The position numbers were made by a program, and so were the translations under genes. The notes under the pieces were generated by a model, which saw only the letters and a program-made list of their open reading frames with translations, made no database searches and was not told where the DNA came from. Of a stretch of 64,000 nt of DNA, positions 1 to 64,000 are shown piece by piece (the first letter of the stretch is position 1; each line of letters starts with the position of its first letter). The stretch is from Burkholderia metallica (lineage in GTDB: Bacteria > Pseudomonadota > Gammaproteobacteria > Burkholderiales > Burkholderiaceae): assembly GCF_902832845.1 (NCBI RefSeq), contig NZ_CADFDB010000016.1, forward strand, positions 62,001 through 126,000, written 5' to 3'.

Positions 1-55
1 TCCCCGGGAATACCCGCGTTGGCCGGCACGCATCGCTGGCGGGCCGGCACGATGC

Positions 56-1117
56 TCACGCGGGTTCGGGTTGCCGCAGCAGCCGTTCGATCACGCGCCG
101 CGCGCGATTGGGGCCCGCGTCGACGTGAATGTCGATCTGGCGACCGTCCGGAAACCGCAACTGATTCCGGTATTGCGCTTCGATCACGGTCTTGTCCTCG
201 TCGAACGTCGCCGCGGATTGCTCGATGACCGTTTGCGCGACGCGCTCGACGTCGTGTTGCGGATTGGTCGCGACGGTCCAGAAGTAGTGCGTGGTCGTTT
301 CCGTCTCGGGCGTGATGCCGTGGAAGCCGCGCATGTGAAAGCCGCCGCGCGCCGGATCGTGCAGGGCGCCGGTGCCGGCGTCCATCGCGCCGGTCCAGAT
401 CCGGATGTGCGACACGTGGAACTCGATTTCCTGCCAGCGATCGACGCGCGCCGCGAACGGCCATGCGGCCGTGTAGGTCGGCGGCGGCTCGGAATCCGGC
501 ATCCGGCGCACCAGCGTTACCGTGTCGCCGTCGCTGCTGACGCGGGTTTCCGCGCCCATGTGCAGCGGCGCGTTGCCGCCGATCGTTTTCAGATGGACGT
601 AACCGAGGTGGCTCAGGTCCATCAGGTTGTCGTGTATCAGTTGATACGGCGCGTCGTAATGGTAGCGGCCGCCGCCGAACCGGTAGTGCGGATCGCCGTG
701 GAACGCGTAGCGCGGCGGCGCGCAGGTCGGTCGAGCCTGCGCGTCGGCGCCGATCCAGATCCATACGATCGCGTCCTGTTCCTGCACCGGATACGACGAC
801 ACGCACGCCTTGGCCGGAATCCGGTCTTGCCCGGGGATCTCCACGCATGCACCGCCGCGGTCGAACAGCAGCCCGTGATAGCCGCAGCGCAGGCCGCGCG
901 CTTCGAGCGAGCCGCACGACAGCGGCAGCGACTTGTGGCAGCAGCGATCCTCCAGCGCGCCGACTTCCCCGGACGGCAGCCGGAACAGGACGACCGGATG
1001 GCCGAGCAGCGTGCGGGCGACGGGTTGGTCCGTCAGCTCGGACGACAGCGCGGCGACCCACCAGCGGTCGACGGGAAATTTCGTACTATTAAACGGTGGT
1101 CGGGCGTGTCGTTCCAT
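56..1117 (-). CDS. Rieske 2Fe-2S aromatic ring-hydroxylating oxygenase (VanA-like), second copy
   Basis: 353-residue oxygenase component of the vanillate O-demethylase type. The N-terminal Rieske domain has the C-x-H ... C-x2-H pair (CCHKSLPLS then CGYHGLLF, about residues 58-85), and the catalytic domain has the mononuclear iron motif DLSHLGYVH (H-x4-H). The start ATG has GGAGAC upstream. It is last in a minus-strand set behind the reductase and the other VanA-like oxygenase, so all three may share one reductase. It differs clearly from the 359-residue paralogue (Cys rather than Pro before the first Rieske His), which suggests another methoxy- or aryl substrate; the substrate cannot be read from sequence. 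Confidence 0.88.
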   Translation of the reverse strand: MERHARPPFNSTKFPVDRWWVAALSSELTDQPVARTLLGHPVVLFRLPSGEVGALEDRCCHKSLPLSCGSLEARGLRCGYHGLLFDRGGACVEIPGQDRIPAKACVSSYPVQEQDAIVWIWIGADAQARPTCAPPRYAFHGDPHYRFGGGRYHYDAPYQLIHDNLMDLSHLGYVHLKTIGGNAPLHMGAETRVSSDGDTVTLVRRMPDSEPPPTYTAAWPFAARVDRWQEIEFHVSHIRIWTGAMDAGTGALHDPARGGFHMRGFHGITPETETTTHYFWTVATNPQHDVERVAQTVIEQSAATFDEDKTVIEAQYRNQLRFPDGRQIDIHVDAGPNRARRVIERLLRQPEPA

Positions 1118-1165
1118 GGTTCGTCTCCAGTATTGTGCTTGGCCGCCGCGTATCGGGCGGTCCGT

Positions 1166-2131
1166 CTACAGATCGAGTACCAGCAGGTCGCTTCGCGCTC
1201 GCGAGCAGCAGGGCATGAACTGGTCGCCGGCGGCTTTTTCGTCGTCGGTCAGGTACGCATCGCGGTGATCGGGCTCGCCTTGCAGCACGCGCGTCACGCA
1301 CGTGCCGCAGACGCCTTGCTCGCACGACGTCAGCACGTCGACGCCGTTCGCGGCCAGCGCCGCGATGACCGTGCATTCGGCCGGCACGTCGATCACCTGG
1401 CCGCTGCTCGCGATCCGCACCTGGAACGCGCGGTCCGAGCCCGACGACGCCACCGCGCCGCCGAAGAACTCATAGTGCAGCCGGTCGTCGGCCCAGCCGC
1501 GCTCGCGCGCGGCGTTCAGCACCGCATCCATGAAGCCGCGCGGGCCGCACACGTACAGGTGCGTGCCTTCGGCCGCAGCGGCGAGCACGGCGGCGACGTC
1601 GAAGCGTTGCTCGGGCGCGCCGTCGTCGACGTGGAGGCGGGTGCGATCGCGGAACCCGGCCGCGTCGATGCGTTCGACGAAGGCCATGCGGTCGGTCGAG
1701 CGCGCGCAGTAGTGCATGTCGAACGCGGCGCCCGACGAGAACAACCGTTCCGCCATGCAGAGAATCGGCGTGACGCCGATCCCGCCCGCGAGCAACAGGT
1801 GATGCGGCGCGTCGGGGGCGAGTGCGAACTGATTGCGCGGCACGCCGATCCGCACGGTATCGCCTTGCCGGATCTCGTCGTGAATGGCGCGCGACCCGCC
1901 GCGACCGTCGGGATCGCGCAGCACCGCGATCTGATAGCGATCGCCGTGTTCCGGGTGATTGCACAGCGAGTATTGGCGCACGAGGCCGCCCGGCAAATGC
2001 ACGTCGATATGCGCGCCGGCGTCGAAGCGCGGCAGCGGCGAACCGTCGTCGCTGACGAATTCGAAGCCGCAGATGTCGCGCGCTTCCTGCCACTTGCGGG
2101 CGACGCGGACCGTCAGCGTCGCGGCGCTCAC
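1166..2131 (-). CDS. vanB: Vanillate O-demethylase-type ferredoxin reductase (oxidoreductase subunit)
   Basis: About 321 residues: FMN/FAD-binding reductase domain, NAD-binding domain (LLLAGGIGVTPIL, then YVCGPRGFM) and a C-terminal plant-type 2Fe-2S ferredoxin domain with the cluster cysteines in SCEQGVCGTCVTRVL and a further Cys in FMPCCSRA. It passes NAD(P)H electrons to the Rieske oxygenases. The reading frame is open further upstream, but the likely start is a GTG at 2131 whose bases overlap the stop of the upstream oxygenase (GTGA), a normal coupled arrangement for vanAB. Confidence 0.88.
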   Translation of the reverse strand: MSAATLTVRVARKWQEARDICGFEFVSDDGSPLPRFDAGAHIDVHLPGGLVRQYSLCNHPEHGDRYQIAVLRDPDGRGGSRAIHDEIRQGDTVRIGVPRNQFALAPDAPHHLLLAGGIGVTPILCMAERLFSSGAAFDMHYCARSTDRMAFVERIDAAGFRDRTRLHVDDGAPEQRFDVAAVLAAAAEGTHLYVCGPRGFMDAVLNAARERGWADDRLHYEFFGGAVASSGSDRAFQVRIASSGQVIDVPAECTVIAALAANGVDVLTSCEQGVCGTCVTRVLQGEPDHRDAYLTDDEKAAGDQFMPCCSRARSDLLVLDL

Positions 2132-3207
2132 GATGCCTCCGAGATCGGCGTGACCGGGATCACGGGCCGCTGCGGGCTCGATGCGTTTTCGTCGGCGAGC
2201 AGCCGCTCGATCACCTTGCGCGACAGCACGCCGCCGGCGTCGATGTTGAGCTTGAGCAGCTTGCGGTCCGGCCATTTGTCGAGGTTCAGCTGCTGGCGCT
2301 CGAGCATCTCGAGATCCTCGGCGAAGATCTTGCCCTGGCCTTCGCGGATCTCGGCGGTCAGTGCGTGATCGTCGGGCCGGAAGTTGCGCGCCATCCCCCA
2401 GAAGTACCAGATCGACGTGTCCGTCTCGGGCGTGATGAAATCGACGACGATCGACGACGCCTTCAGGTCGGCCGGTGCGTCGTAGCCGCCGTGGCCCGCA
2501 TGCGCGACACCGACCTCGATCATCACGTGGCTCGGCGGCGAGAAGCGACAGATCTGCCAGCGGTCGACCGGCACGTCGTCGGCCAGTCCGTTGCCGCGCA
2601 GCGCCATCCGCCAGAACGGCGGCGGCATCACGTTTTCCATGAAGCGGCTCGTGACGACTTCGTCGCCGTGGCTGGTGGTCTTCGGCGCCGCTTCGTCGAT
2701 TTCCTTCTGGCCGATGCTCGATGCGTGCACGTAGGTCTCGTGCGTGAGATCCATCAGGTTGTCGATCATCAGCCGGTAGTCGCACCGGATGTGATACAGG
2801 CCGCCGCCATGGGCCCACGCCGGATCCTCGGCCCACGCCAGCGCGGGCAGCTTGGCGGGATCGGCAGCCGACGCGTCGCCCGGCCAGACCCAGATGAATC
2901 CGTACCGCTCGATCGCCGGGAAGCTGCGGATCGGCGGAAACCCGCCGACACGCTGGCCCGGCATGCCGGCCGTCTTGCCGTTGCAGCCCATTTCCAGCCC
3001 GTGATAGCCGCACACGAGCACGCCGTCGCGCACGAATCCCAGCGACAGCGGTGCGCCGCGGTGCGGGCAGAAATCCTCGAGCGCGGCGACCTGGCCGTCC
3101 GCCGCGCGGTAAAACACCATCGATTCGTTGCAGATCTTGCGGCCGAGCGGCTTGCCGTCGATTTCATCGGGCGTGCATGCCACGTACCAAGCATTCTTGA
3201 GAAACAC
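2128..3207 (-). CDS. vanA: Vanillate O-demethylase oxygenase subunit
   Basis: Rieske oxygenase with CPHRGAPLS and CGYHGLEM (2Fe-2S ligands) and the iron motif NLMDLTHETYVH. The family typically begins near the conserved FLKNAWYVAC stretch. I therefore prefer the GTG at 3207, which has GGAG nine bases upstream and gives 359 residues. In-frame ATGs at 3222 and 3249 have no well-spaced ribosome site. It likely demethylates vanillate to protocatechuate and formaldehyde together with the overlapping reductase gene. The MarR-type regulator lies divergently next door. Confidence 0.88.
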   Translation of the reverse strand: MFLKNAWYVACTPDEIDGKPLGRKICNESMVFYRAADGQVAALEDFCPHRGAPLSLGFVRDGVLVCGYHGLEMGCNGKTAGMPGQRVGGFPPIRSFPAIERYGFIWVWPGDASAADPAKLPALAWAEDPAWAHGGGLYHIRCDYRLMIDNLMDLTHETYVHASSIGQKEIDEAAPKTTSHGDEVVTSRFMENVMPPPFWRMALRGNGLADDVPVDRWQICRFSPPSHVMIEVGVAHAGHGGYDAPADLKASSIVVDFITPETDTSIWYFWGMARNFRPDDHALTAEIREGQGKIFAEDLEMLERQQLNLDKWPDRKLLKLNIDAGGVLSRKVIERLLADENASSPQRPVIPVTPISEAS

Positions 3208-3260
3208 GTTCGTCGTCTCCATCAGGTCGATGCCGCCGGTACGCGGCATCTCTTCATTCC

Positions 3261-3296
3261 GTGTACTGAATGAGATTCAGTGTACTCATTGAGATT
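3261..3296. promoter_or_regulatory. Putative MarR/VanR operator: 19-bp-spaced direct repeat with internal palindromes
   Basis: In the divergent promoter region, GTGTACTGAATGAGATT (3261-3277) is followed by GTGTACTCATTGAGATT (3280-3296), a direct repeat with 19-bp spacing. Nested in it are a palindrome CTGAAT-GAG-ATTCAG (3266-3280) and an inverted repeat AATGAG-N10-CTCATT (3269-3290). The position just upstream of vanA suits steric repression by the adjacent regulator. Confidence 0.55.
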
Positions 3297-3406
3297 GGCT
3301 GGGGCAAGGCGGGCGGTATACTGGTTTTCCCGGGAAATGGCGCGAGGCAGCGCCATGCCGTCGGCGCGTGCAACCGGCACGCGCCGCTTATGTCATCGAC
3401 TCATTC

Positions 3407-3895
3407 ATGGAAAAAACCAATCCCGCCGACCTGCCGGTTTTCCCGCTCGATCTGTACGACGAACCCGGGCATCTGATCCGGCGCGCGCACCAGATCGCGG
3501 TTGCGATGTTCTACGAGAAGCTGGGCCGGGACGTGACGCCGGTGCAGTACGCGGTGCTGCGGATGCTCTACGAGTGCCCGGGGCTCGATCAGGTGACGCT
3601 CGCGCAGCGGGTCGCGCTCGACACGTCGACGACCGCGGATCTCGCGGTCCGGCTCGAGGCGAAAGGATTGATCGTGCGCGAAGTGCTGCCGCGGCGTCAG
3701 CGCCGCCTGCTGCTGACGCCGGCGGGCGTCGAACTGCTCACGCACCTGATTCCGTCGGTGAAGGAGCTGCGTGCCGGCCTGTTCGACGGCATGGGAGAGG
3801 ACGATTCGCAGGAACTGATGCGCCTGTTGCGCAAGTTCGTCCATTTGAACAACGAGCAGAGCCGCGCGCCGCTGCGCGTCGGCGACGAGTCATAG
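3407..3895 (+). CDS. vanR: MarR-family transcriptional regulator, likely vanillate repressor
   Basis: About 162 residues with a central winged-helix (GLDQVTLAQRVALDTST recognition region, wing RRQRRLLLTPAG) typical of MarR proteins. The frame is open from 3368, but the ATG at 3407 gives a normal N-terminus. It is divergent from the vanA/vanB-type genes with the repeat/palindrome operator between them, so it probably represses them and releases DNA on binding an aromatic acid such as vanillate. The ligand is inferred from context. Confidence 0.82.
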   Translation: MEKTNPADLPVFPLDLYDEPGHLIRRAHQIAVAMFYEKLGRDVTPVQYAVLRMLYECPGLDQVTLAQRVALDTSTTADLAVRLEAKGLIVREVLPRRQRRLLLTPAGVELLTHLIPSVKELRAGLFDGMGEDDSQELMRLLRKFVHLNNEQSRAPLRVGDES

Positions 3896-3934
3896 CCGCT
3901 TCGAATCCCGCGCCGGCGGCAAAGCGGCGCCGAG

Positions 3935-3953
3935 GGCGGGCGTGCTGCCCGCC
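3935..3953. terminator. Hairpin between convergent regulator genes
   Basis: Perfect 7-bp stem GGCGGGC / GCCCGCC with a 5-nt loop between the ends of the MarR and TetR genes. There is no T-tract, so termination is plausible but weakly supported. Confidence 0.35.
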
Positions 3954-3961
3954 GCCGCGCG

Positions 3962-4708
3962 TCACCGGCGCGTGCTTTCGCCTTCCAGCCGCCGCACGGC
4001 TTCGGCTACGTCGTTCCTGAAGCGCACGAGCGCCGCCTGTTCCGGCGCCGGCGGCTGCACGGCGGCCCACAGCATGTCGACGAGCTGCGTGGCCGTCGTT
4101 TCCGTATCGAGCTTGCGGTGCCCGAGGATCGCGTCCCACAGCACGTGCTCGATCGGCCCGAACACCATCGAGCGCAGCAGGCTCAGCGGCAGGTCGGTGC
4201 GCACCTGGCCGGCCGCCTGCCCGCGCGCGAGCACGTCCATCAGCGGCGCCGTGTAGCGGCGCTGCAGCGCGGTGAGCTCGTCGCTCAGCGCATGCTGCTT
4301 CGCGCGACCTTCCGACAGCACCAGCGCGCACAGGCCCGTGCCGTTCACCAGCATCAGCCGCAGGTGGGTGCGCACGATGAACGCGAACTGCTGCTGCACC
4401 GACGCGTCCTGCGGCATCCCTTCCTCGAACGCGGCGATGTTTTCGTCGTACCAATCCGCGATCACACGCGCGCACAGCTCGCGCTTGCCGCGGAAGTAGC
4501 TGAACACCGTCGCCTCCGATACCCCCACGCGCTGCGCGATCTCGGCGGCCGTCGCATGCTCGTAACCTTTTTCGGCGAACACTTCCCGGCCGGCGCGCAG
4601 AATGTCCTGCACGCGTTGCTGGGATTTGCGCCCGGCGGGCGCGCGCGACGTGTCGGCGCGGTCGGCTTTGACGGTGGCGGTCATGGTGTCGGCGGGTTCG
4701 GCTGTCAT
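3962..4708 (-). CDS. TetR-family transcriptional regulator of the liu operon (LiuQ-type)
   Basis: About 248 residues. N-terminal TetR helix-turn-helix (ILRAGREVFAEKGYEHATAA, then VGVSEATVFSYFRGK) and an all-helical ligand domain. Divergent from liuA, the arrangement of the TetR regulator called LiuQ in beta-proteobacteria (family knowledge). A GTG at 4732 opens the frame further, but it lies inside a perfect palindrome (4723-4735) that looks like the operator, so ATG 4708 is preferred; 4684 is also possible. Likely a repressor that senses a leucine-pathway acyl-CoA (inference). Confidence 0.82.
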   Translation of the reverse strand: MTAEPADTMTATVKADRADTSRAPAGRKSQQRVQDILRAGREVFAEKGYEHATAAEIAQRVGVSEATVFSYFRGKRELCARVIADWYDENIAAFEEGMPQDASVQQQFAFIVRTHLRLMLVNGTGLCALVLSEGRAKQHALSDELTALQRRYTAPLMDVLARGQAAGQVRTDLPLSLLRSMVFGPIEHVLWDAILGHRKLDTETTATQLVDMLWAAVQPPAPEQAALVRFRNDVAEAVRRLEGESTRR

Positions 4709-4722
4709 TCCCGCATGATATC

Positions 4723-4735
4723 TGAGTGTCACTCA
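4723..4735. promoter_or_regulatory. Putative TetR (LiuQ-type) operator 1
   Basis: Perfect palindrome TGAGTG-T-CACTCA, 15 bases upstream of the preferred TetR start and in the liuA divergent region. Confidence 0.55.
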
Positions 4736-4823
4736 AAAAACTATTGACGCCGAACCGGGCGACGCGCGAAACTGTGCGAAATTTACGCTGTATTGGTCAA
4801 TGAATCGATGCATTCATTCGATT

Positions 4824-4836
4824 TGAGCGAAACTCA
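4824..4836. promoter_or_regulatory. Putative TetR (LiuQ-type) operator 2
   Basis: TGAGCGAAACTCA matches operator 1 at 10 of 13 positions and keeps both TGAG/CTCA arms. It lies 43 bases upstream of the liuA start, where bound protein would block transcription. Confidence 0.5.
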
Positions 4837-4878
4837 GAAATCGGTGAATGCCACCCACTTTCTGGAGACGGAGGAGAC

Positions 4879-6060
4879 ATGATCAACCTGCCCGGTGTGC
4901 AATTCATGCTCGGTGAAGACATCGAGATGCTGCGCGACGCCGTCGCGACGTTCGCGGCGAAGGAAATCACGCCGCGCGCGGCGGAGGTCGACCGCACCGA
5001 CCAGTTTCCGATGGATCTGTGGAAGAAGTTCGGCGATCTCGGCGTGCTCGGCATGACGGTGGCCGAGGAGTACGGCGGCGCGAACATGGGCTACACCGCG
5101 CACATGGTCGCGATGGAGGAGATCTCGCGCGCGTCGGCGTCGATCGGCCTGTCGTACGGCGCGCACTCGAACCTGTGCGTGAACCAGATCCACCGCAACG
5201 GCACCGACGCGCAGAAGCGCAAATACCTGCCGAAGCTCGTATCGGGCGAACACATCGGCGCGCTCGCGATGAGCGAGCCGAACGCCGGCTCCGACGTCGT
5301 CAGCATGAAGCTGCGCGCCGACAAGCGCGGCGACCGCTACGTGCTGAACGGCACGAAAATGTGGATCACCAACGGCCCCGATTGCGACACGCTGGTGGTC
5401 TACGCGAAGACCGACGTCGAAGCGAATGCGCGCGGCATCACCGCGTTCATCGTCGAGAAGGGCATGAAGGGCTTCTCGGTCGCGCAGAAGCTCGACAAGC
5501 TCGGCATGCGCGGTTCGCACACGGGCGAGCTGGTGTTCCAGGACGTCGAGGTGCCGGAGGAGAACATCCTCGGCCAGCTCAACGGCGGCGTGAAGGTGCT
5601 GATGAGCGGGCTCGACTACGAGCGCGCGGTGCTGTCGGGCGGCCCGACGGGCATCATGGCCGCGTGCCTCGACGCGGTGGTGCCGTATATCCACGACCGC
5701 AAGCAGTTCGGCCAGGCGATCGGCGAATTCCAGCTGATCCAGGGCAAGGTCGCCGACATGTACACCACGTTCCAGGCATGCCGGGCGTACCTGTACGCGG
5801 TCGGCCGCCATCTCGATTCGGCGGGCAGCGACCACCTCCGCCAGGTGCGCAAGGATTGCGCGGGCGTGATCCTCTACACGGCCGAGAAGGCGACGTGGAT
5901 GGCCGGCGAGGCGATCCAGATCCTCGGCGGCAACGGCTACATCAACGAATACCCGGTCGGGCGCCTGTGGCGCGATGCGAAGCTGTACGAGATCGGCGCC
6001 GGCACGAGCGAGATCCGCCGGATGCTGATCGGCCGCGAGCTGTTCGCGGAAACGATGTAA
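4879..6060 (+). CDS. liuA: Isovaleryl-CoA dehydrogenase
   Basis: 393-residue acyl-CoA dehydrogenase (N-terminal helical, middle beta, C-terminal helical domains). Visible signatures include [18 protein letters not shown], the substrate/FAD region WITNGPD, and C-terminal [20 protein letters not shown]. The length and sequence suit the isovaleryl-CoA branch (FAD-dependent oxidation to 3-methylcrotonyl-CoA in leucine breakdown), confirmed by the following liuBCD genes. A GGAG-rich ribosome site directly precedes ATG. First gene of the operon, under two putative TetR operators. Confidence 0.95.
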
Positions 6061-6091
6061 CGCCCCACGTCACGCGAACGGAGCCTCGTCG

Positions 6092-7699
6092 ATGCCGATC
6101 ATCGAATCGAAACTGAACCCGCGCTCGGAAGACTTCCGCGCGAATGCCGCCGCGCTCGAGGCGGTCGTCGCCGACCTGCGCGCGAAGATCGAACAGCTCG
6201 CGCAGGGCGGCGGCCAGGCCGCGCGCGACAAGCACCTGGCGCGCGGCAAGCTGCTGCCGCGCGAGCGCATCGCGCAACTGCTCGATCCGGGCGCGCCGTT
6301 CCTCGAGTTCTCGCAACTCGCCGCGAACGGCATGTACAACGACGACGCGCCGGGCGCGGGCATCATCACCGGGATCGGCCGCATTGCCGGCCGCGAATGC
6401 GTGATCGTGTGCAACGACGCGACGGTCAAGGGCGGCACCTACTACCCGGTCACCGTGAAGAAGCACGTGCGCGCGCAGGAAATCGCCGCTGAGAACCGGC
6501 TGCCGTGCGTGTACCTCGTCGATTCGGGCGGCGCGAACCTGCCGAACCAGGACGACGTGTTTCCCGATCGCGACCACTTCGGCCGCATTTTCTTCAACCA
6601 GGCGACGATGTCGGCGGCGGGAATCGCGCAGATCGCCGTCGTGATGGGTTCGTGCACGGCGGGCGGCGCATACGTGCCGGCGATGAGCGACGAGTCGATC
6701 ATCGTGAAGGAGCAGGGCACGATTTTCCTCGGCGGGCCGCCGCTCGTGAAGGCCGCGACCGGCGAGGAAGTGAGCGCCGAGGATCTCGGCGGCGGCGACG
6801 TCCACACGCGCCTGTCGGGCGTGGCCGACCATCTCGCGCAGAACGACGCGCATGCGCTGTCGATCGCGCGCAGCATCGTCGGGCATCTCGCGCCGAAGAT
6901 CGCGTCGCCGGTGGCGCTGCGCGAGCCGAAACCGCCGCGCTACGACGCGAAGAGCGTGTACGGCGTGATTCCGGTCGATACGCGCAAGCCGTTCGACGTG
7001 CGCGAGGTGATCGCGCGCATCGTCGACGATTCCGAGTTCGACGAATTCAAGGCGCGCTTCGGCACGACGCTCGTCACGGGCTTCGCGCACATCTGGGGCC
7101 ACCCGGTCGGGATCGTCGCGAACAACGGCATCCTGTTCTCCGAGTCGGCCGTGAAGGGCGCGCATTTCATCGAGCTGTGCTGCCAGCGCAAGATTCCGCT
7201 CGTGTTCCTGCAGAACATCACGGGCTTCATGGTCGGGCGCAAGTACGAGAACGAAGGCATCGCGCGGCACGGCGCGAAGATGGTGACGGCCGTGTCGAAC
7301 GCGAAGGTGCCGAAGTTCACGGTGATCATCGGCGGCTCGTTCGGCGCCGGCAACTACGGGATGTGCGGCCGCGCATTCGGCCCGCGCTTCCTGTGGATGT
7401 GGCCGAACGCGCGCATTTCGGTGATGGGCGGCGAGCAGGCCGCGTCGGTGCTGGCCACCGTGCGCCGCGACGGCATCGAGGCGAAGGGCGGCTCGTGGTC
7501 GGCGGAGGAAGAGGACGCGTTCAAGCAGCCGATCCGCGACCAGTACGAGCGCCAGGGCCATCCGTACTACGCGAGCGCGCGGCTGTGGGACGACGGCGTG
7601 ATCGACCCGGCGCAGACGCGCGACGTGCTCGGGCTCGGCCTCGCCGCGTCGATGAACGCGCCGATCGACGAGACGCGCTTCGGCGTGTTCCGCATGTAA
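6092..7699 (+). CDS. liuB: Methylcrotonoyl-CoA carboxylase, carboxyltransferase (beta) subunit
   Basis: 535-residue acyl-CoA carboxyltransferase with two crotonase-like halves. Conserved patches include the [16 protein letters not shown] region, [25 protein letters not shown] and [15 protein letters not shown]. With the biotinylated alpha subunit (liuD) it carboxylates 3-methylcrotonyl-CoA to 3-methylglutaconyl-CoA. It starts 31 bases after liuA with GGAG upstream. Length is normal for the family. Confidence 0.95.
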
Positions 7700-7718
7700 C
7701 GGCCGGGAGGGCTGAACG

Positions 7719-8504
7719 ATGCGATACGAAACGATCAAGGTAAGCGAAGCCGGCCGCGTGGCGACCGTCACGCTCGCGCGTCCCGACGTGCGCAACGCGT
7801 TCAACGAGACGACGATCGCCGAGCTGACCACCGCGTTCGAGTGGCTCGACGCGCACGAAGGGGTGCGCGCGATCGTGCTCGCCGCGGAAGGCGCGGCGTT
7901 TTGCGCGGGCGCGGACCTGAACTGGATGAAGAAGATGGCCGGTTACTCGGACGACGAGAACCGTGCCGATGCGCGCAAGCTCGCGCGGATGCTCGAGGCG
8001 ATCCATCGCTGCGGCAAGCCGGTGATCGCACGCGTGCATGGAGACGCGTATGCGGGCGGCGTCGGTCTCGTTGCCGCGGCCGACATCGCGATCGCCGCCG
8101 TCGGCGTGAAATTCTGCCTGTCGGAAGCGCGGCTCGGGCTGATCCCCGCCACGATCGCGCCGTACGTGGTGCGCGCGATGGGCGAGCGCGCGGCGCGCCG
8201 CTACTTCACGACGGCCGAGGTGTTCGACAGCGCGCGTGCGGCGTCGCTCGGCTTCATTCACGACGCGGTGCCGGCCGACGCGCTCGACGACGCGGTCGCG
8301 AAGCTGGCCGCGACGCTCGTCGCGAACGGCCCCGATGCGGTGAAGGCCTGCAAGCGGCTCGTCGCCGACGTGGCCGGCCGCCCGCTCGACGCCGCGCTGA
8401 TCGAGCAGACCGCCGACTGGATCGCGCGCACCCGCGCCGGCGCGGAAGCGCGCGAAGGGATTGCCTCCTTCCTCGAAAAGCGCACGCCGTCGTGGCGTGA
8501 ATGA
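7719..8504 (+). CDS. liuC: Enoyl-CoA hydratase/isomerase, methylglutaconyl-CoA hydratase
   Basis: 261-residue crotonase-fold enzyme. The oxyanion-hole segments AAFCAGADLNWM and GDAYAGGVGLVAAADIAIA are visible. It hydrates 3-methylglutaconyl-CoA to HMG-CoA. It begins 19 bases after liuB with a GGGAGG ribosome site and lies between the two carboxylase subunit genes, as usual for liu operons. Confidence 0.93.
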   Translation: MRYETIKVSEAGRVATVTLARPDVRNAFNETTIAELTTAFEWLDAHEGVRAIVLAAEGAAFCAGADLNWMKKMAGYSDDENRADARKLARMLEAIHRCGKPVIARVHGDAYAGGVGLVAAADIAIAAVGVKFCLSEARLGLIPATIAPYVVRAMGERAARRYFTTAEVFDSARAASLGFIHDAVPADALDDAVAKLAATLVANGPDAVKACKRLVADVAGRPLDAALIEQTADWIARTRAGAEAREGIASFLEKRTPSWRE

Positions 8505-8549
8505 TCGCGCCGCGCGCGTGATTCCCTCTTTCCGGACGACATCGAAGCC

Positions 8550-10547
8550 ATGTTCGACAAGATTCTGATCGCCAACCGCGGCGAAATCGCATGCCGCGTC
8601 GCCGCGACGTGCAAACGTCTCGGGATCGCGAGCGTCGCCGTCTATTCCGACGCGGACGCGAACGCGAAACACGTGGCCGCGTGCGACGAAGCCGTGCACA
8701 TCGGCGGTTCGGCCGCGGCAGACAGCTATCTGCGCATCGAGCGCATCATCGAAGCCGCGCGCGCGACCGGCGCACAGGCGATCCACCCCGGCTACGGCTT
8801 TCTGTCGGAGAACGAAGATTTCGCGCAAGCGTGCGACGCGGCCGGCATCGTGTTCATCGGGCCGCCGGTCGACGCGATCGCGGCGATGGGCTCGAAGGCC
8901 GCCGCGAAGGCGCTGATGCACGCGGCGGCGGTGCCGCTCGTGCCCGGCTATCACGGCGACGATCAGGATGCGGCCCGCCTGCATCGCGAAGCCGACGAGA
9001 TCGGCTACCCGGTGCTGCTGAAGGCGAGCGCGGGCGGCGGCGGCAAGGGGATGCGCGTGGTCGAGCGCTCGGAGGACTTCCCGGCGGCGCTCGCGTCGTG
9101 CCAGCGCGAAGCGGCGAGCAGCTTCGGCAACGATCGCGTGCTGATCGAGAAATACCTGACGCGCCCGCGCCACGTCGAGGTGCAGGTGTTCGGCGACACG
9201 CACGGCAATACCGTGTACCTGTTCGATCGCGATTGCTCGGTGCAGCGCCGCCACCAGAAGGTGCTCGAGGAAGCGCCGGCGCCGGGCCTGCATGAAGACG
9301 TGCGCGAGGCCATGGGCCAGGCGGCCGTCGCGGCCGCGCGTGCGGTCGGCTATGTCGGCGCGGGTACCGTCGAATTCATCATGACGGGCGAAGCGTTCTA
9401 CTTCATGGAAATGAACACGCGCCTGCAGGTCGAGCATCCGGTCACCGAAATGGTCACGGGGCTCGACCTCGTCGAATGGCAACTGCGCGTCGCGTCGGGC
9501 GAGCCGCTGCCGCTGAAACAGGAAGAACTGCGCGTGCAGGGCCATGCGCTCGAGGCGCGCCTCTATGCGGAGAACCCGGCGCGCGGCTTCCTGCCGTCGA
9601 CGGGCACGCTGAAGCACCTGCGGTTGCCGGCCGGTGTCGAGTTCGACATCGGCGCGCCGGTGCGCGTCGACAGCGGCGTGCGCGAAGGCGACGCGATCAC
9701 GCCGTTCTACGACCCGATGATCGCGAAGCTGATCGTCCACGGCGCGGATCGTGCGGAAGCGCTGGGCTTGATGCTGCGCGCACTGCGCGCGTGCGAGGTG
9801 GTCGGCCTGCATACGAACGCCGCGTTCCTGCAGCGGATCGTCGCGTGCGAACCGTTTGCGACGGCCGATCTCGATACGGGCCTGATCGAGCGCAACCACG
9901 ACGCGCTGTTCGCGCCGCAACAGCCGCCGCGTGCCGCGCTGGCGCTGGCGTGCGCCGCGTTGCTCGCGCGCGAACGCGGTGTGGATACGCAGCGGGCGTC
10001 ACCGTGGCGCGCATTGCCGGACTGGCGGCTGAACGGCGGCTATCGTCGCACGCTCGAATGGCATGCGGTCGAGCGCGAAGCGGACGCGACGGTCACGTAT
10101 GAGGACGACGGCGCCGGTGCGCGCATCGCGATCCAGGGTGACGCCGCGCAACCGTTCGCATGGACGCGCGGCGCCACGCCGCTCGATTTCGACGTGACGC
10201 TCGGCGGCGTGCGCAGCAGCGGCCGCGTGTATGCGGACGGCGACAATTTCCACGTGTTCACGCAAGGCGCGGCCGACACGTTCGAATGGCGCAACCTGAT
10301 CGCGCATGCGGGCGACGCGGAGCAGGGCGGCGGGCGTCTGACCGCACCGATGCCCGGCAAGGTGATCGCGGTGCTGGTCGAACCCGGCCAGAAAGTCGAA
10401 GCCGGCACGCCGCTGATCGTGATGGAAGCGATGAAGATGGAGCACACGATCGGCGCGCCGAGCGCGGGCGTCGTCGCGGAAGTGCTGTACGGCGTCGGCG
10501 ACCAGGTCGCGGACGGTGCGCAGTTGCTGATGATGGAGCAAGGCTGA
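8550..10547 (+). CDS. liuD: Methylcrotonoyl-CoA carboxylase, biotin-containing alpha subunit
   Basis: 665 residues. N-terminal biotin carboxylase (KILIANRGEIACRV, ATP-grasp loop ASAGGGGKGMRVV, EMNTRLQVEHPVTE) and C-terminal biotin carboxyl carrier domain with the biotinylated lysine in VMEAMKMEHTI, about 45 residues before the end. It carboxylates biotin with ATP and bicarbonate for the liuB subunit. Last liu gene here: no HMG-CoA lyase (liuE) gene follows. Confidence 0.95.
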   Translation: MFDKILIANRGEIACRVAATCKRLGIASVAVYSDADANAKHVAACDEAVHIGGSAAADSYLRIERIIEAARATGAQAIHPGYGFLSENEDFAQACDAAGIVFIGPPVDAIAAMGSKAAAKALMHAAAVPLVPGYHGDDQDAARLHREADEIGYPVLLKASAGGGGKGMRVVERSEDFPAALASCQREAASSFGNDRVLIEKYLTRPRHVEVQVFGDTHGNTVYLFDRDCSVQRRHQKVLEEAPAPGLHEDVREAMGQAAVAAARAVGYVGAGTVEFIMTGEAFYFMEMNTRLQVEHPVTEMVTGLDLVEWQLRVASGEPLPLKQEELRVQGHALEARLYAENPARGFLPSTGTLKHLRLPAGVEFDIGAPVRVDSGVREGDAITPFYDPMIAKLIVHGADRAEALGLMLRALRACEVVGLHTNAAFLQRIVACEPFATADLDTGLIERNHDALFAPQQPPRAALALACAALLARERGVDTQRASPWRALPDWRLNGGYRRTLEWHAVEREADATVTYEDDGAGARIAIQGDAAQPFAWTRGATPLDFDVTLGGVRSSGRVYADGDNFHVFTQGAADTFEWRNLIAHAGDAEQGGGRLTAPMPGKVIAVLVEPGQKVEAGTPLIVMEAMKMEHTIGAPSAGVVAEVLYGVGDQVADGAQLLMMEQG

Positions 10548-10871
10548 GCGTCGCCTGCTTCGCTGCATGCGGGCTGGCTGCTGCGGCCGCCGGCCCGTAA
10601 AATGACGCTTCGCGGTTCGTTGCATGGCCTGTATTGCGACGGACCGGCTTCGGTCGCTTCGAAAAAAACGAAGCAATGCGAATCTTTCGATTGCATTACG
10701 CGCCTCGTGCTTTCTCTTTCTTCCGCCACTGCGCGAGCCGCGTCTGCGTGCACGCGGCTCGCGTCGTGGCGCGACACCATCGTGTAATACGTCGTTATTA
10801 GCATCTCGCCGTCGACATGACCGGCGCGCACCCGCGCCCGTGTCATGTCGTCACATCCACGGAGAGACGTT
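10548..10871. other. Intergenic region with strong inverted repeats between liuD and the phospholipase unit
   Basis: No convincing gene. It holds a small hairpin GCTTCG-A7-CGAAGC (10656-10674), a perfect 12-bp stem (10732-10743 with 10752-10763, loop 8) and an inverted repeat ACATGAC-N20-GTCATGT (10815-10821, 10842-10848). A TGTCAT-GTCG-TCACAT stretch at 10841 is a weak Pho-box-like match. One hairpin may end liu transcription; the last repeat may be regulatory for the phospholipase. Confidence 0.5.
10732..10763 (+). terminator. Long perfect hairpin downstream of liuD
   Basis: Stem CGCGAGCCGCGT pairs perfectly with ACGCGGCTCGCG around an 8-nt loop. No T-tract follows, so it may be a factor-dependent terminator or an mRNA-stabilising element. 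Confidence 0.4.
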
Positions 10872-11075
10872 ATGCGAAAGTCGGCCCTACGGCCTTTCGC
10901 GGTCGTCGGTCTGATCGCGCTGACCGCCGTCCTCGGCGCGTGCAACGACGACCTGACCGCACCCGCCGCGCCCGTCGCGCAGCAGAAGGCCGCGTGCGGT
11001 GGCGGTGTCGTCGCCACCGCGCAGATGCGCTGCCCGCCCGGTTTCACCGCGCCTGCGTCGTCGCCCGCTTCCTGA
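10872..11075 (+). CDS. Small predicted lipoprotein upstream of phospholipase C
   Basis: 67 residues. Basic N-terminus (MRKSALRPF), hydrophobic core and lipobox LGAC, giving a mature lipoprotein of about 44 residues with a Cys pair around an AxxGGGVV segment and a Pro-rich tail. GGAGAG lies upstream of this ATG; an earlier in-frame ATG (10845) would add nine residues before the signal. It ends 42 bases before the phospholipase gene on the same strand, so probably co-transcribed. No homologue recognised; an accessory role in export or release is a guess. Confidence 0.72.
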   Translation: MRKSALRPFAVVGLIALTAVLGACNDDLTAPAAPVAQQKAACGGGVVATAQMRCPPGFTAPASSPAS

Positions 11076-11117
11076 TCCCGGTCGTTTCCACCAGAAATCC
11101 AATCAAGAGCTACCCGC

Positions 11118-13232
11118 ATGGCCACCCATTCGCGACGCGATTTTCTGAAGTTCTCCGCCGGCCTCGCCGGCGCGACCGCCGCCACCGCGCTGCTGCCCGA
11201 ATCGATCCGCAAGGCGCTGGCGATCGAGCCGAACACCGTGACGGGCACGATCCAGGATGTCCAGCACATCGTCGTGTTCATGCAGGAAAACCGCTCGTTC
11301 GACCACTATCTCGGTCACCTGAGCGGCGTGCGCGGCTACAACGACCGCTTCCCGGTCACGCTGCCGAACGGCAAGCCGGTGTGGTTCCAGCCGCGGCAGG
11401 AAGACAAGACGAGCGTGATCGCGCCGTTCCGCTACGACACGACCAACCCGGGTGTCAACGCGCAATGTATCGGCGGTCTGCCGCATACGTGGGCGACGAC
11501 GCACGGCGCGATCGACAACGGCCGCGCGGACCAGTGGGCGGTGCAGAAGTCGAACATGACGATGGGCTACCACGTCCGCGACGACATCCCGTTCCACTAC
11601 GCGCTCGCGGATGCGTTCACGGTGTGCGACCACTACTTCTGCTCGATTCCGGGCAACACGCACCCGAACCGCATGTACCTGATGACGGGCATGGTCGACC
11701 CGCTGGGCACGGGCGGCGGCCCGCTGCTCGACAACACCGACTACATCGACAATCAGTTCGACAAGATCCAATTGCCGCCCTTCAGCTGGACGACGTATCC
11801 GGAGCGTCTCGAGAAAGCGGGCATCTCGTGGCAGATCTACCAGCAGGGCACCGGATTCGACAACTTCACCGGCAACTACGGCACGAACATGCTCGCGTGC
11901 TTCGAGAACTTCGTGAATGCGCCGGCCGGCTCGTCGCTGCAGACGCGCGGGATGAGCACGCGCCCGATCACGCAGCTGAAGGCCGACGTGCAGGCGAACG
12001 CGCTGCCGCAGGTGTCGTGGCTGCTGCCGCCCGCCGCGTATTCGGAGCACCCGAAGTTCACGCCGCTGTACGGCGCGTACTACCTGTCGACGATTCTCGA
12101 TGCGCTGACGTCGAATCCGGACGTCTGGAGCAAGACCGTCCTGCTCGTCATGTACGACGAGAACGACGGCTTCTTCGATCACGTCGTGCCGCCGTCGGCG
12201 CCGACGCTGCCGGGCTCCGGCATGAGCACCGTGGACGTGTCGCTCGAACGGCACAACGTCGTGACTTCGACGCAGACGGGCACGTACACGGCAGACAACC
12301 TGCCGTACGGCCTCGGCCCGCGCGTGCCGATGTTCGTGGTGTCGCCGTGGTCGAAGGGCGGTTTCGTCTGCTCGCAGGTCTTCGATCACACGTCGGTGCT
12401 GCAATTCATCGAGAAGCGCTTCGGCGTGATGGAAACGAACATCTCGCCGTGGCGCCGTGCGATCTGCGGCGACCTGACGTCGGCGCTCGACTTCTCGAAA
12501 TCGGATACGACGCTGCCGACCCTGCCGAACACGCAGGCGTATGTCGCGCAGGCGGACCTGCAATGCTCGCGCGCGTCGTCGCAGACGGCGCCGGCCAGCA
12601 CCGCGCAGCAGGTCGTGACGGCGCAGGAGCCCGGCACGCGGCCGGCGCGCGCGCTGCCGTACGAACTGCACGTCACCGGCCAGTTGCAGGCGCAGGGTTA
12701 CGCGCTGACGTTCGCAAACACCGGTGCGCAGGGCGCGCATTTCTGGGTCTATACCGGCGACGCGACCGCGATGCCGCGCCGCTATACGGTCGAAGCGGGC
12801 AAGCAGTTGACCGATACGTGGGCGCTCGACGCGAACGGCAACTACCTCGTGAGCGTGTGGGGGCCGAACGGCTATTTCCGGCGTTTCGCGGGGTCGGCCG
12901 TCGCGGATGCCGGCGCGAAGCCTGAAATCACGCCGTGCTACGACACCGCCAACGGCGACGTGTACGTGACGATCGCCAACGCGGGTACCGGCACGCTCAC
13001 GGTCACGGCGACCGATGTCGCGTACGGCGGGGCCCCGCGCACGCTGACGGTGCCGGCGGGTCAGCGCATCGAAGCGCACTGGGATCTGTCGTGCAGCAGC
13101 CACTGGTACGACCTGCAGTTCGCGGTGGCGGGGAACGCAGGCTGGACGCGCCGCATCGCGGGGCACGTGGAAACCGGCAAGCCCAGCGTCACCGACCCGG
13201 CGGCCGTCGCGCCGACGATTGCGGCGATCTGA
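11118..13232 (+). CDS. Phosphocholine-specific phospholipase C, Tat-exported
   Basis: 704 residues. The twin-arginine signal SRRDFLK near residue 6 and a hydrophobic stretch predict folded export. The phosphoesterase domain shows VVFMQENRSFDHYLG, DHYFCSIPGNTHPNR and VMYDENDGFFDHVVPP, the metal/active-site segments of bacterial phospholipase C. Two C-terminal DUF756 domains follow (about 510-600 and 605-700). It hydrolyses phosphatidylcholine or sphingomyelin outside the cell; released phosphocholine could feed the choline transporter genes elsewhere in the window (inference). Confidence 0.93.
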   Translation: MATHSRRDFLKFSAGLAGATAATALLPESIRKALAIEPNTVTGTIQDVQHIVVFMQENRSFDHYLGHLSGVRGYNDRFPVTLPNGKPVWFQPRQEDKTSVIAPFRYDTTNPGVNAQCIGGLPHTWATTHGAIDNGRADQWAVQKSNMTMGYHVRDDIPFHYALADAFTVCDHYFCSIPGNTHPNRMYLMTGMVDPLGTGGGPLLDNTDYIDNQFDKIQLPPFSWTTYPERLEKAGISWQIYQQGTGFDNFTGNYGTNMLACFENFVNAPAGSSLQTRGMSTRPITQLKADVQANALPQVSWLLPPAAYSEHPKFTPLYGAYYLSTILDALTSNPDVWSKTVLLVMYDENDGFFDHVVPPSAPTLPGSGMSTVDVSLERHNVVTSTQTGTYTADNLPYGLGPRVPMFVVSPWSKGGFVCSQVFDHTSVLQFIEKRFGVMETNISPWRRAICGDLTSALDFSKSDTTLPTLPNTQAYVAQADLQCSRASSQTAPASTAQQVVTAQEPGTRPARALPYELHVTGQLQAQGYALTFANTGAQGAHFWVYTGDATAMPRRYTVEAGKQLTDTWALDANGNYLVSVWGPNGYFRRFAGSAVADAGAKPEITPCYDTANGDVYVTIANAGTGTLTVTATDVAYGGAPRTLTVPAGQRIEAHWDLSCSSHWYDLQFAVAGNAGWTRRIAGHVETGKPSVTDPAAVAPTIAAI

Positions 13233-13304
13233 CGGTCGTTTGTGTGCGGGGCGCCGGCGGGTTCGCCGGCAAACGATCGGGCCCGCGCGTGGTGCTTCGA
13301 TCGT

Positions 13305-13332
13305 GACGAAGGCGCGTCATGGCGCCTTTGTC
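13305..13332. terminator. Bidirectional terminator between phospholipase C and methyltransferase
   Basis: Stem AAGGCGC / GCGCCTT around GTCATG, extended by GAC/GTC pairs past one mismatch and followed by a short T-rich stretch, between convergent genes. Confidence 0.55.
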
Positions 13333-13358
13333 GTTCATCGTGAATCACCTTCGCGAAA

Positions 13359-14057
13359 TCACATCGGGCGAAATACCGCGTACTGGTCGCCATCGACGTG
13401 TTCCATGTACCGCGAGTCATGGAGCGTGAGGTTGACCGGCTGGCGGTGTTTTTCGTCCGTGGCGTCCTGTCCGTCGTTGGTGCGCGTGTTGAACAGGTTC
13501 GACGCGTTCGCGGAATTCACGAGGGAATCAAGCCGCGGCGCGTGCCAGTCGAGGTGCCCTCTGAGCAGGTAGAAGTGCATGATGCCGCATTGCTGGTGCG
13601 CCCAGTAGTCATGCCACGTAAACGAATCGGGCCGCCATACGGAGTTGTGGCTCTCGAAGAACGACGCGCCGTTCATCGGCATGCACTCGGGGGTCGAGAT
13701 GATGATGTATCGCGATCGATAGTTGAGAAATTCCAGCAGATCGCGACCGTGCGAGTGACGCATGTGTTCGATGACGTCGCCCAGAATGACCGTGTCGTAC
13801 GTGTCGCCGGCTCGTTCGTAAAGCGTGTCGCTGACGGCGGACACGATGTCGTCGTAGCCGTTCTCGCGCAGGAGCGGATGTGTGTTCTCGTCGCATTCCA
13901 GCGCCGTGAAACGGCAATCCGGCACGACCTGCTTGAGCAGGCGCCCGTATTTGCCGCCTCCGGCCCCGATATCCAGAATATTCGTCGGGGCGATCGACTT
14001 GACGAGATGCTGAGTGAGCCGATCGAAGGTCGGCCACGAATACCCGATCTGTTCCAA
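13359..14057 (-). CDS. Class I SAM-dependent methyltransferase
   Basis: About 232 residues from a TTG start at 14057 with GGAG six bases upstream. The frame is open to an ATG at 14246, but that extension is Arg/Ala-rich and unlike the rest. SAM-binding motif I is ILDIGAGGGKYGRLL; the post-II region is YDTVILGDVIEHM. Resembles methyltransferases of surface-polysaccharide clusters; the substrate is unknown. It is divergent from the first DUF2827 gene, which suggests a role in the same surface-modification region. Confidence 0.75.
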   Translation of the reverse strand: MEQIGYSWPTFDRLTQHLVKSIAPTNILDIGAGGGKYGRLLKQVVPDCRFTALECDENTHPLLRENGYDDIVSAVSDTLYERAGDTYDTVILGDVIEHMRHSHGRDLLEFLNYRSRYIIISTPECMPMNGASFFESHNSVWRPDSFTWHDYWAHQQCGIMHFYLLRGHLDWHAPRLDSLVNSANASNLFNTRTNDGQDATDEKHRQPVNLTLHDSRYMEHVDGDQYAVFRPM

Positions 14058-14372
14058 GCTGATCTCCGATGACGGCGGGTTCGAGGAATCGATTGTAGTC
14101 GCTCGGCGGCGTTTACCGCCGGAAATCGCGGCGTCGGCGCAGCAGCCCGCCCTGGATGCCGCTGCCGCCCGGCACCCGGCGGCAGCCCGACGGCGCGACC
14201 GAGCCGTCTTGCTCGGATTCACCTGCGCCGGCCCCGTGCTGACCATCCCTGACAGTATGCGGCCGGCGCTCCGCTAAAATGCCGGGTTGCCGCGCGCCGC
14301 TTGACGCGGGCCGCGCATCGCGCGCTACACTGCGTTCATTCCAGCCCCATTCAATCTTCCATCCCGCCGACG

Positions 14373-15515
14373 ATGACGTCCCCTGTCCTGAACGGCCTGC
14401 GCATCGGTATCACGATCGGGCTGCGTGCCCCCGACGAAAGCCTGTGGATCAACGGCATCAAGCAGAACGCGCTGTTTCTCGCGAAGCTGCTGATGGCGTC
14501 GCCGCACGGCTACCGCGTGACGCTGGTCAACACCACCGACGTGCCGCTCACCGATGCACTGCCGTGGGATCGCAGCGTATTCGACACGCGCACGTTCGAC
14601 GACATGAAGGACGCGCTCGACGTGGTGATCGAACTCGGCGGCCAGATCAACGCGGAGCAGACGGCCTACGTGAAGGCGCGCGGCGCGAAGCTCGTCAGCT
14701 ACTGCTGCGGCGTCGAGTACATCAACGTGATGGAATCGATGCTGTTCGGCCGCCGGCTGTGGGATTCGCTGTTCATCAACCGCGGCTACGACGAGGTGTG
14801 GGCGATTCCGCAGATCGCGCCGTCGTCGCTGCCGTTCCTGCAGTCGATGCGCCGCTGCCCGGGGCGCGTCGTGCCGTTCGTGTGGGATCCGATGTTCCTG
14901 AGCGCGCGCGCCGCGTCGCTGCCCGAGCGCGGCGAGTACCGGCCGCGCAGCGAGCCCGGCAAGCGGCTGACCGTGATGGAGCCGAACCACGACGTGGTGA
15001 AGTTCTGCGTGTATCCGATGCTGATCATCGACGAAGTGTATCGGCGCGAGCCCGACGCGATCTGCTTCACGCACGTGACGAACGCCGATCGCCTCGCGCA
15101 CGGCAGCCCCGAGTTCGTGATGCTGATGAACTACCTGGACATCGTGCGTGCGGGCAAGGCGAGCTTCGTCGGGCGCTTCGAGACGCCGCTGTTCCTGGCC
15201 GACCTGACCGATATCGTCGTGTCGCACCAATGGTCGAATCCGCTCAACTATTTCTATTTCGACGTGTGCTGGCAGGGCTATCCGCTCGTGCACAACGCGA
15301 GCCTCGCCCCCGATCTCGGCTACTACTATCCGGACAACGACGTGGAGCAGGGCGCCGCGGCGCTGCTGCGCGCGCTGCATACGCACGATGACGACTGGGA
15401 AGCGTACACGCGGCGCCAGCGCGAGATCCTCGGCCGCTATACGTCGGCGAATCCGGCGCTCGTCGCCGAATATGACGCGCTGCTCGCGAGCCTGATCGGC
15501 GTGTCGGCCGCATAA
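14373..15515 (+). CDS. DUF2827 family protein, putative GT-B-like glycosyltransferase (copy 1)
   Basis: 380 residues, no signal peptide, so probably cytoplasmic. It shares with three other proteins in the window: SLWINGIKQN near the N-terminus, VVIELGGQ, YCCGVEYINVMES, MEPNHDVVKFCVYPM and the C-terminal block HQWSNPLNYFYFD, YPLVHNAS and GYYYPD. The C-terminal block looks like the donor-nucleotide half of a GT-B enzyme (inference). Followed by a clear hairpin, so probably a single transcription unit. It is the most diverged of the four copies. Confidence 0.8.
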   Translation: MTSPVLNGLRIGITIGLRAPDESLWINGIKQNALFLAKLLMASPHGYRVTLVNTTDVPLTDALPWDRSVFDTRTFDDMKDALDVVIELGGQINAEQTAYVKARGAKLVSYCCGVEYINVMESMLFGRRLWDSLFINRGYDEVWAIPQIAPSSLPFLQSMRRCPGRVVPFVWDPMFLSARAASLPERGEYRPRSEPGKRLTVMEPNHDVVKFCVYPMLIIDEVYRREPDAICFTHVTNADRLAHGSPEFVMLMNYLDIVRAGKASFVGRFETPLFLADLTDIVVSHQWSNPLNYFYFDVCWQGYPLVHNASLAPDLGYYYPDNDVEQGAAALLRALHTHDDDWEAYTRRQREILGRYTSANPALVAEYDALLASLIGVSAA

Positions 15516-15612
15516 GTCCTCCCGATTTGCTCGCGGCGCATGTCGTTGCACCGCAGCCTGCCATCGGGATTGGTCCGCCTTTATGTCTGACGAAATGGTG
15601 CCGTTAAAAAAG

Positions 15613-15644
15613 AAACCGCCGAACCCGATTGGTTCGACGGTTTT
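15613..15644 (+). terminator. Rho-independent-like terminator after DUF2827 copy 1
   Basis: Stem AAACCG-C-CGAACC paired with GGTTCG-A-CGGTTT around CGATT, ending in TTTT. One internal mismatch. Confidence 0.6.
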
Positions 15645-16303
15645 GAAGGCACGAAATTGACGGCTCCGAGGGAAGTCCGTCAGAAATCATTTTAGAGGTT
15701 AACAAGTCTTAAATATTGTTAAACATGTTTCAATCGATAATCATCATATGATTAAAGTCGATTTTATCGATTGGAAACGTCTAGATTCGGTTTCCATTTT
15801 TAATAATGGGTTTGCAGCATGGAGATTGAGTGCTGCGATGATCGAATGACGGGCGGCGGACGATCTTTGGCGCCGGATGAGCCGGCTGGCGGGCTTCGCG
15901 GCGGGCCTGGCAGCGAGTGAAGGCGATACGTCCCGAACGGCTATTTATCCGATCAATTGGATATTTCCTGATTTGCGCGATGCGTGAATGGCGGGATAAT
16001 TGATTCAGGTCAAGATGTTTAGGTAAAAAGAATAAACGGCATCTCGATCTGGATTCCGCAATTTGCGTTAGTGTGACCTGTCGCACAATCGATATCGCGC
16101 GCGTATGGTTTATTTCCACTAATTGAATATCGTTGAAAAATATCGAATTTGACGGCGCGCCGAAGCGAAAAGTACGCTCCCGGAAAAGATCGACATGACA
16201 GGATGGGCCGGGTAGGCGGCGGAGCGCGTGAAGGTCGACTTGCTCCGCAATGTTTGTTGAGGTCGAGCCGCGATTGGCGGCTCGCCATTTGCCGGAGCGC
16301 CGG
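15645..16303. other. Relatively AT-rich intergenic region upstream of the EAL gene
   Basis: No supported gene. 15690-16150 is noticeably richer in A/T than the surroundings (for example the TTAAATATTGTTAAAC and AATCATCATATGATTAAAG stretches near 15707-15756). It may hold the promoter of the EAL gene or be a relic of transfer. Confidence 0.45.
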
Positions 16304-17107
16304 ATGAATGCGGTCGAAGCTCGCCTGGAGGCGAATCGGGAAGCGCAGCGTGACGAAATCGATGTCGTGTTCGGTGCACCCGACGATCATCCCGACCTCG
16401 CGTCGGTACGCAGTTTCGTGGAAAGCCGGCTCGGGTTCGCGCAAGAGCCGGTATGCCGCGCCGACCTGTCGGGTGGTGTGCTGTACCGGGAATGCCTAGC
16501 GAGACTGCGCTGGGGCGAGCGTGACGCGCTGCCGCCGGTCGCGTTCCTGCCGCGCCTCGAGGCGCTCGGGCTGATGCGGTGGTTCGACCGGCTCGTGGTC
16601 GGCCGGACGATCGACGCGCTGCGTGCCGATCCGGCGGCCGTGTTCGGCTGCAACGTGACGGCGGCGAGCGCGGTCGTCGACGACGGGTGGCTGGCGATCT
16701 TCAGGCGGCTCGAGCGCGAGCCGTCGGTCGCGGCGCGGCTGGTGGTCGAAATCACGGAGACGGGGCCGCTGAATCCCGTCGCCGGGCGCTCGTTCGTGAA
16801 CCGCTTCCAGCGGGCCGGATGCCGGATCGCGATCGACGATTTCGGGGTCGGCTTCAGCGCGTTGAACAACCTGGTGGTCGGCAATCCCGACATCGTGAAG
16901 CTCGACCGTTCGATCCTGTCGATGATCAAGCGCAACGCGATCGGGCGCTACCAGTTCCGCAGGCTGATCGCGTTCGCGCATGAAGGGGCGCGGCACGTCG
17001 TCGTCGAAGGCGTGGAGAGCGAGAGCGACCGGCAGATCCTCGTGGACGCCGGCGTCGCGTGGGCGCAGGGCATCCGTTTTTCATGGCGGTCGCCGGCCGC
17101 CGCTTGA
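16304..17107 (+). CDS. EAL-domain protein, probable cyclic-di-GMP phosphodiesterase
   Basis: About 267 residues from ATG 16304, with GGAG six bases upstream; an in-frame ATG at 16250 has no ribosome site. A stand-alone EAL domain: the signature appears as ECLAR, followed by the NVTA asparagine, EITETG, IDDFGVGFSALNN, VKLDRS, VEGVES and AQG. The usual catalytic acidic and Lys residues are present, so activity is likely. No sensor or membrane segment. Its position next to adhesin and glycosylation-type genes suggests cyclic-di-GMP control of surface attachment (inference). Confidence 0.85.
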   Translation: MNAVEARLEANREAQRDEIDVVFGAPDDHPDLASVRSFVESRLGFAQEPVCRADLSGGVLYRECLARLRWGERDALPPVAFLPRLEALGLMRWFDRLVVGRTIDALRADPAAVFGCNVTAASAVVDDGWLAIFRRLEREPSVAARLVVEITETGPLNPVAGRSFVNRFQRAGCRIAIDDFGVGFSALNNLVVGNPDIVKLDRSILSMIKRNAIGRYQFRRLIAFAHEGARHVVVEGVESESDRQILVDAGVAWAQGIRFSWRSPAAA

Positions 17108-17199
17108 CGGCGGGGAACCGGCGAAGTGGCGTGCATGACGCACGCCGGTATCGGGCGTGGCCGGCGCGTGGCCGGGACGAATCGCAAAGGGGCGTGGGC

Positions 17200-17616
17200 A
17201 TGGCGGGGACGAAGGCCGGAGGCGGAACAGGCACGCAGGCGGGCGGTGCGCGCGATCTCGTCGCGATCGCCGAGCTGGCCGACATGCTGCGGCAACTGGG
17301 CACCGAATCGCCCGAGGTGCCGATCGACGTCGCGCCGTATCTCGACGGCCTGGCAGCCGTTGCGCGTCGCATTCGGCGGATGAAGCCGCTCGACGCCGGC
17401 GCCCGCGAACTGGCGGCGCGGCACTATTACGCGGGCGTCATCGCCGGCGCATGCGGCGACGATTCGGCGATCGCGCGCGGCGTCACCGACAGCCTCGCCA
17501 GTCAATCCGGCGGCGCGAGCCCGACGGCGGCGCGCTGTTTCGCGGCACTCGCGCGCACGGGGCGGCGGCATGGTCGTGCGTTCGCCGCGCAGAGCGGCAA
17601 TCGGGTGCCGGTCTAG
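17200..17616 (+). CDS. Hypothetical protein downstream of the EAL gene
   Basis: About 138 residues from ATG 17200 with AAGGGG upstream. Gly-rich N-terminus, then an Ala/Arg-rich helical body (LVAIAELADMLRQLG, ARRIRRMKPLDAGARELAARHYYAG). No signal peptide or membrane segment. Same strand as the EAL gene, 92 bases after it. Family not recognised; codon use looks normal for the region, so it is probably real. Confidence 0.5.
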   Translation: MAGTKAGGGTGTQAGGARDLVAIAELADMLRQLGTESPEVPIDVAPYLDGLAAVARRIRRMKPLDAGARELAARHYYAGVIAGACGDDSAIARGVTDSLASQSGGASPTAARCFAALARTGRRHGRAFAAQSGNRVPV

Positions 17617-17715
17617 CGGCCGGTCACACCGGTCACGGGCCGAGGCACGGCGCGAGGCGCGCGGCCTGCGTCGACCTCATCGGCACGCAGCAGCGCCCGG
17701 CCCGCGGCGAATCGA

Positions 17716-19695
17716 TCAATCCTTCCCGAATCCCCCGAGCACGAACGCCATCGCGCGGTCGACCGCGTCGTCCCATTTGCCGACGTGCGCGGCGCGCACG
17801 ATCCGGATGCCCGGATAGAGCGCGGTGCGCGAGCCGGTTTCCCAGCGTGCGTCGGCTTTCGGGCTGAGCAGCAGGACGGCCGGCACGCCGAGCGCGCCGG
17901 CTAAGTGGATGTGCGCGGTGCAAGTGGTCACCACGGCGTCCAGTGCGAGCATCAGCGCCGCCAGGTCGCTGAAATCGCCGATCGCGTGATGCGGGAACGT
18001 CACCGGCAGGTCCGACTGCTCGGACTGCGCGGACAGGTCGCGATTGATGCAGTACGCGGCGTGGCCGTGCAGCCGCGTCAGCGGAGCGAGGTCGCGCAGG
18101 CTGGCCGCGCGATGGAAGCGCGCATCGCTTTCGTCGCGGCCGCGCCAGTTGAGCCCGATGCGGCGCGTGCCGGCGGCATGGCCGTCGCGCGACACGCGTT
18201 CGCGCCACGCCGCCACGTGCTCGGGCGGGCAAGACAGGTAGGGCGCCGACGATCCCGTCGGCGCCGGTGCGTAGCCGAACTCCGCGGCGAGCACCAGGAA
18301 CGAGCACCAGTAGTCGTGCGCGATCTGCGACGTGTCGACCCACGCGCCGTGTGCGCCGATGAATTCGACGTGCGGGAACGTGTGGCGCAGCAGGCCCGTC
18401 AGCGCGTCCGGCACGACGACCGTCACGTCCGTGCAGCCGAGCGTGTCGAGCGCGTGCAGGTAGCGCGCGTACTGGAGCTGGTCGCCGACCCCGCCGTAGC
18501 TGAGCACCAGCAGCCGCTTGCCCCGCAGCGGCTGGCCGCGGTAGAGCCGCTCCGTCGGCAGTCCAAACTGTGCGGCCGTCAGGACGTTTTCACTTGCAAT
18601 GGTCGCGCGGGCCGCTTCGGCGCGCCGGCCGGCGCGCAGCAGCAGCGCCGAGCGCGCCAGCTCGATGCGGCCGCGCGTCGCGTCGGGCAGCGCGTCCGTA
18701 TCGCCGAAATGTTCGAGCGCCACGAGCCCGGCGTCGGGCGCACCGGCGAAGCCGTAGCACGACGCGAGCTGCAGCGCGATCGCATCGTCGTCGAGCCCGC
18801 GGCCGCGCGCGCGTTGCCAGCGGGCGATCGCATGTCCCCACTCGCAGCGCGATTCGTGGTCGAGCGCGCGGTTCCAGTTCGCTTCGGGCGCGTCGGCATC
18901 GACGTTGGCGGCAGGCGCTGCCGGGGGCTGTATGTCGGCTTCGGCCGTCGTATCGATCGCGACCGGTTCGAGCGAGATGGTCAGCCGCTGCCGGTCCCAG
19001 CGTGCGTTCGGCACGCACAGCAGGTTCAGCGTGTCGGCCCGGTAGAACGTATAGTCGAGGCCGGCAAAGGTCGCGAGGATCGGCGCCTCGCCGACTTTCC
19101 AATATTCGATCCAGCACCACGGCAGATGTGTCTCGATCAGCCGGCGCGCGCCGCGCAGCGCATCGATCTCCATCCCCTCGACATCGAGCTTCAGGAAATC
19201 CAGCCGCGGCAGCCCGAGCGAATCGAGCGTGACGACCGGCGTCGGCGTGCCGCCTTCCGCATGCGCGTCGACGAGCGAGACCACGCCGAAGTCGGCGTCG
19301 CGCCCGTAATCGACGTCGGGCACCTTCATCGTGCCGTTGGTGCCGGCAAGTCCCATGTTCAGCAGATGCACGTTGTCGAGCTCGTTGAGCGCGAGGGTGC
19401 CGCCGAGCGCATGGCACAGCGTGCGCTGCGGCTCGAACGCGTAGACGCGGCCGCCGCGCGGGCGCAACCGATGGGCGATCGGCACGCACACGAGCCCGGC
19501 ATTCGCGCCGCCGTCCACGGCGATCGCATCGTCCGGCAATTGATCGATCACGCTCAGGATCGCGTCGAGCTCGCCCTGGATGTGCGGCCGCCCGGTCTTG
19601 ATCAGCGCCTCGGCCTGGAACGCGCAATGCCGGTTGATGACGAACGGGCCGTGAATCGAATCGATCACGACGAAATTGCGGACGGCCTGGTTCAT
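17716..19695 (-). CDS. FkbM-family methyltransferase fused to a TPR/GT9-like glycosyltransferase domain
   Basis: About 659 residues. N-terminal FkbM methyltransferase (VDGGANAGLVCVPIA, YAFEPQ, FLKLDVEGMEIDALRGA; residues about 1-240), a helical linker with TPR-like character (about 270-390), then a C-terminal half like heptosyltransferase/TPR-associated glycosyltransferases (LLVLSYGGVGDQLQYARYL, IGLNWRGRDES, CTAHIHLAGALGVPAVLLL). ATG 19695 is preferred; the open frame upstream overlaps the previous gene. Fifth and last gene of the DUF2827 operon, 25 bases after the preceding one. Confidence 0.82.
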   Translation of the reverse strand: MNQAVRNFVVIDSIHGPFVINRHCAFQAEALIKTGRPHIQGELDAILSVIDQLPDDAIAVDGGANAGLVCVPIAHRLRPRGGRVYAFEPQRTLCHALGGTLALNELDNVHLLNMGLAGTNGTMKVPDVDYGRDADFGVVSLVDAHAEGGTPTPVVTLDSLGLPRLDFLKLDVEGMEIDALRGARRLIETHLPWCWIEYWKVGEAPILATFAGLDYTFYRADTLNLLCVPNARWDRQRLTISLEPVAIDTTAEADIQPPAAPAANVDADAPEANWNRALDHESRCEWGHAIARWQRARGRGLDDDAIALQLASCYGFAGAPDAGLVALEHFGDTDALPDATRGRIELARSALLLRAGRRAEAARATIASENVLTAAQFGLPTERLYRGQPLRGKRLLVLSYGGVGDQLQYARYLHALDTLGCTDVTVVVPDALTGLLRHTFPHVEFIGAHGAWVDTSQIAHDYWCSFLVLAAEFGYAPAPTGSSAPYLSCPPEHVAAWRERVSRDGHAAGTRRIGLNWRGRDESDARFHRAASLRDLAPLTRLHGHAAYCINRDLSAQSEQSDLPVTFPHHAIGDFSDLAALMLALDAVVTTCTAHIHLAGALGVPAVLLLSPKADARWETGSRTALYPGIRIVRAAHVGKWDDAVDRAMAFVLGGFGKD

Positions 19696-19720
19696 GGCGC
19701 GGTAGTGTGGACGAATGAGG

Positions 19721-20857
19721 TCAGCCGAGCGCGCGGTCGGCGAACAACTGCCGGATCTGCGCGGAATACGCGTGGACGTTGTGGTCGGCGAGCGCGTCGA
19801 CCTGGTGCAGGCAGCGGCGGGCCGCGGCCGCGTAGTCGTCGAGCCGCGCGTCGTGCGTCTGCGCGGCGGTCGCGATCGCACGCGCCGCGTCGAAGATCTC
19901 GAAGTCCGGGTAGTAGTAGCCGACGTCGCGCAGGAACGGCGAGTTGTGCACGAGCGGATAGTTGCCGTACAGCGCGTCGTACAGCAGGTAGTTCAGGCCG
20001 TTTTCCCAGTGATGGGACACGACGATGTCGGTGTGATGCGCGGCCCACGCGACGAACGGCGCGCGCACGTCGGCGGTCGCCTTGCCGTCGCGCACCATTT
20101 CGAGCCCGAGCGCGAGATGCTTGAAGGCGACGTTTTCCTTCTTGTCGAACGTGTTGGTCATGAACACGTGCTCGACGAGCTCCGGATGCTCGACGTAGCA
20201 CGCGTTCGCGGCAAGCATCGGCACGATCGAACTCTTCACGACGTTCAGGTTCGGTTCGAAGAACGCGATGCGCTTCGCGGTGCCGTGGTTGCGGTAGCCG
20301 AAGCGTGCCTTCAGTTCAGGATCGGCGTCGAGGCTGCGTTCGATGAAATACGGCGACCAGATGTGCGGCAGCTCGATCACCGGCGCGCGATAGACGGCCT
20401 GGAAATACGCGGCGCACGTATGCATGTGCTGCGGGTTGGTCCAGATCTCGTCGAACTGCACGCGGTTCGGGTTCGGCCGCCACTGGTTCTTCTCGAAGTT
20501 GATCGTCTCGACGGCGATCACGTAGTCGTTGCCGAAGCGGTACGACACGCACTTGCCGCCGCGCCGGCGCACGGCGTCCGTGTGGGTCGAATCGATGAAC
20601 GCGTTCATCTCGATCAGCAGGTCGGTCTGGTGGACGACGCTCGACAGCGGCCGCAGCGCGTCGCCGAACGCGTCCATCATCAGCGCTTGCGGATAGTCGG
20701 TGATGCCGTCGTCGTGCGCGAGCCAGACCTCGCCGATCAGCGGCGAGCGCTTCAGCAGCATGTACAGGTACACGCAGTGCTGGTTCGCGCCGTTGTACCA
20801 GATCGACTGGGTCGCGTCGCGCTGCACGTTCATCGTTATCGCGACATTGAGTTTCAT
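19721..20857 (-). CDS. DUF2827 family protein, putative glycosyltransferase (copy 2)
   Basis: 378 residues. Family blocks: SIWYNGANQH, LLIEMNAF, RFGNDYVIAVE, FEPNLNVVKSSIVPML, SHHWENGLNYLLYD, YPLVHNSP and GYYYPDFE. GGAG lies nine bases before ATG. Cytoplasmic by appearance. In the minus-strand operon between the DUF4019 gene (26 bases upstream) and the FkbM fusion (25 bases downstream). No enzymatic activity is known to me for DUF2827; glycosyl transfer is inferred from context and fold-like blocks. Confidence 0.82.
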   Translation of the reverse strand: MKLNVAITMNVQRDATQSIWYNGANQHCVYLYMLLKRSPLIGEVWLAHDDGITDYPQALMMDAFGDALRPLSSVVHQTDLLIEMNAFIDSTHTDAVRRRGGKCVSYRFGNDYVIAVETINFEKNQWRPNPNRVQFDEIWTNPQHMHTCAAYFQAVYRAPVIELPHIWSPYFIERSLDADPELKARFGYRNHGTAKRIAFFEPNLNVVKSSIVPMLAANACYVEHPELVEHVFMTNTFDKKENVAFKHLALGLEMVRDGKATADVRAPFVAWAAHHTDIVVSHHWENGLNYLLYDALYGNYPLVHNSPFLRDVGYYYPDFEIFDAARAIATAAQTHDARLDDYAAAARRCLHQVDALADHNVHAYSAQIRQLFADRALG

Positions 20858-20883
20858 CGGGGCGGCTCCGTGGGGCGCGCGGC

Positions 20884-21351
20884 TTATTGCGCGAAATTCT
20901 GCGATTGGCGCGGGACGTAGCCCGTCAGGTGCCAGCGGCCGTCGTCTTCGAGGCGGAAGCTCAGCTTCTCGAACACGGTCGCGCCGCTCGTGAGCGTCGT
21001 CGCAAAGTCGAGGTTCGCGTAGAGCCCGTCGGGCATCGCCGCGGCATTCGTGTAGCGAATGCGCGTGATCTGCGCCCAGCCGCGACGGCTGACCGCACCG
21101 ACCGACTGGCGGGCATGCTGCATGTCCGCCGCGAACTGGTCCTGCTTGATGCGCGCCTTCACGAACGCGGCGGCGTCGGTCCACACTGCGCCGTACTGAC
21201 CGGCGTCGAGCTGCTTGAACACCGTATCCGAGTCGCGGAGCAGCGCGTCGGCCGATTCGCCCGACGATTGCGCATGCGCGCAGATCGCAATCGACGCGAC
21301 GGCGCAGCCGATCAGCCATTTGGCGCGGGTGAGGGTCGTGCGTGTGCTCAT
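20884..21351 (-). CDS. DUF4019 domain protein with signal peptide
   Basis: 155 residues. N-terminal signal (WLIGCAVASIAICAHAQ, cleavage after AHA), so periplasmic or secreted. The mature part matches the DUF4019 pattern: QLDAGQYGAVWTDAA, SRRGWAQITRIRY, LDFATTLTSG and a C-terminal DGRWHLTGY strand as in NTF2-like folds. Lies inside the DUF2827 operon with 25-26-base gaps on both sides, so it is co-expressed with predicted cytoplasmic glycosyltransferases. Function unknown. Confidence 0.8.
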   Translation of the reverse strand: MSTRTTLTRAKWLIGCAVASIAICAHAQSSGESADALLRDSDTVFKQLDAGQYGAVWTDAAAFVKARIKQDQFAADMQHARQSVGAVSRRGWAQITRIRYTNAAAMPDGLYANLDFATTLTSGATVFEKLSFRLEDDGRWHLTGYVPRQSQNFAQ

Positions 21352-21376
21352 GTCGGAGTCCGGAATGGGCGGCGCG

Positions 21377-22531
21377 TCACGCGTCGCGATAGAGGGTGGC
21401 GATCGCGTCCGTATAGGCGGCGACGTTCTCGGGGTTGTAGATGCTCACGGAACTGAGCACGTGCTTCGACTGCTCGCGGTACGCGTCGAGATTCGCATCG
21501 TGCTCGGCGAACGCCTTCAGCAGCGCGCGGCCGCCGGCCTGGCAGTCGAAGTCCGGATAGAAATACCCGGCCTTGCCGAGGAACGGCGAGTTGTGGATCA
21601 GCGGGTAGTCGCCGTACAGCAGCTCGTAATACAGGTAGTTCTGCGCGTTTTCCCACGTGTGCGATACCACCGCATCGCCGTACGCGGCCATGAACTCGTA
21701 CACCGCGTAACGGCTTTCGAACGTCGTGATCCCGTGGTTCACGATGTCGAGGCTCTTCGCGAAGTGGACGAACGTCGCATGCTCCTTCAGGTGCAGCGTG
21801 TTGCACACGCGCACGAACTCGAGGAAATCGGGCTTCGCGCGATACGCTTCCTCGGCCACGAGCATCGGAATGACGCTCGTCTTCACCATGCAGATGTTCG
21901 GCTCGAACATCGTCACGCGCCAGCGCGGCTTGCCCGGCTGATAGCCGAACGACAGCCCGGCGCCGAGCGTCGCGCGCGCCTTGTCGAACAACATCGGGTG
22001 CCAGATGTGCGGGACGATCGTGACGGGTGCACGCAGGCCCGTCTGGTAATAGTGCAGGCACGAACGCTCGAATTCGGGAATCGTCCACACGGCGTCGTAC
22101 GGCGCGCCCGAGAACAGAAAACCCGACGGCTTGTCGAACATCGCGCGTTCGATGTCGATCACGTAGTCGTTGCCCACGCGCATCGTGACGACCTTGCCGC
22201 CGCGCTCGCGGAACGCGCGCAGGTAGTCCGCGCCGAATTGCGCGCTCATTTCGATCAGCACGTCGCAGCGCTGCAGCGCTTCGTCCATCGACAGCAGCGG
22301 CACGTCCCATTCGCCGAGCATCATCTGCGGATCGGCGACCTGTTCGCCGCCGTTCACCATCACCGCTTCGGCGACGAGCGGCGACTGGCGCAACAGCAGG
22401 ATCAGCAGCAGGCAGTTCTGGAAGATGCCGTTTTCCCACAGCGACTGGCCGGCGCCGCGCACGAACAGCGACACGCCGACGACGAGACGTTTGCCCTCGC
22501 CGGGCGCTTGACGGGCATTGGAGTCCGACAT
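21377..22531 (-). CDS. DUF2827 family protein, putative glycosyltransferase (copy 3)
   Basis: 384 residues. Blocks: SLWENGIFQN, VLIEMSAQ, RVGNDYVIDIE, FEPNICMVKTSVIPML, SHTWENAQNYLYYE, YPLIHNSP and GYFYPDFD. The start at 22531 is set by the MSDSNARQ N-terminus and by the tight 14-base gap to the upstream paralogue; the frame is open further but overlaps that gene. Second gene of the operon. Confidence 0.82.
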   Translation of the reverse strand: MSDSNARQAPGEGKRLVVGVSLFVRGAGQSLWENGIFQNCLLLILLLRQSPLVAEAVMVNGGEQVADPQMMLGEWDVPLLSMDEALQRCDVLIEMSAQFGADYLRAFRERGGKVVTMRVGNDYVIDIERAMFDKPSGFLFSGAPYDAVWTIPEFERSCLHYYQTGLRAPVTIVPHIWHPMLFDKARATLGAGLSFGYQPGKPRWRVTMFEPNICMVKTSVIPMLVAEEAYRAKPDFLEFVRVCNTLHLKEHATFVHFAKSLDIVNHGITTFESRYAVYEFMAAYGDAVVSHTWENAQNYLYYELLYGDYPLIHNSPFLGKAGYFYPDFDCQAGGRALLKAFAEHDANLDAYREQSKHVLSSVSIYNPENVAAYTDAIATLYRDA

Positions 22532-22545
22532 GCGTATTCTCCGGT

Positions 22546-23691
22546 TCAGGCGACCAGACGCGAGACGAACGCGTCGAGGTTCGCGGGGTTGTCGATCGAG
22601 ACCGACTGCAGCAGCCGGCCGGCCTTCGTGCGGTAGTCGTCGAGGCGTTCGTCGTGATGCAGCCACGCGTCGAGCAGCGCGCGGCCGCCCGCGGCAGAAT
22701 CGAAGTCCGGGTAGTAATAGCCGGCATCGCCGATCAGCGTCGAGTTGTGGATCAGCGGATAGCCGCCGTACAGCACGTCGTAATACAGGTAGTTCTGCCC
22801 GTTTTCCCAGTGGTGCGACACGACCGCATCCGCGTGGCGCGCCATGAAGCCCGGCAGGTCGAGGCGCGGCTCGAAGGTCGCCTTGTGCTGGCGCACGAGA
22901 TCGAGGCTGTTCGCGAAGTGCACGAAGGTCGGGTGCGTCTTCATGTGCAACGAATTCACGACGAACATGTGTTGAACCGCGTCCGGACGCGCGCGATAGA
23001 ACTCGTCGCACGCGAGCATCGGGTAATGGCAGGACTTGGCGACCGAGATGTTCGGCTCGAGCATCGCCAGTTGCCACGGGCGGCGGCCGGGCCGATAGCG
23101 GAACGTCGCGCCTTCGGCGGCGAGCGCGGCGATGCGGCGCTCGAGGAAGTACGGCGACCAGATATGCGGCATCAGGTGGACCGGCGCCCGCAGGATCGTC
23201 TGCAGCATCGGCGCGGCCGTCTTGTCGTATTGCGGCAGCAGCCACACTTCGTCGAACGGCGCGCCGTTGAAGACGTGGCCCGACGGCTTGCCGAAGATCG
23301 GGGTTTCGCACAGCCCCGCATAAACATGCCCGCAGAAGAACGCGGCGATTTTCTTGCCGAGCGCCTTCATGTGCCGCAGCCATTCGACCGGCAGCTGCGC
23401 GCCCATTTCGATCACGACGTCGAGTTCGTGCGTGACGTCGGAGGGCTTCACGAGCGGGATGTCGAGGCCGTCGAGTTCGAGGCCGGCCGGCAGCGCGCTG
23501 GCGTCGCCGCCGTTCAGGAAGTAGACGGGGCCGACGCGATCCGAGCGCTTCAGCATCATCGCGAGGAACGCGATGTTCTGGTGGATGCCGTTTTCCCAGA
23601 TCGCCTGGCCGTCGCGCGCAAACAGCGAGATGCCGACGGCCGGCCGTTGCTTGCGGGTGCCGCCCGAGGCGGCTTCGTTGATGTCCGTCAC
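22546..23691 (-). CDS. DUF2827 family protein, putative glycosyltransferase (copy 4)
   Basis: 381 residues. Blocks: AIWENGIHQN, VVIEMGAQ, FCGHVYAGLCE, LEPNISVAKSCHYPML, SHHWENGQNYLYYD, YPLIHNST and GYYYPDFD. First gene of a minus-strand five-gene operon (DUF2827, DUF2827, DUF4019, DUF2827, FkbM fusion). Copies 3 and 4 are closer to each other than to copy 1, as expected from local duplication (judged by eye). Confidence 0.82.
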   Translation of the reverse strand: MTDINEAASGGTRKQRPAVGISLFARDGQAIWENGIHQNIAFLAMMLKRSDRVGPVYFLNGGDASALPAGLELDGLDIPLVKPSDVTHELDVVIEMGAQLPVEWLRHMKALGKKIAAFFCGHVYAGLCETPIFGKPSGHVFNGAPFDEVWLLPQYDKTAAPMLQTILRAPVHLMPHIWSPYFLERRIAALAAEGATFRYRPGRRPWQLAMLEPNISVAKSCHYPMLACDEFYRARPDAVQHMFVVNSLHMKTHPTFVHFANSLDLVRQHKATFEPRLDLPGFMARHADAVVSHHWENGQNYLYYDVLYGGYPLIHNSTLIGDAGYYYPDFDSAAGGRALLDAWLHHDERLDDYRTKAGRLLQSVSIDNPANLDAFVSRLVA

Positions 23692-24100
23692 CGGTTGGTT
23701 TCCTCTGCGGCGTCGTGCGTCAGGGCATCGCGTCGAGCGTCTGGCCTGGAAGCGGCGCGCCGTGGATTGTCATGGTTGCATGTGCACCGTGCGCCGCGGC
23801 GGGCGAATCGGGCGACGTGGCTTGCCGGGCGGCAGCCGGATTCCGGCATGTCGACGGGCGCGCCTGGCACGGCGCGCGGTTCGGGCTGATTCGGGCGGGC
23901 TGCCCCGGCGGCTGTCTGCGGCGATTGTGGCACGGAAACCGTCGTTTTTGGTGTCGCGTGACGAACTTTGACATACCCGCCGCCCAACGGAAACGGGCGC
24001 CGACGAAGCGGCGCCCGGCGTGTCCGGCGAAGGTCGGGGCCGGCCCGGCACGACGCTGGCGGCCTGCCGGGGCGGGGTGCCGCGCGCGGCGGCAGCCCGC
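23692..24100. other. Promoter-side intergenic region between the DUF2827 operon and the OmpA lipoprotein
   Basis: No supported gene. It contains the terminator of the OmpA-like gene near 24000, so the DUF2827 operon (starting at 23691) should have its own promoter within about 23692-23990. No clear sigma-70 boxes were identified there. Confidence 0.45.
23994..24017 (-). terminator. Terminator downstream of the OmpA-like lipoprotein
   Basis: Perfect 9-bp stem CGGGCGCCG / CGGCGCCCG with a 6-nt loop; on the minus strand it is followed by GTTTCCGTT. Confidence 0.6.
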
Positions 24101-24763
24101 TCAGTGCTGCAGACGGATCTCGACGCGGCGGTTGCTGGCGCGGCCTTCGGGCGTCGCGTTGGACGCGACCGGATCGGCCTTGCCGCGGCCGGTGACCGTC
24201 AGCCCGTCGGTCTTCAGGCCGTGTGCCTTCAGGTAGGCCGCGACGGCTTCGGCGCGGCGCTTCGACAGCGCGAGATTGTAGTCGTCGCTGCCCACCGAAT
24301 CCGTGAAGCCGGTGACGGTGACCTGCGAGTACGTGTGGTCTGCGCGCTCGTTCAGCAGCCGGTCGAGCGATTCGCGCGCGGTCGGGGCGAGCGTCGCGTG
24401 GTCGGTCGCGAACAGCGCGTCGCCCGACAGGTTCACCTGTTCGACGACGGCTGCCGCCGGCGCGGCGGCCGACGCCGCTTCGGCCGGCGCCGCGCCGCAC
24501 TGGAACACGAGCGTCGCGGGATCGGATTTGTCGCGCAGCGCACGGGCCGAGTCGACGGCGCGCACCGGCTCTTCGCCGCAAATCTTGCGGGCGGCCTTCA
24601 TGCAGGTCTGCGGGCCCGACAGCAGGCCGTGGCAATCCACCTGGAAGGTCCGCACGCCGTCGCGCGGCTGCAGTTCGGAGGCGCTGAAGGTCGGGCCGGA
24701 TGCGGTCGAGCACGCGGCGAGGGCCGTTGCGGAAAGTGCGAGCGCAAGAGCGAGTTTGTTCAC
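24101..24763 (-). CDS. OmpA-family peptidoglycan-associated lipoprotein
   Basis: 220 residues. Signal with lipobox LAAC at about residues 15-18, a middle segment with Cys pairs, an Ala-rich linker and a C-terminal OmpA domain (GDALFATDHATLAP, VTGFTDSVGSDDYNLALSKR, GRGKADPVASNATPEGRASN) that should bind peptidoglycan. Directly downstream of the trimeric autotransporter gene on the same strand but separated by strong hairpins. OmpA-type genes beside Burkholderia trimeric adhesins are a known arrangement; an anchoring or assembly role is inferred. Confidence 0.88.
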   Translation of the reverse strand: MNKLALALALSATALAACSTASGPTFSASELQPRDGVRTFQVDCHGLLSGPQTCMKAARKICGEEPVRAVDSARALRDKSDPATLVFQCGAAPAEAASAAAPAAAVVEQVNLSGDALFATDHATLAPTARESLDRLLNERADHTYSQVTVTGFTDSVGSDDYNLALSKRRAEAVAAYLKAHGLKTDGLTVTGRGKADPVASNATPEGRASNRRVEIRLQH

Positions 24764-24844
24764 GGTTACTTCCTCAATGCTTGGGTTGACTGAAGCCCGC
24801 CACGGGGCGCGCGGCGGGCTCGTCCGGCCGTCGGGGCCGCCGCG

Positions 24845-24872
24845 GGCCGTCCGGCTGGCGAGCCGGACGGCC
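24845..24872 (-). terminator. Terminator of the trimeric autotransporter gene
   Basis: Perfect 12-bp stem GGCCGTCCGGCT / AGCCGGACGGCC with a 4-nt loop, starting 16 bases after the adhesin stop codon. A second GC-rich stem lies at 24794-24820. Confidence 0.6.
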
Positions 24873-24887
24873 TGGCGGCGCGACGCG

Positions 24888-27800
24888 TTACTTCCACTGG
24901 TACAGCATGCCGGCGCCGATCACCTTCTGACCGCCGCTGAAGCCGCCGTTGACCGACGCCTTCAGGTTCTCCGTGATGCGCGCCTGCATGCTGACCGCCA
25001 TCGCCTTCTGGCCGAGGAAGGTCGACGTGCCCACGCCCATCCCGAAGTTGGCGTCGCGATCGAGCTGCGGGATCGACGCCATCGCACCGACGGCCGCGAT
25101 ACCCTGCTTCGCCATCTGGTCGGTCTGCTGCAGTTGCGAACCCAGCGAGTTGATCTGCGCCTGCTGGCCCGACAGTGCCGTCGACAGCGTCGTCTGCACC
25201 TGCGTCAACTGGTTCACGTTCACCGCGTCGGTGCCTTGCGTACCCGGCGCGACGTTGATGACCTGGCGCTGCTGCGTGTCGCTGCCGACCGATACGACGT
25301 TCTGGCGGTTGCTGTCGGTCGAATTCGCGCCGATCGCCACCGAGTTCGAGCCGGCAGTGACCTTCGGCGCATCGCTGCCCGTACCGTTCATGTCGGCCGC
25401 GATGCCGTTGTTGTTGGCGGCACGCGTCTGGTTGTTGTTGATCGTCGTCGACAGCTGGTTCAACGTGTTGTTGATGTTGTTCACGCCGGTCGACAGCGAC
25501 GCCACGTTGCTGTTCGTCGTGCTCAGGCCGGTGGACAGCGAGCCGATGCCGGTCGAGGTCGACGTCGACAGCGAGTTGACGTTGCTGTTCGTCGTGCTCA
25601 GGCCCGTCGACAGCGAGTTGATCGCGGTCGAGGTCGATGTGGACAGCGACGCCACGTTGCTGTTCGTCGTGCTCAGGCCGGTGGACAGCGAGTTGATGCC
25701 CGTCGACAGCGACGCGACGTTCGACGCGGTCGACGTCGACAGCGCATTCACCGCGTTGTTCGTCGCGTTCAGCTGGCTGCCGTTGATCGCGTCCGTGCTC
25801 GTGTCGGAGATCCGGCCGGCGGCGACGTTCGTGATCTGGCGTTCCTGGCCCGGTGCGCCGACGCTCACCACGCCGACCGGCGAGTTGCCCGCGAAGAAGT
25901 ACTGGACGCCGCCGATCGTGGCGCTCGACGTCGGGTTCGCGGTGCTCGTGACCGAGTTCGCGCCGAGTGCGATCGAGTTGGCGACGTTGGCCTGCGCGTT
26001 CGTGCCGAAGGCGAGTGCGTCGGCGGCCGTGGCCTTCGCGGCCGAGCCGTAGGCCTGCGCGCCGACGGCGCTGGCCGTGGCCTGGCTGCCGAGTGCGATC
26101 GTGTTGTCGGCGAGCGCCTGGTTCGAGCTGCCGAGGGCGAGCGCGCTCGCGCCGTTGGCCGTGTTCGCGTTGCCGAGCGCCACTGCGCCGTTGCCGGTCG
26201 CCGTGTCGTTCGCGCCCATCGCCACCGCGCCGGTACCCGTTGCGATGCTCGGGTCGCCGATCGCGACTGCGCCGTCGCCGCTTGCCGTGTTGCCGGAGCC
26301 GATCGACACCGCCTTGCCGCCCGATGCCGATGCGTTCTGGCCGATCGCGACCGCGCCTGCCGTCTGCGCGTTCGAACCGTCGCCGACTGCCACGCTGCTG
26401 TTGCCGGCCGCGCTGGCGTTCGTGCCGGCTGCCAGGGCGTTGACGCCCGTCGCGCCCGTGTTGTCGTAGTTGCCTTGCTGCGTGCCGTTGTCGTTGACGC
26501 TGTAGTAGTGCGTCTTCGCGGCATTGATCGCGGTCGAGGTCGAGGTCGACAGCGAAGCGACGTTGCTGTTCGTGGTGCTCAGGCCGGTGGACAGCGAGCC
26601 GATGCCGGTCGACGTCGACGTGGACAGCGACAGGATCGTGCTGTTCGTGTTGCTCAGGCCGGTGGACAGCGAGTTGATGCCGGTCGAGGTCGAGGTCGAC
26701 AGCGACGTGATCGAGCTGTTGGCCGACGACAGGCCGGTCGAGGTCGAGGTCGACAGCGAGCTGATCGAGCTGTTAGCCGACGACAGGCCGGTCGACGTCG
26801 AGGTCGACAGCGAGCTGATCGAGCTGTTGGCCGACGACAGGCCGGTCGAGGTCGATGTGGACAGCGACGTGATCGAGCTATTAGCCGACGAGAGGCCGGT
26901 CGAAGTCGAGGTCGACAACGACGTGATCGAGCTGTTGGCCGACGAGAGGCCGGTCGAGGTCGAAGTCGACAGCGAATCGATCGAGCTGTTAGCCGAAGAC
27001 AGACCGGTCGAAGTCGAGGTCGACAGCGACGTGATCGAGCTGTTGGCCGACGAAAGGCCGGTCGAGGTCGAAGTCGACAGCGAATCGATCGAGCTGTTAG
27101 CCGACGACAGGCCGGTCGACGTCGAGGTGGAAAGCGACGTGATCGAGCTGTTAGCCGACGAAAGACCCGTCGAGGTCGAGGTGGACAGCGACGTGATCGA
27201 GCTGTTAGCCGACGAAAGACCCGTCGAGGTCGAAGTCGACAACGACGTGATCGAGCTGTTGGCCGACGAGAGGCCGGTCGAAGTCGAGGTCGACAACGAA
27301 GTGATCGAGCTGTTAGCCGACGAAAGACCCGTCGAAGTCGACGTGGACAGCGACGTGATCGAACTGTTGGCAGACGAAAGACCCGTCGAGGTCGAGGTCG
27401 AGAGCGACGTGATCGAGCTGTTGGCCGACGAGAGGCCGGTCGAGGTCGAGGTCGACAGCGAATCGATCGAGCTGTTAGCCGAAGACAGCCCGGTCGAGGT
27501 CGAGGTCGACAGCGACGTGATGGAGCTATTGGCCGACGAGAGGCCAGTCGAGGTCGAGGTCGACAGCGAGGTGATCGAGCTGTTGGCCGACGAGAGGCCG
27601 GTCGAGGTCGAGGTCGACAGCGACGTGATGGAGCTATTGGCCGACGAGAGGCCAGTCGAGGTCGAGGTCGACAGCGAGGTGATCGAGCTGTTGGCCGACG
27701 AAAGGCCGGTCGAAGTCGAAGTCGACAGCGAATCGATCGAGCTGTTAGCCGACGACAGGCCGGTCGACGTCGAGGTGGACAGCGACGTGATCGAGCTGTT

Positions 27801-30800
27801 GGCCGACGAAAGACCCGTCGACGTCGAGGTCGACAGCGACGTGATCGAGCTGTTAGCCGAAGACAGACCGGTCGAGGTCGAGGTCGACAGCGACGTGATC
27901 GAGCTATTAGCCGATGAGAGACCCGTCGAGGTCGAGGTCGACAGCGACGTGATCGAGCTGTTAGCCGACGACAGGCCGGTCGAAGTCGAGGTCGACAGCG
28001 ACGTGATCGAGCTATTAGCCGACGACAGGCCGGTCGAGGTCGAGGTCGACAGCGACGTGATCGAGCTGTTAGCCGACGACAGGCCCGTCGAGGTCGAAGT
28101 CGACAACGACGTGATCGAGCTGTTGGCCGACGAGAGGCCAGTCGAAGTCGACGTGGACAGAGAGTCGATCGAGCTGTTGGCCGACGAAAGACCCGTCGAG
28201 GTCGAAGTCGACAGCGACGTGATCGAGCTGTTTGCCGACGAAAGACCCGTCGAGGTCGAGGTCGACAGCGACGTGATGGAGCTGTTTGCCGACGAAAGAC
28301 CCGTCGAAGTCGACGTGGACAGAGAGTCAATCGAGCTGTTGGCCGACGAAAGACCCGTCGAGGTCGAAGTCGACAGAGACGTGATCGAGCTGTTTGCCGA
28401 CGACAGACCGGTCGAGGTCGAGGTCGACAGCGACGTGATCGAGCTGTTTGCCGACGACAGGCCGGTCGAAGTCGAAGTCGAGAGCGACGTAATCGAGCTG
28501 TCAGCGGACGACAAGCCGGTCGACGTCGAAGTCGACAGCGAGTCGATCGAGCTGTTTGCCGACGACAGGCCGGTCGAAGTCGAAGTCGACAGCGACGTGA
28601 TCGAGCTGTTTGCCGACGAGAGGCCCGTCGAAGTCGAAGTCGACAGCGAGGTGATCGAGCTATTAGCGGACGAGAGGCCCGTCGACGTCGAGGTCGAGAG
28701 CGACGTGATCGAGCTATTAACCGACGAAAGGCCAGTCGAGGTCGAAGTCGACAACGAAGTGATCGAGCTGTTGGCCGACGACAGGCCCGTCGAGGTCGAG
28801 GTCGAGAGCGAAGTGATCGAGCTGTTAGCCGAGGACAGACCCGTCGAAGTCGAAGTCGACAACGAAGTGATCGAGCTGTTAGCCGATGACAGACCCGTCG
28901 AGGTCGACGTGGACAGCGAAGTGATCGAGCTATTAGCCGACGACAAGCCGGTCGAAGTCGAGGTCGACAGCGATGTGATCGAGCTGTTAGCCGACGAGAG
29001 GCCCGTCGACGTCGAGGTCGAGAGCGACGTGATCGAGCTATTGGCCGACGACAGGCCCGTCGAGGTCGAAGTCGACAGCGAGGTGATCGAGCTATTAGCG
29101 GACGACAGGCCCGTCGAGGTCGAGGTCGAGAGCGAAGTGATCGAGCTGTTAGCCGATGACAGACCCGTCGAAGTCGAAGTCGACAACGAAGTGATCGAGC
29201 TGTTAGCCGACGACAGACCCGTCGAGGTCGACGTGGACAGCGAAGTGATCGAGCTATTAGCCGACGACAGGCCCGTCGAGGTCGAGGTCGAGAGCGAAGT
29301 GATCGAGCTGTTAGCCGAGGACAGACCCGTTGAAGTCGAAGTCGACAACGAAGTGATCGAGCTGTTAGCCGATGACAGACCCGTCGAGGTCGACGTGGAC
29401 AGCGAAGTGATCGAGCTATTAGCCGACGACAGACCGGTCGAAGTCGACGTGGACAGCGAGGTGATCGAGCTGTTAGCCGACGAGAGGCCCGTCGACGTCG
29501 AAGTCGACAGCGATGTGATCGAGCTATTGGCCGAAGAGAGGCCGGTCGAAGTCGAAGTCGACAGCGACGTGATCGAGCTGTTAGCCGACGACAGCCCCGT
29601 CGACGTCGACGTGGACAGCGACGAAATGGCGCTGGTCGCGGAACCAACTTGTTGGGCGACCGAGTAAAGCTGGCTGCCGTTGATCGCGTCGGTACTGGTC
29701 GGCGTTACCTGGCCGGCGGCGACATTGGTGATTTGTCGCTCCTTGCCCGCGCTGCCGACGCTGACGGTGCCGGCCGGCGTGGAGCCTTGGAATCCACCGA
29801 ACGTAACGCCGTTTACAGTCGCGCTGCTCGTGCCGACGGCCGGGCCGGTCTTCGAATTGGCGCCGAGTGCCACGGAATTGCTGTCGCCGGCATTGGCGCC
29901 GTTGCCAATGGCAATCGAATCGTTGGCGCTGGCAACGGCGGCGGTGCCGATCGCGATGGCGTCGGTGCCGGACGCGGTGCTGTCGGCGCCGGTCGAGTTC
30001 GCGTGGAAATACTTGATGCCCTTGCTGTTGATGTTGTCGATCGCCGAGCCCACGCTGTTGGCCGTCGCCGTCGTGCCGTCGGCGTTGTACGTGGTGTACG
30101 CCGGCGCCGAGACTTTGCCGGTCGTCGGGTCGTACGTCGAGCCGCCGCCGAGTGCCGACGCCGTGCTGGTGCCGAGATTGTCCGTCTTGGTCGAAACCGT
30201 GCTCAAGCCGGTGGACAGCGAGTTGATGCCGGTCGAAGTCGACGTGGACAGCGAGGTGATCGAGCTGTTGGCCGACGACAGGCCGGTCGACGCGGACGTG
30301 GACAGCGAGTTGATCCCGGTCGAAGTCGACGTGGACAGCGAGGTGATCGAGCTGTTGGCCGACGACAGGCCCGTCGATGCGGACGTGGACAGCGAGTTGA
30401 TACCGGTCGAAGTCGACGTGGACAACGAAGTGATCGAGCTGTTGGCCGACGACAGACCCGTCGATGCGGACGTGGACAGCGAGTTGATGCCGGTCGAAGT
30501 CGACGTGGACAGCGACGTGATCGAGCTGTTGGCCGACGACAGGCCGGTCGATGCGGACGTGGACAGCGAGCTGATGCCGGTCGAAGCCGACGTGGACAAC
30601 GAAGTGATCGAGCTGTTAGCCGACGACAGACCCGTCGAAGCGGACGTGGACAGCGAGTTGATGCCGGTCGAAGTCGACGTGGACAGCGACGTGATCGAGC
30701 TATTGGCCGACGACAGGCCGGTCGACGCGGACGTGGACAGCGAGTTGATGCCAGTCGAAGTCGAGGTGGACAACGACGTGATCGAGCTATTGGCCGACGA

Positions 30801-32456
30801 CAGCCCCGTCGATGCGGACGTGGACAGCGAAGAGATCGAGCTGTTGGCCGACGACAGGCCGGTCGACGCGGACGTGGACAGCGAGCTGATGCCGGTCGAA
30901 GTCGACGTGGACAACGAAGAGATCGAGCTGTTAGCCGACGACAGGCCGGTCGACGCGGACGTGGACAGCGAGTTGATGCCGGTCGAAGTCGACGTCGACA
31001 GCGAAGTGATCGAGCTGTTAGCCGACGACAGGCCCGTCGATGCGGACGTCGACAGCGAGGTAACCGAGCTGTTTGCCGAGCTGATACCGGTAGACAGCGA
31101 GTTGATGCCAGTCGAAGTCGACGTGGACAGCGACGTGATCGAGCTGTTGGCCGACGACAGACCGGTCGAAGTGGACGTTGACAACGAAGTAACCGAGCTG
31201 TTAGCCGAGCTGATACCGGTAGACAGCGAGTTGATGCCAGTCGAAGTTGACGTGGACAGCGACGTGATCGAGCTTGTGGCCGACGACAGGCCCGTCGACG
31301 TGGAGGTCGACAGCGAAGTAATCGAGCTTTTTGCCGAGCTGATGCCGGTAGACAGCGAGTTGATACCAGTCGAAGTCGAGGTGGACAGCGAAGTGATCGA
31401 GCTGTTAGCCGACGACAGGCCAGTCGACGTGGAGGTCGACAGCGAGGTGACCGAACTGTTGGTCGAGCTCAGGCCAGTGGACAGCGAGCTGATGCCGGTC
31501 GAAGCCGACGTCGACAGGCTGCTGATCGCGCTCGTCGTCACGCTCATCCCGGTGCTGAGCTGGGAGACGGTGACGGCATCCTGCGGCGCCGAGCCGTCGG
31601 CGACGTTCGTGATACGGCGCAGTGCCGTTGAGCTGCCGACCGAAACTTCCGACAGTGGCGCAGCGCTGCCCGTCAGATAGCCCGTTCCCGCCGGCGCGGC
31701 CGTGCCGGTCACGCTTCCCGCGCCGATCGCGACGCTGGACGCGTAATTGGCCGTGCTGCTTGCGCCGAGCGCCAGGGAGTTGGTGCCGGCGGCCGTCGCG
31801 CCATAGCCGAGGGCGGACGCGCCAGCACCACCCGCCGTGGCCGCCGAACCGAGCGCCGTCGCGTTGTTGCCTGCCGACGTAACGGCTGCGTTTGCACCGA
31901 TCGCGATACCCGACGTCGTCGCGGAGTTGACGTTCGAGAAGCGGCCCACCGCGATTGCATTCGTGCCTGCCGCAACCGCGCCGCCGGTGCCGGAGCTGTT
32001 GCCGCCGCCGATCGCGATTGCGCTGGAGCCTGATGCCGTGGTGTCGTTGCCGACTGCGGTTGCGCCCGTGTTCAGTGCCTTCGCGCCGGAGCCGATACCG
32101 ATTGCACTTGCGCCGGTTGCCGTCGTGGCCTGGCCGAATGCCTGCGAGTAGTTGCCCGATGCCGTCGCGTTTGCGCCGATTGCAATCGACGTTGCGCCGC
32201 TGGCCGTTGTCGTGCTGCCGTTGTTGCCCCCGATCGCGATCGCCTGGCCGCCAGTTGCGGAGACGCCGCCCCCACTATTGCCCGCCACATACTGCGCGTG
32301 CGCGACGTTGCCGGCTGTTCCCGCGACGAGCACAGCGGCTGCGACGGCCCTGACGACGGCCGACTTGTTCGGCTTTCCCCGTGCCGAATCGTGTTCCGAC
32401 GCGGCGACCCACGCGCCAAGGGCTTCGTTCCAGATCGAGCGGTATGTGCGGTTCAT
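24888..32456 (-). CDS. Giant trimeric autotransporter adhesin (YadA/Hia-type, type Vc secretion)
   Basis: 2,522 residues. N-terminal extended signal region (MNRTYRSIWNEALGAWVAAS, cleavage near AHAQ at about 54). Head 1 with YadA-like SxAxG repeats (about 60-285) and neck RRITNVADGS. Stalk 1 (about 300-750) of 29-residue units. Head 2 (about 815-900) and neck RQITNVAAG. Stalk 2 (about 936-1977) of roughly 54 units of 18 residues, STSTSTGLSSANSSI type, about two thirds Ser/Thr. Head 3 (about 1978-2230), a short stalk, another neck (RQVINVAPG) and a C-terminal YadA anchor ending MLYQWK. GGAGG lies nine bases before ATG. A surface adhesin, likely for host attachment or biofilm; the array may be mis-assembled. 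Confidence 0.95.
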   Translation of the reverse strand: MNRTYRSIWNEALGAWVAASEHDSARGKPNKSAVVRAVAAAVLVAGTAGNVAHAQYVAGNSGGGVSATGGQAIAIGGNNGSTTTASGATSIAIGANATASGNYSQAFGQATTATGASAIGIGSGAKALNTGATAVGNDTTASGSSAIAIGGGNSSGTGGAVAAGTNAIAVGRFSNVNSATTSGIAIGANAAVTSAGNNATALGSAATAGGAGASALGYGATAAGTNSLALGASSTANYASSVAIGAGSVTGTAAPAGTGYLTGSAAPLSEVSVGSSTALRRITNVADGSAPQDAVTVSQLSTGMSVTTSAISSLSTSASTGISSLSTGLSSTNSSVTSLSTSTSTGLSSANSSITSLSTSTSTGINSLSTGISSAKSSITSLSTSTSTGLSSATSSITSLSTSTSTGINSLSTGISSANSSVTSLSTSTSTGLSSANSSITSLSTSTSTGINSLSTGISSANSSVTSLSTSASTGLSSANSSITSLSTSTSTGINSLSTSASTGLSSANSSISSLSTSTSTGISSLSTSASTGLSSANSSISSLSTSASTGLSSANSSITSLSTSTSTGINSLSTSASTGLSSANSSITSLSTSTSTGINSLSTSASTGLSSANSSITSLSTSASTGISSLSTSASTGLSSANSSITSLSTSTSTGINSLSTSASTGLSSANSSITSLSTSTSTGINSLSTSASTGLSSANSSITSLSTSTSTGINSLSTSASTGLSSANSSITSLSTSTSTGINSLSTGLSTVSTKTDNLGTSTASALGGGSTYDPTTGKVSAPAYTTYNADGTTATANSVGSAIDNINSKGIKYFHANSTGADSTASGTDAIAIGTAAVASANDSIAIGNGANAGDSNSVALGANSKTGPAVGTSSATVNGVTFGGFQGSTPAGTVSVGSAGKERQITNVAAGQVTPTSTDAINGSQLYSVAQQVGSATSAISSLSTSTSTGLSSANSSITSLSTSTSTGLSSANSSITSLSTSTSTGLSSANSSITSLSTSTSTGLSSANSSITSLSTSTSTGLSSANSSITSLSTSTSTGLSSANSSITSLSTSTSTGLSSANSSITSLSTSTSTGLSSANSSITSLSTSTSTGLSSANSSITSLSTSTSTGLSSANSSITSLSTSTSTGLSSANSSITSLSTSTSTGLSSANSSITSLSTSTSTGLSSANSSITSLSTSTSTGLSSANSSITSLSTSTSTGLSSANSSITSLSTSTSTGLSSANSSITSLSTSTSTGLSSVNSSITSLSTSTSTGLSSANSSITSLSTSTSTGLSSANSSITSLSTSTSTGLSSANSSIDSLSTSTSTGLSSADSSITSLSTSTSTGLSSANSSITSLSTSTSTGLSSANSSITSLSTSTSTGLSSANSSIDSLSTSTSTGLSSANSSITSLSTSTSTGLSSANSSITSLSTSTSTGLSSANSSIDSLSTSTSTGLSSANSSITSLSTSTSTGLSSANSSITSLSTSTSTGLSSANSSITSLSTSTSTGLSSANSSITSLSTSTSTGLSSANSSITSLSTSTSTGLSSANSSITSLSTSTSTGLSSANSSITSLSTSTSTGLSSANSSIDSLSTSTSTGLSSANSSITSLSTSTSTGLSSANSSITSLSTSTSTGLSSANSSITSLSTSTSTGLSSANSSITSLSTSTSTGLSSANSSIDSLSTSTSTGLSSANSSITSLSTSTSTGLSSANSSITSLSTSTSTGLSSANSSITSLSTSTSTGLSSANSSITSLSTSTSTGLSSANSSITSLSTSTSTGLSSANSSITSLSTSTSTGLSSANSSIDSLSTSTSTGLSSANSSITSLSTSTSTGLSSANSSIDSLSTSTSTGLSSANSSITSLSTSTSTGLSSANSSITSLSTSTSTGLSSANSSISSLSTSTSTGLSSANSSISSLSTSTSTGLSSANSSITSLSTSTSTGINSLSTGLSNTNSTILSLSTSTSTGIGSLSTGLSTTNSNVASLSTSTSTAINAAKTHYYSVNDNGTQQGNYDNTGATGVNALAAGTNASAAGNSSVAVGDGSNAQTAGAVAIGQNASASGGKAVSIGSGNTASGDGAVAIGDPSIATGTGAVAMGANDTATGNGAVALGNANTANGASALALGSSNQALADNTIALGSQATASAVGAQAYGSAAKATAADALAFGTNAQANVANSIALGANSVTSTANPTSSATIGGVQYFFAGNSPVGVVSVGAPGQERQITNVAAGRISDTSTDAINGSQLNATNNAVNALSTSTASNVASLSTGINSLSTGLSTTNSNVASLSTSTSTAINSLSTGLSTTNSNVNSLSTSTSTGIGSLSTGLSTTNSNVASLSTGVNNINNTLNQLSTTINNNQTRAANNNGIAADMNGTGSDAPKVTAGSNSVAIGANSTDSNRQNVVSVGSDTQQRQVINVAPGTQGTDAVNVNQLTQVQTTLSTALSGQQAQINSLGSQLQQTDQMAKQGIAAVGAMASIPQLDRDANFGMGVGTSTFLGQKAMAVSMQARITENLKASVNGGFSGGQKVIGAGMLYQWK
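26690..29640. repeat. Tandem array of about 54 copies of a 54-bp unit (adhesin stalk 2)
   Basis: Every 54 bases a unit of the form gacagcgacgtgatcgagct ... recurs. Units differ mainly at synonymous positions. Longer blocks also repeat: a two-unit block at 27508 recurs 108 bases later, and a multi-unit block at 28781 recurs at 29105 (+324) and 29267 (+486). Likely variable in copy number. Confidence 0.92.
30205..31520. repeat. Tandem array of 87-bp units and shorter variants (adhesin stalk 1)
   Basis: The segment GAGCTGTTGGCC recurs at 30262 and 30349, an 87-base period (29 residues), built from the 54-bp unit plus a 33-bp insert encoding an INSLSTSAST-like stretch. Towards 31500 the units become irregular. 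Confidence 0.85.
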
Positions 32457-33722
32457 GTCCTGCTACCTCCAAATATGCACGCCACACACCGGTCTCTTTC
32501 GTTAGAGGAATATTCCGTGCGTTCGCGCGAATCTCAAAATTGATGGGCGGAGTTTATTGGAGGAGGATTTATAAGATTGCTAAAAAGTGACAAATAGCGG
32601 GTTGGTAAAGTTAAAGGATGGTTAATAAGTCGTCTTTTGATGTATTGGGTTCGAATGTATTTGAAGGTTGTAAGAATGATAAATGAAGGATTCGAATCAT
32701 CTGCTGCACATCCAATGTTTCTCATAAAAATCAATGAGTTGCTGTCGATATGTGCGATGGATTACACATGGAAACGTCTCAAACGTAAGACAAATGAAAT
32801 GGCAAACGTTTGCGCGATGATGGATTCTTTCATCTTTGTAATTTTTGAGAATGCGCTGCCGGATAATTCAATTGTATTTTTATTAATTTGTTAATTTTAT
32901 GTTTTTCACGCAGTTTGATTTTAATTTATTTAATTAACTGCCAATCTCTTTAATTGGAAATCCCGACTACCGGACTATGCTGATCTGCGCATCTCGTCCG
33001 CTGCGATGGTCCGCGCGGCGGGCGTTCCCGGCGGGTTGGCGCGTCGAAGTTGTAAAAAAGTGCTACGGCGTGATGAACTTGTTCACCATCATGCATTTTC
33101 GAATTTGTCTTATTGACTATTTCCGTCGTGGTGGTAATGCAGCGGTGTTCGCAGAGGGTACGAATCAATCAGGGAGGCGTGACCTGCTCCTGCTGCGGGC
33201 TTGCGGGGGAGGAGGTGTTAAAAACGCCGGCCGGGCGTCGGCGGCGACGTTCCCGAATCGTCAAATTTCGGGTGCGACAATGTGTCCGCGCGCCCCGAAA
33301 CGTCGAAGAAAAAAGGGCGGGAATAAATGTGTCGGATGCGCGACATTCGGCAGCCGGATGCACGTCGGTGCGATCCTGCGCCGTGTCCGGTGGAGGGGCT
33401 TCGAGCGGGTGTCGGGCCCGCACAGCACAGGTAACGGGGTGCGCGCGATGCAAATACGACGAACGCGCACTACTGAAGTCCGAACCGAACGGGACACGCG
33501 GCGCGGGGCACGGAACAGACCGAATGCGTCGATCACTGCGTGTCGCGCCGCTGCACGCCCGGACGCGGGGCGATGCGATTGCCCGCGTCCGGATCGGGCC
33601 GGAATTCAGCCCGCCTCGCCGTTTCGATCGCCGATAACCTTGCCCGATCGCTCGACCTGACCACCGGCAACCGGGCAACCGGACGACCGCGGGCAACCGC
33701 GCGATTGCCCGCAGCGGCTGCG
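32457..33722. other. 1.27-kb gene-free region upstream of the adhesin, AT-rich in 32490-32960
   Basis: No ORF with a credible ribosome site or family was found. About 32490-32960 is far richer in A/T than the rest of the window; 33000-33720 returns towards normal. A possible minus-strand promoter for the adhesin is TTGTCA (complement of 32588-32593) upstream of TATAAA (complement of 32568-32573), but the spacing is short. Candidate long leader or silencing region. Confidence 0.5.
33689..33712 (-). terminator. Hairpin downstream of the diiron protein gene
   Basis: Perfect 8-bp stem GCGGGCAA / TTGCCCGC with an 8-nt loop, 11 bases beyond the stop codon. No T-tract. Confidence 0.4.
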
Positions 33723-34625
33723 TTACTTCCTGAGAAACCGCAGCGCGAGCCGCGCCATCCGCGGCACGAACATCGGGCGCAGCAGGCGCTTGTCGTATCC
33801 GGCCATCCGCCGGTCGTTCTCCTCGAGACACAGCGCGATCAGTTCGCGCGGGTTCAGCGCGTCGCCGATGTCGGCGGTGCCGGTTGCCGGAAAATTCGCA
33901 TCGCGCGCCGCGCCGTCGGCGTCGATGCCGCGCGCGATGCTCATGCGGTCGCGGATCAGGCACACCCATACGGCGGCGACGCGGGCGAAGAACCACGGCC
34001 GGCGCCACCACGGCATCGTGCGCCAGTACCACGCGTACCAGTTCACGAAGAACAGGATGTGGCGGCCTTCTTCCTGGATCACCGGTTCGAAGGTCTCGAC
34101 GAGTTCGGGCGGGAAATAGCCGGAGCGCTGCGCGGAGCGGAACAGGCCGAATGCGAAGAAGCTGTCGATGCATTCGCTGAAGCCCGTCATCATCCACGAC
34201 CATTCGGGATCGGTGGGCGCCGGGTAAGCCGGCTCGGGCGCGAGCCGGATACCGTACGCCTCGACGAGCTTCGACAGCACGACCTTGTGGCGCGCTTCCT
34301 CGTTGCCGTCCATCTCGAGCGCGCGGCGCAGCAGCGGATCGCCGATCGTGGCCGCATAGGTCGCCACGCGGATCGATGCGCGGCCTTCCGTTTGCACCGC
34401 GATGTCCCAGATCGGCAGCGACGTGAGCCGCCTGAGCTCGGCGGGCTTGAGCGCTGGCCAGTCGATCACCGCCGGCTTGTACGGGTTGTGTGTGTCGAGC
34501 AGCATGCGGCAGAACATCTGCTTGTGCGCATCGGAACCGATCCGGACCGGACCTTGCCTCTCGAAGGTCCAGTTGCGCATTGCGTGATCTGCGGCTGCGT
34601 GCTCTTCCTGCAGCGTGTCACTCAT
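33723..34625 (-). CDS. Ferritin-like (diiron) domain protein
   Basis: 300 residues from ATG 34625. Two E-E-x-x-H-type iron-ligand elements are visible, GNEEARHKVVL and EEGRHILFFVNWY, with further Glu residues (TEGRASI, FSECIDSFF), fitting a four-helix diiron carboxylate fold. The WYWRTMPWWRRPWFFARV region is aromatic and possibly membrane-associated. Probably an oxidase/oxygenase or hydroxylase of unknown substrate. Monocistronic by appearance. Confidence 0.75.
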   Translation of the reverse strand: MSDTLQEEHAAADHAMRNWTFERQGPVRIGSDAHKQMFCRMLLDTHNPYKPAVIDWPALKPAELRRLTSLPIWDIAVQTEGRASIRVATYAATIGDPLLRRALEMDGNEEARHKVVLSKLVEAYGIRLAPEPAYPAPTDPEWSWMMTGFSECIDSFFAFGLFRSAQRSGYFPPELVETFEPVIQEEGRHILFFVNWYAWYWRTMPWWRRPWFFARVAAVWVCLIRDRMSIARGIDADGAARDANFPATGTADIGDALNPRELIALCLEENDRRMAGYDKRLLRPMFVPRMARLALRFLRK

Positions 34626-34720
34626 GGCTATTGTTATGCGATTACGGATCGAAAGATTCTTACATACCTTCCGTAAACGCGTATTTTCGAGCGGCGATGC
34701 GCAGGCCGGCCCCGCGTGCA

Positions 34721-34939
34721 TCACGCGTGCGTGTCGACCCAGAGGCGACCCCAGCGGGACGCGTAGGCCAGCGCGTGTTCTTCCTCGAAGAAGAAATCGA
34801 TTGCGTCGAACGACACGGAGCGCGGCGACGGGCCGCTGCTCGCCTTCTCGATCGTCAGGTTGGCGGCGAACAGCCCGTTCGGCAACCGGGCGGCAGCGGG
34901 GGCGACTTCATAACCCTTGTAGCGGATCGTACGGTTCAT
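34721..34939 (-). CDS. Small CV_2116-type conserved protein
   Basis: 72 residues from ATG 34939 (MNRTIRYKGYEVAPAA), the usual length for this small Burkholderia family as I recall it; the open frame extends to 35017 without support. The FFFEEEHALAYASRWGRLWVD tail is conserved in the family. No signal or membrane segment. Function unknown. Confidence 0.7.
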   Translation of the reverse strand: MNRTIRYKGYEVAPAAARLPNGLFAANLTIEKASSGPSPRSVSFDAIDFFFEEEHALAYASRWGRLWVDTHA

Positions 34940-35172
34940 GGCGTGCGCGGAGAGAGTGCGGAGGTTCAGCGTACGAAAACCCGCCTGCGGCGTGAACCAA
35001 TCTTTCGGCCAATGCAAATCACGCGGCGGGCCGAATCGTTATCGGCACGGGGGTGCGGGAAAAGAGCGATCTAGGAGAAGCGTCGGCGTGCGCGGCGCAT
35101 GGCCGCTCGGATGTGCGCCGCCCGCGCCGGCGAAGCAGGTCGGCCGGGCGCGGGCGGTGGAAGGCGGGAGAC

Positions 35173-35823
35173 TTACTGGTTGGCGATCTTCAGCACGGGC
35201 GCGAGCGCATCGACCGATGCCGCATGCGATGCCGCACGGTGCGACGCGAACGCGAGCGCGAACTCGGCCGCTTGCGAGCCGACCGTTTCGAGCTGGGCGA
35301 CGACCTTCGGATCCGAGCAGCTGTCGGCGCTGTCGAAGCGCGTTTCGAGCGTGTTCACGGTTGCGCCGAACGGCGTCGGCCAGCCTCGCAGCGCGTGCAC
35401 GATCGAACGCAGCGACGTCAGCACGGTGCCGGCCGCCTGCCAGCCGTAGGCGGTGACGATCAGGCCGACCGCGCGCCCGTCGAGGTACGGACGATCGTCC
35501 GCGCGCAGTTCTTCCAGCGTGTCGAGCGCGTTCTTCACGAGGCCGGAAACGCCGCCGTGATAGCCGGGCGTCGCGATGATGATCGCGTCGGCTTCGCGTA
35601 CGGCGTCGATCAGTTCGCGCTGCGCGTCGGTCAGCGTTTTATGTTCGGGGGCGTAGTGCGGCAGCGTATGCAGGAACGGGCCGTCGAACAGGCGCGTACG
35701 TGCGCCGGCGGCCTGCGCGCCGCGCAATGCGAACGACAGCGCGCGTTCGGTGGACGACGCTGCCCGGGTGGTCCCGCCAATGCCGACGACGAACGGGCGG
35801 CGGTGCTGATCGAATGCAGTCAA
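35173..35823 (-). CDS. NAD(P)H-dependent FMN reductase
   Basis: 216 residues, flavodoxin-like fold. VVGIGGTTRAASSTERAL is the phosphate-binding start and IIATPGYHGGVSGLVKNALD the flavin-binding loop. It probably reduces FMN or quinone-like substrates with NADPH. ATG start with AAGGAGCG upstream. Single gene between the CV_2116-type gene and the candidate small RNA. Confidence 0.85.
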   Translation of the reverse strand: MTAFDQHRRPFVVGIGGTTRAASSTERALSFALRGAQAAGARTRLFDGPFLHTLPHYAPEHKTLTDAQRELIDAVREADAIIIATPGYHGGVSGLVKNALDTLEELRADDRPYLDGRAVGLIVTAYGWQAAGTVLTSLRSIVHALRGWPTPFGATVNTLETRFDSADSCSDPKVVAQLETVGSQAAEFALAFASHRAASHAASVDALAPVLKIANQ

Positions 35824-35985
35824 GGGGCGCTCCTTGGGGATGGCTTGCCCGGCTAAGCACAGGCTTAAAACCAGATGGTAACGACCCCGACGCCACTCTG
35901 AAAACGACTTTTCGTTCTATCGATATGCCGCGCGGCAGGGGCAATCGTGTGCGCGCCCGCCCAGATCGATAGCAGAAATGCTTGG

Positions 35986-36014
35986 TTGGGACGGCGGGCC
36001 GCGGTCGATAAGAT
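35986..36014 (+). promoter_or_regulatory. Sigma-70-like promoter for a candidate small RNA
   Basis: TTGGGA (35986-35991), exactly 17 bases, then TAAGAT (36009-36014) on the plus strand, with no plus-strand ORF downstream but a strong terminator 42 bases on. Confidence 0.45.
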
Positions 36015-36020
36015 GGGCCC

Positions 36021-36090
36021 GTCTCCTCCATGATGTCTCTACTGACATGGGTTGGCCCCGCCGCGCGGATGCAGGCGGGGCTTTTTTTCG
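36021..36090 (+). ncRNA. Candidate trans-acting small RNA, about 70 nt
   Basis: The predicted transcript begins about seven bases after the promoter, with the C/T-rich GTCTCCTCC (complementary to a Shine-Dalgarno GGAGGA). It then has a small hairpin ATGTC-TCTACT-GACAT and ends in a strong terminator, CCCCGCC / GGCGGGG followed by seven T. Both flanking genes run on the minus strand, so this plus-strand terminator serves no protein gene. Not matched to a named RNA. Confidence 0.5.
36056..36088 (+). terminator. Strong rho-independent terminator, plus strand
   Basis: CCCCGCC (36056-36062) pairs with GGCGGGG (36074-36080), then C and T7. The best intrinsic terminator in the window. Confidence 0.8.
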
Positions 36091-36134
36091 TCCCGTTCCG
36101 GAAAAGGGGGCGCGATGTACCGGGCCGTGGCCCG

Positions 36135-36440
36135 TTACGCGAACACCGGCCGGAAGAAGCTGCGCTCGTAACTGACGATGCAGCGCGTTTCCTCCGCGTA
36201 GCGGAACGCCGCCTGACAGGCCGGATCGTCCATCGACCGTTCTCGGTAGCGCTCGTATTCGGCGAGGCTCGGGAACGAGAACATCGCGAGCGCGATGTTG
36301 TTCGCCCCTTCGGACGGCAGGAAATAGCCGTGATGCGTGCCGCCGAACCGCTCGACGAGCGGAATCCACATCTGGCCGTAGGTTTCGAACTGGTCGAGCT
36401 TGTACGGATCGACGACGTAGCGAAGGTAGCAGGTGATCAT
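36135..36440 (-). CDS. NIPSNAP-family protein
   Basis: 101 residues, a ferredoxin-like alpha/beta barrel monomer. The start MITCYLRYVVDPYKLDQFE and the FPSLAEYERYRERS helix are typical of NIPSNAP proteins. Function in bacteria is unclear. Single gene; ATG start. Confidence 0.82.
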   Translation of the reverse strand: MITCYLRYVVDPYKLDQFETYGQMWIPLVERFGGTHHGYFLPSEGANNIALAMFSFPSLAEYERYRERSMDDPACQAAFRYAEETRCIVSYERSFFRPVFA

Positions 36441-36719
36441 GAGCGCGCCCGGGGCAAGGAGGAATCCGCGAGTCTGGCGGGCGTTGCCGCATGTGTCAAC
36501 GGCGCATGCCGGTGAGCGGTGCCGTCGCGCGATGCGTTGCTTGCGCGGGCAACGAACGGCATTCCGTCATGCGTTCGCCGCGACGCGCGCAGCGTTGCCG
36601 CACGCACCGCCGCCACCGTTTCTTCCGCTCGCCAACCGCCCGACTTTTACGACATTTTTTCTTGCGAGGGCGGTCGGCGCGCTCCTAGACTTCGGGCATC
36701 CCAACCACGGAGCATGGCG

Positions 36720-37508
36720 ATGTCGATACCCTGGAACGCAACCGCCGAACGCACACCTGCCGCGCCGCCTGTCGCGTGCGCCGATCGGGTGATCGTGCGG
36801 CGTTTCGATCCGGCTTTGGACAGCTATGCGCAACTCACGCCGATGCTGCATCGCGCGTTCGCGCGGCTCGGCGCGATGGGGCTCAACTGCACGTGCGTCG
36901 ACCAGGACGTCGACGTCACGCGCCGTCGCGCGGAAGCGGGCGAGTGCTATGTCGCCGTGTGCGGCGGGCGCGTGATCGGCACGGCCACGCTGTATGCGAC
37001 CGATCCGTCGTCGGCATGCTCGCTGTACCGGCGCGAAGGCGTCGCGAGCGTGCGGCAGGTGGCGGTGGACCCGGCTTGCCAGAGCCGCGGGATCGGCGCG
37101 TTGCTGCTCGCGTTCGCCGAGCAATGGGCCGCATTGCGCGGCTATACGCTGCTCGCGCTCGATACGCCGCATCCCGCGTCGCACCTGCTCGCGTTCTACG
37201 GCGCGCAGGGTTTCGACGTCGTCGACGTGATGCGCTTCGACGGCAAGTGCTACGACAGCGCGATTCTCTGCAAGCGGCCCGTCGCGCACGTCGTGCGTCG
37301 CGTGTCGACGGCGTCGCGCGTGGCCGCACGCGTGGCGGCCGTGCGTCGTCTTGTGCACGCGTTGCCGTCGCGTGTGGCCGTGATGGCCCGACGCGACTTG
37401 CACGTGCGACGTGGCGCGGGCTGGGCGGCGCGACGCGCGGCCGGTGCCGCGAGCTGCCGCTCGTCGCCGTGGCGGCCGCGTCAGCACGGACGCTACACGT
37501 TCGGCTGA
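36720..37508 (+). CDS. GNAT-family N-acetyltransferase with basic C-terminal tail
   Basis: About 262 residues. The acetyl-CoA-binding core (VRQVAVDPACQSRGIGALLL, then FYGAQGFDVVDVMRF) spans about residues 25-185. GGAG seven bases before ATG 36720 decides the start over 36714. The last 70 residues are Arg/Ala-rich and low complexity, unlike typical GNAT proteins, and may be a read-through tail. Substrate unknown. Confidence 0.75.
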   Translation: MSIPWNATAERTPAAPPVACADRVIVRRFDPALDSYAQLTPMLHRAFARLGAMGLNCTCVDQDVDVTRRRAEAGECYVAVCGGRVIGTATLYATDPSSACSLYRREGVASVRQVAVDPACQSRGIGALLLAFAEQWAALRGYTLLALDTPHPASHLLAFYGAQGFDVVDVMRFDGKCYDSAILCKRPVAHVVRRVSTASRVAARVAAVRRLVHALPSRVAVMARRDLHVRRGAGWAARRAAGAASCRSSPWRPRQHGRYTFG

Positions 37509-37735
37509 ACGCCGCGCGCCGTCTTTTCCTGTTTTGCCGCGCAAACGTCGCGTGAGCGGAGTGTGGCGCTCCCGCTCGTGTCAGGCCCTCGAGACACCCC
37601 CGCCGCATCGCGGCGAAACCGATGTTTACGCGCTTTTTATGCTGCCGCGCGGCGTGCTCGTGTCATTGCCGTTCATTGCGCCGATCGACATCGTGCCGCA
37701 GGCCTGCGAACGGGCCCGGGCATGACCGCGCGGCG

Positions 37736-39094
37736 TTACTCGTCGCGGCCGTGCGTAGCGCCGCCGCCTTTCGCGACGCGCCATGCGATCGTGCCGAGCA
37801 CGCCGACCGCGACGACGAGCGCCGCCCACAGCACGTAGCGGCGCGGGGCGTCCGTGTCGGCGGCCGGTGCCGGCGCGACCGCCGAAACCGGCAACGCCGC
37901 GCCGACGCGCGCGGGCCGCACTTCGGGCGCCATGCCGACCAGCAACGCATCGCGGCTCACGGCCGACGACCCGAGCGACGCGGCGCCGACGCCGAGCGTA
38001 AACGGCGGCGTGCCGCGTGCGACGAAGGTCAGCGCGGCCGGATGCCAGCCGATCGAGACGGCCGGCTGGCCGCCGCCGAATCCGCCGTTGCGCATGTCGA
38101 CGACGATCCGCCACGCGCGATCCGTATTCGCCGCGAACTCGAGCGGCGGATTGCGCTGCTCGCCGGCCTTGCCGTGCAACCGGAACAGCACGGCAGCCGC
38201 GACGTCTCGCCACGGCGCCTGCGCGTCGGCGCGGCTCTGCAGCGTCGCGCGCGCGACGGTGTTCGGCTGCGGCAGGTCGATGCGCACGCGGTCGACCGGA
38301 TACGCGCCGTCGGTGTCGAACAGGTATTCGCCGGGCGTGCCGGCCGCCCGCACGCGTACGGCGTCGCGCCATTGGCGCGGCACGGACGCGGTATCGGTCC
38401 CGAGCGCATCGCGCGGGTGCGTTTCGACGTCGATCGATGCGATCGCGGGCGCACCGTCGAGCCAGTCGAGCCGCAGATAGCGCGGCGCCGCGCCGTCGAG
38501 CGCGATGCGTTCCTGCACCAGCATGTCGTCGCCGTGGCCGACCTTCAGCAGTTGCGTGCTGCCGAGTGCGCGCCAGTTGCGCAGGTCGTCGCTGGCTTCG
38601 ACGGCGACACGCCCCTGGTAGCTGTCGTCGCCCACGTGCACGAGCAGCGCGTCGATGTTGCCGTCCGCATGCGACAGGTCGACGAGATCCGCGCCATGCT
38701 TCGCGCGCGCCGGTGCGGCGACGCCCGCGCGCAGCGCGCCGTCCGGGCCGACCGTCACGCCGAGCGGTGCGTTGCCGTCGTCGGCGCGCGCGGGCGGCAG
38801 CGCAAACCAGTGCACCGGCGTGCGGTGCGGCGGCACGGCGGGTGCGGCCGCGGCGGGTGCATCGAGCGAATACGGCACCGGCTCGCCCGCGCCGTTGAAG
38901 ATGCGCACGTCGCCGAGATCGTCGCGCCGGCTCGCCGCATAGACGGGCTGCGGCACGGTGAGCTGGTAATACGCGGCGGCGCCGTCGAGGTCGAGCGAGA
39001 AGCGCTGCGCGACGCGCCCGGCCTCCGGCGCGCCGTCGGCCGCGGCGAACGACGCGAGCACGCTCAGTCCGAGCAGGGCGGCGAATCGTTTCAT
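37736..39094 (-). CDS. DUF3999 family exported membrane-anchored protein
   Basis: 452 residues. Signal peptide (FAALLGLSVLASFAAADG), a long beta-rich periplasmic part with a discoidin-like feel (YLRLDWLDGAPAIASIDV), and a C-terminal transmembrane helix (YVLWAALVVAVGVLGTIAW). The start overlaps the stop of the upstream DUF2339 gene (ATGA), so the pair is translationally coupled. Function unknown; the two families usually occur together. Confidence 0.85.
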   Translation of the reverse strand: MKRFAALLGLSVLASFAAADGAPEAGRVAQRFSLDLDGAAAYYQLTVPQPVYAASRRDDLGDVRIFNGAGEPVPYSLDAPAAAAPAVPPHRTPVHWFALPPARADDGNAPLGVTVGPDGALRAGVAAPARAKHGADLVDLSHADGNIDALLVHVGDDSYQGRVAVEASDDLRNWRALGSTQLLKVGHGDDMLVQERIALDGAAPRYLRLDWLDGAPAIASIDVETHPRDALGTDTASVPRQWRDAVRVRAAGTPGEYLFDTDGAYPVDRVRIDLPQPNTVARATLQSRADAQAPWRDVAAAVLFRLHGKAGEQRNPPLEFAANTDRAWRIVVDMRNGGFGGGQPAVSIGWHPAALTFVARGTPPFTLGVGAASLGSSAVSRDALLVGMAPEVRPARVGAALPVSAVAPAPAADTDAPRRYVLWAALVVAVGVLGTIAWRVAKGGGATHGRDE

Positions 39095-42000
39095 GCGGCG
39101 TCGTCCCGTGGCGCGGCGGCCTTCGGCGGCAGCGGCGAGAAGTAGCCGATCAACAGCAGCAGCACGCCGATGCCGATGAACGACACGATGCGCTCGATGC
39201 CGGTCACGTGCGACAGGTCGAACAGGAACAGCTTGACGACCGTGAGCGCGAGCAGCGCGGCGCCGACGAACCACAGCGGGCGCAGCCCGCGGCGCGTGGC
39301 CCAGATCGTGATCGCGAGCGCGCAGAGCGTCCAGTACACGGACACCGACGCCTGCACGAGCGTCGATTCCGCCATCGCGCCGAGTGCGTACGGCACGCCG
39401 GCCCAGTGATGCAGCGTGCGCAGCAGGATCGCGTTCAGCCACAGGAACGCGGTCGCCCCGGCTGCGCTCAGCAGTTGGACGCGGTACTGGCCGAACGACC
39501 AGCCGAGCTTGCGCGCGCGCACGAACCACGACGCGGCGAGCGCATAGACGACCGCGAGCACGAGGTCGAGCGGATTGAAGAGCGGCACGCGCGCCCAGCT
39601 GCCGCCGTCCTGCGTGAAGTTCGCGTAGAAGGTCCACACCCACATCACGACGATCAGCGGCAGCGACGCGAGCGCGCACACACGGGCGATGCCGTCGCGA
39701 CGCGTCAGCCACATCCCGGCGAACGCGAACAGGCTCCAGCCGACCATGAACACTTGCTGGATGTCGAACGACGACAGCACGGTGTCGATGTCGTAACCCG
39801 TGTGGAAACGGTGATGCAGCGTGCGCAGCAGCAGCGCGTTGAACCACAGGAACACGGTTGCGATCGCCACGTAGTCGACGATGCGCGGATGCCACGCGAT
39901 GCCGAGCGTGCGCAGGCGGCGCAGCCATACGGCGAATGCGACGAACACCAGGAACTGCGCGATGTCGAGCGGATTGAGCAGCGGGAGCCAGAAGAGCGGC
40001 GCCGCGTTGCCGTCGCTGATCACGCTGGCGACGCTCCACAGCCACAGCAGTGCGGCGAGCGGTGCCGCGCCCCACACCTGGTACGCGCGCGGAAACGTCG
40101 CGACGGGCCAGCGCAGGCGCGAGCCGGGGCCGGACACCAGCAGGAGCAGCGCGCCGAAGCCGTAGGCCCACGCGCTCCAGCTCCATGCGCCTTCGGGCAC
40201 GTACGCGCGCAGGCGCCAGAAGCCTTCGAGCGACAGCAGCCCGCACACGGTCCAGAACATCAGTGTGTGCAGCGGCGCGACGATGCCCGCGGCGACGGAT
40301 GGCACGAGACCGGGCGCGGTGCCTGTCGCGGGTTCGACGGTCGCCGGCCCGCGCGACTGGCGCCACAGCAGCGCAAGCGCCGCGCCGACCGCGACGGGCC
40401 ACGCGAACGCGCCCATTCCCGACAGCGGCGCCTCATGCGCATCGAACGCGCGCAGCGCGAGCAGCGCCAGCACCGGCGTCAGCGCGAGCGCGGGCCATTC
40501 GGCGAGCGGCCACGCGAGCCGGCGGCGCGCGACGTGCGCGAGCCACGCGGTGCCGGCCGCGAACAGCGCGGTAGTATCGACGACGAAGCGATCGGCATGC
40601 AGGTCGACGTGACGGCTCGCGTAGACGAGGATCTCGTGCAGCACGCCGCTGACCCACCACAGCAGCCCCCACGCGGCCGCGGCGGCGCCGATCTCGGGCA
40701 TCCACGCATGCCACGCGCGCGCTTCGCCGCGCCCGTGCAGCCACCAGCCGGTGAACAGGCCGGCGAGCGCGATCAGCAGCATCGCGATGTACGGGCTGTT
40801 GAGCACGGGCAGCGCGGTGGTGTCGGCCGGCCCGAGCAGGCTCGTGAAGAACGCACCGGCCGCGGCAACCTGCATCAGCAGCCCGAAGCCGAAGCGCAGC
40901 ATGCGCTTCTCGCGCACGCCGAGCCACACGACGGCCGCGCCTTCGATCGCCCACGCGGCGCTCGTCGTCGGGCCCGAGAACGCGAGCGGCACGGCCAGCG
41001 TCGCGAAGATCACCGCGAGCGCGAGCGTGGATTCGAACAGCAGCGCGAGGCGGTCGCGGCGCCGCGCGAGCCAGGCGGTGACCGCGACGTAGAACGCCGA
41101 CAGCGCGACCGCGCTCCACGCGAGCCCGAACGGCACGTCCTTCACGAGCGACGCCTGTAGCGCGGTCGCGACGATCGGCGTGCCGAACACGAGCGTGCCG
41201 TCCACGTAGTGCCGCAGCGCGAGCTCGCGCTTCACCGCATACAGCAGTGCGATGCCGACATACATCAGGAAGAAGAGGATCAGGAACGGCTCGGTGCTCG
41301 CGAACAGCGCGGGGCGGTAGGCCGTCACGCCCCACGCCGAACCGATCGTGAACGTGAACACGAAGCCGAGCAGGTTCAGCGGACGCCACGCCTTGAACCA
41401 CGCGATCGCGAAGATACCTGCGTTCAGCAGTGCGTAGTAGCTGAACAGCGCGACGTGGTTGCCCTGGCCGGTCGACAGCAGCACCGGTGCGAGAAAGCCG
41501 CCCGCGCTGCCCATGAACGCGAACGGCAGTGCGTTCTGCCGCACCGCGAGGAACGCGCTCAGCGCGCACACGGCCACCATCAGCGGAAACGCGGCGCCGA
41601 CGGGCAGCAGCGCGTAGAGCTTGGTCGCGGCGAAGATCGTCAGGTACAGGATGCCGACGCCACCGCCCTGCAGCACGAGCCCGTACGCGGCGCGGCGCGC
41701 GCGCACGCGCCAGCCGACCGCAAGCAGCGCGGCCGCGGCGAGCGCGGTGCCCGCGAGGCGGAATTCGATCGGCAGCATATTGTTGTCGGCCGCGTACTTG
41801 AGCAGGAACGCGACACCGAAGAACAGCACGACGATCCCGACGCGCACGACCGTGTTGCCGCCGAGCAGCCAGTCGCGCGCGGCGCGGAACGCGCGCTCGG
41901 CGATGCCGGGTTCGCGCGGTTGGGGCGGTGCGGGCGGGATCGACGGTGCGGCCGGTGTTTCGCTTGCACGGGGCGTCGTGGCCGGCGCCGGTGCGGCGGC

Positions 42001-42516
42001 GCGAACCGGTGCGGAAGAGGGCGCCGATACGGATGCGGATGCGGATGCGGATGCGGATGCGGATGCGGATGCGTCCGCGCGTGCGGCTGCCGGCTGGGCC
42101 GGCGGGCGCGGCGGCAGCGCAGCCGACGGCGGGACAGGGGCGAATGGCGTGGCGGATGCGGATGCAGTTGCGGTGCCCGCGGGTGTGGGCGCGGTCGCGC
42201 CGGTGGTGGCCGAGCCGGCGTGCGCGCCGGCAAGCTGGCCGCGCAGCGACGCGACTTCACGGGTCAGCGTCTCGACGGTCGCTTCGAGGCGCGCGACGCG
42301 CTCGGCCAGCGGAACCGGCGGCGGTGCAGGCGGCGCCTGCATCGCGAACGTGCCGGGTGTCGCGCCCTTGGCTTTGCGCTTGCGCTGTTGCAGCGTGTTG
42401 TCGAGGCAGAACCCGATCGCGGCGCCGAGCACTGCGCCGTTGATGGCGGAGAAGTCCCCGATCAATGCGGCAATCCCGCCCACGATGAAGCCGATTGCGG
42501 TAAAAGCCCAGTTCAT
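39091..42516 (-). CDS. DUF2339 family polytopic membrane protein
   Basis: 1,141 residues. An N-terminal hydrophobic pair (residues 1-40), coiled coil ERVARLEATVETLTREVASL, an Ala/Ser/Pro-rich linker (about 115-200) and then more than twenty hydrophobic helices to the C-terminus. The linker is partly encoded by seven copies of a 6-bp repeat (42031-42072). Likely an inner-membrane envelope-maintenance protein working with DUF3999 (inference). Confidence 0.88.
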   Translation of the reverse strand: MNWAFTAIGFIVGGIAALIGDFSAINGAVLGAAIGFCLDNTLQQRKRKAKGATPGTFAMQAPPAPPPVPLAERVARLEATVETLTREVASLRGQLAGAHAGSATTGATAPTPAGTATASASATPFAPVPPSAALPPRPPAQPAAARADASASASASASASASVSAPSSAPVRAAAPAPATTPRASETPAAPSIPPAPPQPREPGIAERAFRAARDWLLGGNTVVRVGIVVLFFGVAFLLKYAADNNMLPIEFRLAGTALAAAALLAVGWRVRARRAAYGLVLQGGGVGILYLTIFAATKLYALLPVGAAFPLMVAVCALSAFLAVRQNALPFAFMGSAGGFLAPVLLSTGQGNHVALFSYYALLNAGIFAIAWFKAWRPLNLLGFVFTFTIGSAWGVTAYRPALFASTEPFLILFFLMYVGIALLYAVKRELALRHYVDGTLVFGTPIVATALQASLVKDVPFGLAWSAVALSAFYVAVTAWLARRRDRLALLFESTLALAVIFATLAVPLAFSGPTTSAAWAIEGAAVVWLGVREKRMLRFGFGLLMQVAAAGAFFTSLLGPADTTALPVLNSPYIAMLLIALAGLFTGWWLHGRGEARAWHAWMPEIGAAAAAWGLLWWVSGVLHEILVYASRHVDLHADRFVVDTTALFAAGTAWLAHVARRRLAWPLAEWPALALTPVLALLALRAFDAHEAPLSGMGAFAWPVAVGAALALLWRQSRGPATVEPATGTAPGLVPSVAAGIVAPLHTLMFWTVCGLLSLEGFWRLRAYVPEGAWSWSAWAYGFGALLLLVSGPGSRLRWPVATFPRAYQVWGAAPLAALLWLWSVASVISDGNAAPLFWLPLLNPLDIAQFLVFVAFAVWLRRLRTLGIAWHPRIVDYVAIATVFLWFNALLLRTLHHRFHTGYDIDTVLSSFDIQQVFMVGWSLFAFAGMWLTRRDGIARVCALASLPLIVVMWVWTFYANFTQDGGSWARVPLFNPLDLVLAVVYALAASWFVRARKLGWSFGQYRVQLLSAAGATAFLWLNAILLRTLHHWAGVPYALGAMAESTLVQASVSVYWTLCALAITIWATRRGLRPLWFVGAALLALTVVKLFLFDLSHVTGIERIVSFIGIGVLLLLIGYFSPLPPKAAAPRDDAA
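42031..42072. repeat. Hexanucleotide microsatellite inside the DUF2339 gene
   Basis: Seven exact copies of ggatgc, in frame, encoding an Ala-Ser dipeptide run in the linker. Confidence 0.9.
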
Positions 42517-43121
42517 CTCGCCTTGCTCCCTCTCTCGTATCGTTATCGGCCTGCGACCGGATGTTTGCCGATCGAGGCGGTGTCGGCATGGCCGGCAGGC
42601 GAACCGGCATGCGCTGCTGACAGCGGGGGCCGCGTGGCGGCCTGCGTCGCGATCAGCCTGTTGGCGGGGAATGTATCACAGCGGCCATCGTGGATTTTCC
42701 GGGTTGACGCGGTATCGCGGCGTGCGCCGTCCGGTGTCGCCACACGGTTCTTTCTGCACGATCATGCTTTTTGCCGGTGCGCGCGACGCGCATTCGTCAG
42801 AGCAGAGCGACGCGCGAACGGACGTGAAATTGTCGTAAAGCGACGCGCGCCCGATGCGAATCGGCGCACCGCGCGGCGCGATATGCGTCGCGCTGCTGCG
42901 CACAAGTCCGGTGCGCGATGCCCGCCGTTGCTGGCCGTGCGCGTATTGCGCCGCCGCAATCGGGTGCCGACCCGTGCTGCGGGCCGCCGGGCGGGGCCGG
43001 CGACCGTGTCGTATTTGCGCAAGCGTTTGTCGTAATTCGTCGGCAGGTCGGGGTTTTTTCTGGCAACTATGTAGGCACGCTATGCAAGTGCGAGTCCCCG
43101 CTACACGAGGAGAAGGTTTCG
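42517..43121. other. Divergent intergenic region between DUF2339 and choV
   Basis: 605 bases without a supported gene; open frames here are short and Arg-rich shadows. It must hold promoters for both divergent units, but I could not fix clear -35/-10 boxes or an operator. Confidence 0.4.
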
Positions 43122-44291
43122 ATGGATGCCCCCAAGGTCGTGGTCGAAGGTCTGTGCAAGGTGTTTGGAAGTAATCCGCAGCAGGCGCTCGACATGCTCG
43201 CCGCCGGCGCGACGAAGGACGATGTGCTCAAGCGCACCGGCCAGGTCGTCGGCGTGCACAACGTCTCCTTCGATGTGCAGGAAGGCGAAATTTTCGTGCT
43301 GATGGGCCTGTCCGGCTCCGGCAAGTCCACGCTGATCCGCCTCGTGAACCGGCTGGTCGATCCGAGCGCCGGCAAGGTGATGATCGACGGGCTCGATGTC
43401 GCGTCGGCACGCCGCTCGGCGCTGACCGCGCTGCGCCGCAAGGACATGAGCATGGTGTTCCAGTCGTTTGCGCTGATGCCGCATCGCACCGTGGTGTCGA
43501 ATGCCGCGTTCGGGCTGGAAGTCGCGGGCATGGGCAAGAAGGAGCGCGAGCGCCGTGCGATGGAAGTGCTCGAGCAGGTCGGCCTCGCGCCGTTCTCGCA
43601 CAAGCTGCCGTCCGAGCTGTCGGGCGGCATGCAGCAGCGCGTCGGCCTGGCCCGCGCGCTGGCCGTGAACCCGTCGCTGATGATCATGGACGAGGCGTTC
43701 TCCGCGCTCGACCCGCTCAAGCGCCGCGAAATGCAGGACGTGCTGCTGCAACTGCAGAAGGAGCAGCGCCGCACGATCATGTTCGTGTCGCACGATCTCG
43801 AGGAAGCGCTGCGCATCGGCAACCGCATCGCGATCATGGAAGGCGGCCGGCTCGTGCAGGTCGGCACGCCGCAGGACATCATCGCGAACCCGGCCGACGA
43901 TTACGTGCGCGCATTCTTCGACGGCATCGACACCAGCCGCTACCTCACGGCCGGCGACCTGATGCAGACGGGCGCCGTGCCGCTCGTGTCGAAGTGCGAT
44001 GCCGCGAACGTCGCGGCGACGCTCAACGGCAGCGCCGAATACGCGTTCGTGCTCGACGCCGAACGCAAGATCCGCGGCTTCGTCACGCGGGACGCGCTCG
44101 GTCAGGCCACGCCGTCGGTGCGGCCGATCGAAAGCATCCGGCGCGACGCGTCGCTCGAACATGTCGTCGCGCGCGTGGTCGCGAGCCCGAATGCACTGCC
44201 GGTCGTCGACGACGACGGCTGCTACTGCGGCTCGGTCGATCGTGCGCTCATCCTGAAGGCCATCACGCGTTCGCGAGGTTCCCATGTCTGA
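43122..44291 (+). CDS. choV: Choline/glycine betaine ABC transporter ATP-binding subunit
   Basis: 389 residues. Walker A GLSGSGKST, Q-loop VFQSFALMP, signature LSGGMQQRVGLARAL, Walker B LMIMDEAFSALD, H-loop SHDLEEAL, then a C-terminal CBS-like regulatory region (VPLVSKCDAANVAATL ... LPVVDDDGCYCGSVDR). The N-terminal insert before Walker A (ALDMLAAGATKDDVLKRTGQ) is typical of the ChoV/ProV type. AGGAGAAGG precedes ATG. It powers uptake of choline-like osmolytes with choW, whose start overlaps by 8 bases. Confidence 0.92.
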   Translation: MDAPKVVVEGLCKVFGSNPQQALDMLAAGATKDDVLKRTGQVVGVHNVSFDVQEGEIFVLMGLSGSGKSTLIRLVNRLVDPSAGKVMIDGLDVASARRSALTALRRKDMSMVFQSFALMPHRTVVSNAAFGLEVAGMGKKERERRAMEVLEQVGLAPFSHKLPSELSGGMQQRVGLARALAVNPSLMIMDEAFSALDPLKRREMQDVLLQLQKEQRRTIMFVSHDLEEALRIGNRIAIMEGGRLVQVGTPQDIIANPADDYVRAFFDGIDTSRYLTAGDLMQTGAVPLVSKCDAANVAATLNGSAEYAFVLDAERKIRGFVTRDALGQATPSVRPIESIRRDASLEHVVARVVASPNALPVVDDDGCYCGSVDRALILKAITRSRGSHV

Positions 44292-45180
44292 AATGATTCC
44301 GCTCGGTACCTGGGTCGACCAGTCCGTTCACTATCTGCTCGACCACGACGCAAAGACGTTCGACGCGATCGGCCAGGCGATCGAAGGGCTCGCGGCATTC
44401 GTCGAGCACGGCCTGCAGGCGATCCCGATGTGGATGATGATGGCCATCTTCATCGGCGTCGGGCTGTGGCGGGTGGGCTGGCGCTTTGCGCTGTTCACCA
44501 CCGCGTCGCTGCTGCTGATCTTCGCCACCGGCTTCTGGGACCAGACGGTCATCACGCTCGGCCTCACGCTGTCGTCGACGATCATCAGCCTCGTGCTCGG
44601 CATTCCGCTCGGCATCTGGGCCGCGAAGAGCAAGTGGGTTGCCGCGATCGTGCGCCCGATCCTCGACCTGATGCAGACGATGCCGGCCTTCGTCTACCTG
44701 ATTCCGGCCGCGATGCTGTTCGGTCTTGGCCGCGTGCCGGGGATCCTGTCGACGGTGATCTTCGCGATGCCGCCCGCGGTGCGCCTGACGAGCCTCGGTA
44801 TCCGCCACGTGAACCGCGAGATCGTCGAAGCCGGCCAGGCATTCGGCTGCACGCCGTGGCAATTGCTGTACAAGGTGCAGTTTCCGAACGCGCTGCCGTC
44901 GATCATGCAGGGCGTGAACCAGACGATCATGATGGCGCTGTCGATGGTGATCATCGCGTCGATGGTCGGCGCGGGCGGCCTCGGCAACGACGTGCTCGCC
45001 AGTATCCAGCGCCTCGACATCGGTCTCGGTTTCGAAAGCGGCCTGTCGGTCGTGCTGCTCGCGATCATTCTCGACCGCATCACCGAGAGCTTCGGCCGCG
45101 CGCCGGGCACCGTGAAGGCGCCGCTGTTCTCGGGCCTCAAGCAGCTGTTTCGCGTGAAAGCCGCACACGCACAAGCGTGA
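44284..45180 (+). CDS. choW: Choline/glycine betaine ABC transporter permease
   Basis: 298 residues, with five to six hydrophobic helices. The EAA loop appears as EIVEAGQAFGCTPWQLLYKVQ. The N-terminal segment DQSVHYLLDHDAKTFDAIGQ resembles ChoW. It overlaps choV by 8 bases (translational coupling). Forms the inner-membrane channel for substrates delivered by choX. Confidence 0.92.
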   Translation: MSEMIPLGTWVDQSVHYLLDHDAKTFDAIGQAIEGLAAFVEHGLQAIPMWMMMAIFIGVGLWRVGWRFALFTTASLLLIFATGFWDQTVITLGLTLSSTIISLVLGIPLGIWAAKSKWVAAIVRPILDLMQTMPAFVYLIPAAMLFGLGRVPGILSTVIFAMPPAVRLTSLGIRHVNREIVEAGQAFGCTPWQLLYKVQFPNALPSIMQGVNQTIMMALSMVIIASMVGAGGLGNDVLASIQRLDIGLGFESGLSVVLLAIILDRITESFGRAPGTVKAPLFSGLKQLFRVKAAHAQA

Positions 45181-45288
45181 CCTCCGGCGGCCGGCACCGC
45201 CGGCCGCTCACCCTGAATATTTGATAACGGCCTCCGCGGTTCGCGCCGCGGGGCTAGCCCCCTGCAACCTCCTCGCCAGGAGACCGAT

Positions 45289-46287
45289 GTGACGTCCGCC
45301 GTCGCCGTGGCGCCCGCCGCCTGCGTTTCACCGGTTTCGTCTCTCGCCCATTTCGGCTTCCTGACGCTGCCGAACTTTTCGATGATCGCGTTCTCGAGCG
45401 CCGTCGAAGTGCTTCGGATGGCGAACTACGTCGGGCGAGCCGATCACTACCAGTGGTCGATCTACTCGCTCGACGGCAGTCCGGTGCACGCCAGCAACGG
45501 CATCGCGGTACGGCCCACGCAGGCGCTCGACTACACGAACCTGCCCGACGTGATGATCGTGTGCGGCGGTATCCGCATCCGCGACGTGGTCGACGAAGGC
45601 GCGCGCGATACGCTCGCGGCCCTCGCCGAACGCGGGCTGCCGCTCGGCGGTATCTGCACCGGTGCGTACGCGCTGATGTCGAGCGGGTTGCTCGACGGCT
45701 ATCGCTGCACCGTGCATTGGGAGAACCTGTCCGCGCTGCATGCCGAGTTTCCGCAGGTCGGGTTCGCCGACGAGCTGTTCGTCGTCGACCGCGACCGGCT
45801 GACCTGCACCGGCGGCACCGCGCCGCTCGACCTGATGCTGAACCTCGTCGGCATGCGTTTCGGCCAGCAGCTGGCCGCGCAGGTGTCCGAGCAGTTCATC
45901 CTGGAGCGCATCCGCAGTTCGACCGATACGCAGCCGATTCCGGTCGATGCGCGGGTCGGCTTCTCGCGCGCCGAGCTGATCGAGGTCGTGCGGCTGATGG
46001 AGGCGAACATCGAGGAGCCGCTGTCGCTGGAGGAACTCGCGCGGCTCGTGCGGCTGTCGCAGCGGCATCTGCAGCGCATGTTCAAGGTGTACCTGAACGT
46101 GTCGCCGACCCACTATTACCTGACGCTGCGCCTGAAACGCGCACGCGACCTGCTGCGCACGACCGACGCGTCGATCGCGCGCGTGACGACCGTCTGCGGC
46201 TTTCATTCGCCATGTCATTTCAGCAAGGCCTATCGCGCGCAGTTCGGCCATGCGCCGAGCTACGAGCGCCGGCTGCCGGGGCGCTGA
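45289..46287 (+). CDS. GlxA/GbdR-type AraC-family transcriptional regulator
   Basis: 332 residues from GTG 45289 (an ATG two bases earlier meets an immediate stop). N-terminal DJ-1/PfpI-like domain (LPNFSMIAFSSAVEVLRMAN, GICTGAYALMSSGLLDG) and C-terminal AraC DNA-binding domain (LSLEELARLVRLSQRHLQRMF, TVCGFHSPCHFSKAYRAQFG). The architecture equals GbdR, the glycine-betaine-responsive activator of Pseudomonas. Lying between permease and binding-protein genes, it probably controls choline/betaine uptake or catabolism. Confidence 0.88.
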   Translation: MTSAVAVAPAACVSPVSSLAHFGFLTLPNFSMIAFSSAVEVLRMANYVGRADHYQWSIYSLDGSPVHASNGIAVRPTQALDYTNLPDVMIVCGGIRIRDVVDEGARDTLAALAERGLPLGGICTGAYALMSSGLLDGYRCTVHWENLSALHAEFPQVGFADELFVVDRDRLTCTGGTAPLDLMLNLVGMRFGQQLAAQVSEQFILERIRSSTDTQPIPVDARVGFSRAELIEVVRLMEANIEEPLSLEELARLVRLSQRHLQRMFKVYLNVSPTHYYLTLRLKRARDLLRTTDASIARVTTVCGFHSPCHFSKAYRAQFGHAPSYERRLPGR

Positions 46288-46391
46288 ACCGGGGCCACGA
46301 TTCGGTCCGCGACGCCGCCGGGATCGCGGCGCGCGGCTTCAATAAACGATCCCGCATTCAAGCAAACGACATCACTTTGAGGAGAAGCAAG

Positions 46392-47339
46392 ATGAAGCGC
46401 CTATTGATCGCAGCGGTGTGCGGGGTCGGGATAACCGCGCCGATGTCGGCCGTGTATGCGGCCGATCCGCCCGTATGCAAGAACGTGCGCTTCGCGGATG
46501 TCGGCTGGTCCGACATCGCGGCGACCACCGGCCTCGCATCGACGATGCTGCAGGGGCTCGGCTACAACCCGACGAAGACGATCGCATCGGTGCCGATCAC
46601 GTTCGCGGGGATCAAGAGCAAGCAGATCGACGTGTTCCTCGGCTACTGGTCGCCGACGATGGACCCGATCATCCAGCCGTTCACGAAGGCCGGCACGATC
46701 AAGGTGCTCGCGACGCCGAACCTGACCGGCGCGAAATACACGCTCGCGGTGCCCGACTACGTGTACCAGGGCGGCCTGAAGTCGTTCGCGGACATCCAGA
46801 AATACGCGGACAAGCTCAACGGCAAGATCTACGGGATCGAGCCGGGCAATGACGGCAACCTGCTGATCAAGAAGATGATCGACGGCAACCAGTTCGGCCT
46901 CGGCAAGTTCAAGATGGTCGAGTCGAGCGAAGCCGGGATGCTGGTCGAGGTGAATCGCGCGATCCGCGACAAGCAGTGGATCGTGTTCCTCGGCTGGGAA
47001 CCGCATCCGATGAACGTGCAGATGAAGATCGACTACCTGAGCGGCGGCGACGCCGTGTTCGGTCCGAACTACGGCGAAGCGAAGGTGCTGACCGCGACGC
47101 CGCCCGATTATTCGCAGCGCTGCCCGAACGTCGCGAAGTTCGTGTCGAACCTGCAGTTCACGACGTCGATCGAGAACCACGTGATGATGCCGATCATGAA
47201 CAAGGAAGACCCGAACAAGGCGGCGGCCGAGTGGCTGAAGGCGAACCCGCAGGCGCTCGACAAGTGGCTCGCCGGCGTGACGACGCTCGACGGCAAGCCG
47301 GGGCTGCCGGCGGTGAAGGCGTATCTCGGCGTGCATTGA
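46392..47339 (+). CDS. choX: Choline ABC transporter periplasmic substrate-binding protein
   Basis: 315 residues. Signal peptide (LLIAAVCGVGITAPMSAVYA), then an OpuAC-type binding protein: RFADVGWSDIAATTGLAS, DVFLGYWSPTMDP, YGIEPGNDGNL, FLGWEPHPMN. Trp/Tyr residues suit an aromatic box for quaternary ammonium ligands. GGAGAAGCAAG precedes ATG. It lies 104 bases after the regulator; a strong terminator follows. Confidence 0.92.
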   Translation: MKRLLIAAVCGVGITAPMSAVYAADPPVCKNVRFADVGWSDIAATTGLASTMLQGLGYNPTKTIASVPITFAGIKSKQIDVFLGYWSPTMDPIIQPFTKAGTIKVLATPNLTGAKYTLAVPDYVYQGGLKSFADIQKYADKLNGKIYGIEPGNDGNLLIKKMIDGNQFGLGKFKMVESSEAGMLVEVNRAIRDKQWIVFLGWEPHPMNVQMKIDYLSGGDAVFGPNYGEAKVLTATPPDYSQRCPNVAKFVSNLQFTTSIENHVMMPIMNKEDPNKAAAEWLKANPQALDKWLAGVTTLDGKPGLPAVKAYLGVH

Positions 47340-47390
47340 GCGACGGGCACGGGGCTTCACGGTCCTGACCGGGAGCCCGGCGCGTCGTCG

Positions 47391-47435
47391 AGCCGGTGGA
47401 AGCGGGGCGCACGTCCTGCCTCCACCGGCTTTTTG
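47391..47435 (+). terminator. Rho-independent terminator after choX
   Basis: AGCCGGTGGA (47391-47400) pairs perfectly with TCCACCGGCT (47421-47430) around a 20-nt loop, followed by TTTT. Confidence 0.75.
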
Positions 47436-47509
47436 CATTCGGCTTCACGCGCGGCGCGATGGCAAGAGGACGATGCGCTAGACTGCTCGATCCGATCGAG
47501 GAGGCGGCG

Positions 47510-47638
47510 ATGATCCGCAACACGCGTGATGTATCCGGATGGCGACACGAACACGGCAGGCGGCTGAACGACATGTCCATGCGTGCCGACGAGGGCCGCA
47601 GCCGGATGACGCGGCATCCCGACGGTCGTTTCGCATGA
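47510..47638 (+). CDS. Possible 42-residue leader ORF coupled to the TRIC channel gene
   Basis: ATG preceded by GAGGAGG with a 5-base gap, the strongest ribosome site nearby. It encodes MIRNTRDVSGWRHEHG... and its TGA stop overlaps the next gene's ATG (ATGA). The downstream gene lacks a ribosome site of its own, which supports coupled translation. No known domain; could instead be an artefact of upstream sequence. Confidence 0.4.
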   Translation: MIRNTRDVSGWRHEHGRRLNDMSMRADEGRSRMTRHPDGRFA

Positions 47639-48261
47639 AGCGCATCGAGCAAGTGGTGCTCGCCGCCGATCTCGCGGGCACGGTGGTGTTTGCGATCGAG
47701 GGCGCCAATGCGGCGATTGGCGCCGGCCTCGACCTGTTCGGGGTCATGGTGTTGTCGCTCGTCGTCGCGCTCGGCGGCGGCGTGATCCGCGACCTGCTGA
47801 TCGGCGCACGGCCGCCGAGCGCCGTGAGCGACTGGCGCTATCCGGCGCTCGCGTTCGCTTCCGGGTTGTTCGCGTTCGTGTTTCACGAGCGGGTCGCCGC
47901 GTTTTCTCCGTCGCTGCTCACGACGCTCGATGCGGCCGGCCTCGCGTTGTTCGCGGTCGCGGGCGCGGTGAAGGCGCTCGAATTCCGGGTTCACCCGTTC
48001 ATCGCGACGCTGATGGGCGCCGTGACCGGCTGCGGCGGCGGTGTCGTGCGCGATGTCCTGCTCGCGCGGGTGCCGGCGGTCCTGGTCACGGATATTTATG
48101 CGAGCGCGGCGCTGCTCGGCGCGGTGTGCGTCGTGTCGTGCCGGCGGCTCGGTTGTCCGCCGGTCGTCGCGGCCGTGCTGGGCGGTGTTGCGTGCTTTGC
48201 GCTGCGGATGGCGGCGGTGCGCTTCGGCTGGCAATTGCCGAAAATCACCACCGGCGCGTGA
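47635..48261 (+). CDS. TRIC/UPF0126-family membrane protein (YicG-like)
   Basis: 208 residues with about seven hydrophobic helices and two internally repeated halves: ALGGGVIRDLLIG and GCGGGVVRDVLLAR are the paired signature of UPF0126/TRIC cation channels. No Shine-Dalgarno directly before the ATG; translation is probably coupled to the small upstream ORF. Role: trimeric intracellular-cation-like channel, physiological function unknown in bacteria. Confidence 0.88.
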   Translation: MKRIEQVVLAADLAGTVVFAIEGANAAIGAGLDLFGVMVLSLVVALGGGVIRDLLIGARPPSAVSDWRYPALAFASGLFAFVFHERVAAFSPSLLTTLDAAGLALFAVAGAVKALEFRVHPFIATLMGAVTGCGGGVVRDVLLARVPAVLVTDIYASAALLGAVCVVSCRRLGCPPVVAAVLGGVACFALRMAAVRFGWQLPKITTGA

Positions 48262-48270
48262 GCGCTCGGC

Positions 48271-48696
48271 TCACGGTTCCTTCGTTGCCGCCGGTACGTC
48301 GAACACCCGATCGAACGCCCACTGGAACACGAACGCATAGCAGAAGAAGAACGCAAACAGCCCGATGTCGACGACGAACGCGTCGAGCCACGAGATGTCG
48401 AGCCACCACGATACGACCGGCACGAGGATGAAGATCAGCCCGCCTTCGAATCCGGTCGCGTGCAGGATGCGTCGCCCGAGCGTGCGCGTCGGCCGCCGGC
48501 GCGACGCTTCCCAGCGCTCGAACAGCGCGTTGAAAAGCATGTTCCACAGCAGCGCGATCGCCGACATCGTTGCCGACAGTGCGCCCGAATAGACGAGGTC
48601 CTGCTTGAAGATCGCCGCGATCACGGGCGAGATGCACGAAATCGCGATCGCTTCGTAGAGCACCGCCTGCGTGATCCTGCGCGGTAGGCCTTGCAC
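48271..48696 (-). CDS. PACE-family multidrug/chlorhexidine efflux transporter
   Basis: About 141 residues from GTG 48696 (GGAG seven bases upstream). Four hydrophobic helices in two tandem bacterial transmembrane-pair halves: RRITQAVLYEAIAISCISPV, MSAIALLWNMLFNALFERWE, RILHATGFEGGLIFILVPV, DIGLFAFFFCYAFVFQWAFD. Matches the AceI-type PACE family, which exports biocides such as chlorhexidine. The divergent LysR gene is the usual partner regulator. Confidence 0.85.
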   Translation of the reverse strand: MQGLPRRITQAVLYEAIAISCISPVIAAIFKQDLVYSGALSATMSAIALLWNMLFNALFERWEASRRRPTRTLGRRILHATGFEGGLIFILVPVVSWWLDISWLDAFVVDIGLFAFFFCYAFVFQWAFDRVFDVPAATKEP

Positions 48697-48844
48697 GTAG
48701 TTGCTCCGGTTGACCGTCACGCGCCGCGGCACCGTGCCGCGGCGTCCCGCAAGGCTATGCGCGTTGCACGTCCGCTTCAATTCACCTAATCTCACCCCGA
48801 TTGAATCCAATTCAACCCGGCCCGATCCGGCCCGCGAGGCCCCC

Positions 48845-49777
48845 GTGTTCTCGAAAATTCCCCTGACCGCATTGCGTGTATTCGAGTCGGCGGCGCGCCT
48901 CGGCGCATTCAAGGCTGCCGCGGATGAACTGTCCGTGACGCCGGCCGCCGTGTCGCATCAGATCAAGTCGCTCGAAAGCCGGCTCGGCGTGCTGCTGTTC
49001 GAGCGCGGGGCGAGCGGCGTGCGGCTCACGGACGAAGGCGAGCGCCTGTTTCATACGAGTCACGAGGCACTGCTCGCGTTGAGCCGCGGGCTCGATGCGG
49101 TGCGGCCGGAGACGCCCGAAGACCGCACGCTCGTGCTGACCACCACGCCCGCGTTTGCCGCGATGTGGCTGATTCCGCGTCTCGGCCGGTTTCGTCGCAT
49201 CGATCCGCAACTGCACATCAAGGTCGAAACGGGCAACACGCTCGCCGATCTCGAACGCGATGCGCGGATCGATCTCGCGATTCGCGCGACGTCGCGCACG
49301 TTTCCGGCGCTGCACGAGATTGCGTTGATCGACGAGTATTTCGGCGCGTATGCGGCCGCCGGGTTCGATGCGCATCGCACGGACGAGCCGCTCGACCTGA
49401 TCGAGACCGTGTGGGATACGCCGCTGCCGGTGTCGGTCGACTGGGCGTCGTGGTGCCGTGCGGCAGGCCACGAAGCATGGCTCGAACGCGCGGTGTTTCG
49501 CCATTACGACGACGAGCATTACGCGTTGCAGGCGGTGCTGCACGGGCAGGGCATCGCGCTGCTCAGCTCGGTGCTGGCCGCCGAGCATGTCGCGCACGGG
49601 GCATTGGCGCCGATCGAGCCGGCGGTGCGGATCGAAGGCGCGCGCTTCGTCGCGCTGTGCCGGCCGGGACGGGAGCGGGAGCCGCAGGTCAGGTCGTTTC
49701 TGGACTGGCTCGCGGCGGAGATTGCGCAGACGCGGGACGCGGTGGGGCGGATGGGGGAGGCGGACATCGAGCGGTAA
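48845..49777 (+). CDS. LysR-family regulator divergent from the PACE pump (AceR/GcvA-like)
   Basis: 310 residues from GTG 48845. N-terminal helix-turn-helix (ALRVFESAARLGAFKAAADE, SVTPAAVSHQIKSLESRLG) and a periplasmic-binding-like effector domain. Divergent arrangement with a pump gene, 148 bases between starts, suggests it activates the pump on ligand binding. The effector is unknown. Confidence 0.87.
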   Translation: MFSKIPLTALRVFESAARLGAFKAAADELSVTPAAVSHQIKSLESRLGVLLFERGASGVRLTDEGERLFHTSHEALLALSRGLDAVRPETPEDRTLVLTTTPAFAAMWLIPRLGRFRRIDPQLHIKVETGNTLADLERDARIDLAIRATSRTFPALHEIALIDEYFGAYAAAGFDAHRTDEPLDLIETVWDTPLPVSVDWASWCRAAGHEAWLERAVFRHYDDEHYALQAVLHGQGIALLSSVLAAEHVAHGALAPIEPAVRIEGARFVALCRPGREREPQVRSFLDWLAAEIAQTRDAVGRMGEADIER

Positions 49778-49792
49778 CGGGCGGGCTGTGCG

Positions 49793-49824
49793 CCCCGCTC
49801 CGAAATTGCCATCCCGGAGCGGGG
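49793..49824. terminator. Bidirectional hairpin between LysR and Asp-box protein genes
   Basis: Perfect 10-bp stem CCCCGCTCCG / CGGAGCGGGG with a 12-nt loop between convergent genes; no T-tract. Confidence 0.5.
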
Positions 49825-49846
49825 AAACCGGCCCCACCGCGTGCGC

Positions 49847-50995
49847 TCACCCGAACCTGACGCAATAAACCGGAGGCAAATGCGCAGACACCAACTGCCA
49901 GTTCTCGCCGCCGTCATCGGACGTCCATAACCCGCCAGTGGTCGATCCCATCGCGAGGCGCGTGCCGGTGTCGTCGATCGCGAGCCCGTGCCGATACACG
50001 AGGTCGTACGCCGGCGCACTCGGCAACCCGTTCGAGAACTGCTCGAAACTGCGCCCGCCGTCGCGCGTGCGCGTGACGACGAAGCGGCCATCCACCGGAA
50101 TCCGGCACGCATCCTTCACGGCCGGCACGAACCACGCCGTATCCGGCTCGCGCGGGTGCACGGCCACCGCGAAACCGAAGCTCGAAGGCTGCGCCTCGAT
50201 GCGCCGCCAGTGTTCGGCGCCGTCGGTCGAACGGAAGATCGCGCAGTGATGCTGCGTCCACAGCACGTCAGGGTTCGCCGCGCACTGCACGACGCGGTGC
50301 GGGTCCTGCGCGTTGGGCTCGCCGCGCCGTTCGGGCGGCATGTAGTCGGCTTCCATTCCGTCGGCGGTCACCCGCCACGTCGCGCCGCCGTCGGCGGTCT
50401 GCCAGACGCCGCCGCACGAGATGCCGATCGTCACGTGCCGGCTGTCGCGCGGATCGACCATCACCGAATGAATGCCCGGCGCATCGTAGCCGCCGCCGCC
50501 CCATTCGGCGCGTTCGGGGCGGTCCCACAATGTGCGGTTCAGTACCCATGAGTTGCCGTGGTCGTCGGAGCGGAACAGCCCGCCGGGAATTGTGCCTGCC
50601 CACAGCGCGCCCGGCTCGTCGGCGCCGCCGGCTTCGAGCGACCAGATCTGCTGAAGCGTCCACGGCGGCTGCGGCGGGGCGGGGGGCTCGTCGTCCGCGT
50701 CGCCCTTGCCCGCGTGCGCGCCGGCGCCGCCAGGCGGTTCGTCGGCAGGCTGCGGCGGATAGACGGGAACCGCGCATTCTTCCCAATCGACGGCGCCCGC
50801 TCGCCTGCGGTGCAGCTTCACGCCGAAATGGCCGAGGTTGAGCGCCGCATAGAGCGTGCCGTCGCGCGGGTCGGCGAGCGCCACGCTGACGGGCTCGCCG
50901 ATGAAATGCGGCTCACCGGGCGTCCAGCCGCCGCTACCGTCGGGTTGCATGACGAACAAGCCCTTGCGGGTCGCGACGAGCAGTCGATCGTTCAT
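49847..50995 (-). CDS. Asp-box (BNR/sialidase-like) beta-propeller protein
   Basis: 382 residues, no signal peptide, so cytoplasmic. At least five Asp-box repeats of the S-x-D-x-G-x-x-W type: RSDDHGNSWV, QTADGGATWR, RSTDGAEHWR, RTRDGGRSFE, TSDDGGENWQ. An acidic Pro/Gly-rich insert lies near residue 90. Often called exo-alpha-sialidase by homology, but no catalytic sialidase residues are obvious. Paired with the MoaD/ThiS-like gene upstream, so a role in sulfur-carrier or protein modification chemistry is possible (inference). Confidence 0.8.
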   Translation of the reverse strand: MNDRLLVATRKGLFVMQPDGSGGWTPGEPHFIGEPVSVALADPRDGTLYAALNLGHFGVKLHRRRAGAVDWEECAVPVYPPQPADEPPGGAGAHAGKGDADDEPPAPPQPPWTLQQIWSLEAGGADEPGALWAGTIPGGLFRSDDHGNSWVLNRTLWDRPERAEWGGGGYDAPGIHSVMVDPRDSRHVTIGISCGGVWQTADGGATWRVTADGMEADYMPPERRGEPNAQDPHRVVQCAANPDVLWTQHHCAIFRSTDGAEHWRRIEAQPSSFGFAVAVHPREPDTAWFVPAVKDACRIPVDGRFVVTRTRDGGRSFEQFSNGLPSAPAYDLVYRHGLAIDDTGTRLAMGSTTGGLWTSDDGGENWQLVSAHLPPVYCVRFG

Positions 50996-51069
50996 GTGCG
51001 ATGTCTCCTGATGGTCCGCCTTGGCGCGATAGCGCTTGTTATCGGGGCTGCGCCCGTGCATGGGTCCCT

Positions 51070-51339
51070 TTATCCGCCCGTCAGCGCCTGGACGACATAC
51101 ACGCGGCTCGCGTCGCCGAGCGCATCGGACAGGCGCTGCCGGTCGCGGATCGGCTGGCCGTCGATGAAGACCGACAGGTGTTTTCGCAGCGCGCCCTGGT
51201 CGTCGAGGATGTAGCCGCGCAATCGCGGCTGCTCGCGGAAAACGGCGTCGAATGCTTCGCCGACCGTGCGCGCATCGATTTCGCGCTCGGGCGTTTCGAT
51301 ATGCCGCTGGATCGACGCGGCGAAGAAGAGGTGCGCCAT
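51070..51339 (-). CDS. MoaD/ThiS-family ubiquitin-like sulfur carrier
   Basis: 89 residues ending in ALTGG; the terminal Gly-Gly is the feature adenylated and thiocarboxylated in MoaD/ThiS proteins. Body: IDARTVGEAFDAVF, LRGYILDDQGALRKHLSVFI. No adenylating enzyme gene is adjacent. Upstream of the Asp-box gene by 74 bases on the same strand, so probably an operon. Confidence 0.83.
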   Translation of the reverse strand: MAHLFFAASIQRHIETPEREIDARTVGEAFDAVFREQPRLRGYILDDQGALRKHLSVFIDGQPIRDRQRLSDALGDASRVYVVQALTGG

Positions 51340-51559
51340 GACGGGCAGATCGGAAGAGGGGCGAAGGGACGGTCTGTAGTTTAGGCGATCCCGCCGGGCG
51401 TTTCAGGGCCGCGTCACATGCCGGCGGCAGGCTGTCGGCGATATAGCGGGGTCGAAAGACAGCGGCCCGGACAACGCGATCGCCATGCCCGGTCGACAGG
51501 ATTCGGTGAATCGGCAACAATCGTGCCGCGATCGTGGCGGCACGCGTCAGGCAGTTGTA

Positions 51560-51958
51560 CTACGCATACTTGTCGCCAACCGTCTCCCTGACGGGGTGCG
51601 TGTCGTACACGATGACCATGCGCTCGACGAGCCCGCTTTCGTCGAATTCGAACACGTCGACACATTCGAACTGCACCGCCGAGCCGTCGTTAAGCCCCCA
51701 GTCGTACACGAAGTAACCCGTTGCCCGTCGTGCGCCGGTCGCGCTGACGCAGATGTCGATCAGGGTGATCCGGCTTTGTCCGGATGCGGCAACGACCTTG
51801 TCGAAGAACGGTTTCGGCTGCATCCAGCCGAGAAACGGAGAAAAAATCCGTGCATCCGGCGTGAACAGCGCGCAGATCGACGCGACGTCGCCGCGCTCGA
51901 GCGCCTTCAGATAGGTGTCGACCTGCTGCGTGTATAGTGCCTCCGACGACGAGACCAT
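51560..51958 (-). CDS. NTF2/SnoaL-like protein
   Basis: 132 residues from ATG 51958. NTF2-fold pattern: YLKALERGDVASICALFTPD, then alternating strands to FEFDESGLVERMVIVYD. Possibly an isomerase, hydrolase or ligand-binding protein; no catalytic residues assigned. Divergent from the broken LysR gene, its likely former regulator. Confidence 0.78.
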   Translation of the reverse strand: MVSSSEALYTQQVDTYLKALERGDVASICALFTPDARIFSPFLGWMQPKPFFDKVVAASGQSRITLIDICVSATGARRATGYFVYDWGLNDGSAVQFECVDVFEFDESGLVERMVIVYDTHPVRETVGDKYA

Positions 51959-52038
51959 GCTCTTTCTCCGCTGATTGTTGACGAGCCGGGACGCAGTAGC
52001 CGCTGCGAATCCGATGCACCCACGATAGCGATGCAGCG

Positions 52039-52996
52039 ATGACCGAACAATCGAAAAATCCGCAACCCGGGCATGCGGCCCGTGCATACCCGCTTGCCGA
52101 ACTCACGCGAGCGCTGCCGCCGTTGACGGCGTTCCAGGCATTCGTCGCCGCCGCCGAACTGGGCAGCTTCAGCCGGGCCGCCGATCATCTGTGCAGGACC
52201 CAGGGTGCGGTGAGCCGTCAGGTGCAGCAACTGGAAGTGCATTACGGGTGCGCGCTGTTCGTGCGTCATGCGTCGGGGCTGGCGCTGACCGCGGAAGGCG
52301 GCGCGTTGCTGACGGTGGCCGTCGACGTCCTGACGCAACTGGCACGCCACGCGGGAAGTTCATGGCGGCGTCGCGCCGGTTCTCACGCTGCGGTTGCCGT
52401 CCACGTTCGCGATCCGCTGGCTGCTGCCGCGTCTTCCCGCGATTCATCGCGCACTCCAGCCGACCGAACTGCGGATCCAGACGTCGGCGGACGACACGCC
52501 GGATTTCGCCGGAACCGACGTCGACGCGATCGTCGTGCGCGGGGCCGGGCACTGGGCCGGCATGGTGTCGGTTCCGCTGTTTGCGGAGCGGCTGACGCCG
52601 ATGTGTACCGGCACGCTGGCCGCTTCATTGAAATCGTTCGCCGACCTTGCGCGGGCCACGTTGCTTCATCCCGCCCGCGGGCATGACGAGTGGCGCTGCT
52701 GGCTCGCTGCGGTCGGCGCGACGCAGGTCGATCCGGAAACCGGGCTGGTACTGGACACGCTCGAGTTGACGCTCACGGCCGCGGAGCAGGGGCACGGCGT
52801 GGCGATCGGCGACCCGCGCATGGCCCGGGACCGGCTCGTGGCCGGGACGCTGGTGGCTCCCTTTGGCGACGTCGTGGACAACGGTCTCGGCTATTTTCTC
52901 GTGTACCCGTCGCCGCGCGCGACGCAACCCAGGATTCGCGCGCTGACGTCGATCCTGACGGAACTCGCGCAGGACGATTCGCCGCGCACCGCGTGA
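52039..52996 (+). pseudogene. LysR-family regulator interrupted by a frameshift
   Basis: The first frame (52039 to about 52350) encodes a good LysR N-terminus (LTAFQAFVAAAELGSFSRAA, CRTQGAVSRQVQQLE, to VLTQLARH). A second frame continues the effector domain (VLTLRLPSTFAIRWLLPRLP to the end at 52996). The switch lies at 52343-52360, near CACGCGGG, and fits loss of two bases (for example AC). Either a true frameshift mutation or a sequencing error; apart from it both halves look intact. Confidence 0.8.
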
Positions 52997-53021
52997 CGGG
53001 CATCCGTGCCGGTCACACGCG

Positions 53022-53711
53022 CTAGACCGGAATCGACCGCCCGCGCATCCGGATCCCGATCCGCACGATACCGATCACCACATTCGACAGCCACGTGAGC
53101 CAGCGCGGCATCCCGCGCCGGCGGATATCGAGCAGCAGCACGATCCGCACCGCGTCGCTGTCGTTCCACACCTCGTGCGTGAACGTGTCGTCCCACAGCA
53201 GGAAGCGTCCTTCCTCGAGCCGGTATTCGTGGCCGTCGACCTTCAGCACGGCGGCCGGCGTGCCGTCCGCGCGCGTCGGCATCGACAGCACGAGATAGCC
53301 GCGCAGGATGCCGCGAAACGGGCCGCGATGCGGCGGAATGTGCTTGCCGGGCGCGAGGAACGACAGCGATGCGGACAGCACGTCCGGCGACGTCGCGACG
53401 ATCGACGCGACGGTCGGGCAGCGCGACAGGTTGCGCGGGAACGGCTGGCCGTACGCCTGCATGATGAACATCCGCCAGTCGCGCGCGTCGTTGGCCGAGA
53501 TGTCGTACTGCTCGCGCATGATTTCGTGAAAGCGCGGGATGCGCGGCATGTCGCGCGCCACCGCGAATGCCTCTGCCCGGATGTCGGCCCACGCGCGGAC
53601 GAAACGCTCGGCATCGGGAAACGCGGCCGTATCGAGCACGGCGCCGCTGTCGATATGGCGGTCGTATAGCGTGCGCAACAGGCCGGCTGCATAGTCGTAA
53701 GCGACGGACAT
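53022..53711 (-). CDS. Aspartyl/asparaginyl beta-hydroxylase-like oxygenase (LpxO-like fold)
   Basis: 229 residues. The cupin-type Fe(II)/2-oxoglutarate core shows PPHRGPFRGILRGYLVL and LLWDDTFTHEVWNDSD (metal His residues and basic 2-oxoglutarate-binding Arg). A hydrophobic C-terminal segment (WLSNVVIGIVRIGI) suggests membrane association, as in LpxO lipid A hydroxylases. The substrate could be lipid A or a peptide side chain; unresolved. Confidence 0.82.
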   Translation of the reverse strand: MSVAYDYAAGLLRTLYDRHIDSGAVLDTAAFPDAERFVRAWADIRAEAFAVARDMPRIPRFHEIMREQYDISANDARDWRMFIMQAYGQPFPRNLSRCPTVASIVATSPDVLSASLSFLAPGKHIPPHRGPFRGILRGYLVLSMPTRADGTPAAVLKVDGHEYRLEEGRFLLWDDTFTHEVWNDSDAVRIVLLLDIRRRGMPRWLTWLSNVVIGIVRIGIRMRGRSIPV

Positions 53712-53953
53712 GGTCGATCGAAAGGCGATCCGTAAAGGTGTCGTCAGTCTGCACGAAGCGCGGCGCGCGCTGCGTTACGTCAGGTTACGCCGGCTGACGA
53801 AAGAATGACAGTTTCATGAACGTCCGTCGCAGGCGCTTCCGGCGCCGGGAAAGCCGCGTGCTCCGGGCTGCGCGACGCGCGGGAATAAACGCACACGCTC
53901 CGGCGTCATACGGGTGTAGCACATCGTCTCGTTGACTTCTCGAGGAGTGGAAC

Positions 53954-54298
53954 ATGCATACGCATTGGCTGGTGGCCGCCGCCGTGGCGGCGATTTCTCT
54001 CGCGGGTATCGCGACTCAAGCGTCGGCCCAGGGACTGACACGCGCGCAGGTCAGGCAGGAACTGATCGACGCTGAAAACAACGGGCTGCGCTTCGTGACC
54101 GATACGTCGTATCCGGACGTGAGCCCGCTGTTTCAGCAGCAGGTCGAACGGATGCCCGGGCATCAGGCGAGCACGGCGGTCGGCAGCGATCCGGCCACGT
54201 CATCCGAAGCGGGCAAGCCGGCGACGATGTCGCCGCGTCAGGGTGCCGCCGCGTGCGTCGGCCCCGCGAGTTTCTGCACGATTTATTTCGGGAGCTGA
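53954..54298 (+). CDS. DUF4148 family small secreted protein (1)
   Basis: 114 residues. Signal peptide (WLVAAAVAAISLAGIATQASA), then LTRAQVRQELIDAENNG, the DUF4148 helix typical of Burkholderia periplasmic proteins. GAGGAGTGG precedes ATG. The longer tail with two Cys (CVGPASFC) is unlike the next copy. Function unknown. Confidence 0.8.
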   Translation: MHTHWLVAAAVAAISLAGIATQASAQGLTRAQVRQELIDAENNGLRFVTDTSYPDVSPLFQQQVERMPGHQASTAVGSDPATSSEAGKPATMSPRQGAAACVGPASFCTIYFGS

Positions 54299-54375
54299 CG
54301 CAGCCGCCTGCATCCGCGGGTCAGGCATTCAAGGTTTTCGACAAGGTTGATCGATGCGTAACATTGAAGGAGTTC

Positions 54376-54654
54376 ATGATGAAAACATATATCGCAGTCC
54401 TGACGATGATCGGAGCGATCGTCTGTCAGTCGGCATTCGCACAAACGGCTGCGCCGCTGACGCGTGCGCAGGTTCGCGACGAATTGATGCGTCTGGAAGC
54501 GGCCGGGTACGACCCGGCGAAGGGAGACGAAGGCGAGTATCCGGCGGACATCCAGGCGGCGGAAGCGAAGCTGGCCGAGCAGGACCGGGCCCGAATGGCG
54601 GCGGCCGCCGCGCTTGCGCCGGCGGCCGGCATGCCGGCGCCGACCGGCAACTAG
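54376..54654 (+). CDS. DUF4148 family small secreted protein (2)
   Basis: About 92 residues. Signal peptide (YIAVLTMIGAIVCQSAFAQ), then LTRAQVRDELMRLEAAGYDP. Two adjacent ATGs (54376 and 54379) follow AAGGAG. Tandem paralogue of the preceding gene, 77 bases downstream. Confidence 0.8.
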   Translation: MMKTYIAVLTMIGAIVCQSAFAQTAAPLTRAQVRDELMRLEAAGYDPAKGDEGEYPADIQAAEAKLAEQDRARMAAAAALAPAAGMPAPTGN

Positions 54655-54921
54655 GTGCCGACATGGTCTTGTGTGACTTCAGTCCGCCGTGCTCGCGGCA
54701 CGGCAGTTCCGCAGCCGTTCGTCACGCGCGGCGCGGCAGAGGGGCGCCGGCTGCGCTGCCTGTCATCGCGCGCCGTTTCGCACGGCGCCGCGATCATCTC
54801 GTCAGCCGCGCGCGACAGGCGGGCAGGCCGGTCGTGCGATGAACCGGAACGAAGACGGTATCGGCCTCGGCGGCAACACGGTTCATGTGCGCGGTGGCAT
54901 ACCGCGCCGCCAGCGTGGCGA

Positions 54922-55449
54922 TCACCAGGGCAGCATGCGCTGCACGACCTGATCGCGCAGCACGAAGCGGTGCGCCAGTGCGGCTGCGACGTGCAGGCAA
55001 ATGGCGCCGAACAGCACCCAGGCGAGGATGCCGTGCACGCCGCCCATCGCGTGGCCGAATCCGGAGCCGGCCGCCGACAGCGCGGGCAACGGCACGATGC
55101 CGAGTAGCGTCACGCCCCAGGCGCGCGACGACGCGTTGATCCAGCCGAGCAGCGGCACCCCGATCAGCAGGGCGTAGAGCGCGAAATGCGTGACGCCCGA
55201 CAGTGCGCGCATCGCGCGCGGCAGGTCGCTCGCGGGCGGGCGATGCGTCGCGCGCCACAGCACGCGGCAAGCCATCGCGGCGAGCAGCGCGGTTCCTACG
55301 AGGAGGTGCGCGGCGATCAGGCCGATGGGCTGCGTATCGCGGTGCACGTCGGGCATCGTCCAGCCGATCGCAAATTGCGCAACGACCAGCGCGACGATCA
55401 GCCAGTGAAGAAAGCGCGCAACGGCGTCATAGCGGGCGGGCGTGGACAT
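54922..55449 (-). CDS. Cytochrome b561
   Basis: 175 residues, four transmembrane helices with haem-ligand His candidates in RFLHWLIV, AAHLLVG, GGVHGILAWV and CLHVAAALAH. An inner-membrane electron carrier that likely reoxidises quinol or serves a periplasmic oxidoreductase. Downstream of the sensor kinase on the same strand (70 bases), so possibly a target or member of the two-component operon. Confidence 0.88.
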   Translation of the reverse strand: MSTPARYDAVARFLHWLIVALVVAQFAIGWTMPDVHRDTQPIGLIAAHLLVGTALLAAMACRVLWRATHRPPASDLPRAMRALSGVTHFALYALLIGVPLLGWINASSRAWGVTLLGIVPLPALSAAGSGFGHAMGGVHGILAWVLFGAICLHVAAALAHRFVLRDQVVQRMLPW

Positions 55450-55507
55450 GCGGACTCCTGACGTACGACGGGGACGATATCGATCGGGCGAATTCTACGG
55501 ATGCTTC

Positions 55508-55524
55508 CTTAACGAAACGTTAAG
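55508..55524. promoter_or_regulatory. Palindrome upstream of cytochrome b561
   Basis: Perfect palindrome CTTAACG-AAA-CGTTAAG overlapping the end of the kinase gene. It resembles the TTAAG-type half-sites bound by PmrA/QseB-class regulators. Confidence 0.4.
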
Positions 55525-56974
55525 CGCGCGGCATCGCACGCGACGACCGGTCGTCGGGTGTGCCGGCCGGCACCGAGCCGCCCGCGTCCGCCGGCGGCAG
55601 CGTGATCGCGACGCCGAGGCCCCGGCCGCCGATGCCGGCCCCGAATTGCACGGTGCCGCCGAAGTACTGGGTGATGCGCGTGACGATCGACAGCCCGAGT
55701 CCGCTGCCGGGCGACTGCGCGCCGCTGCCGCGATAGAAACGGTCGCCGAGCCGCTCGTGCTCGCCGGGCGCGACGCCCGGGCCGTCGTCGCGCACGACGA
55801 TGCGTTGCCGCCCGCCGTCGTCATGCACCGCGAGTTCGATGCGGCCGCCCGCGCGGCCGTACTTGACGGCGTTGTCGACGAGGTTGTCGAGCAGGATGCC
55901 GATCAGGATCGGATCGGCATCGATCGCCCGGCCGGATACGTGGCCGGCCACGACGTCGATGGCCTTGTCCGAAGCCTTCTGGAGATGGCGATCGATCGCG
56001 GCGTCGACGAGTTCGCGAACGACGACGGCGCGCGTCGGAATGCGTTCGTATTCGTCGAGTCGAGCGAGCAGCAGCAACTGTTCGGCGAGCCGCGCGCTGC
56101 GGTCGACACCTTGAACGACCCGCTGCATCGCCAGTTGCGTGCGAGCCGGATCGTCGGACGCGATCGCGACCTGGGCCTGGACCTTGATCGCGGCCAGCGG
56201 CGTCTTGAGTTCGTGCGCGGCGTCGGACGTGAACGCGCGTTCGCGCACGATCGATTGCCGCAGCCTGGCCAGCAGGCGGTCGATCGCGTCGACCAGCGTG
56301 CGCACCTCGTCCGGCACGGTCGCGATGGCGAGCGGTTCGAGCGATCGCGCGTCGCGCGCGCCGATCAGCGTCGAAAGCGTTTTCAACGGCGCGAGACCGC
56401 GCCCGATCAGGTACCAGAGGAGGAGCGCCAGCACCGGGAGCGCGACGATCAGCGGCAGGACGATGCCGCGTGCGATGCCGGTCGCCAGATCGCTGCGCGT
56501 ATTGGCGATCTCCATCACGCGTATCCAGCGCCCCGACGCGTTGTCGCGCAATGTGTGCGTACGCCACGGCGCGTCGTGAATGACGATCGTCTCAGGGGCG
56601 CCGCGCGGGTTGCGGATATCCGGCAACGCGGCCGCTTCGGCCGGAAGGCTTGATGCGACCACGTTGCCTCGGGCGTCGCGTACCTCGAACAGGATGTCGC
56701 GCGGCAGGCGATCGCCATCGCTTTCAGGGCTGGGTCTCGCGCTGCCGCGATCCAGTTCGACGCGTGCGTCCGGCGGAAAACGGGCGAGGCGGCCGAGGTC
56801 GGCGGCCGACAGATCGACCAGGAGCGACGCATATTCGACGAGGCGGGCGTCTTCCCATTCGCCGATCTCGCGCGTCGCATAGCGGAAGCCGCCGAGTACG
56901 GCGACGAGCCACACGACGGTCACGCAGCCGAGCGCCATCGATGAAACGCGGCGCCGTATCGAGCGGGAGATCAT
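55520..56974 (-). CDS. Sensor histidine kinase (QseC/PmrB-like)
   Basis: 484 residues. Two transmembrane helices (about 10-30 and 165-190) flank a periplasmic sensor domain, followed by HAMP-like linker, H-box FTSDAAHELKTPLAAIK (His near 254), N-box LLDNLVDNAVKYGR, G1 VRDDGPGVAP and G2 GSGLGLSIV. The start overlaps the stop of the response regulator (ATGA). Signal unknown. Confidence 0.9.
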   Translation of the reverse strand: MISRSIRRRVSSMALGCVTVVWLVAVLGGFRYATREIGEWEDARLVEYASLLVDLSAADLGRLARFPPDARVELDRGSARPSPESDGDRLPRDILFEVRDARGNVVASSLPAEAAALPDIRNPRGAPETIVIHDAPWRTHTLRDNASGRWIRVMEIANTRSDLATGIARGIVLPLIVALPVLALLLWYLIGRGLAPLKTLSTLIGARDARSLEPLAIATVPDEVRTLVDAIDRLLARLRQSIVRERAFTSDAAHELKTPLAAIKVQAQVAIASDDPARTQLAMQRVVQGVDRSARLAEQLLLLARLDEYERIPTRAVVVRELVDAAIDRHLQKASDKAIDVVAGHVSGRAIDADPILIGILLDNLVDNAVKYGRAGGRIELAVHDDGGRQRIVVRDDGPGVAPGEHERLGDRFYRGSGAQSPGSGLGLSIVTRITQYFGGTVQFGAGIGGRGLGVAITLPPADAGGSVPAGTPDDRSSRAMPRA

Positions 56975-57630
56975 GCGAGGTCGACCACGTAGCCGATGCC
57001 GCGGACGGTGCGGATCAGTTCCGCGCCGAGCTTCTTGCGCAGGTTCGAGACATGGACCTCGATCGCATTGCTTTCGATGCCTTCCTGCCAGCCGTACAGC
57101 GTGTCTTCGAGGCGCGCGCGCGACTGCGGCGCGCCCGGGTGGCTGACGAGCTGAACCAGGATCGCCCACTCGCGCGAGGTCAGCGCGATACGCGATGCAT
57201 CGCGCGTCACCGTGTGGGCGGTCAGGTCGATCGTGATGTCGCGCCACACGATTTCATCACCGGCGCGACCTTGCGAACGGCGCACGAGCGCACGACAACG
57301 GGCAAGCACCTCGGTCAGCTCGAACGGTTTCGCGAGATAGTCGTCCGCGCCGTCGTCGAGGCCGCGAACGCGGTCGGCCACGGTGCCGCGCGCGGTCAGC
57401 ACCAGCACGGGGACCGTATCGCCCGCGTCTCGCAACGCACGCAGCAGTTCGGTGCCCGATTTTCCCGGCAGACCGAGATCGAGCACGACGAGTGCGAAGC
57501 GCGTCGTCGCGAGCGCCGCGGCGGCCGCGTGACCGTCGCGCAACCAGTCGACGTGATAGCCGGCCTGACTCAGGCTGATCTCGAGACCGCTGCCGATCAG
57601 GTCGTCGTCTTCAACAAGGAGGAGTCGCAT
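56971..57630 (-). CDS. OmpR-family response regulator (QseB/PmrA-like)
   Basis: 219 residues. Receiver domain: LLVEDDDLIG, phosphoacceptor Asp in VVLDLGLPGKSG (about 51), LTARG and KPFEL. C-terminal winged helix (LTSREWAILVQLVSHPG, VEVHVSNLRKKLG-like). GGAGG directly precedes ATG 57630. First gene of an operon with the kinase and probably cytochrome b561. Confidence 0.9.
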   Translation of the reverse strand: MRLLLVEDDDLIGSGLEISLSQAGYHVDWLRDGHAAAAALATTRFALVVLDLGLPGKSGTELLRALRDAGDTVPVLVLTARGTVADRVRGLDDGADDYLAKPFELTEVLARCRALVRRSQGRAGDEIVWRDITIDLTAHTVTRDASRIALTSREWAILVQLVSHPGAPQSRARLEDTLYGWQEGIESNAIEVHVSNLRKKLGAELIRTVRGIGYVVDLA

Positions 57631-57725
57631 GGTCGATTCGGGGGGCGGATGCCTGCGATTGTACGAGTGCAACCGTGCATGCGTGCAACGGATTGTAATG
57701 GTGCAGCATCCGGCTTTCCGCGATT

Positions 57726-57741
57726 CTGAAGAACGCTTAAG
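57726..57741 (-). promoter_or_regulatory. Putative autoregulatory box upstream of the response regulator
   Basis: On the minus strand CTTAAGCGTTCTTCAG: half-sites TTAAG and TTCAG five bases apart, matching the general TTAAG-N5-TTAAG form of this regulator class. Lies about 95 bases before the start codon. Confidence 0.35.
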
Positions 57742-57922
57742 GTTTGCCTCCGGCAATCCCGCTACCATCGGCCACACCGTTTCTCGGGTGTCATCCGTTC
57801 CCAGGATCCCGAACCGGGTCACGCATGTCCGGCACATGCCGCGCGTGCTTGCCCGTCAATCCGCGGCCCTTTCGATCGATCTCCGATCGATGCGTGTCGT
57901 CCGTACGGGAGGTTCATTCTCC

Positions 57923-58273
57923 ATGGCATCTTCGACGATCGGGCGATGGCGTGCCCACCTGCTGATCGCCGCACTGGCCGGCATGTTCATTCAGTGTTTC
58001 GTGCTGGTGTCGTTGCTCGCAGGCCGCATACCCGAAGCATTTTTTACCACGACGACGTTTCGCGTCTGGACCGTCATCGCGGTCGCCACCGCGATCCTTT
58101 CAGCCCGCAAGCTTGCCGATACGGCGTTTCGGGCCGCCGTCGCATGCGGCTACGTGCGCGTGACCGGAATCGATCGCCGCACGGTAGTTGTGTCATCTGA
58201 TTGCGCGTACCGTCGCCTGGTCGTCCTTCACATCCGGCTGCACGGGAATCGATACGGCGGCGCGCACGGGTGA
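57923..58273 (+). CDS. Small membrane protein upstream of the hopanoid genes
   Basis: 116 residues with two clear hydrophobic helices (LLIAALAGMFIQCFVLVSLL, VWTVIAVATAILSA) and a polar tail. GGGAGG lies about ten bases before ATG 57923. Ends 62 bases before hpnI on the same strand. Family not recognised; the basic C-terminus could be a frame-shifted end. Confidence 0.5.
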   Translation: MASSTIGRWRAHLLIAALAGMFIQCFVLVSLLAGRIPEAFFTTTTFRVWTVIAVATAILSARKLADTAFRAAVACGYVRVTGIDRRTVVVSSDCAYRRLVVLHIRLHGNRYGGAHG

Positions 58274-58335
58274 GCCCGCGTGCGCGCGGCTGCGCCGGGG
58301 TGTCGTGGTCGTACGGGTCACCACTGGGGAGAAGC

Positions 58336-59505
58336 ATGGTTTTGCTGCATGTGCTGCACGCGCTGGCCGGCGCAATGTCGATCGTCTGCGGGCTGGGCGT
58401 GTTGCTGGGCATTGCCTACACGGTCACGGCCAGCGTGCTGGTCGGCCGGTTCTTTTCCCGGGCGGCGGCCCGGCCGCGCGCGTATCCGGGCGTCACCGTC
58501 GCGAAGCCGCTGCACGGTGACGAGTGGCAACTCGTACAGCATCTCGAAAGCTTCTTCGTGCAGAATTATCCGGGCCCGGTCCAGCACCTGTTCGGCGTGC
58601 ACGATGCGGCCGACAAGGCGCTTGCCGCCGTCGAGACGCTGCGCGCGCGCTACCCGGACGCGAACGTCAAGGTTGTCGCCGATGCGCGGCTGTACGGGCC
58701 GAACCGCAAGATCGCGAATCTCGTGAACATGCTCGAACACGCGGAGTATTCGGTGCTCTGTCTCGCCGACAGCGACGTGCTGGTCGAGCGCGATTATCTG
58801 TGTGCCGTCGTCGGCGCGCTACAGCAGCCGGATGTCGGCATCGTGACGAGCGTGTATCGCGGCATCGCATCGCCGGGCTTCTGGTCCGGTGTCGCGGTCG
58901 CGATGACGAACTACCATTTCCTGCCGGGCGTGATCACCGGGCTCTTCATCGGGCGTGCGCGGCCGTGCTTTGGCCAGACGATCGCGATCACGCGCGCAAC
59001 GCTCGACCGCATCGGCGGCCTGACGCGTTTCGCGCATCACCTGGCCGAGGATCACGCGCTGGGCGAAGCGGTGCGGCAGGTAGGCGCGCAGGTCGTCATC
59101 CCGCCGTTCGTCGTCGGGCATGCGTGTGTCGAGGAGACGTTCGCGAAGCTCTACGCACACGAGTTGCGCTGGAGCTGCACGATCCGCGCGGCGGACCGGC
59201 TCGGTCACGCGGGCTCGGTGCTGATGCACCCGGTGCCGCTCGCGCTGCTGGCGCTGGCGTTCTCCGGCGGCACGGCTGCCGCGTGCTGGCTGGCGGTGGC
59301 GGCGCTCGTCGCGCGCACGCTGCTGATGCTGAGAACGAGCCGCGCGACCGGCGCGGGCCTGCGCGGCGCGATCTGGCTGCCGTTCGTCGATCTCCTGCAG
59401 TTCTTCGTGTTCGTGTCGAGTTTCTTCTCGTCGCACGTCGTGTGGCGCGGCACGCGCTTTCGCGTCGACCGGGAAGGCCTGCTGTCGTCGGCGAGCGAAT
59501 CATGA
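58336..59505 (+). CDS. hpnI: Hopanoid glycosyltransferase HpnI
   Basis: 389 residues. GT2 fold: N-terminal membrane helix, PGVTVAKPLHGDE, LCLADSDVLVERDYL (DxD), acceptor region HHLAEDHALGEAVRQ, then C-terminal transmembrane helices. HpnI adds an N-acetylglucosamine unit to bacteriohopanetetrol. GGGGAGAAGC precedes ATG; the stop overlaps the hpnL start. Confidence 0.88.
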   Translation: MVLLHVLHALAGAMSIVCGLGVLLGIAYTVTASVLVGRFFSRAAARPRAYPGVTVAKPLHGDEWQLVQHLESFFVQNYPGPVQHLFGVHDAADKALAAVETLRARYPDANVKVVADARLYGPNRKIANLVNMLEHAEYSVLCLADSDVLVERDYLCAVVGALQQPDVGIVTSVYRGIASPGFWSGVAVAMTNYHFLPGVITGLFIGRARPCFGQTIAITRATLDRIGGLTRFAHHLAEDHALGEAVRQVGAQVVIPPFVVGHACVEETFAKLYAHELRWSCTIRAADRLGHAGSVLMHPVPLALLALAFSGGTAAACWLAVAALVARTLLMLRTSRATGAGLRGAIWLPFVDLLQFFVFVSSFFSSHVVWRGTRFRVDREGLLSSASES

Positions 59506-60590
59506 CGACGCAGACTAACCCCGGCGCCGATGCAGCGGAGCGGAACGCCGCGCGGGGCGACGCGCGGCTTCGCCATGTGGGGCAGGTGGCGGCGCTGGGC
59601 GGGCTGGCGCTCGCCGTGTGGCTGATCTGGCGCGAACATCCACTGGACATCCTGCATCGGCTGCAGATCGCCGGCGCGGGGCTGCTGCTCGCGGCGCTGG
59701 CGCACATCCTGCCGATGCTCGCGAATGCATGGGACTGGCGGATGCTGATCCGCAGCCCGCGCCGGCCGTCGTTCGCGACGATGCTGAAGCTCGTGTGGAT
59801 TCGCGAATCGATCAACGGATTGTTGCCGGTCGCGCGGATCGGCGGCGAGATCGTATCGTTCGGCCTGTTGCGGCAGGCGGGCGTGCGGCCGGCGACCGTG
59901 GTGGCGAGCCTCGTCGCCGACATGCAGCTGACGCTGATCAGCCAACTGGTGTTCGCGCTGGTCGCGATCGGCTACGTGCTCGAGCACGTGTCGTCCGATG
60001 CCGCGCGGGTGGCCGGCAACCTCGCGATCGGCATGGCCGCGCTGGTGCCGGTGCTGCTGCTGTTCGCGCTGGTGCAGCACGCGCGGCCGTTCGAGCGCGC
60101 GATGCGCGTGCTCAACCGTGTCACGAGCGGCAAGGTGGTGGCGCTCGTCGGCGAATCGGCGCGCACCGATCAGTCGATCCGGATGATCTGGAGAAAGACC
60201 GGCATCGTCGTGCGTTATCTCGTGATCTGGCAGACGCTTCAGTTCGTGGGCTACGCGCTGGAAATCTGGCTCGCATTGTACTTCCTCGGCGCGGAGCCGA
60301 CCTTCGCGCAGGCGCTCGCGATCGAGGCGCTGATCCAGCTCGTGAGCAGCATCGCGTTCCTGATGCCGGGCGGCCTCGGCGTGCAGGAGGGCGGGTTCGT
60401 GCTGATCGGCGGACTGCTCGGGTTCGACCCGCCGACTTGTCTCGCACTGGCCGGCGCCCGCCGCGTGCGCGACCTGCTGTTCTATCTGCCGGGCTTGCTC
60501 GCATGGCAGTGGGCGGCCGGTTCGACGCATCGGCCGGGCGGCACGAAACGCGCGTCGTTGCCCATCGGGGAATCCGCCCGGCCGCATTGA
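59502..60590 (+). CDS. hpnL: Hopanoid-associated membrane protein HpnL
   Basis: 362 residues, about eight transmembrane helices, of the lysylphosphatidylglycerol-synthase-like (flippase-type) family: INGLLPVARIGGEIVSFGLL, FLMPGGLGVQEGGFVLIGGL. Overlaps hpnI by 4 bases (ATGA). Probably moves or localises modified hopanoids in the envelope (inference from the family). Confidence 0.86.
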   Translation: MTTQTNPGADAAERNAARGDARLRHVGQVAALGGLALAVWLIWREHPLDILHRLQIAGAGLLLAALAHILPMLANAWDWRMLIRSPRRPSFATMLKLVWIRESINGLLPVARIGGEIVSFGLLRQAGVRPATVVASLVADMQLTLISQLVFALVAIGYVLEHVSSDAARVAGNLAIGMAALVPVLLLFALVQHARPFERAMRVLNRVTSGKVVALVGESARTDQSIRMIWRKTGIVVRYLVIWQTLQFVGYALEIWLALYFLGAEPTFAQALAIEALIQLVSSIAFLMPGGLGVQEGGFVLIGGLLGFDPPTCLALAGARRVRDLLFYLPGLLAWQWAAGSTHRPGGTKRASLPIGESARPH

Positions 60591-60607
60591 TGCGACCGGG
60601 CGCCCAT

Positions 60608-60630
60608 GCCGCCCACGCGCGGCGGGCGGC
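60608..60630. terminator. Hairpin between hpnL and denD
   Basis: Perfect 7-bp stem GCCGCCC / GGGCGGC with a 9-nt loop between convergent genes. Confidence 0.35.
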
Positions 60631-60637
60631 GCGGGAA

Positions 60638-61609
60638 TCAGCGCCGTTCGTCCGCGATGTGGCTGCGGATCACGTCCGCGAACGACGTGTCGCCCTTCAG
60701 CCCGAGCGCTTCCGCGCGCGACGTATCCCAGCGGCCCGGCCAGCTGCCGACGATCTTCTCGACGCGCTCGTCCGGTACGTGGCGGATCAGTTTTACGACG
60801 TCGTCGCCGGCAACTTCACGCAGCGCGGCGATCATTTCATCGACCGACACCGACAGGCCGGGCAGATTGATCACCCGTTTGTTGCCGAGCTTCGCGCCGT
60901 CGATCTCGCAGCCGGCGACGAGCGCGTCGATCGCGCCGCGCGGCGACAGCAGCCACAGCCGCGTCGAACCCGGCACCGGGCACACGCTTTCCTCGCCGTT
61001 CAGCGGCTCGCGGATGATGCCGCTCGCGAACGACGACGCGGCCGCGTTCGGCCGGCCCGGCCGCACGCTGATCGTCGGCAGGCGCAGCACGCGGCCGTCG
61101 ACGAAGCCGCGTCGCGCGTAGTCGCACAGCAGCAGTTCGGCGATCGCTTTCTCCGCGCCGTACGACGATTGCGGATTCAGCGCGGTGTCGTCCTGCACGA
61201 CGTCGGGCAGCGCGCCGCCATACACCGCGACCGAGCTCGTGAACACGACGCGCGGCTGGTGGCCGCGGGCGCGGCACACTTCGAGCAACGTGCGCGACGC
61301 ATCGAGGTTGATCCGCATGCCGAGATCGAAATCGGCTTCGGCCTGCCCGCTGACGATCGCCGCGAGGTGGAAGATCGCGCCGGTCTGCGTGTCGATCGCG
61401 CTGTCGAGCACCGTGCGATCGGCGATATCGCCGACGATCGACGTCACGCGTGCGTCGCCGAAATCGCTGCCCGCGACGACGTCGAGCAGCACCAGCTCGT
61501 CGATCTTCTCGCTGCGGCCGCCGGGGCCGGTCAGTTCGCCGCGCTCGAGCAGTTTGCGCGCGAGACGCTGGCCGAGGAAGCCGGCGCCGCCGGTGATCAG
61601 TACTTTCAT
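60638..61609 (-). CDS. denD: D-erythronate dehydrogenase (NAD-dependent epimerase family)
   Basis: 323 residues, short-chain dehydrogenase/epimerase fold: MKVLITGGAGFLGQRLARKL at the start, active-site SYGAEKAIAE (YxxxK) and VFTSSVAVYGG. DenD oxidises D-erythronate to 2-oxo-tetronate in the four-carbon acid-sugar pathway. The assignment rests on the otnI gene just upstream. ATG 61609. Confidence 0.88.
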   Translation of the reverse strand: MKVLITGGAGFLGQRLARKLLERGELTGPGGRSEKIDELVLLDVVAGSDFGDARVTSIVGDIADRTVLDSAIDTQTGAIFHLAAIVSGQAEADFDLGMRINLDASRTLLEVCRARGHQPRVVFTSSVAVYGGALPDVVQDDTALNPQSSYGAEKAIAELLLCDYARRGFVDGRVLRLPTISVRPGRPNAAASSFASGIIREPLNGEESVCPVPGSTRLWLLSPRGAIDALVAGCEIDGAKLGNKRVINLPGLSVSVDEMIAALREVAGDDVVKLIRHVPDERVEKIVGSWPGRWDTSRAEALGLKGDTSFADVIRSHIADERR

Positions 61610-61637
61610 GTTCTTCACCCTCAGAGGAATACGGGAA

Positions 61638-62414
61638 TTACAGGTACGGCCTGAGCCAGCCGAGCCCTTCGGACGTGCCGGCTTTCGGCCGGTATTCGCA
61701 GCCGATCCAGCCGTCGTAGCCGAGCGCATCGATCAGCGCGAACAGATACGGGTAGTTGAGTTCGCCGACGTCCGGCTCGTGGCGCTCGGGCACGCCCGCG
61801 ATCTGGATATGGCCGATGCCCGCGAAATCGCGCTTGAGCTTCATCGCGAGATCGCCTTCGACGATCTGGCAGTGGTAGCAGTCGAACTGCACCTTCAGGT
61901 TCGGCGCGCCGACTTCCGCGCAGATTGCCTGCGCGTCGTCCTGGCGGCTCAGGAAATAACCGGGCATGTCGCGCTGGTTGATCGGCTCGATCAGGATCGT
62001 GATGCCGTGCGCGGCGGCGGCCTGGGCGGCATGCCGCAGGTTCGCCAGGTAGGTGTCGCGATGGCGCGCGCGGTCGGCGCCCGGCGGCACCATGCCGGCC
62101 ATCACGTGCAGCTTCCGGTTGCCGAGCACGCGCGCATAGTCGAGCGCCTGGTCGATGCCGTTCCGGAACTCGTCCTCGCGGCCCGGCAGCGACGCGGTGC
62201 CGCGTTCGCCTGCGGCCCAGTCGCCGGGCGGCGCGTTGAACAGCGCCTGTTCGAGATTGTGTGCGTCGAGGCGCGCGCGGATGTCCTCGGCGGCGAAGTC
62301 GTACGGGAACAGGTACTCGACGGCCTTGAAGCCGTCGTAGGCGGCAGCGGCGAAGCGTTCGAGAAACGCATGCTCGGTGTACATCATCGAGAGGTTGGCG
62401 GCGAAGCGTGGCAT
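61638..62414 (-). CDS. otnI: 2-oxo-tetronate isomerase OtnI (hydroxypyruvate-isomerase-like)
   Basis: 258-residue TIM-barrel of the Hyi family: [66 protein letters not shown], with Glu/Asp/His metal ligands. It interconverts 2-oxo- and 3-oxo-tetronate. Forms a unit with denD and the MFS transporter; the kinase and aldolase steps are not in the window. Confidence 0.88.
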
Positions 62415-62489
62415 GGCAGCGGGTCCTGTGAATGAATGGGGCGGGGCGTCGGGCGCCCCGCGTCGAATGGCTGCGCGATGAGCGGCGCG

Positions 62490-63815
62490 TCAGCGATTCA
62501 CGAGTTTCGCGGGCGTGAGCCACACGGCGAGCGCGCCGATCACGAGCATCGCCGCGAGCACGTACATCCCGGATGCGGTGCTGTGCGTGACGTCCTTCAG
62601 GTAGCCGATCACGTATGGGCTCGCGAAACCGGCGAGGTTGCCGACCGAGTTGATGATCGCGATCCCGGCCGCGGCCGCGGAGCCGGCGAGGAACGCGGTC
62701 GGCAGCGACCAGAACAGCGGCGCGCAGGTCAGCACGCCGCCTGCCGCGAGCGACAGGAACACGATCGACACCGCCGTATTGTGCGAGTACGACGCGGCGA
62801 CCGCAAACCCGAGCGCGCCCATCAGCGCCGGCACGATCAGGTGCCAGCGGCGTTCGCGGCGCTTGTCCGCGCTGTGGCCGAACAGGTTCATCACGACGAT
62901 CGCGACAAGGAACGGAATCGCGGACAACAAGCCGATCTGCAGCGTATCGGTGATCCCGGTCGATTTGACGAGCGTCGGCATCCAGAACGTGAGGCCGTAC
63001 TGGCCGGTGACGAACGCGAAGTAGATCAGCGACATCCACCACATGCGCGGGTCGGCGAATACGGCCTTCAGCGAATGGCCGTGCTTCTGCTGCTCCTGCG
63101 GCTGCGCGGCGATTTCGTCTTCGAGCAGTTGCTTCTCGCGCTCGTCGAGCCACTTCGCGCTGCGGATGCTGTTGTCGAGATACAGGATCGTCGCGATGCC
63201 GACGAGCACGGCCGGCACGGCTTCGATCATGAACATCCATTGCCAGCCATGGAAGCCCGAGCCGCCGTGAAAGCGCTCCATGATCCAGCCCGACAGCGGG
63301 TTGCCGAAGATGCCCGATACCGGAATCGCGGACATGAACACCGCGATGATCTTCGCGCGGCGATGCGACGGGAACCAGTACGTGAGATACAGGATCACGC
63401 CCGGATAGAAGCCGGCTTCCGCGAGGCCGAGCAGGAAGCGCAGCACGTAGAACTGCGTCGGCGTCTGCACGAACGCGAACAGGCCGGACAGCAGGCCCCA
63501 CGTGATCATGATCCGCGCGATCCAGATGCGCGCGCCGATGCGGTGCATCAGCATGTTGCTTGGCAGTTCGAACAGAAAATAGCCCAGAAAGAAAATGCCG
63601 GCGCCGAGCCCGAACACGGTTTCGCTGAACGCGAGATCCTGCGACATCTGCAGCTTCGCGAAGCCGACGTTCACGCGGTCGAGATACGCGACCACGTAGC
63701 AGAGCATCAGGAACGGCACGATGCGCCAGAACACTTTCTTGTAGGTGCGGTCGAGTTCGGCCGAATGGGCGGGCGCGGCGGGCGAGCGGCCAGCGGCCGC
63801 GTCGAGAGCAGTCAT
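62490..63815 (-). CDS. MFS transporter, anion:cation symporter (ACS) family
   Basis: 441 residues, twelve hydrophobic helices. The helix-1 signature YLDRVNVGFAKLQM and the GLAEAGFYPGVILYL motif identify the ACS group (tartrate, galactonate, phthalate transporters). A cytoplasmic loop with KWLDEREKQLLEDEI separates the halves. Given denD/otnI, a tetronate or related sugar acid is the likely substrate. Confidence 0.88.
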   Translation of the reverse strand: MTALDAAAGRSPAAPAHSAELDRTYKKVFWRIVPFLMLCYVVAYLDRVNVGFAKLQMSQDLAFSETVFGLGAGIFFLGYFLFELPSNMLMHRIGARIWIARIMITWGLLSGLFAFVQTPTQFYVLRFLLGLAEAGFYPGVILYLTYWFPSHRRAKIIAVFMSAIPVSGIFGNPLSGWIMERFHGGSGFHGWQWMFMIEAVPAVLVGIATILYLDNSIRSAKWLDEREKQLLEDEIAAQPQEQQKHGHSLKAVFADPRMWWMSLIYFAFVTGQYGLTFWMPTLVKSTGITDTLQIGLLSAIPFLVAIVVMNLFGHSADKRRERRWHLIVPALMGALGFAVAASYSHNTAVSIVFLSLAAGGVLTCAPLFWSLPTAFLAGSAAAAGIAIINSVGNLAGFASPYVIGYLKDVTHSTASGMYVLAAMLVIGALAVWLTPAKLVNR

Positions 63816-63929
63816 CGTCGTCTCCAGGATGTTGTCTGCCGGCGGCGCGCGCGCCGCCGGATCATGTGTGTGTGCTGACGGAACGGCCCGCGCACACGGC
63901 GGGCAGGAAAATCGTTGCGCGGCGCGTCG

Positions 63930-64000
63930 TTACCAGCGCGCGCCGAAGCTGGCACGCAGTTCGTCGAGCGCCGCGTCGTCGAGCGGTTCGGGTTTCGGGT
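63930..64000 (-). CDS. C-terminal end of a gene continuing beyond the window
   Basis: An open minus-strand frame ends in TAA at 63930 and encodes PLDDAALDELRASFGARW at its C-terminus. Codon use looks coding and the orientation matches the otn cluster, but 23 residues are too few to name the product. Confidence 0.35.
   Translation of the reverse strand, partial: PKPEPLDDAALDELRASFGARW

Follow-up and report, generated by a model that had tools for sequence, protein, structure and literature searches.

DUF2827 proteins as putative glycosyltransferases that travel with, and probably decorate, giant Ser/Thr-rich adhesins in Burkholderia and its relatives

The analysed window (64,000 nucleotides of the Burkholderia metallica contig NZ_CADFDB010000016.1) carries on its minus strand the gene of a trimeric autotransporter adhesin (TAA) of 2522 aa (positions 24888-32456), the proposed acceptor in the system described here. 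ESPR, YadA_stalk and YadA_anchor domains were each detected above their Pfam cut-offs, which identifies the protein as a YadA-type trimeric autotransporter. Its Ser/Thr-rich stalk contains a tandem 18-residue repeat (26679-29623, minus strand), resolved by TRF as a period of 54 nt with 54.5 copies and 88% matches, and bearing out the original count of about 54 copies of a unit with 12 Ser/Thr. The unit, LSTSTSTGLSSANSSITS, has Ser or Thr at 12 of its 18 positions, and agreement with it at 14 or more of the 18 was found at 67 places. Ser and Thr together account for a fraction of 0.506 of the passenger, and 91 N-x-S/T sequons were counted in the adhesin for a total of 181 Asn. By sequence comparison, the window adhesin is the locus counterpart of B. 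cenocepacia BCAM2418: the two qPCR primers published for BCAM2418 (PMC7970998) match locus L012 alone among 95 loci, both within its adhesin gene (500-8824), and the window and L012 adhesins are 92% identical over the C-terminal 230 aa, with only 38% identity in the head (N-terminal 320 aa).

All four of the DUF2827 proteins originally reported near the adhesin were confirmed, with scores of 367-529 bits against the Pfam family (PF10933; gathering cut-off 25 bits). D1 (alpha paralog; 22546-23691), D2 (beta; 21377-22531, starting 14 nt after D1) and the divergent D3 (delta; 19721-20857) are encoded on the minus strand, and D4 (gamma; 14373-15515) on the opposite strand. Alpha followed by beta forms an ordered pair with a median domain gap of 81 bp; gene order and strand are kept across several genera, with DUF2827 genes on the same strand as the linked TAAs. 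The delta paralog was present in 26 of 79 named loci (taken from the 80 best of 230 relatives, a selection biased to close ones), and in the tree it occurred in Burkholderia loci only. A phage origin was rejected: tblastn with D1 against the phage collection gave no match at E 1e-5.

Among the other genes, an OmpA-domain protein (24101-24763, minus strand; Pfam OmpA E 1e-22) lies downstream of the adhesin and is TpgA-like in position, scoring 46.4 bits against the TpgA model NF047726 (cut-off 350, not reached). An exported DUF4019 protein of 155 aa (20884-21351, minus strand; PF13211 E 7e-25), regarded as accessory, and an EAL-domain protein (16304-17107, plus strand), a possible regulator, had profile matches in 29 and 32 of 84 loci, respectively. 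These three genes were absent from the earlier gene list. The previously named FkbM/glycosyltransferase fusion (17716-19695, minus strand), also accessory, was upheld in its FkbM methyltransferase domain, which is clear (E 2e-14); its C-terminal GT9-like region is weak by sequence, with 13 bits against Pfam Glyco_transf_9 (E 0.062; cut-off 22) and 15.4 bits against the BAHT heptosyltransferase model TIGR04414 (cut-off 200), and the structure model was unusable (mean pLDDT 49.6). The SAM methyltransferase (probable coding part 13359-14057, minus strand; Pfam matches below cut-offs) is a real gene, but was not found to be a conserved part of the system: relatives occurred in 3 of 84 loci, the window's own among them, some loci ending too early to show one, and it probably lies outside the system. 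A terminator-like hairpin at 24017-23994 was likewise discarded, one having been found against a shuffle mean of 1.0, which is no excess.

The confident structure model of D1 has a GT-B fold, with the two Rossmann-like domains known from GT-B enzymes of solved structure (Foldseek), the outcome anticipated when a comparison of DUF2827 with GT-B folds was originally proposed. Residues K219, E212 and H293 and an acidic residue at 305 are conserved in all DUF2827 paralog groups, which argues against a dead enzyme. The Glu-x7-Glu motif of GT4 enzymes is not intact; a weak profile alignment gives N297-x7-D/E305, in which the second acidic residue alone is kept. Assignment of DUF2827 to GT4 by sequence homology was rejected, since the similarity is not significant: PF00534 (GT4) was absent among 74 DUF2827 members at E <= 1, and hhalign against 12 GT4-like domains from this genome gave local E-values of 0.086 and 0.15 and nothing useful in global alignments. 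The DUF2827 profile matched no PDB chain by sequence at E <= 1, DUF2827 was the sole significant Pfam family for D1, and D1-D4 were unmatched by TIGR04414 at E <= 0.1.

TAAs linked to DUF2827 (a DUF2827 gene no more than about 4 kb away; picked by eye from the best rows of the anchor tables) were Ser/Thr-rich, whereas unlinked TAAs of the same genomes were not, in a comparison of best-row TAAs that represent part of each genome's TAAs and include some linked ORFs cut by contig ends; the linked TAA of genome G154 was not Ser/Thr-rich. Relative to a Ser+Thr threshold of 0.35, chosen after this comparison, 5 of 25 in the first set fell below, three of these being very short or truncated at a contig end. 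Ser/Thr-rich TAAs were also present in DUF2827 genomes where the two genes lie far apart (in trans). The co-occurrence prediction, fixed in advance, was borne out by 8 of 13 additional DUF2827-positive genomes, and all five failures belonged to the genus g10, with one low-Ser/Thr TAA each (G081, G191), a low-Ser/Thr TAA plus a stub (G132), or unscorable stubs only (G116, G197). Altogether, the scoring covered 35 of 55 DUF2827-positive genomes, 22 of them from the first set and 13 from the second, besides G368, G548 and G569, and 34 of 70 DUF2827-negative genomes with anchors. The 20 positives left out comprised 12 of the window's genus (including G063, fragment only), G041, G066 and G076, and a further five: two with broken copies (G021, G022), one whose match fell short of the cut-off (G042) and two lacking an anchor (G117, G161). 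The YadA anchor was wholly absent in 3 of the 55 positive family-sample genomes (G021, with its broken copy, G117 and G161), and no TAA was found nearby in 12 of the 79 named loci, a sample that overlaps that of the genomes (for example, G143:C54 with L037 and G139:C86 with L056). The co-occurrence survey originally suggested found DUF2827 together with Ser/Thr-rich TAAs, adjacent and elsewhere in the genome, though not in all positive genomes.

We consider it about 75% probable that the DUF2827 family consists of soluble GT-B glycosyltransferases (GT4-like) which act in the cytoplasm and attach O-linked sugars to the Ser/Thr-rich stalk repeats of TAAs, and the data support the earlier reading of a dedicated glycosylation set for the Ser/Thr-rich adhesin. 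Under this model, the adhesin would be the acceptor, modified in the cytoplasm ahead of Sec export or while it proceeds; alpha and beta would act as an obligate pair, either as a complex or with one priming and the other extending, and gamma may contribute a further glycosylation step. Accessory roles may fall to delta and to those FkbM or TPR proteins that end in a GT9-like region. Counting against the model, the window's genome encodes a fifth DUF2827 protein, gamma-type and on another contig, at about 20 kb from two TAAs with Ser+Thr fractions of 0.178 and 0.221, neither of them Ser/Thr-rich. The best-scoring relatives of delta elsewhere also count against it, as they adjoin a type III secretion locus in two genomes without YadA anchors (G117, G161); this qualifies the original reading for D3. 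Ser/Thr-richness could, moreover, track DUF2827 via common descent of the cassette instead of a chemical tie.

A GT-B fold by itself names no acceptor, and in loci of Hydromonas the alpha, beta and gamma genes stand amid other glycosyltransferase and methyltransferase genes with no TAA alongside, as would be expected if the enzymes built a surface polysaccharide or LPS co-regulated with the adhesin and the adhesin were a mere neighbour. This explanation is regarded as unlikely, in that the annotated operon genes include neither a polymerase nor a flippase nor a nucleotide-sugar gene, and in that it predicts neither the contrast between Ser/Thr-rich linked and poorer unlinked TAAs nor the co-occurrence in trans. 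N-glycosylation of stalk Asn-x-Ser/Thr sites, in the manner of the HMW1C homolog reported to N-glycosylate the Kingella TAA Knh (PMC9592894), could draw on the 91 sequons of the adhesin; sequon density, however, is alike whether or not a TAA is linked (p 0.53), where Ser+Thr differs, and D1 has no significant Pfam family beyond its own, so that this candidate was set aside as very improbable.

It is just as doubtful that the DUF2827 fold serves another reaction, such as sugar-nucleotide epimerisation, or a non-catalytic role as a stalk chaperone: the Foldseek matches of the D1 model include a GT-B epimerase (1v4v) and Glu-x7-Glu is broken, but transferases are the best structural matches and the four catalytic-like positions are retained in every paralog group. 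Pure hitch-hiking of functionally unrelated DUF2827 and adhesin genes on one mobile island would agree with the finding of the module on plasmids and of transposase, recombinase or integrase genes nearby in 4 of 5 examined. The constant order and strand in several genera, the short alpha-beta gap and the Ser/Thr-rich TAAs lying far from DUF2827 speak against hitch-hiking, which we judge the least probable of these explanations.

Dedicated glycosylation of adhesins is already known from Gram-positive Ser-rich adhesins and AIDA-type autotransporters. In the Gram-positive SRRP adhesins, which are anchored to the cell wall and exported by accessory SecA2/SecY2, GtfA and its non-catalytic partner GtfB modify a long Ser-rich stalk. 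The likeness to DUF2827 is that of a dedicated glycosyltransferase pair for such a stalk; secretion route and anchor differ, the window adhesin having a YadA anchor and ESPR in place of a Gram-positive cell-wall anchor, and all DUF2827 groups, unlike GtfB, retain catalytic-like residues. SdgA/SdgB similarly belong with Gram-positive cell-wall adhesins (the staphylococcal Ser-Asp-repeat proteins), whereas DUF2827 comprises three to four anciently diverged paralogs and its profile has no PDB match by sequence at E <= 1. The BAHT heptosyltransferases TibC and AAH, also dedicated enzymes adjoining an autotransporter, were shown on AIDA-I/TibA and are of a different family.

For TAAs, the reports so far, as represented by the covered parts of two papers, are N-glycosylation by the HMW1C homolog, in which N-linked glucose affects surface level and adherence of Knh (PMC9592894), and EmaA of Aggregatibacter, whose electrophoretic mobility is altered once the O-polysaccharide sugar pathway is lost and which is tied to O-polysaccharide synthesis, not to adjoining dedicated glycosyltransferase genes (PMC10233464); DUF2827-linked TAAs are instead enriched in Ser/Thr, not in sequons. 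A literature search by title and start of abstract, with preprints outside its scope, gave no description of a DUF2827/TAA system, a mention of DUF2827 in a cysteine database paper, and no paper joining BCAM2418 with a glycosyltransferase. It is fairly likely that DUF2827 is an undescribed glycosyltransferase family and that its alpha, beta and gamma members constitute the first multi-enzyme system dedicated to the O-glycosylation of TAAs. Such a system would be the Gram-negative equivalent of those that serve the serine-rich adhesins of Gram-positive bacteria, with a cassette that resides on chromosomes as well as conjugative plasmids and can serve several adhesins of the same genome in trans. 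If true, this would assign a role to a Pfam family that has lacked one and account for the way in which Burkholderiales employ very long adhesin stalks of about half Ser/Thr. Ser-rich SLST repeats have been described and O-linked glycosylation suggested for BCAM2418 in PMC7142374, the covered part of which leaves the flanking enzymes unnamed; the suggestion can now be tested directly, since that adhesin has the candidate enzymes as its neighbours.

The window's DUF2827 genes D1 to D4 lie in a 7.55 Mb genome (37 contigs), next to a large trimeric autotransporter adhesin (TAA). On the minus strand the gene order was TAA (2522 aa; 24888-32456), OmpA-domain protein (24101-24763), D1 (22546-23691), D2 (21377-22531), an exported DUF4019 protein (20884-21351), D3 (19721-20857) and an FkbM fusion (17716-19695); an EAL protein (16304-17107) and D4 (14373-15515) were on the plus strand. 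The OmpA-domain gene and D1 were separated by 409 nt, and intergenic gaps from D1 onward measured 14-26 nt. The DUF4019 protein, placed between D2 and D3, had profile matches in 29 of 84 loci. The adhesin comprised ESPR, stalk and YadA anchor (the TAA C-terminal domain), and its description in the original prediction as a giant Ser/Thr-rich trimeric adhesin was borne out by 54.5 tandem copies of an 18-residue repeat and a passenger Ser+Thr fraction of 0.506. On the plus strand across from the adhesin (24303-31680), its repeat codons give rise to antisense frames as long as 1204 aa, which mislead a codon-based gene caller.

In a tree of 86 representatives out of 244 DUF2827 domains, the family was resolved into gamma (including D4), alpha (two groups, one including D1), beta (including D2) and a long-branched delta group (including D3). 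Gene neighborhoods were compared in 79 named loci from the best 80 of 230 relatives, a set skewed to close ones, in which the nearest named relatives of the window genes were from Burkholderia lata, B. aenigmatica, B. cenocepacia and other species of the cepacia complex. By paralog-group profiles, alpha was followed by beta on the same strand in 77 of these loci (at most 300 bp apart in 73; median domain gap 81 bp), gamma was present in 57 and delta in 26; the other two loci, L060 and L080, had a single alpha followed by a beta fragment. The order was kept in Burkholderia, Paraburkholderia, Caballeronia, Ralstonia, Variovorax, Collimonas, Hydromonas, Frateuria and one Verrucomicrobiota bin, and this preservation across many genera suggests that alpha and beta act together. 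In genomes G548, G019, G117 and G161, by contrast to this pairing, the DUF2827 genes were single, basal or unpaired.

A YadA anchor was located on the same strand within 3.2 kb upstream of the DUF2827 run in 57 of the 79 loci (within 300 bp in 25) and within 3.2 kb downstream in three, at least two of which (L060 and L079, Caballeronia or near loci) had it directly behind a shortened DUF2827 in a deletion-like arrangement. Five further loci had a downstream Ser/Thr-rich same-strand frame running past the locus edge, and in two a contig ended within 1.3 kb upstream of the run. No TAA was found near the run in the remaining 12 (five Collimonas, two Hydromonas, L026, L063, L071, L080 and L083), L063 having an anchor stub with shorter frames only. 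All 61 anchors detected shared the strand of the run. DUF2827 occurred in 55 of 200 family-sample and 6 of 398 phylum-sample genomes, and YadA anchors in 122 of the 200; outside the family, G548 carried one DUF2827 gene about 160 bp behind one of six TAA anchors.

Enzymes that modify Ser/Thr stalks would be expected to have Ser/Thr-rich TAAs linked to them (a DUF2827 gene within about 4 kb, picked by eye), with no such demand on the unlinked TAAs of DUF2827-positive genomes. Median Ser+Thr in DUF2827-positive genomes was 0.424 for linked (n = 22) versus 0.221 for unlinked TAAs (n = 33; p 4e-8), and none of 20000 within-genome shuffles matched the observed difference. The richest sampled TAA was a linked one in 12 of 13 genomes having both kinds (exception G154), and N-x-S/T density did not differ between linked and unlinked TAAs (p 0.53). 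A threshold of 0.35 Ser+Thr was fixed after this comparison and before the negative-genome, trans and further-genome scoring. It was reached by a TAA in 20 of the first 25 scored positive genomes, and by none of 40 TAAs (maximum 0.259) from 34 DUF2827-negative genomes, about half of the 70 negatives with anchors. Within genus g20, Ser/Thr-rich TAAs were present in four of five positive versus none of nine negative genomes of the scored sets (p 0.005). Ser/Thr-rich TAAs accompany DUF2827 in trans as well: G368, with a gamma-alpha-beta run in a Collimonas-like arrangement and no adjacent TAA, had three of seven TAAs at 0.455-0.557, G056 (apparently Hydromonas) had seven of seven at 0.376-0.518, and G051 had a 5424-aa TAA at 0.559 about 20 kb from its DUF2827 genes. 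Overall, in line with the anticipated co-occurrence of DUF2827 with Ser-rich TAAs, a Ser/Thr-rich TAA was present in 28 of 38 scored positive versus 0 of 34 scored negative genomes, the scored positives including 35 of the 55 in the family sample.

For another 13 positive genomes, it was predicted in advance that every one would have a TAA of at least 0.35; eight did. The five misses all belonged to genus g10 (apparently Caballeronia): G081 and G191 had one scored TAA each (0.256 and 0.182), G132 one at 0.202 plus a stub, and G116 and G197 only stubs too short for scoring. Loss of the acceptor with the enzymes partly remaining would fit these cases, as an explanation after the fact. The window's own genome has a fifth DUF2827 gene, gamma-type, about 20 kb from two TAAs, neither Ser/Thr-rich. 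Three positive family-sample genomes were devoid of YadA anchors. In G021 the DUF2827 gene is in pieces (C2:224812-225741), as if enzyme and substrate had been lost jointly. G161 and G117 each have a single DUF2827 gene scoring best with the delta profile (L085:9945-11081 and L086:9839-10975), located in L085 behind SPI-1-type type III secretion genes (FHIPEP, secretin, PrgH and OrgA by Pfam) and similarly, judged from its frames, in L086; the family is therefore not confined to adhesins. In the Verrucomicrobiota bin, the alpha-beta pair (L071:9986-12279) adjoins a GT2 gene and an opposite-strand frame with 0.28 Ser+Thr, which may point to a substrate other than a TAA or to an error in binning.

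A confident structure model gives D1 a GT-B fold, in agreement with the GT-B-like C-terminal blocks originally proposed, and DUF2827 is almost certainly a glycosyltransferase family. Since the DUF2827 proteins have no strong membrane segment and D1 has this fold, they would probably act in the cytoplasm on unfolded adhesin, and, as no sugar-nucleotide gene is among the annotated operon genes, they probably draw on common nucleotide sugars. The full reading, cytoplasmic glycosyltransferases acting on TAA Ser/Thr stalks with alpha and beta as the core, is given a probability of roughly 0.75. The closest functional model for alpha and beta is SdgA and SdgB, described in PMC8561734 as forming heterodimers and acting on Ser-Asp repeats. 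Dedicated enzymes for glycosylated adhesins are of a known kind; new in the searched literature are the enzyme family, the near-constant paralog pair and a system targeting Ser/Thr-rich trimeric autotransporters.

One such adhesin is BCAM2418, for which an excerpt of PMC7970998 prints a qPCR primer pair. Both primers matched one of 95 loci, L012 of B. cenocepacia NCTC13227 (649-667 and 751-770), inside a Ser/Thr-rich ORF of 2775 aa (500-8824) followed by alpha, beta, delta and gamma in the window's layout. Compared with the window adhesin, this ORF shows 92% identity over the C-terminal 230 residues and a perfect match over the first 32, yet only 38% over the first 320 overall, so it is called the counterpart at the same locus. 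One sentence in the excerpt of PMC7142374 suggests possible O-linked glycosylation of BCAM2418, with its serine-rich SLST repeats; the neighboring enzymes go unnamed in that excerpt.

Other components varied. The predicted FkbM/glycosyltransferase fusion stood as to its FkbM part, the glycosyltransferase assignment falling below both curated cut-offs; its intact presence in 9 of 79 named loci, with remnants in several more, marks it as accessory. TPR proteins recurrent in cassettes (L160:20353-23997, L162:15429-17231 and L022:4424-6235) have ends matching a GT9-like profile, with Pfam GT9 scores under the cut-off, and may be a second enzyme type there. The Hydromonas loci L089 and L090 combine alpha, beta and gamma with a GMA12-type glycosyltransferase, several proteins near 500 aa in length and methyltransferase-like genes, and may represent an expanded form of the system; all seven TAAs of G056 are Ser/Thr-rich. 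A D1 search of PLSDB returned 18 records, 13 of them below 400 kb; on all five examined of these (three B. glumae, two B. ambifaria) YadA anchor, alpha and beta shared one strand, four had conjugative typing and three carried TPR proteins with GT9-like ends. The best viral match (BFVD) of structure model m7c7cf61ded85, well ahead of the next, came from Pyramimonas orientalis virus 01B (TM 0.80, 19% identity, E 3e-20); this protein is perhaps a DUF2827-like enzyme of an algal giant virus.
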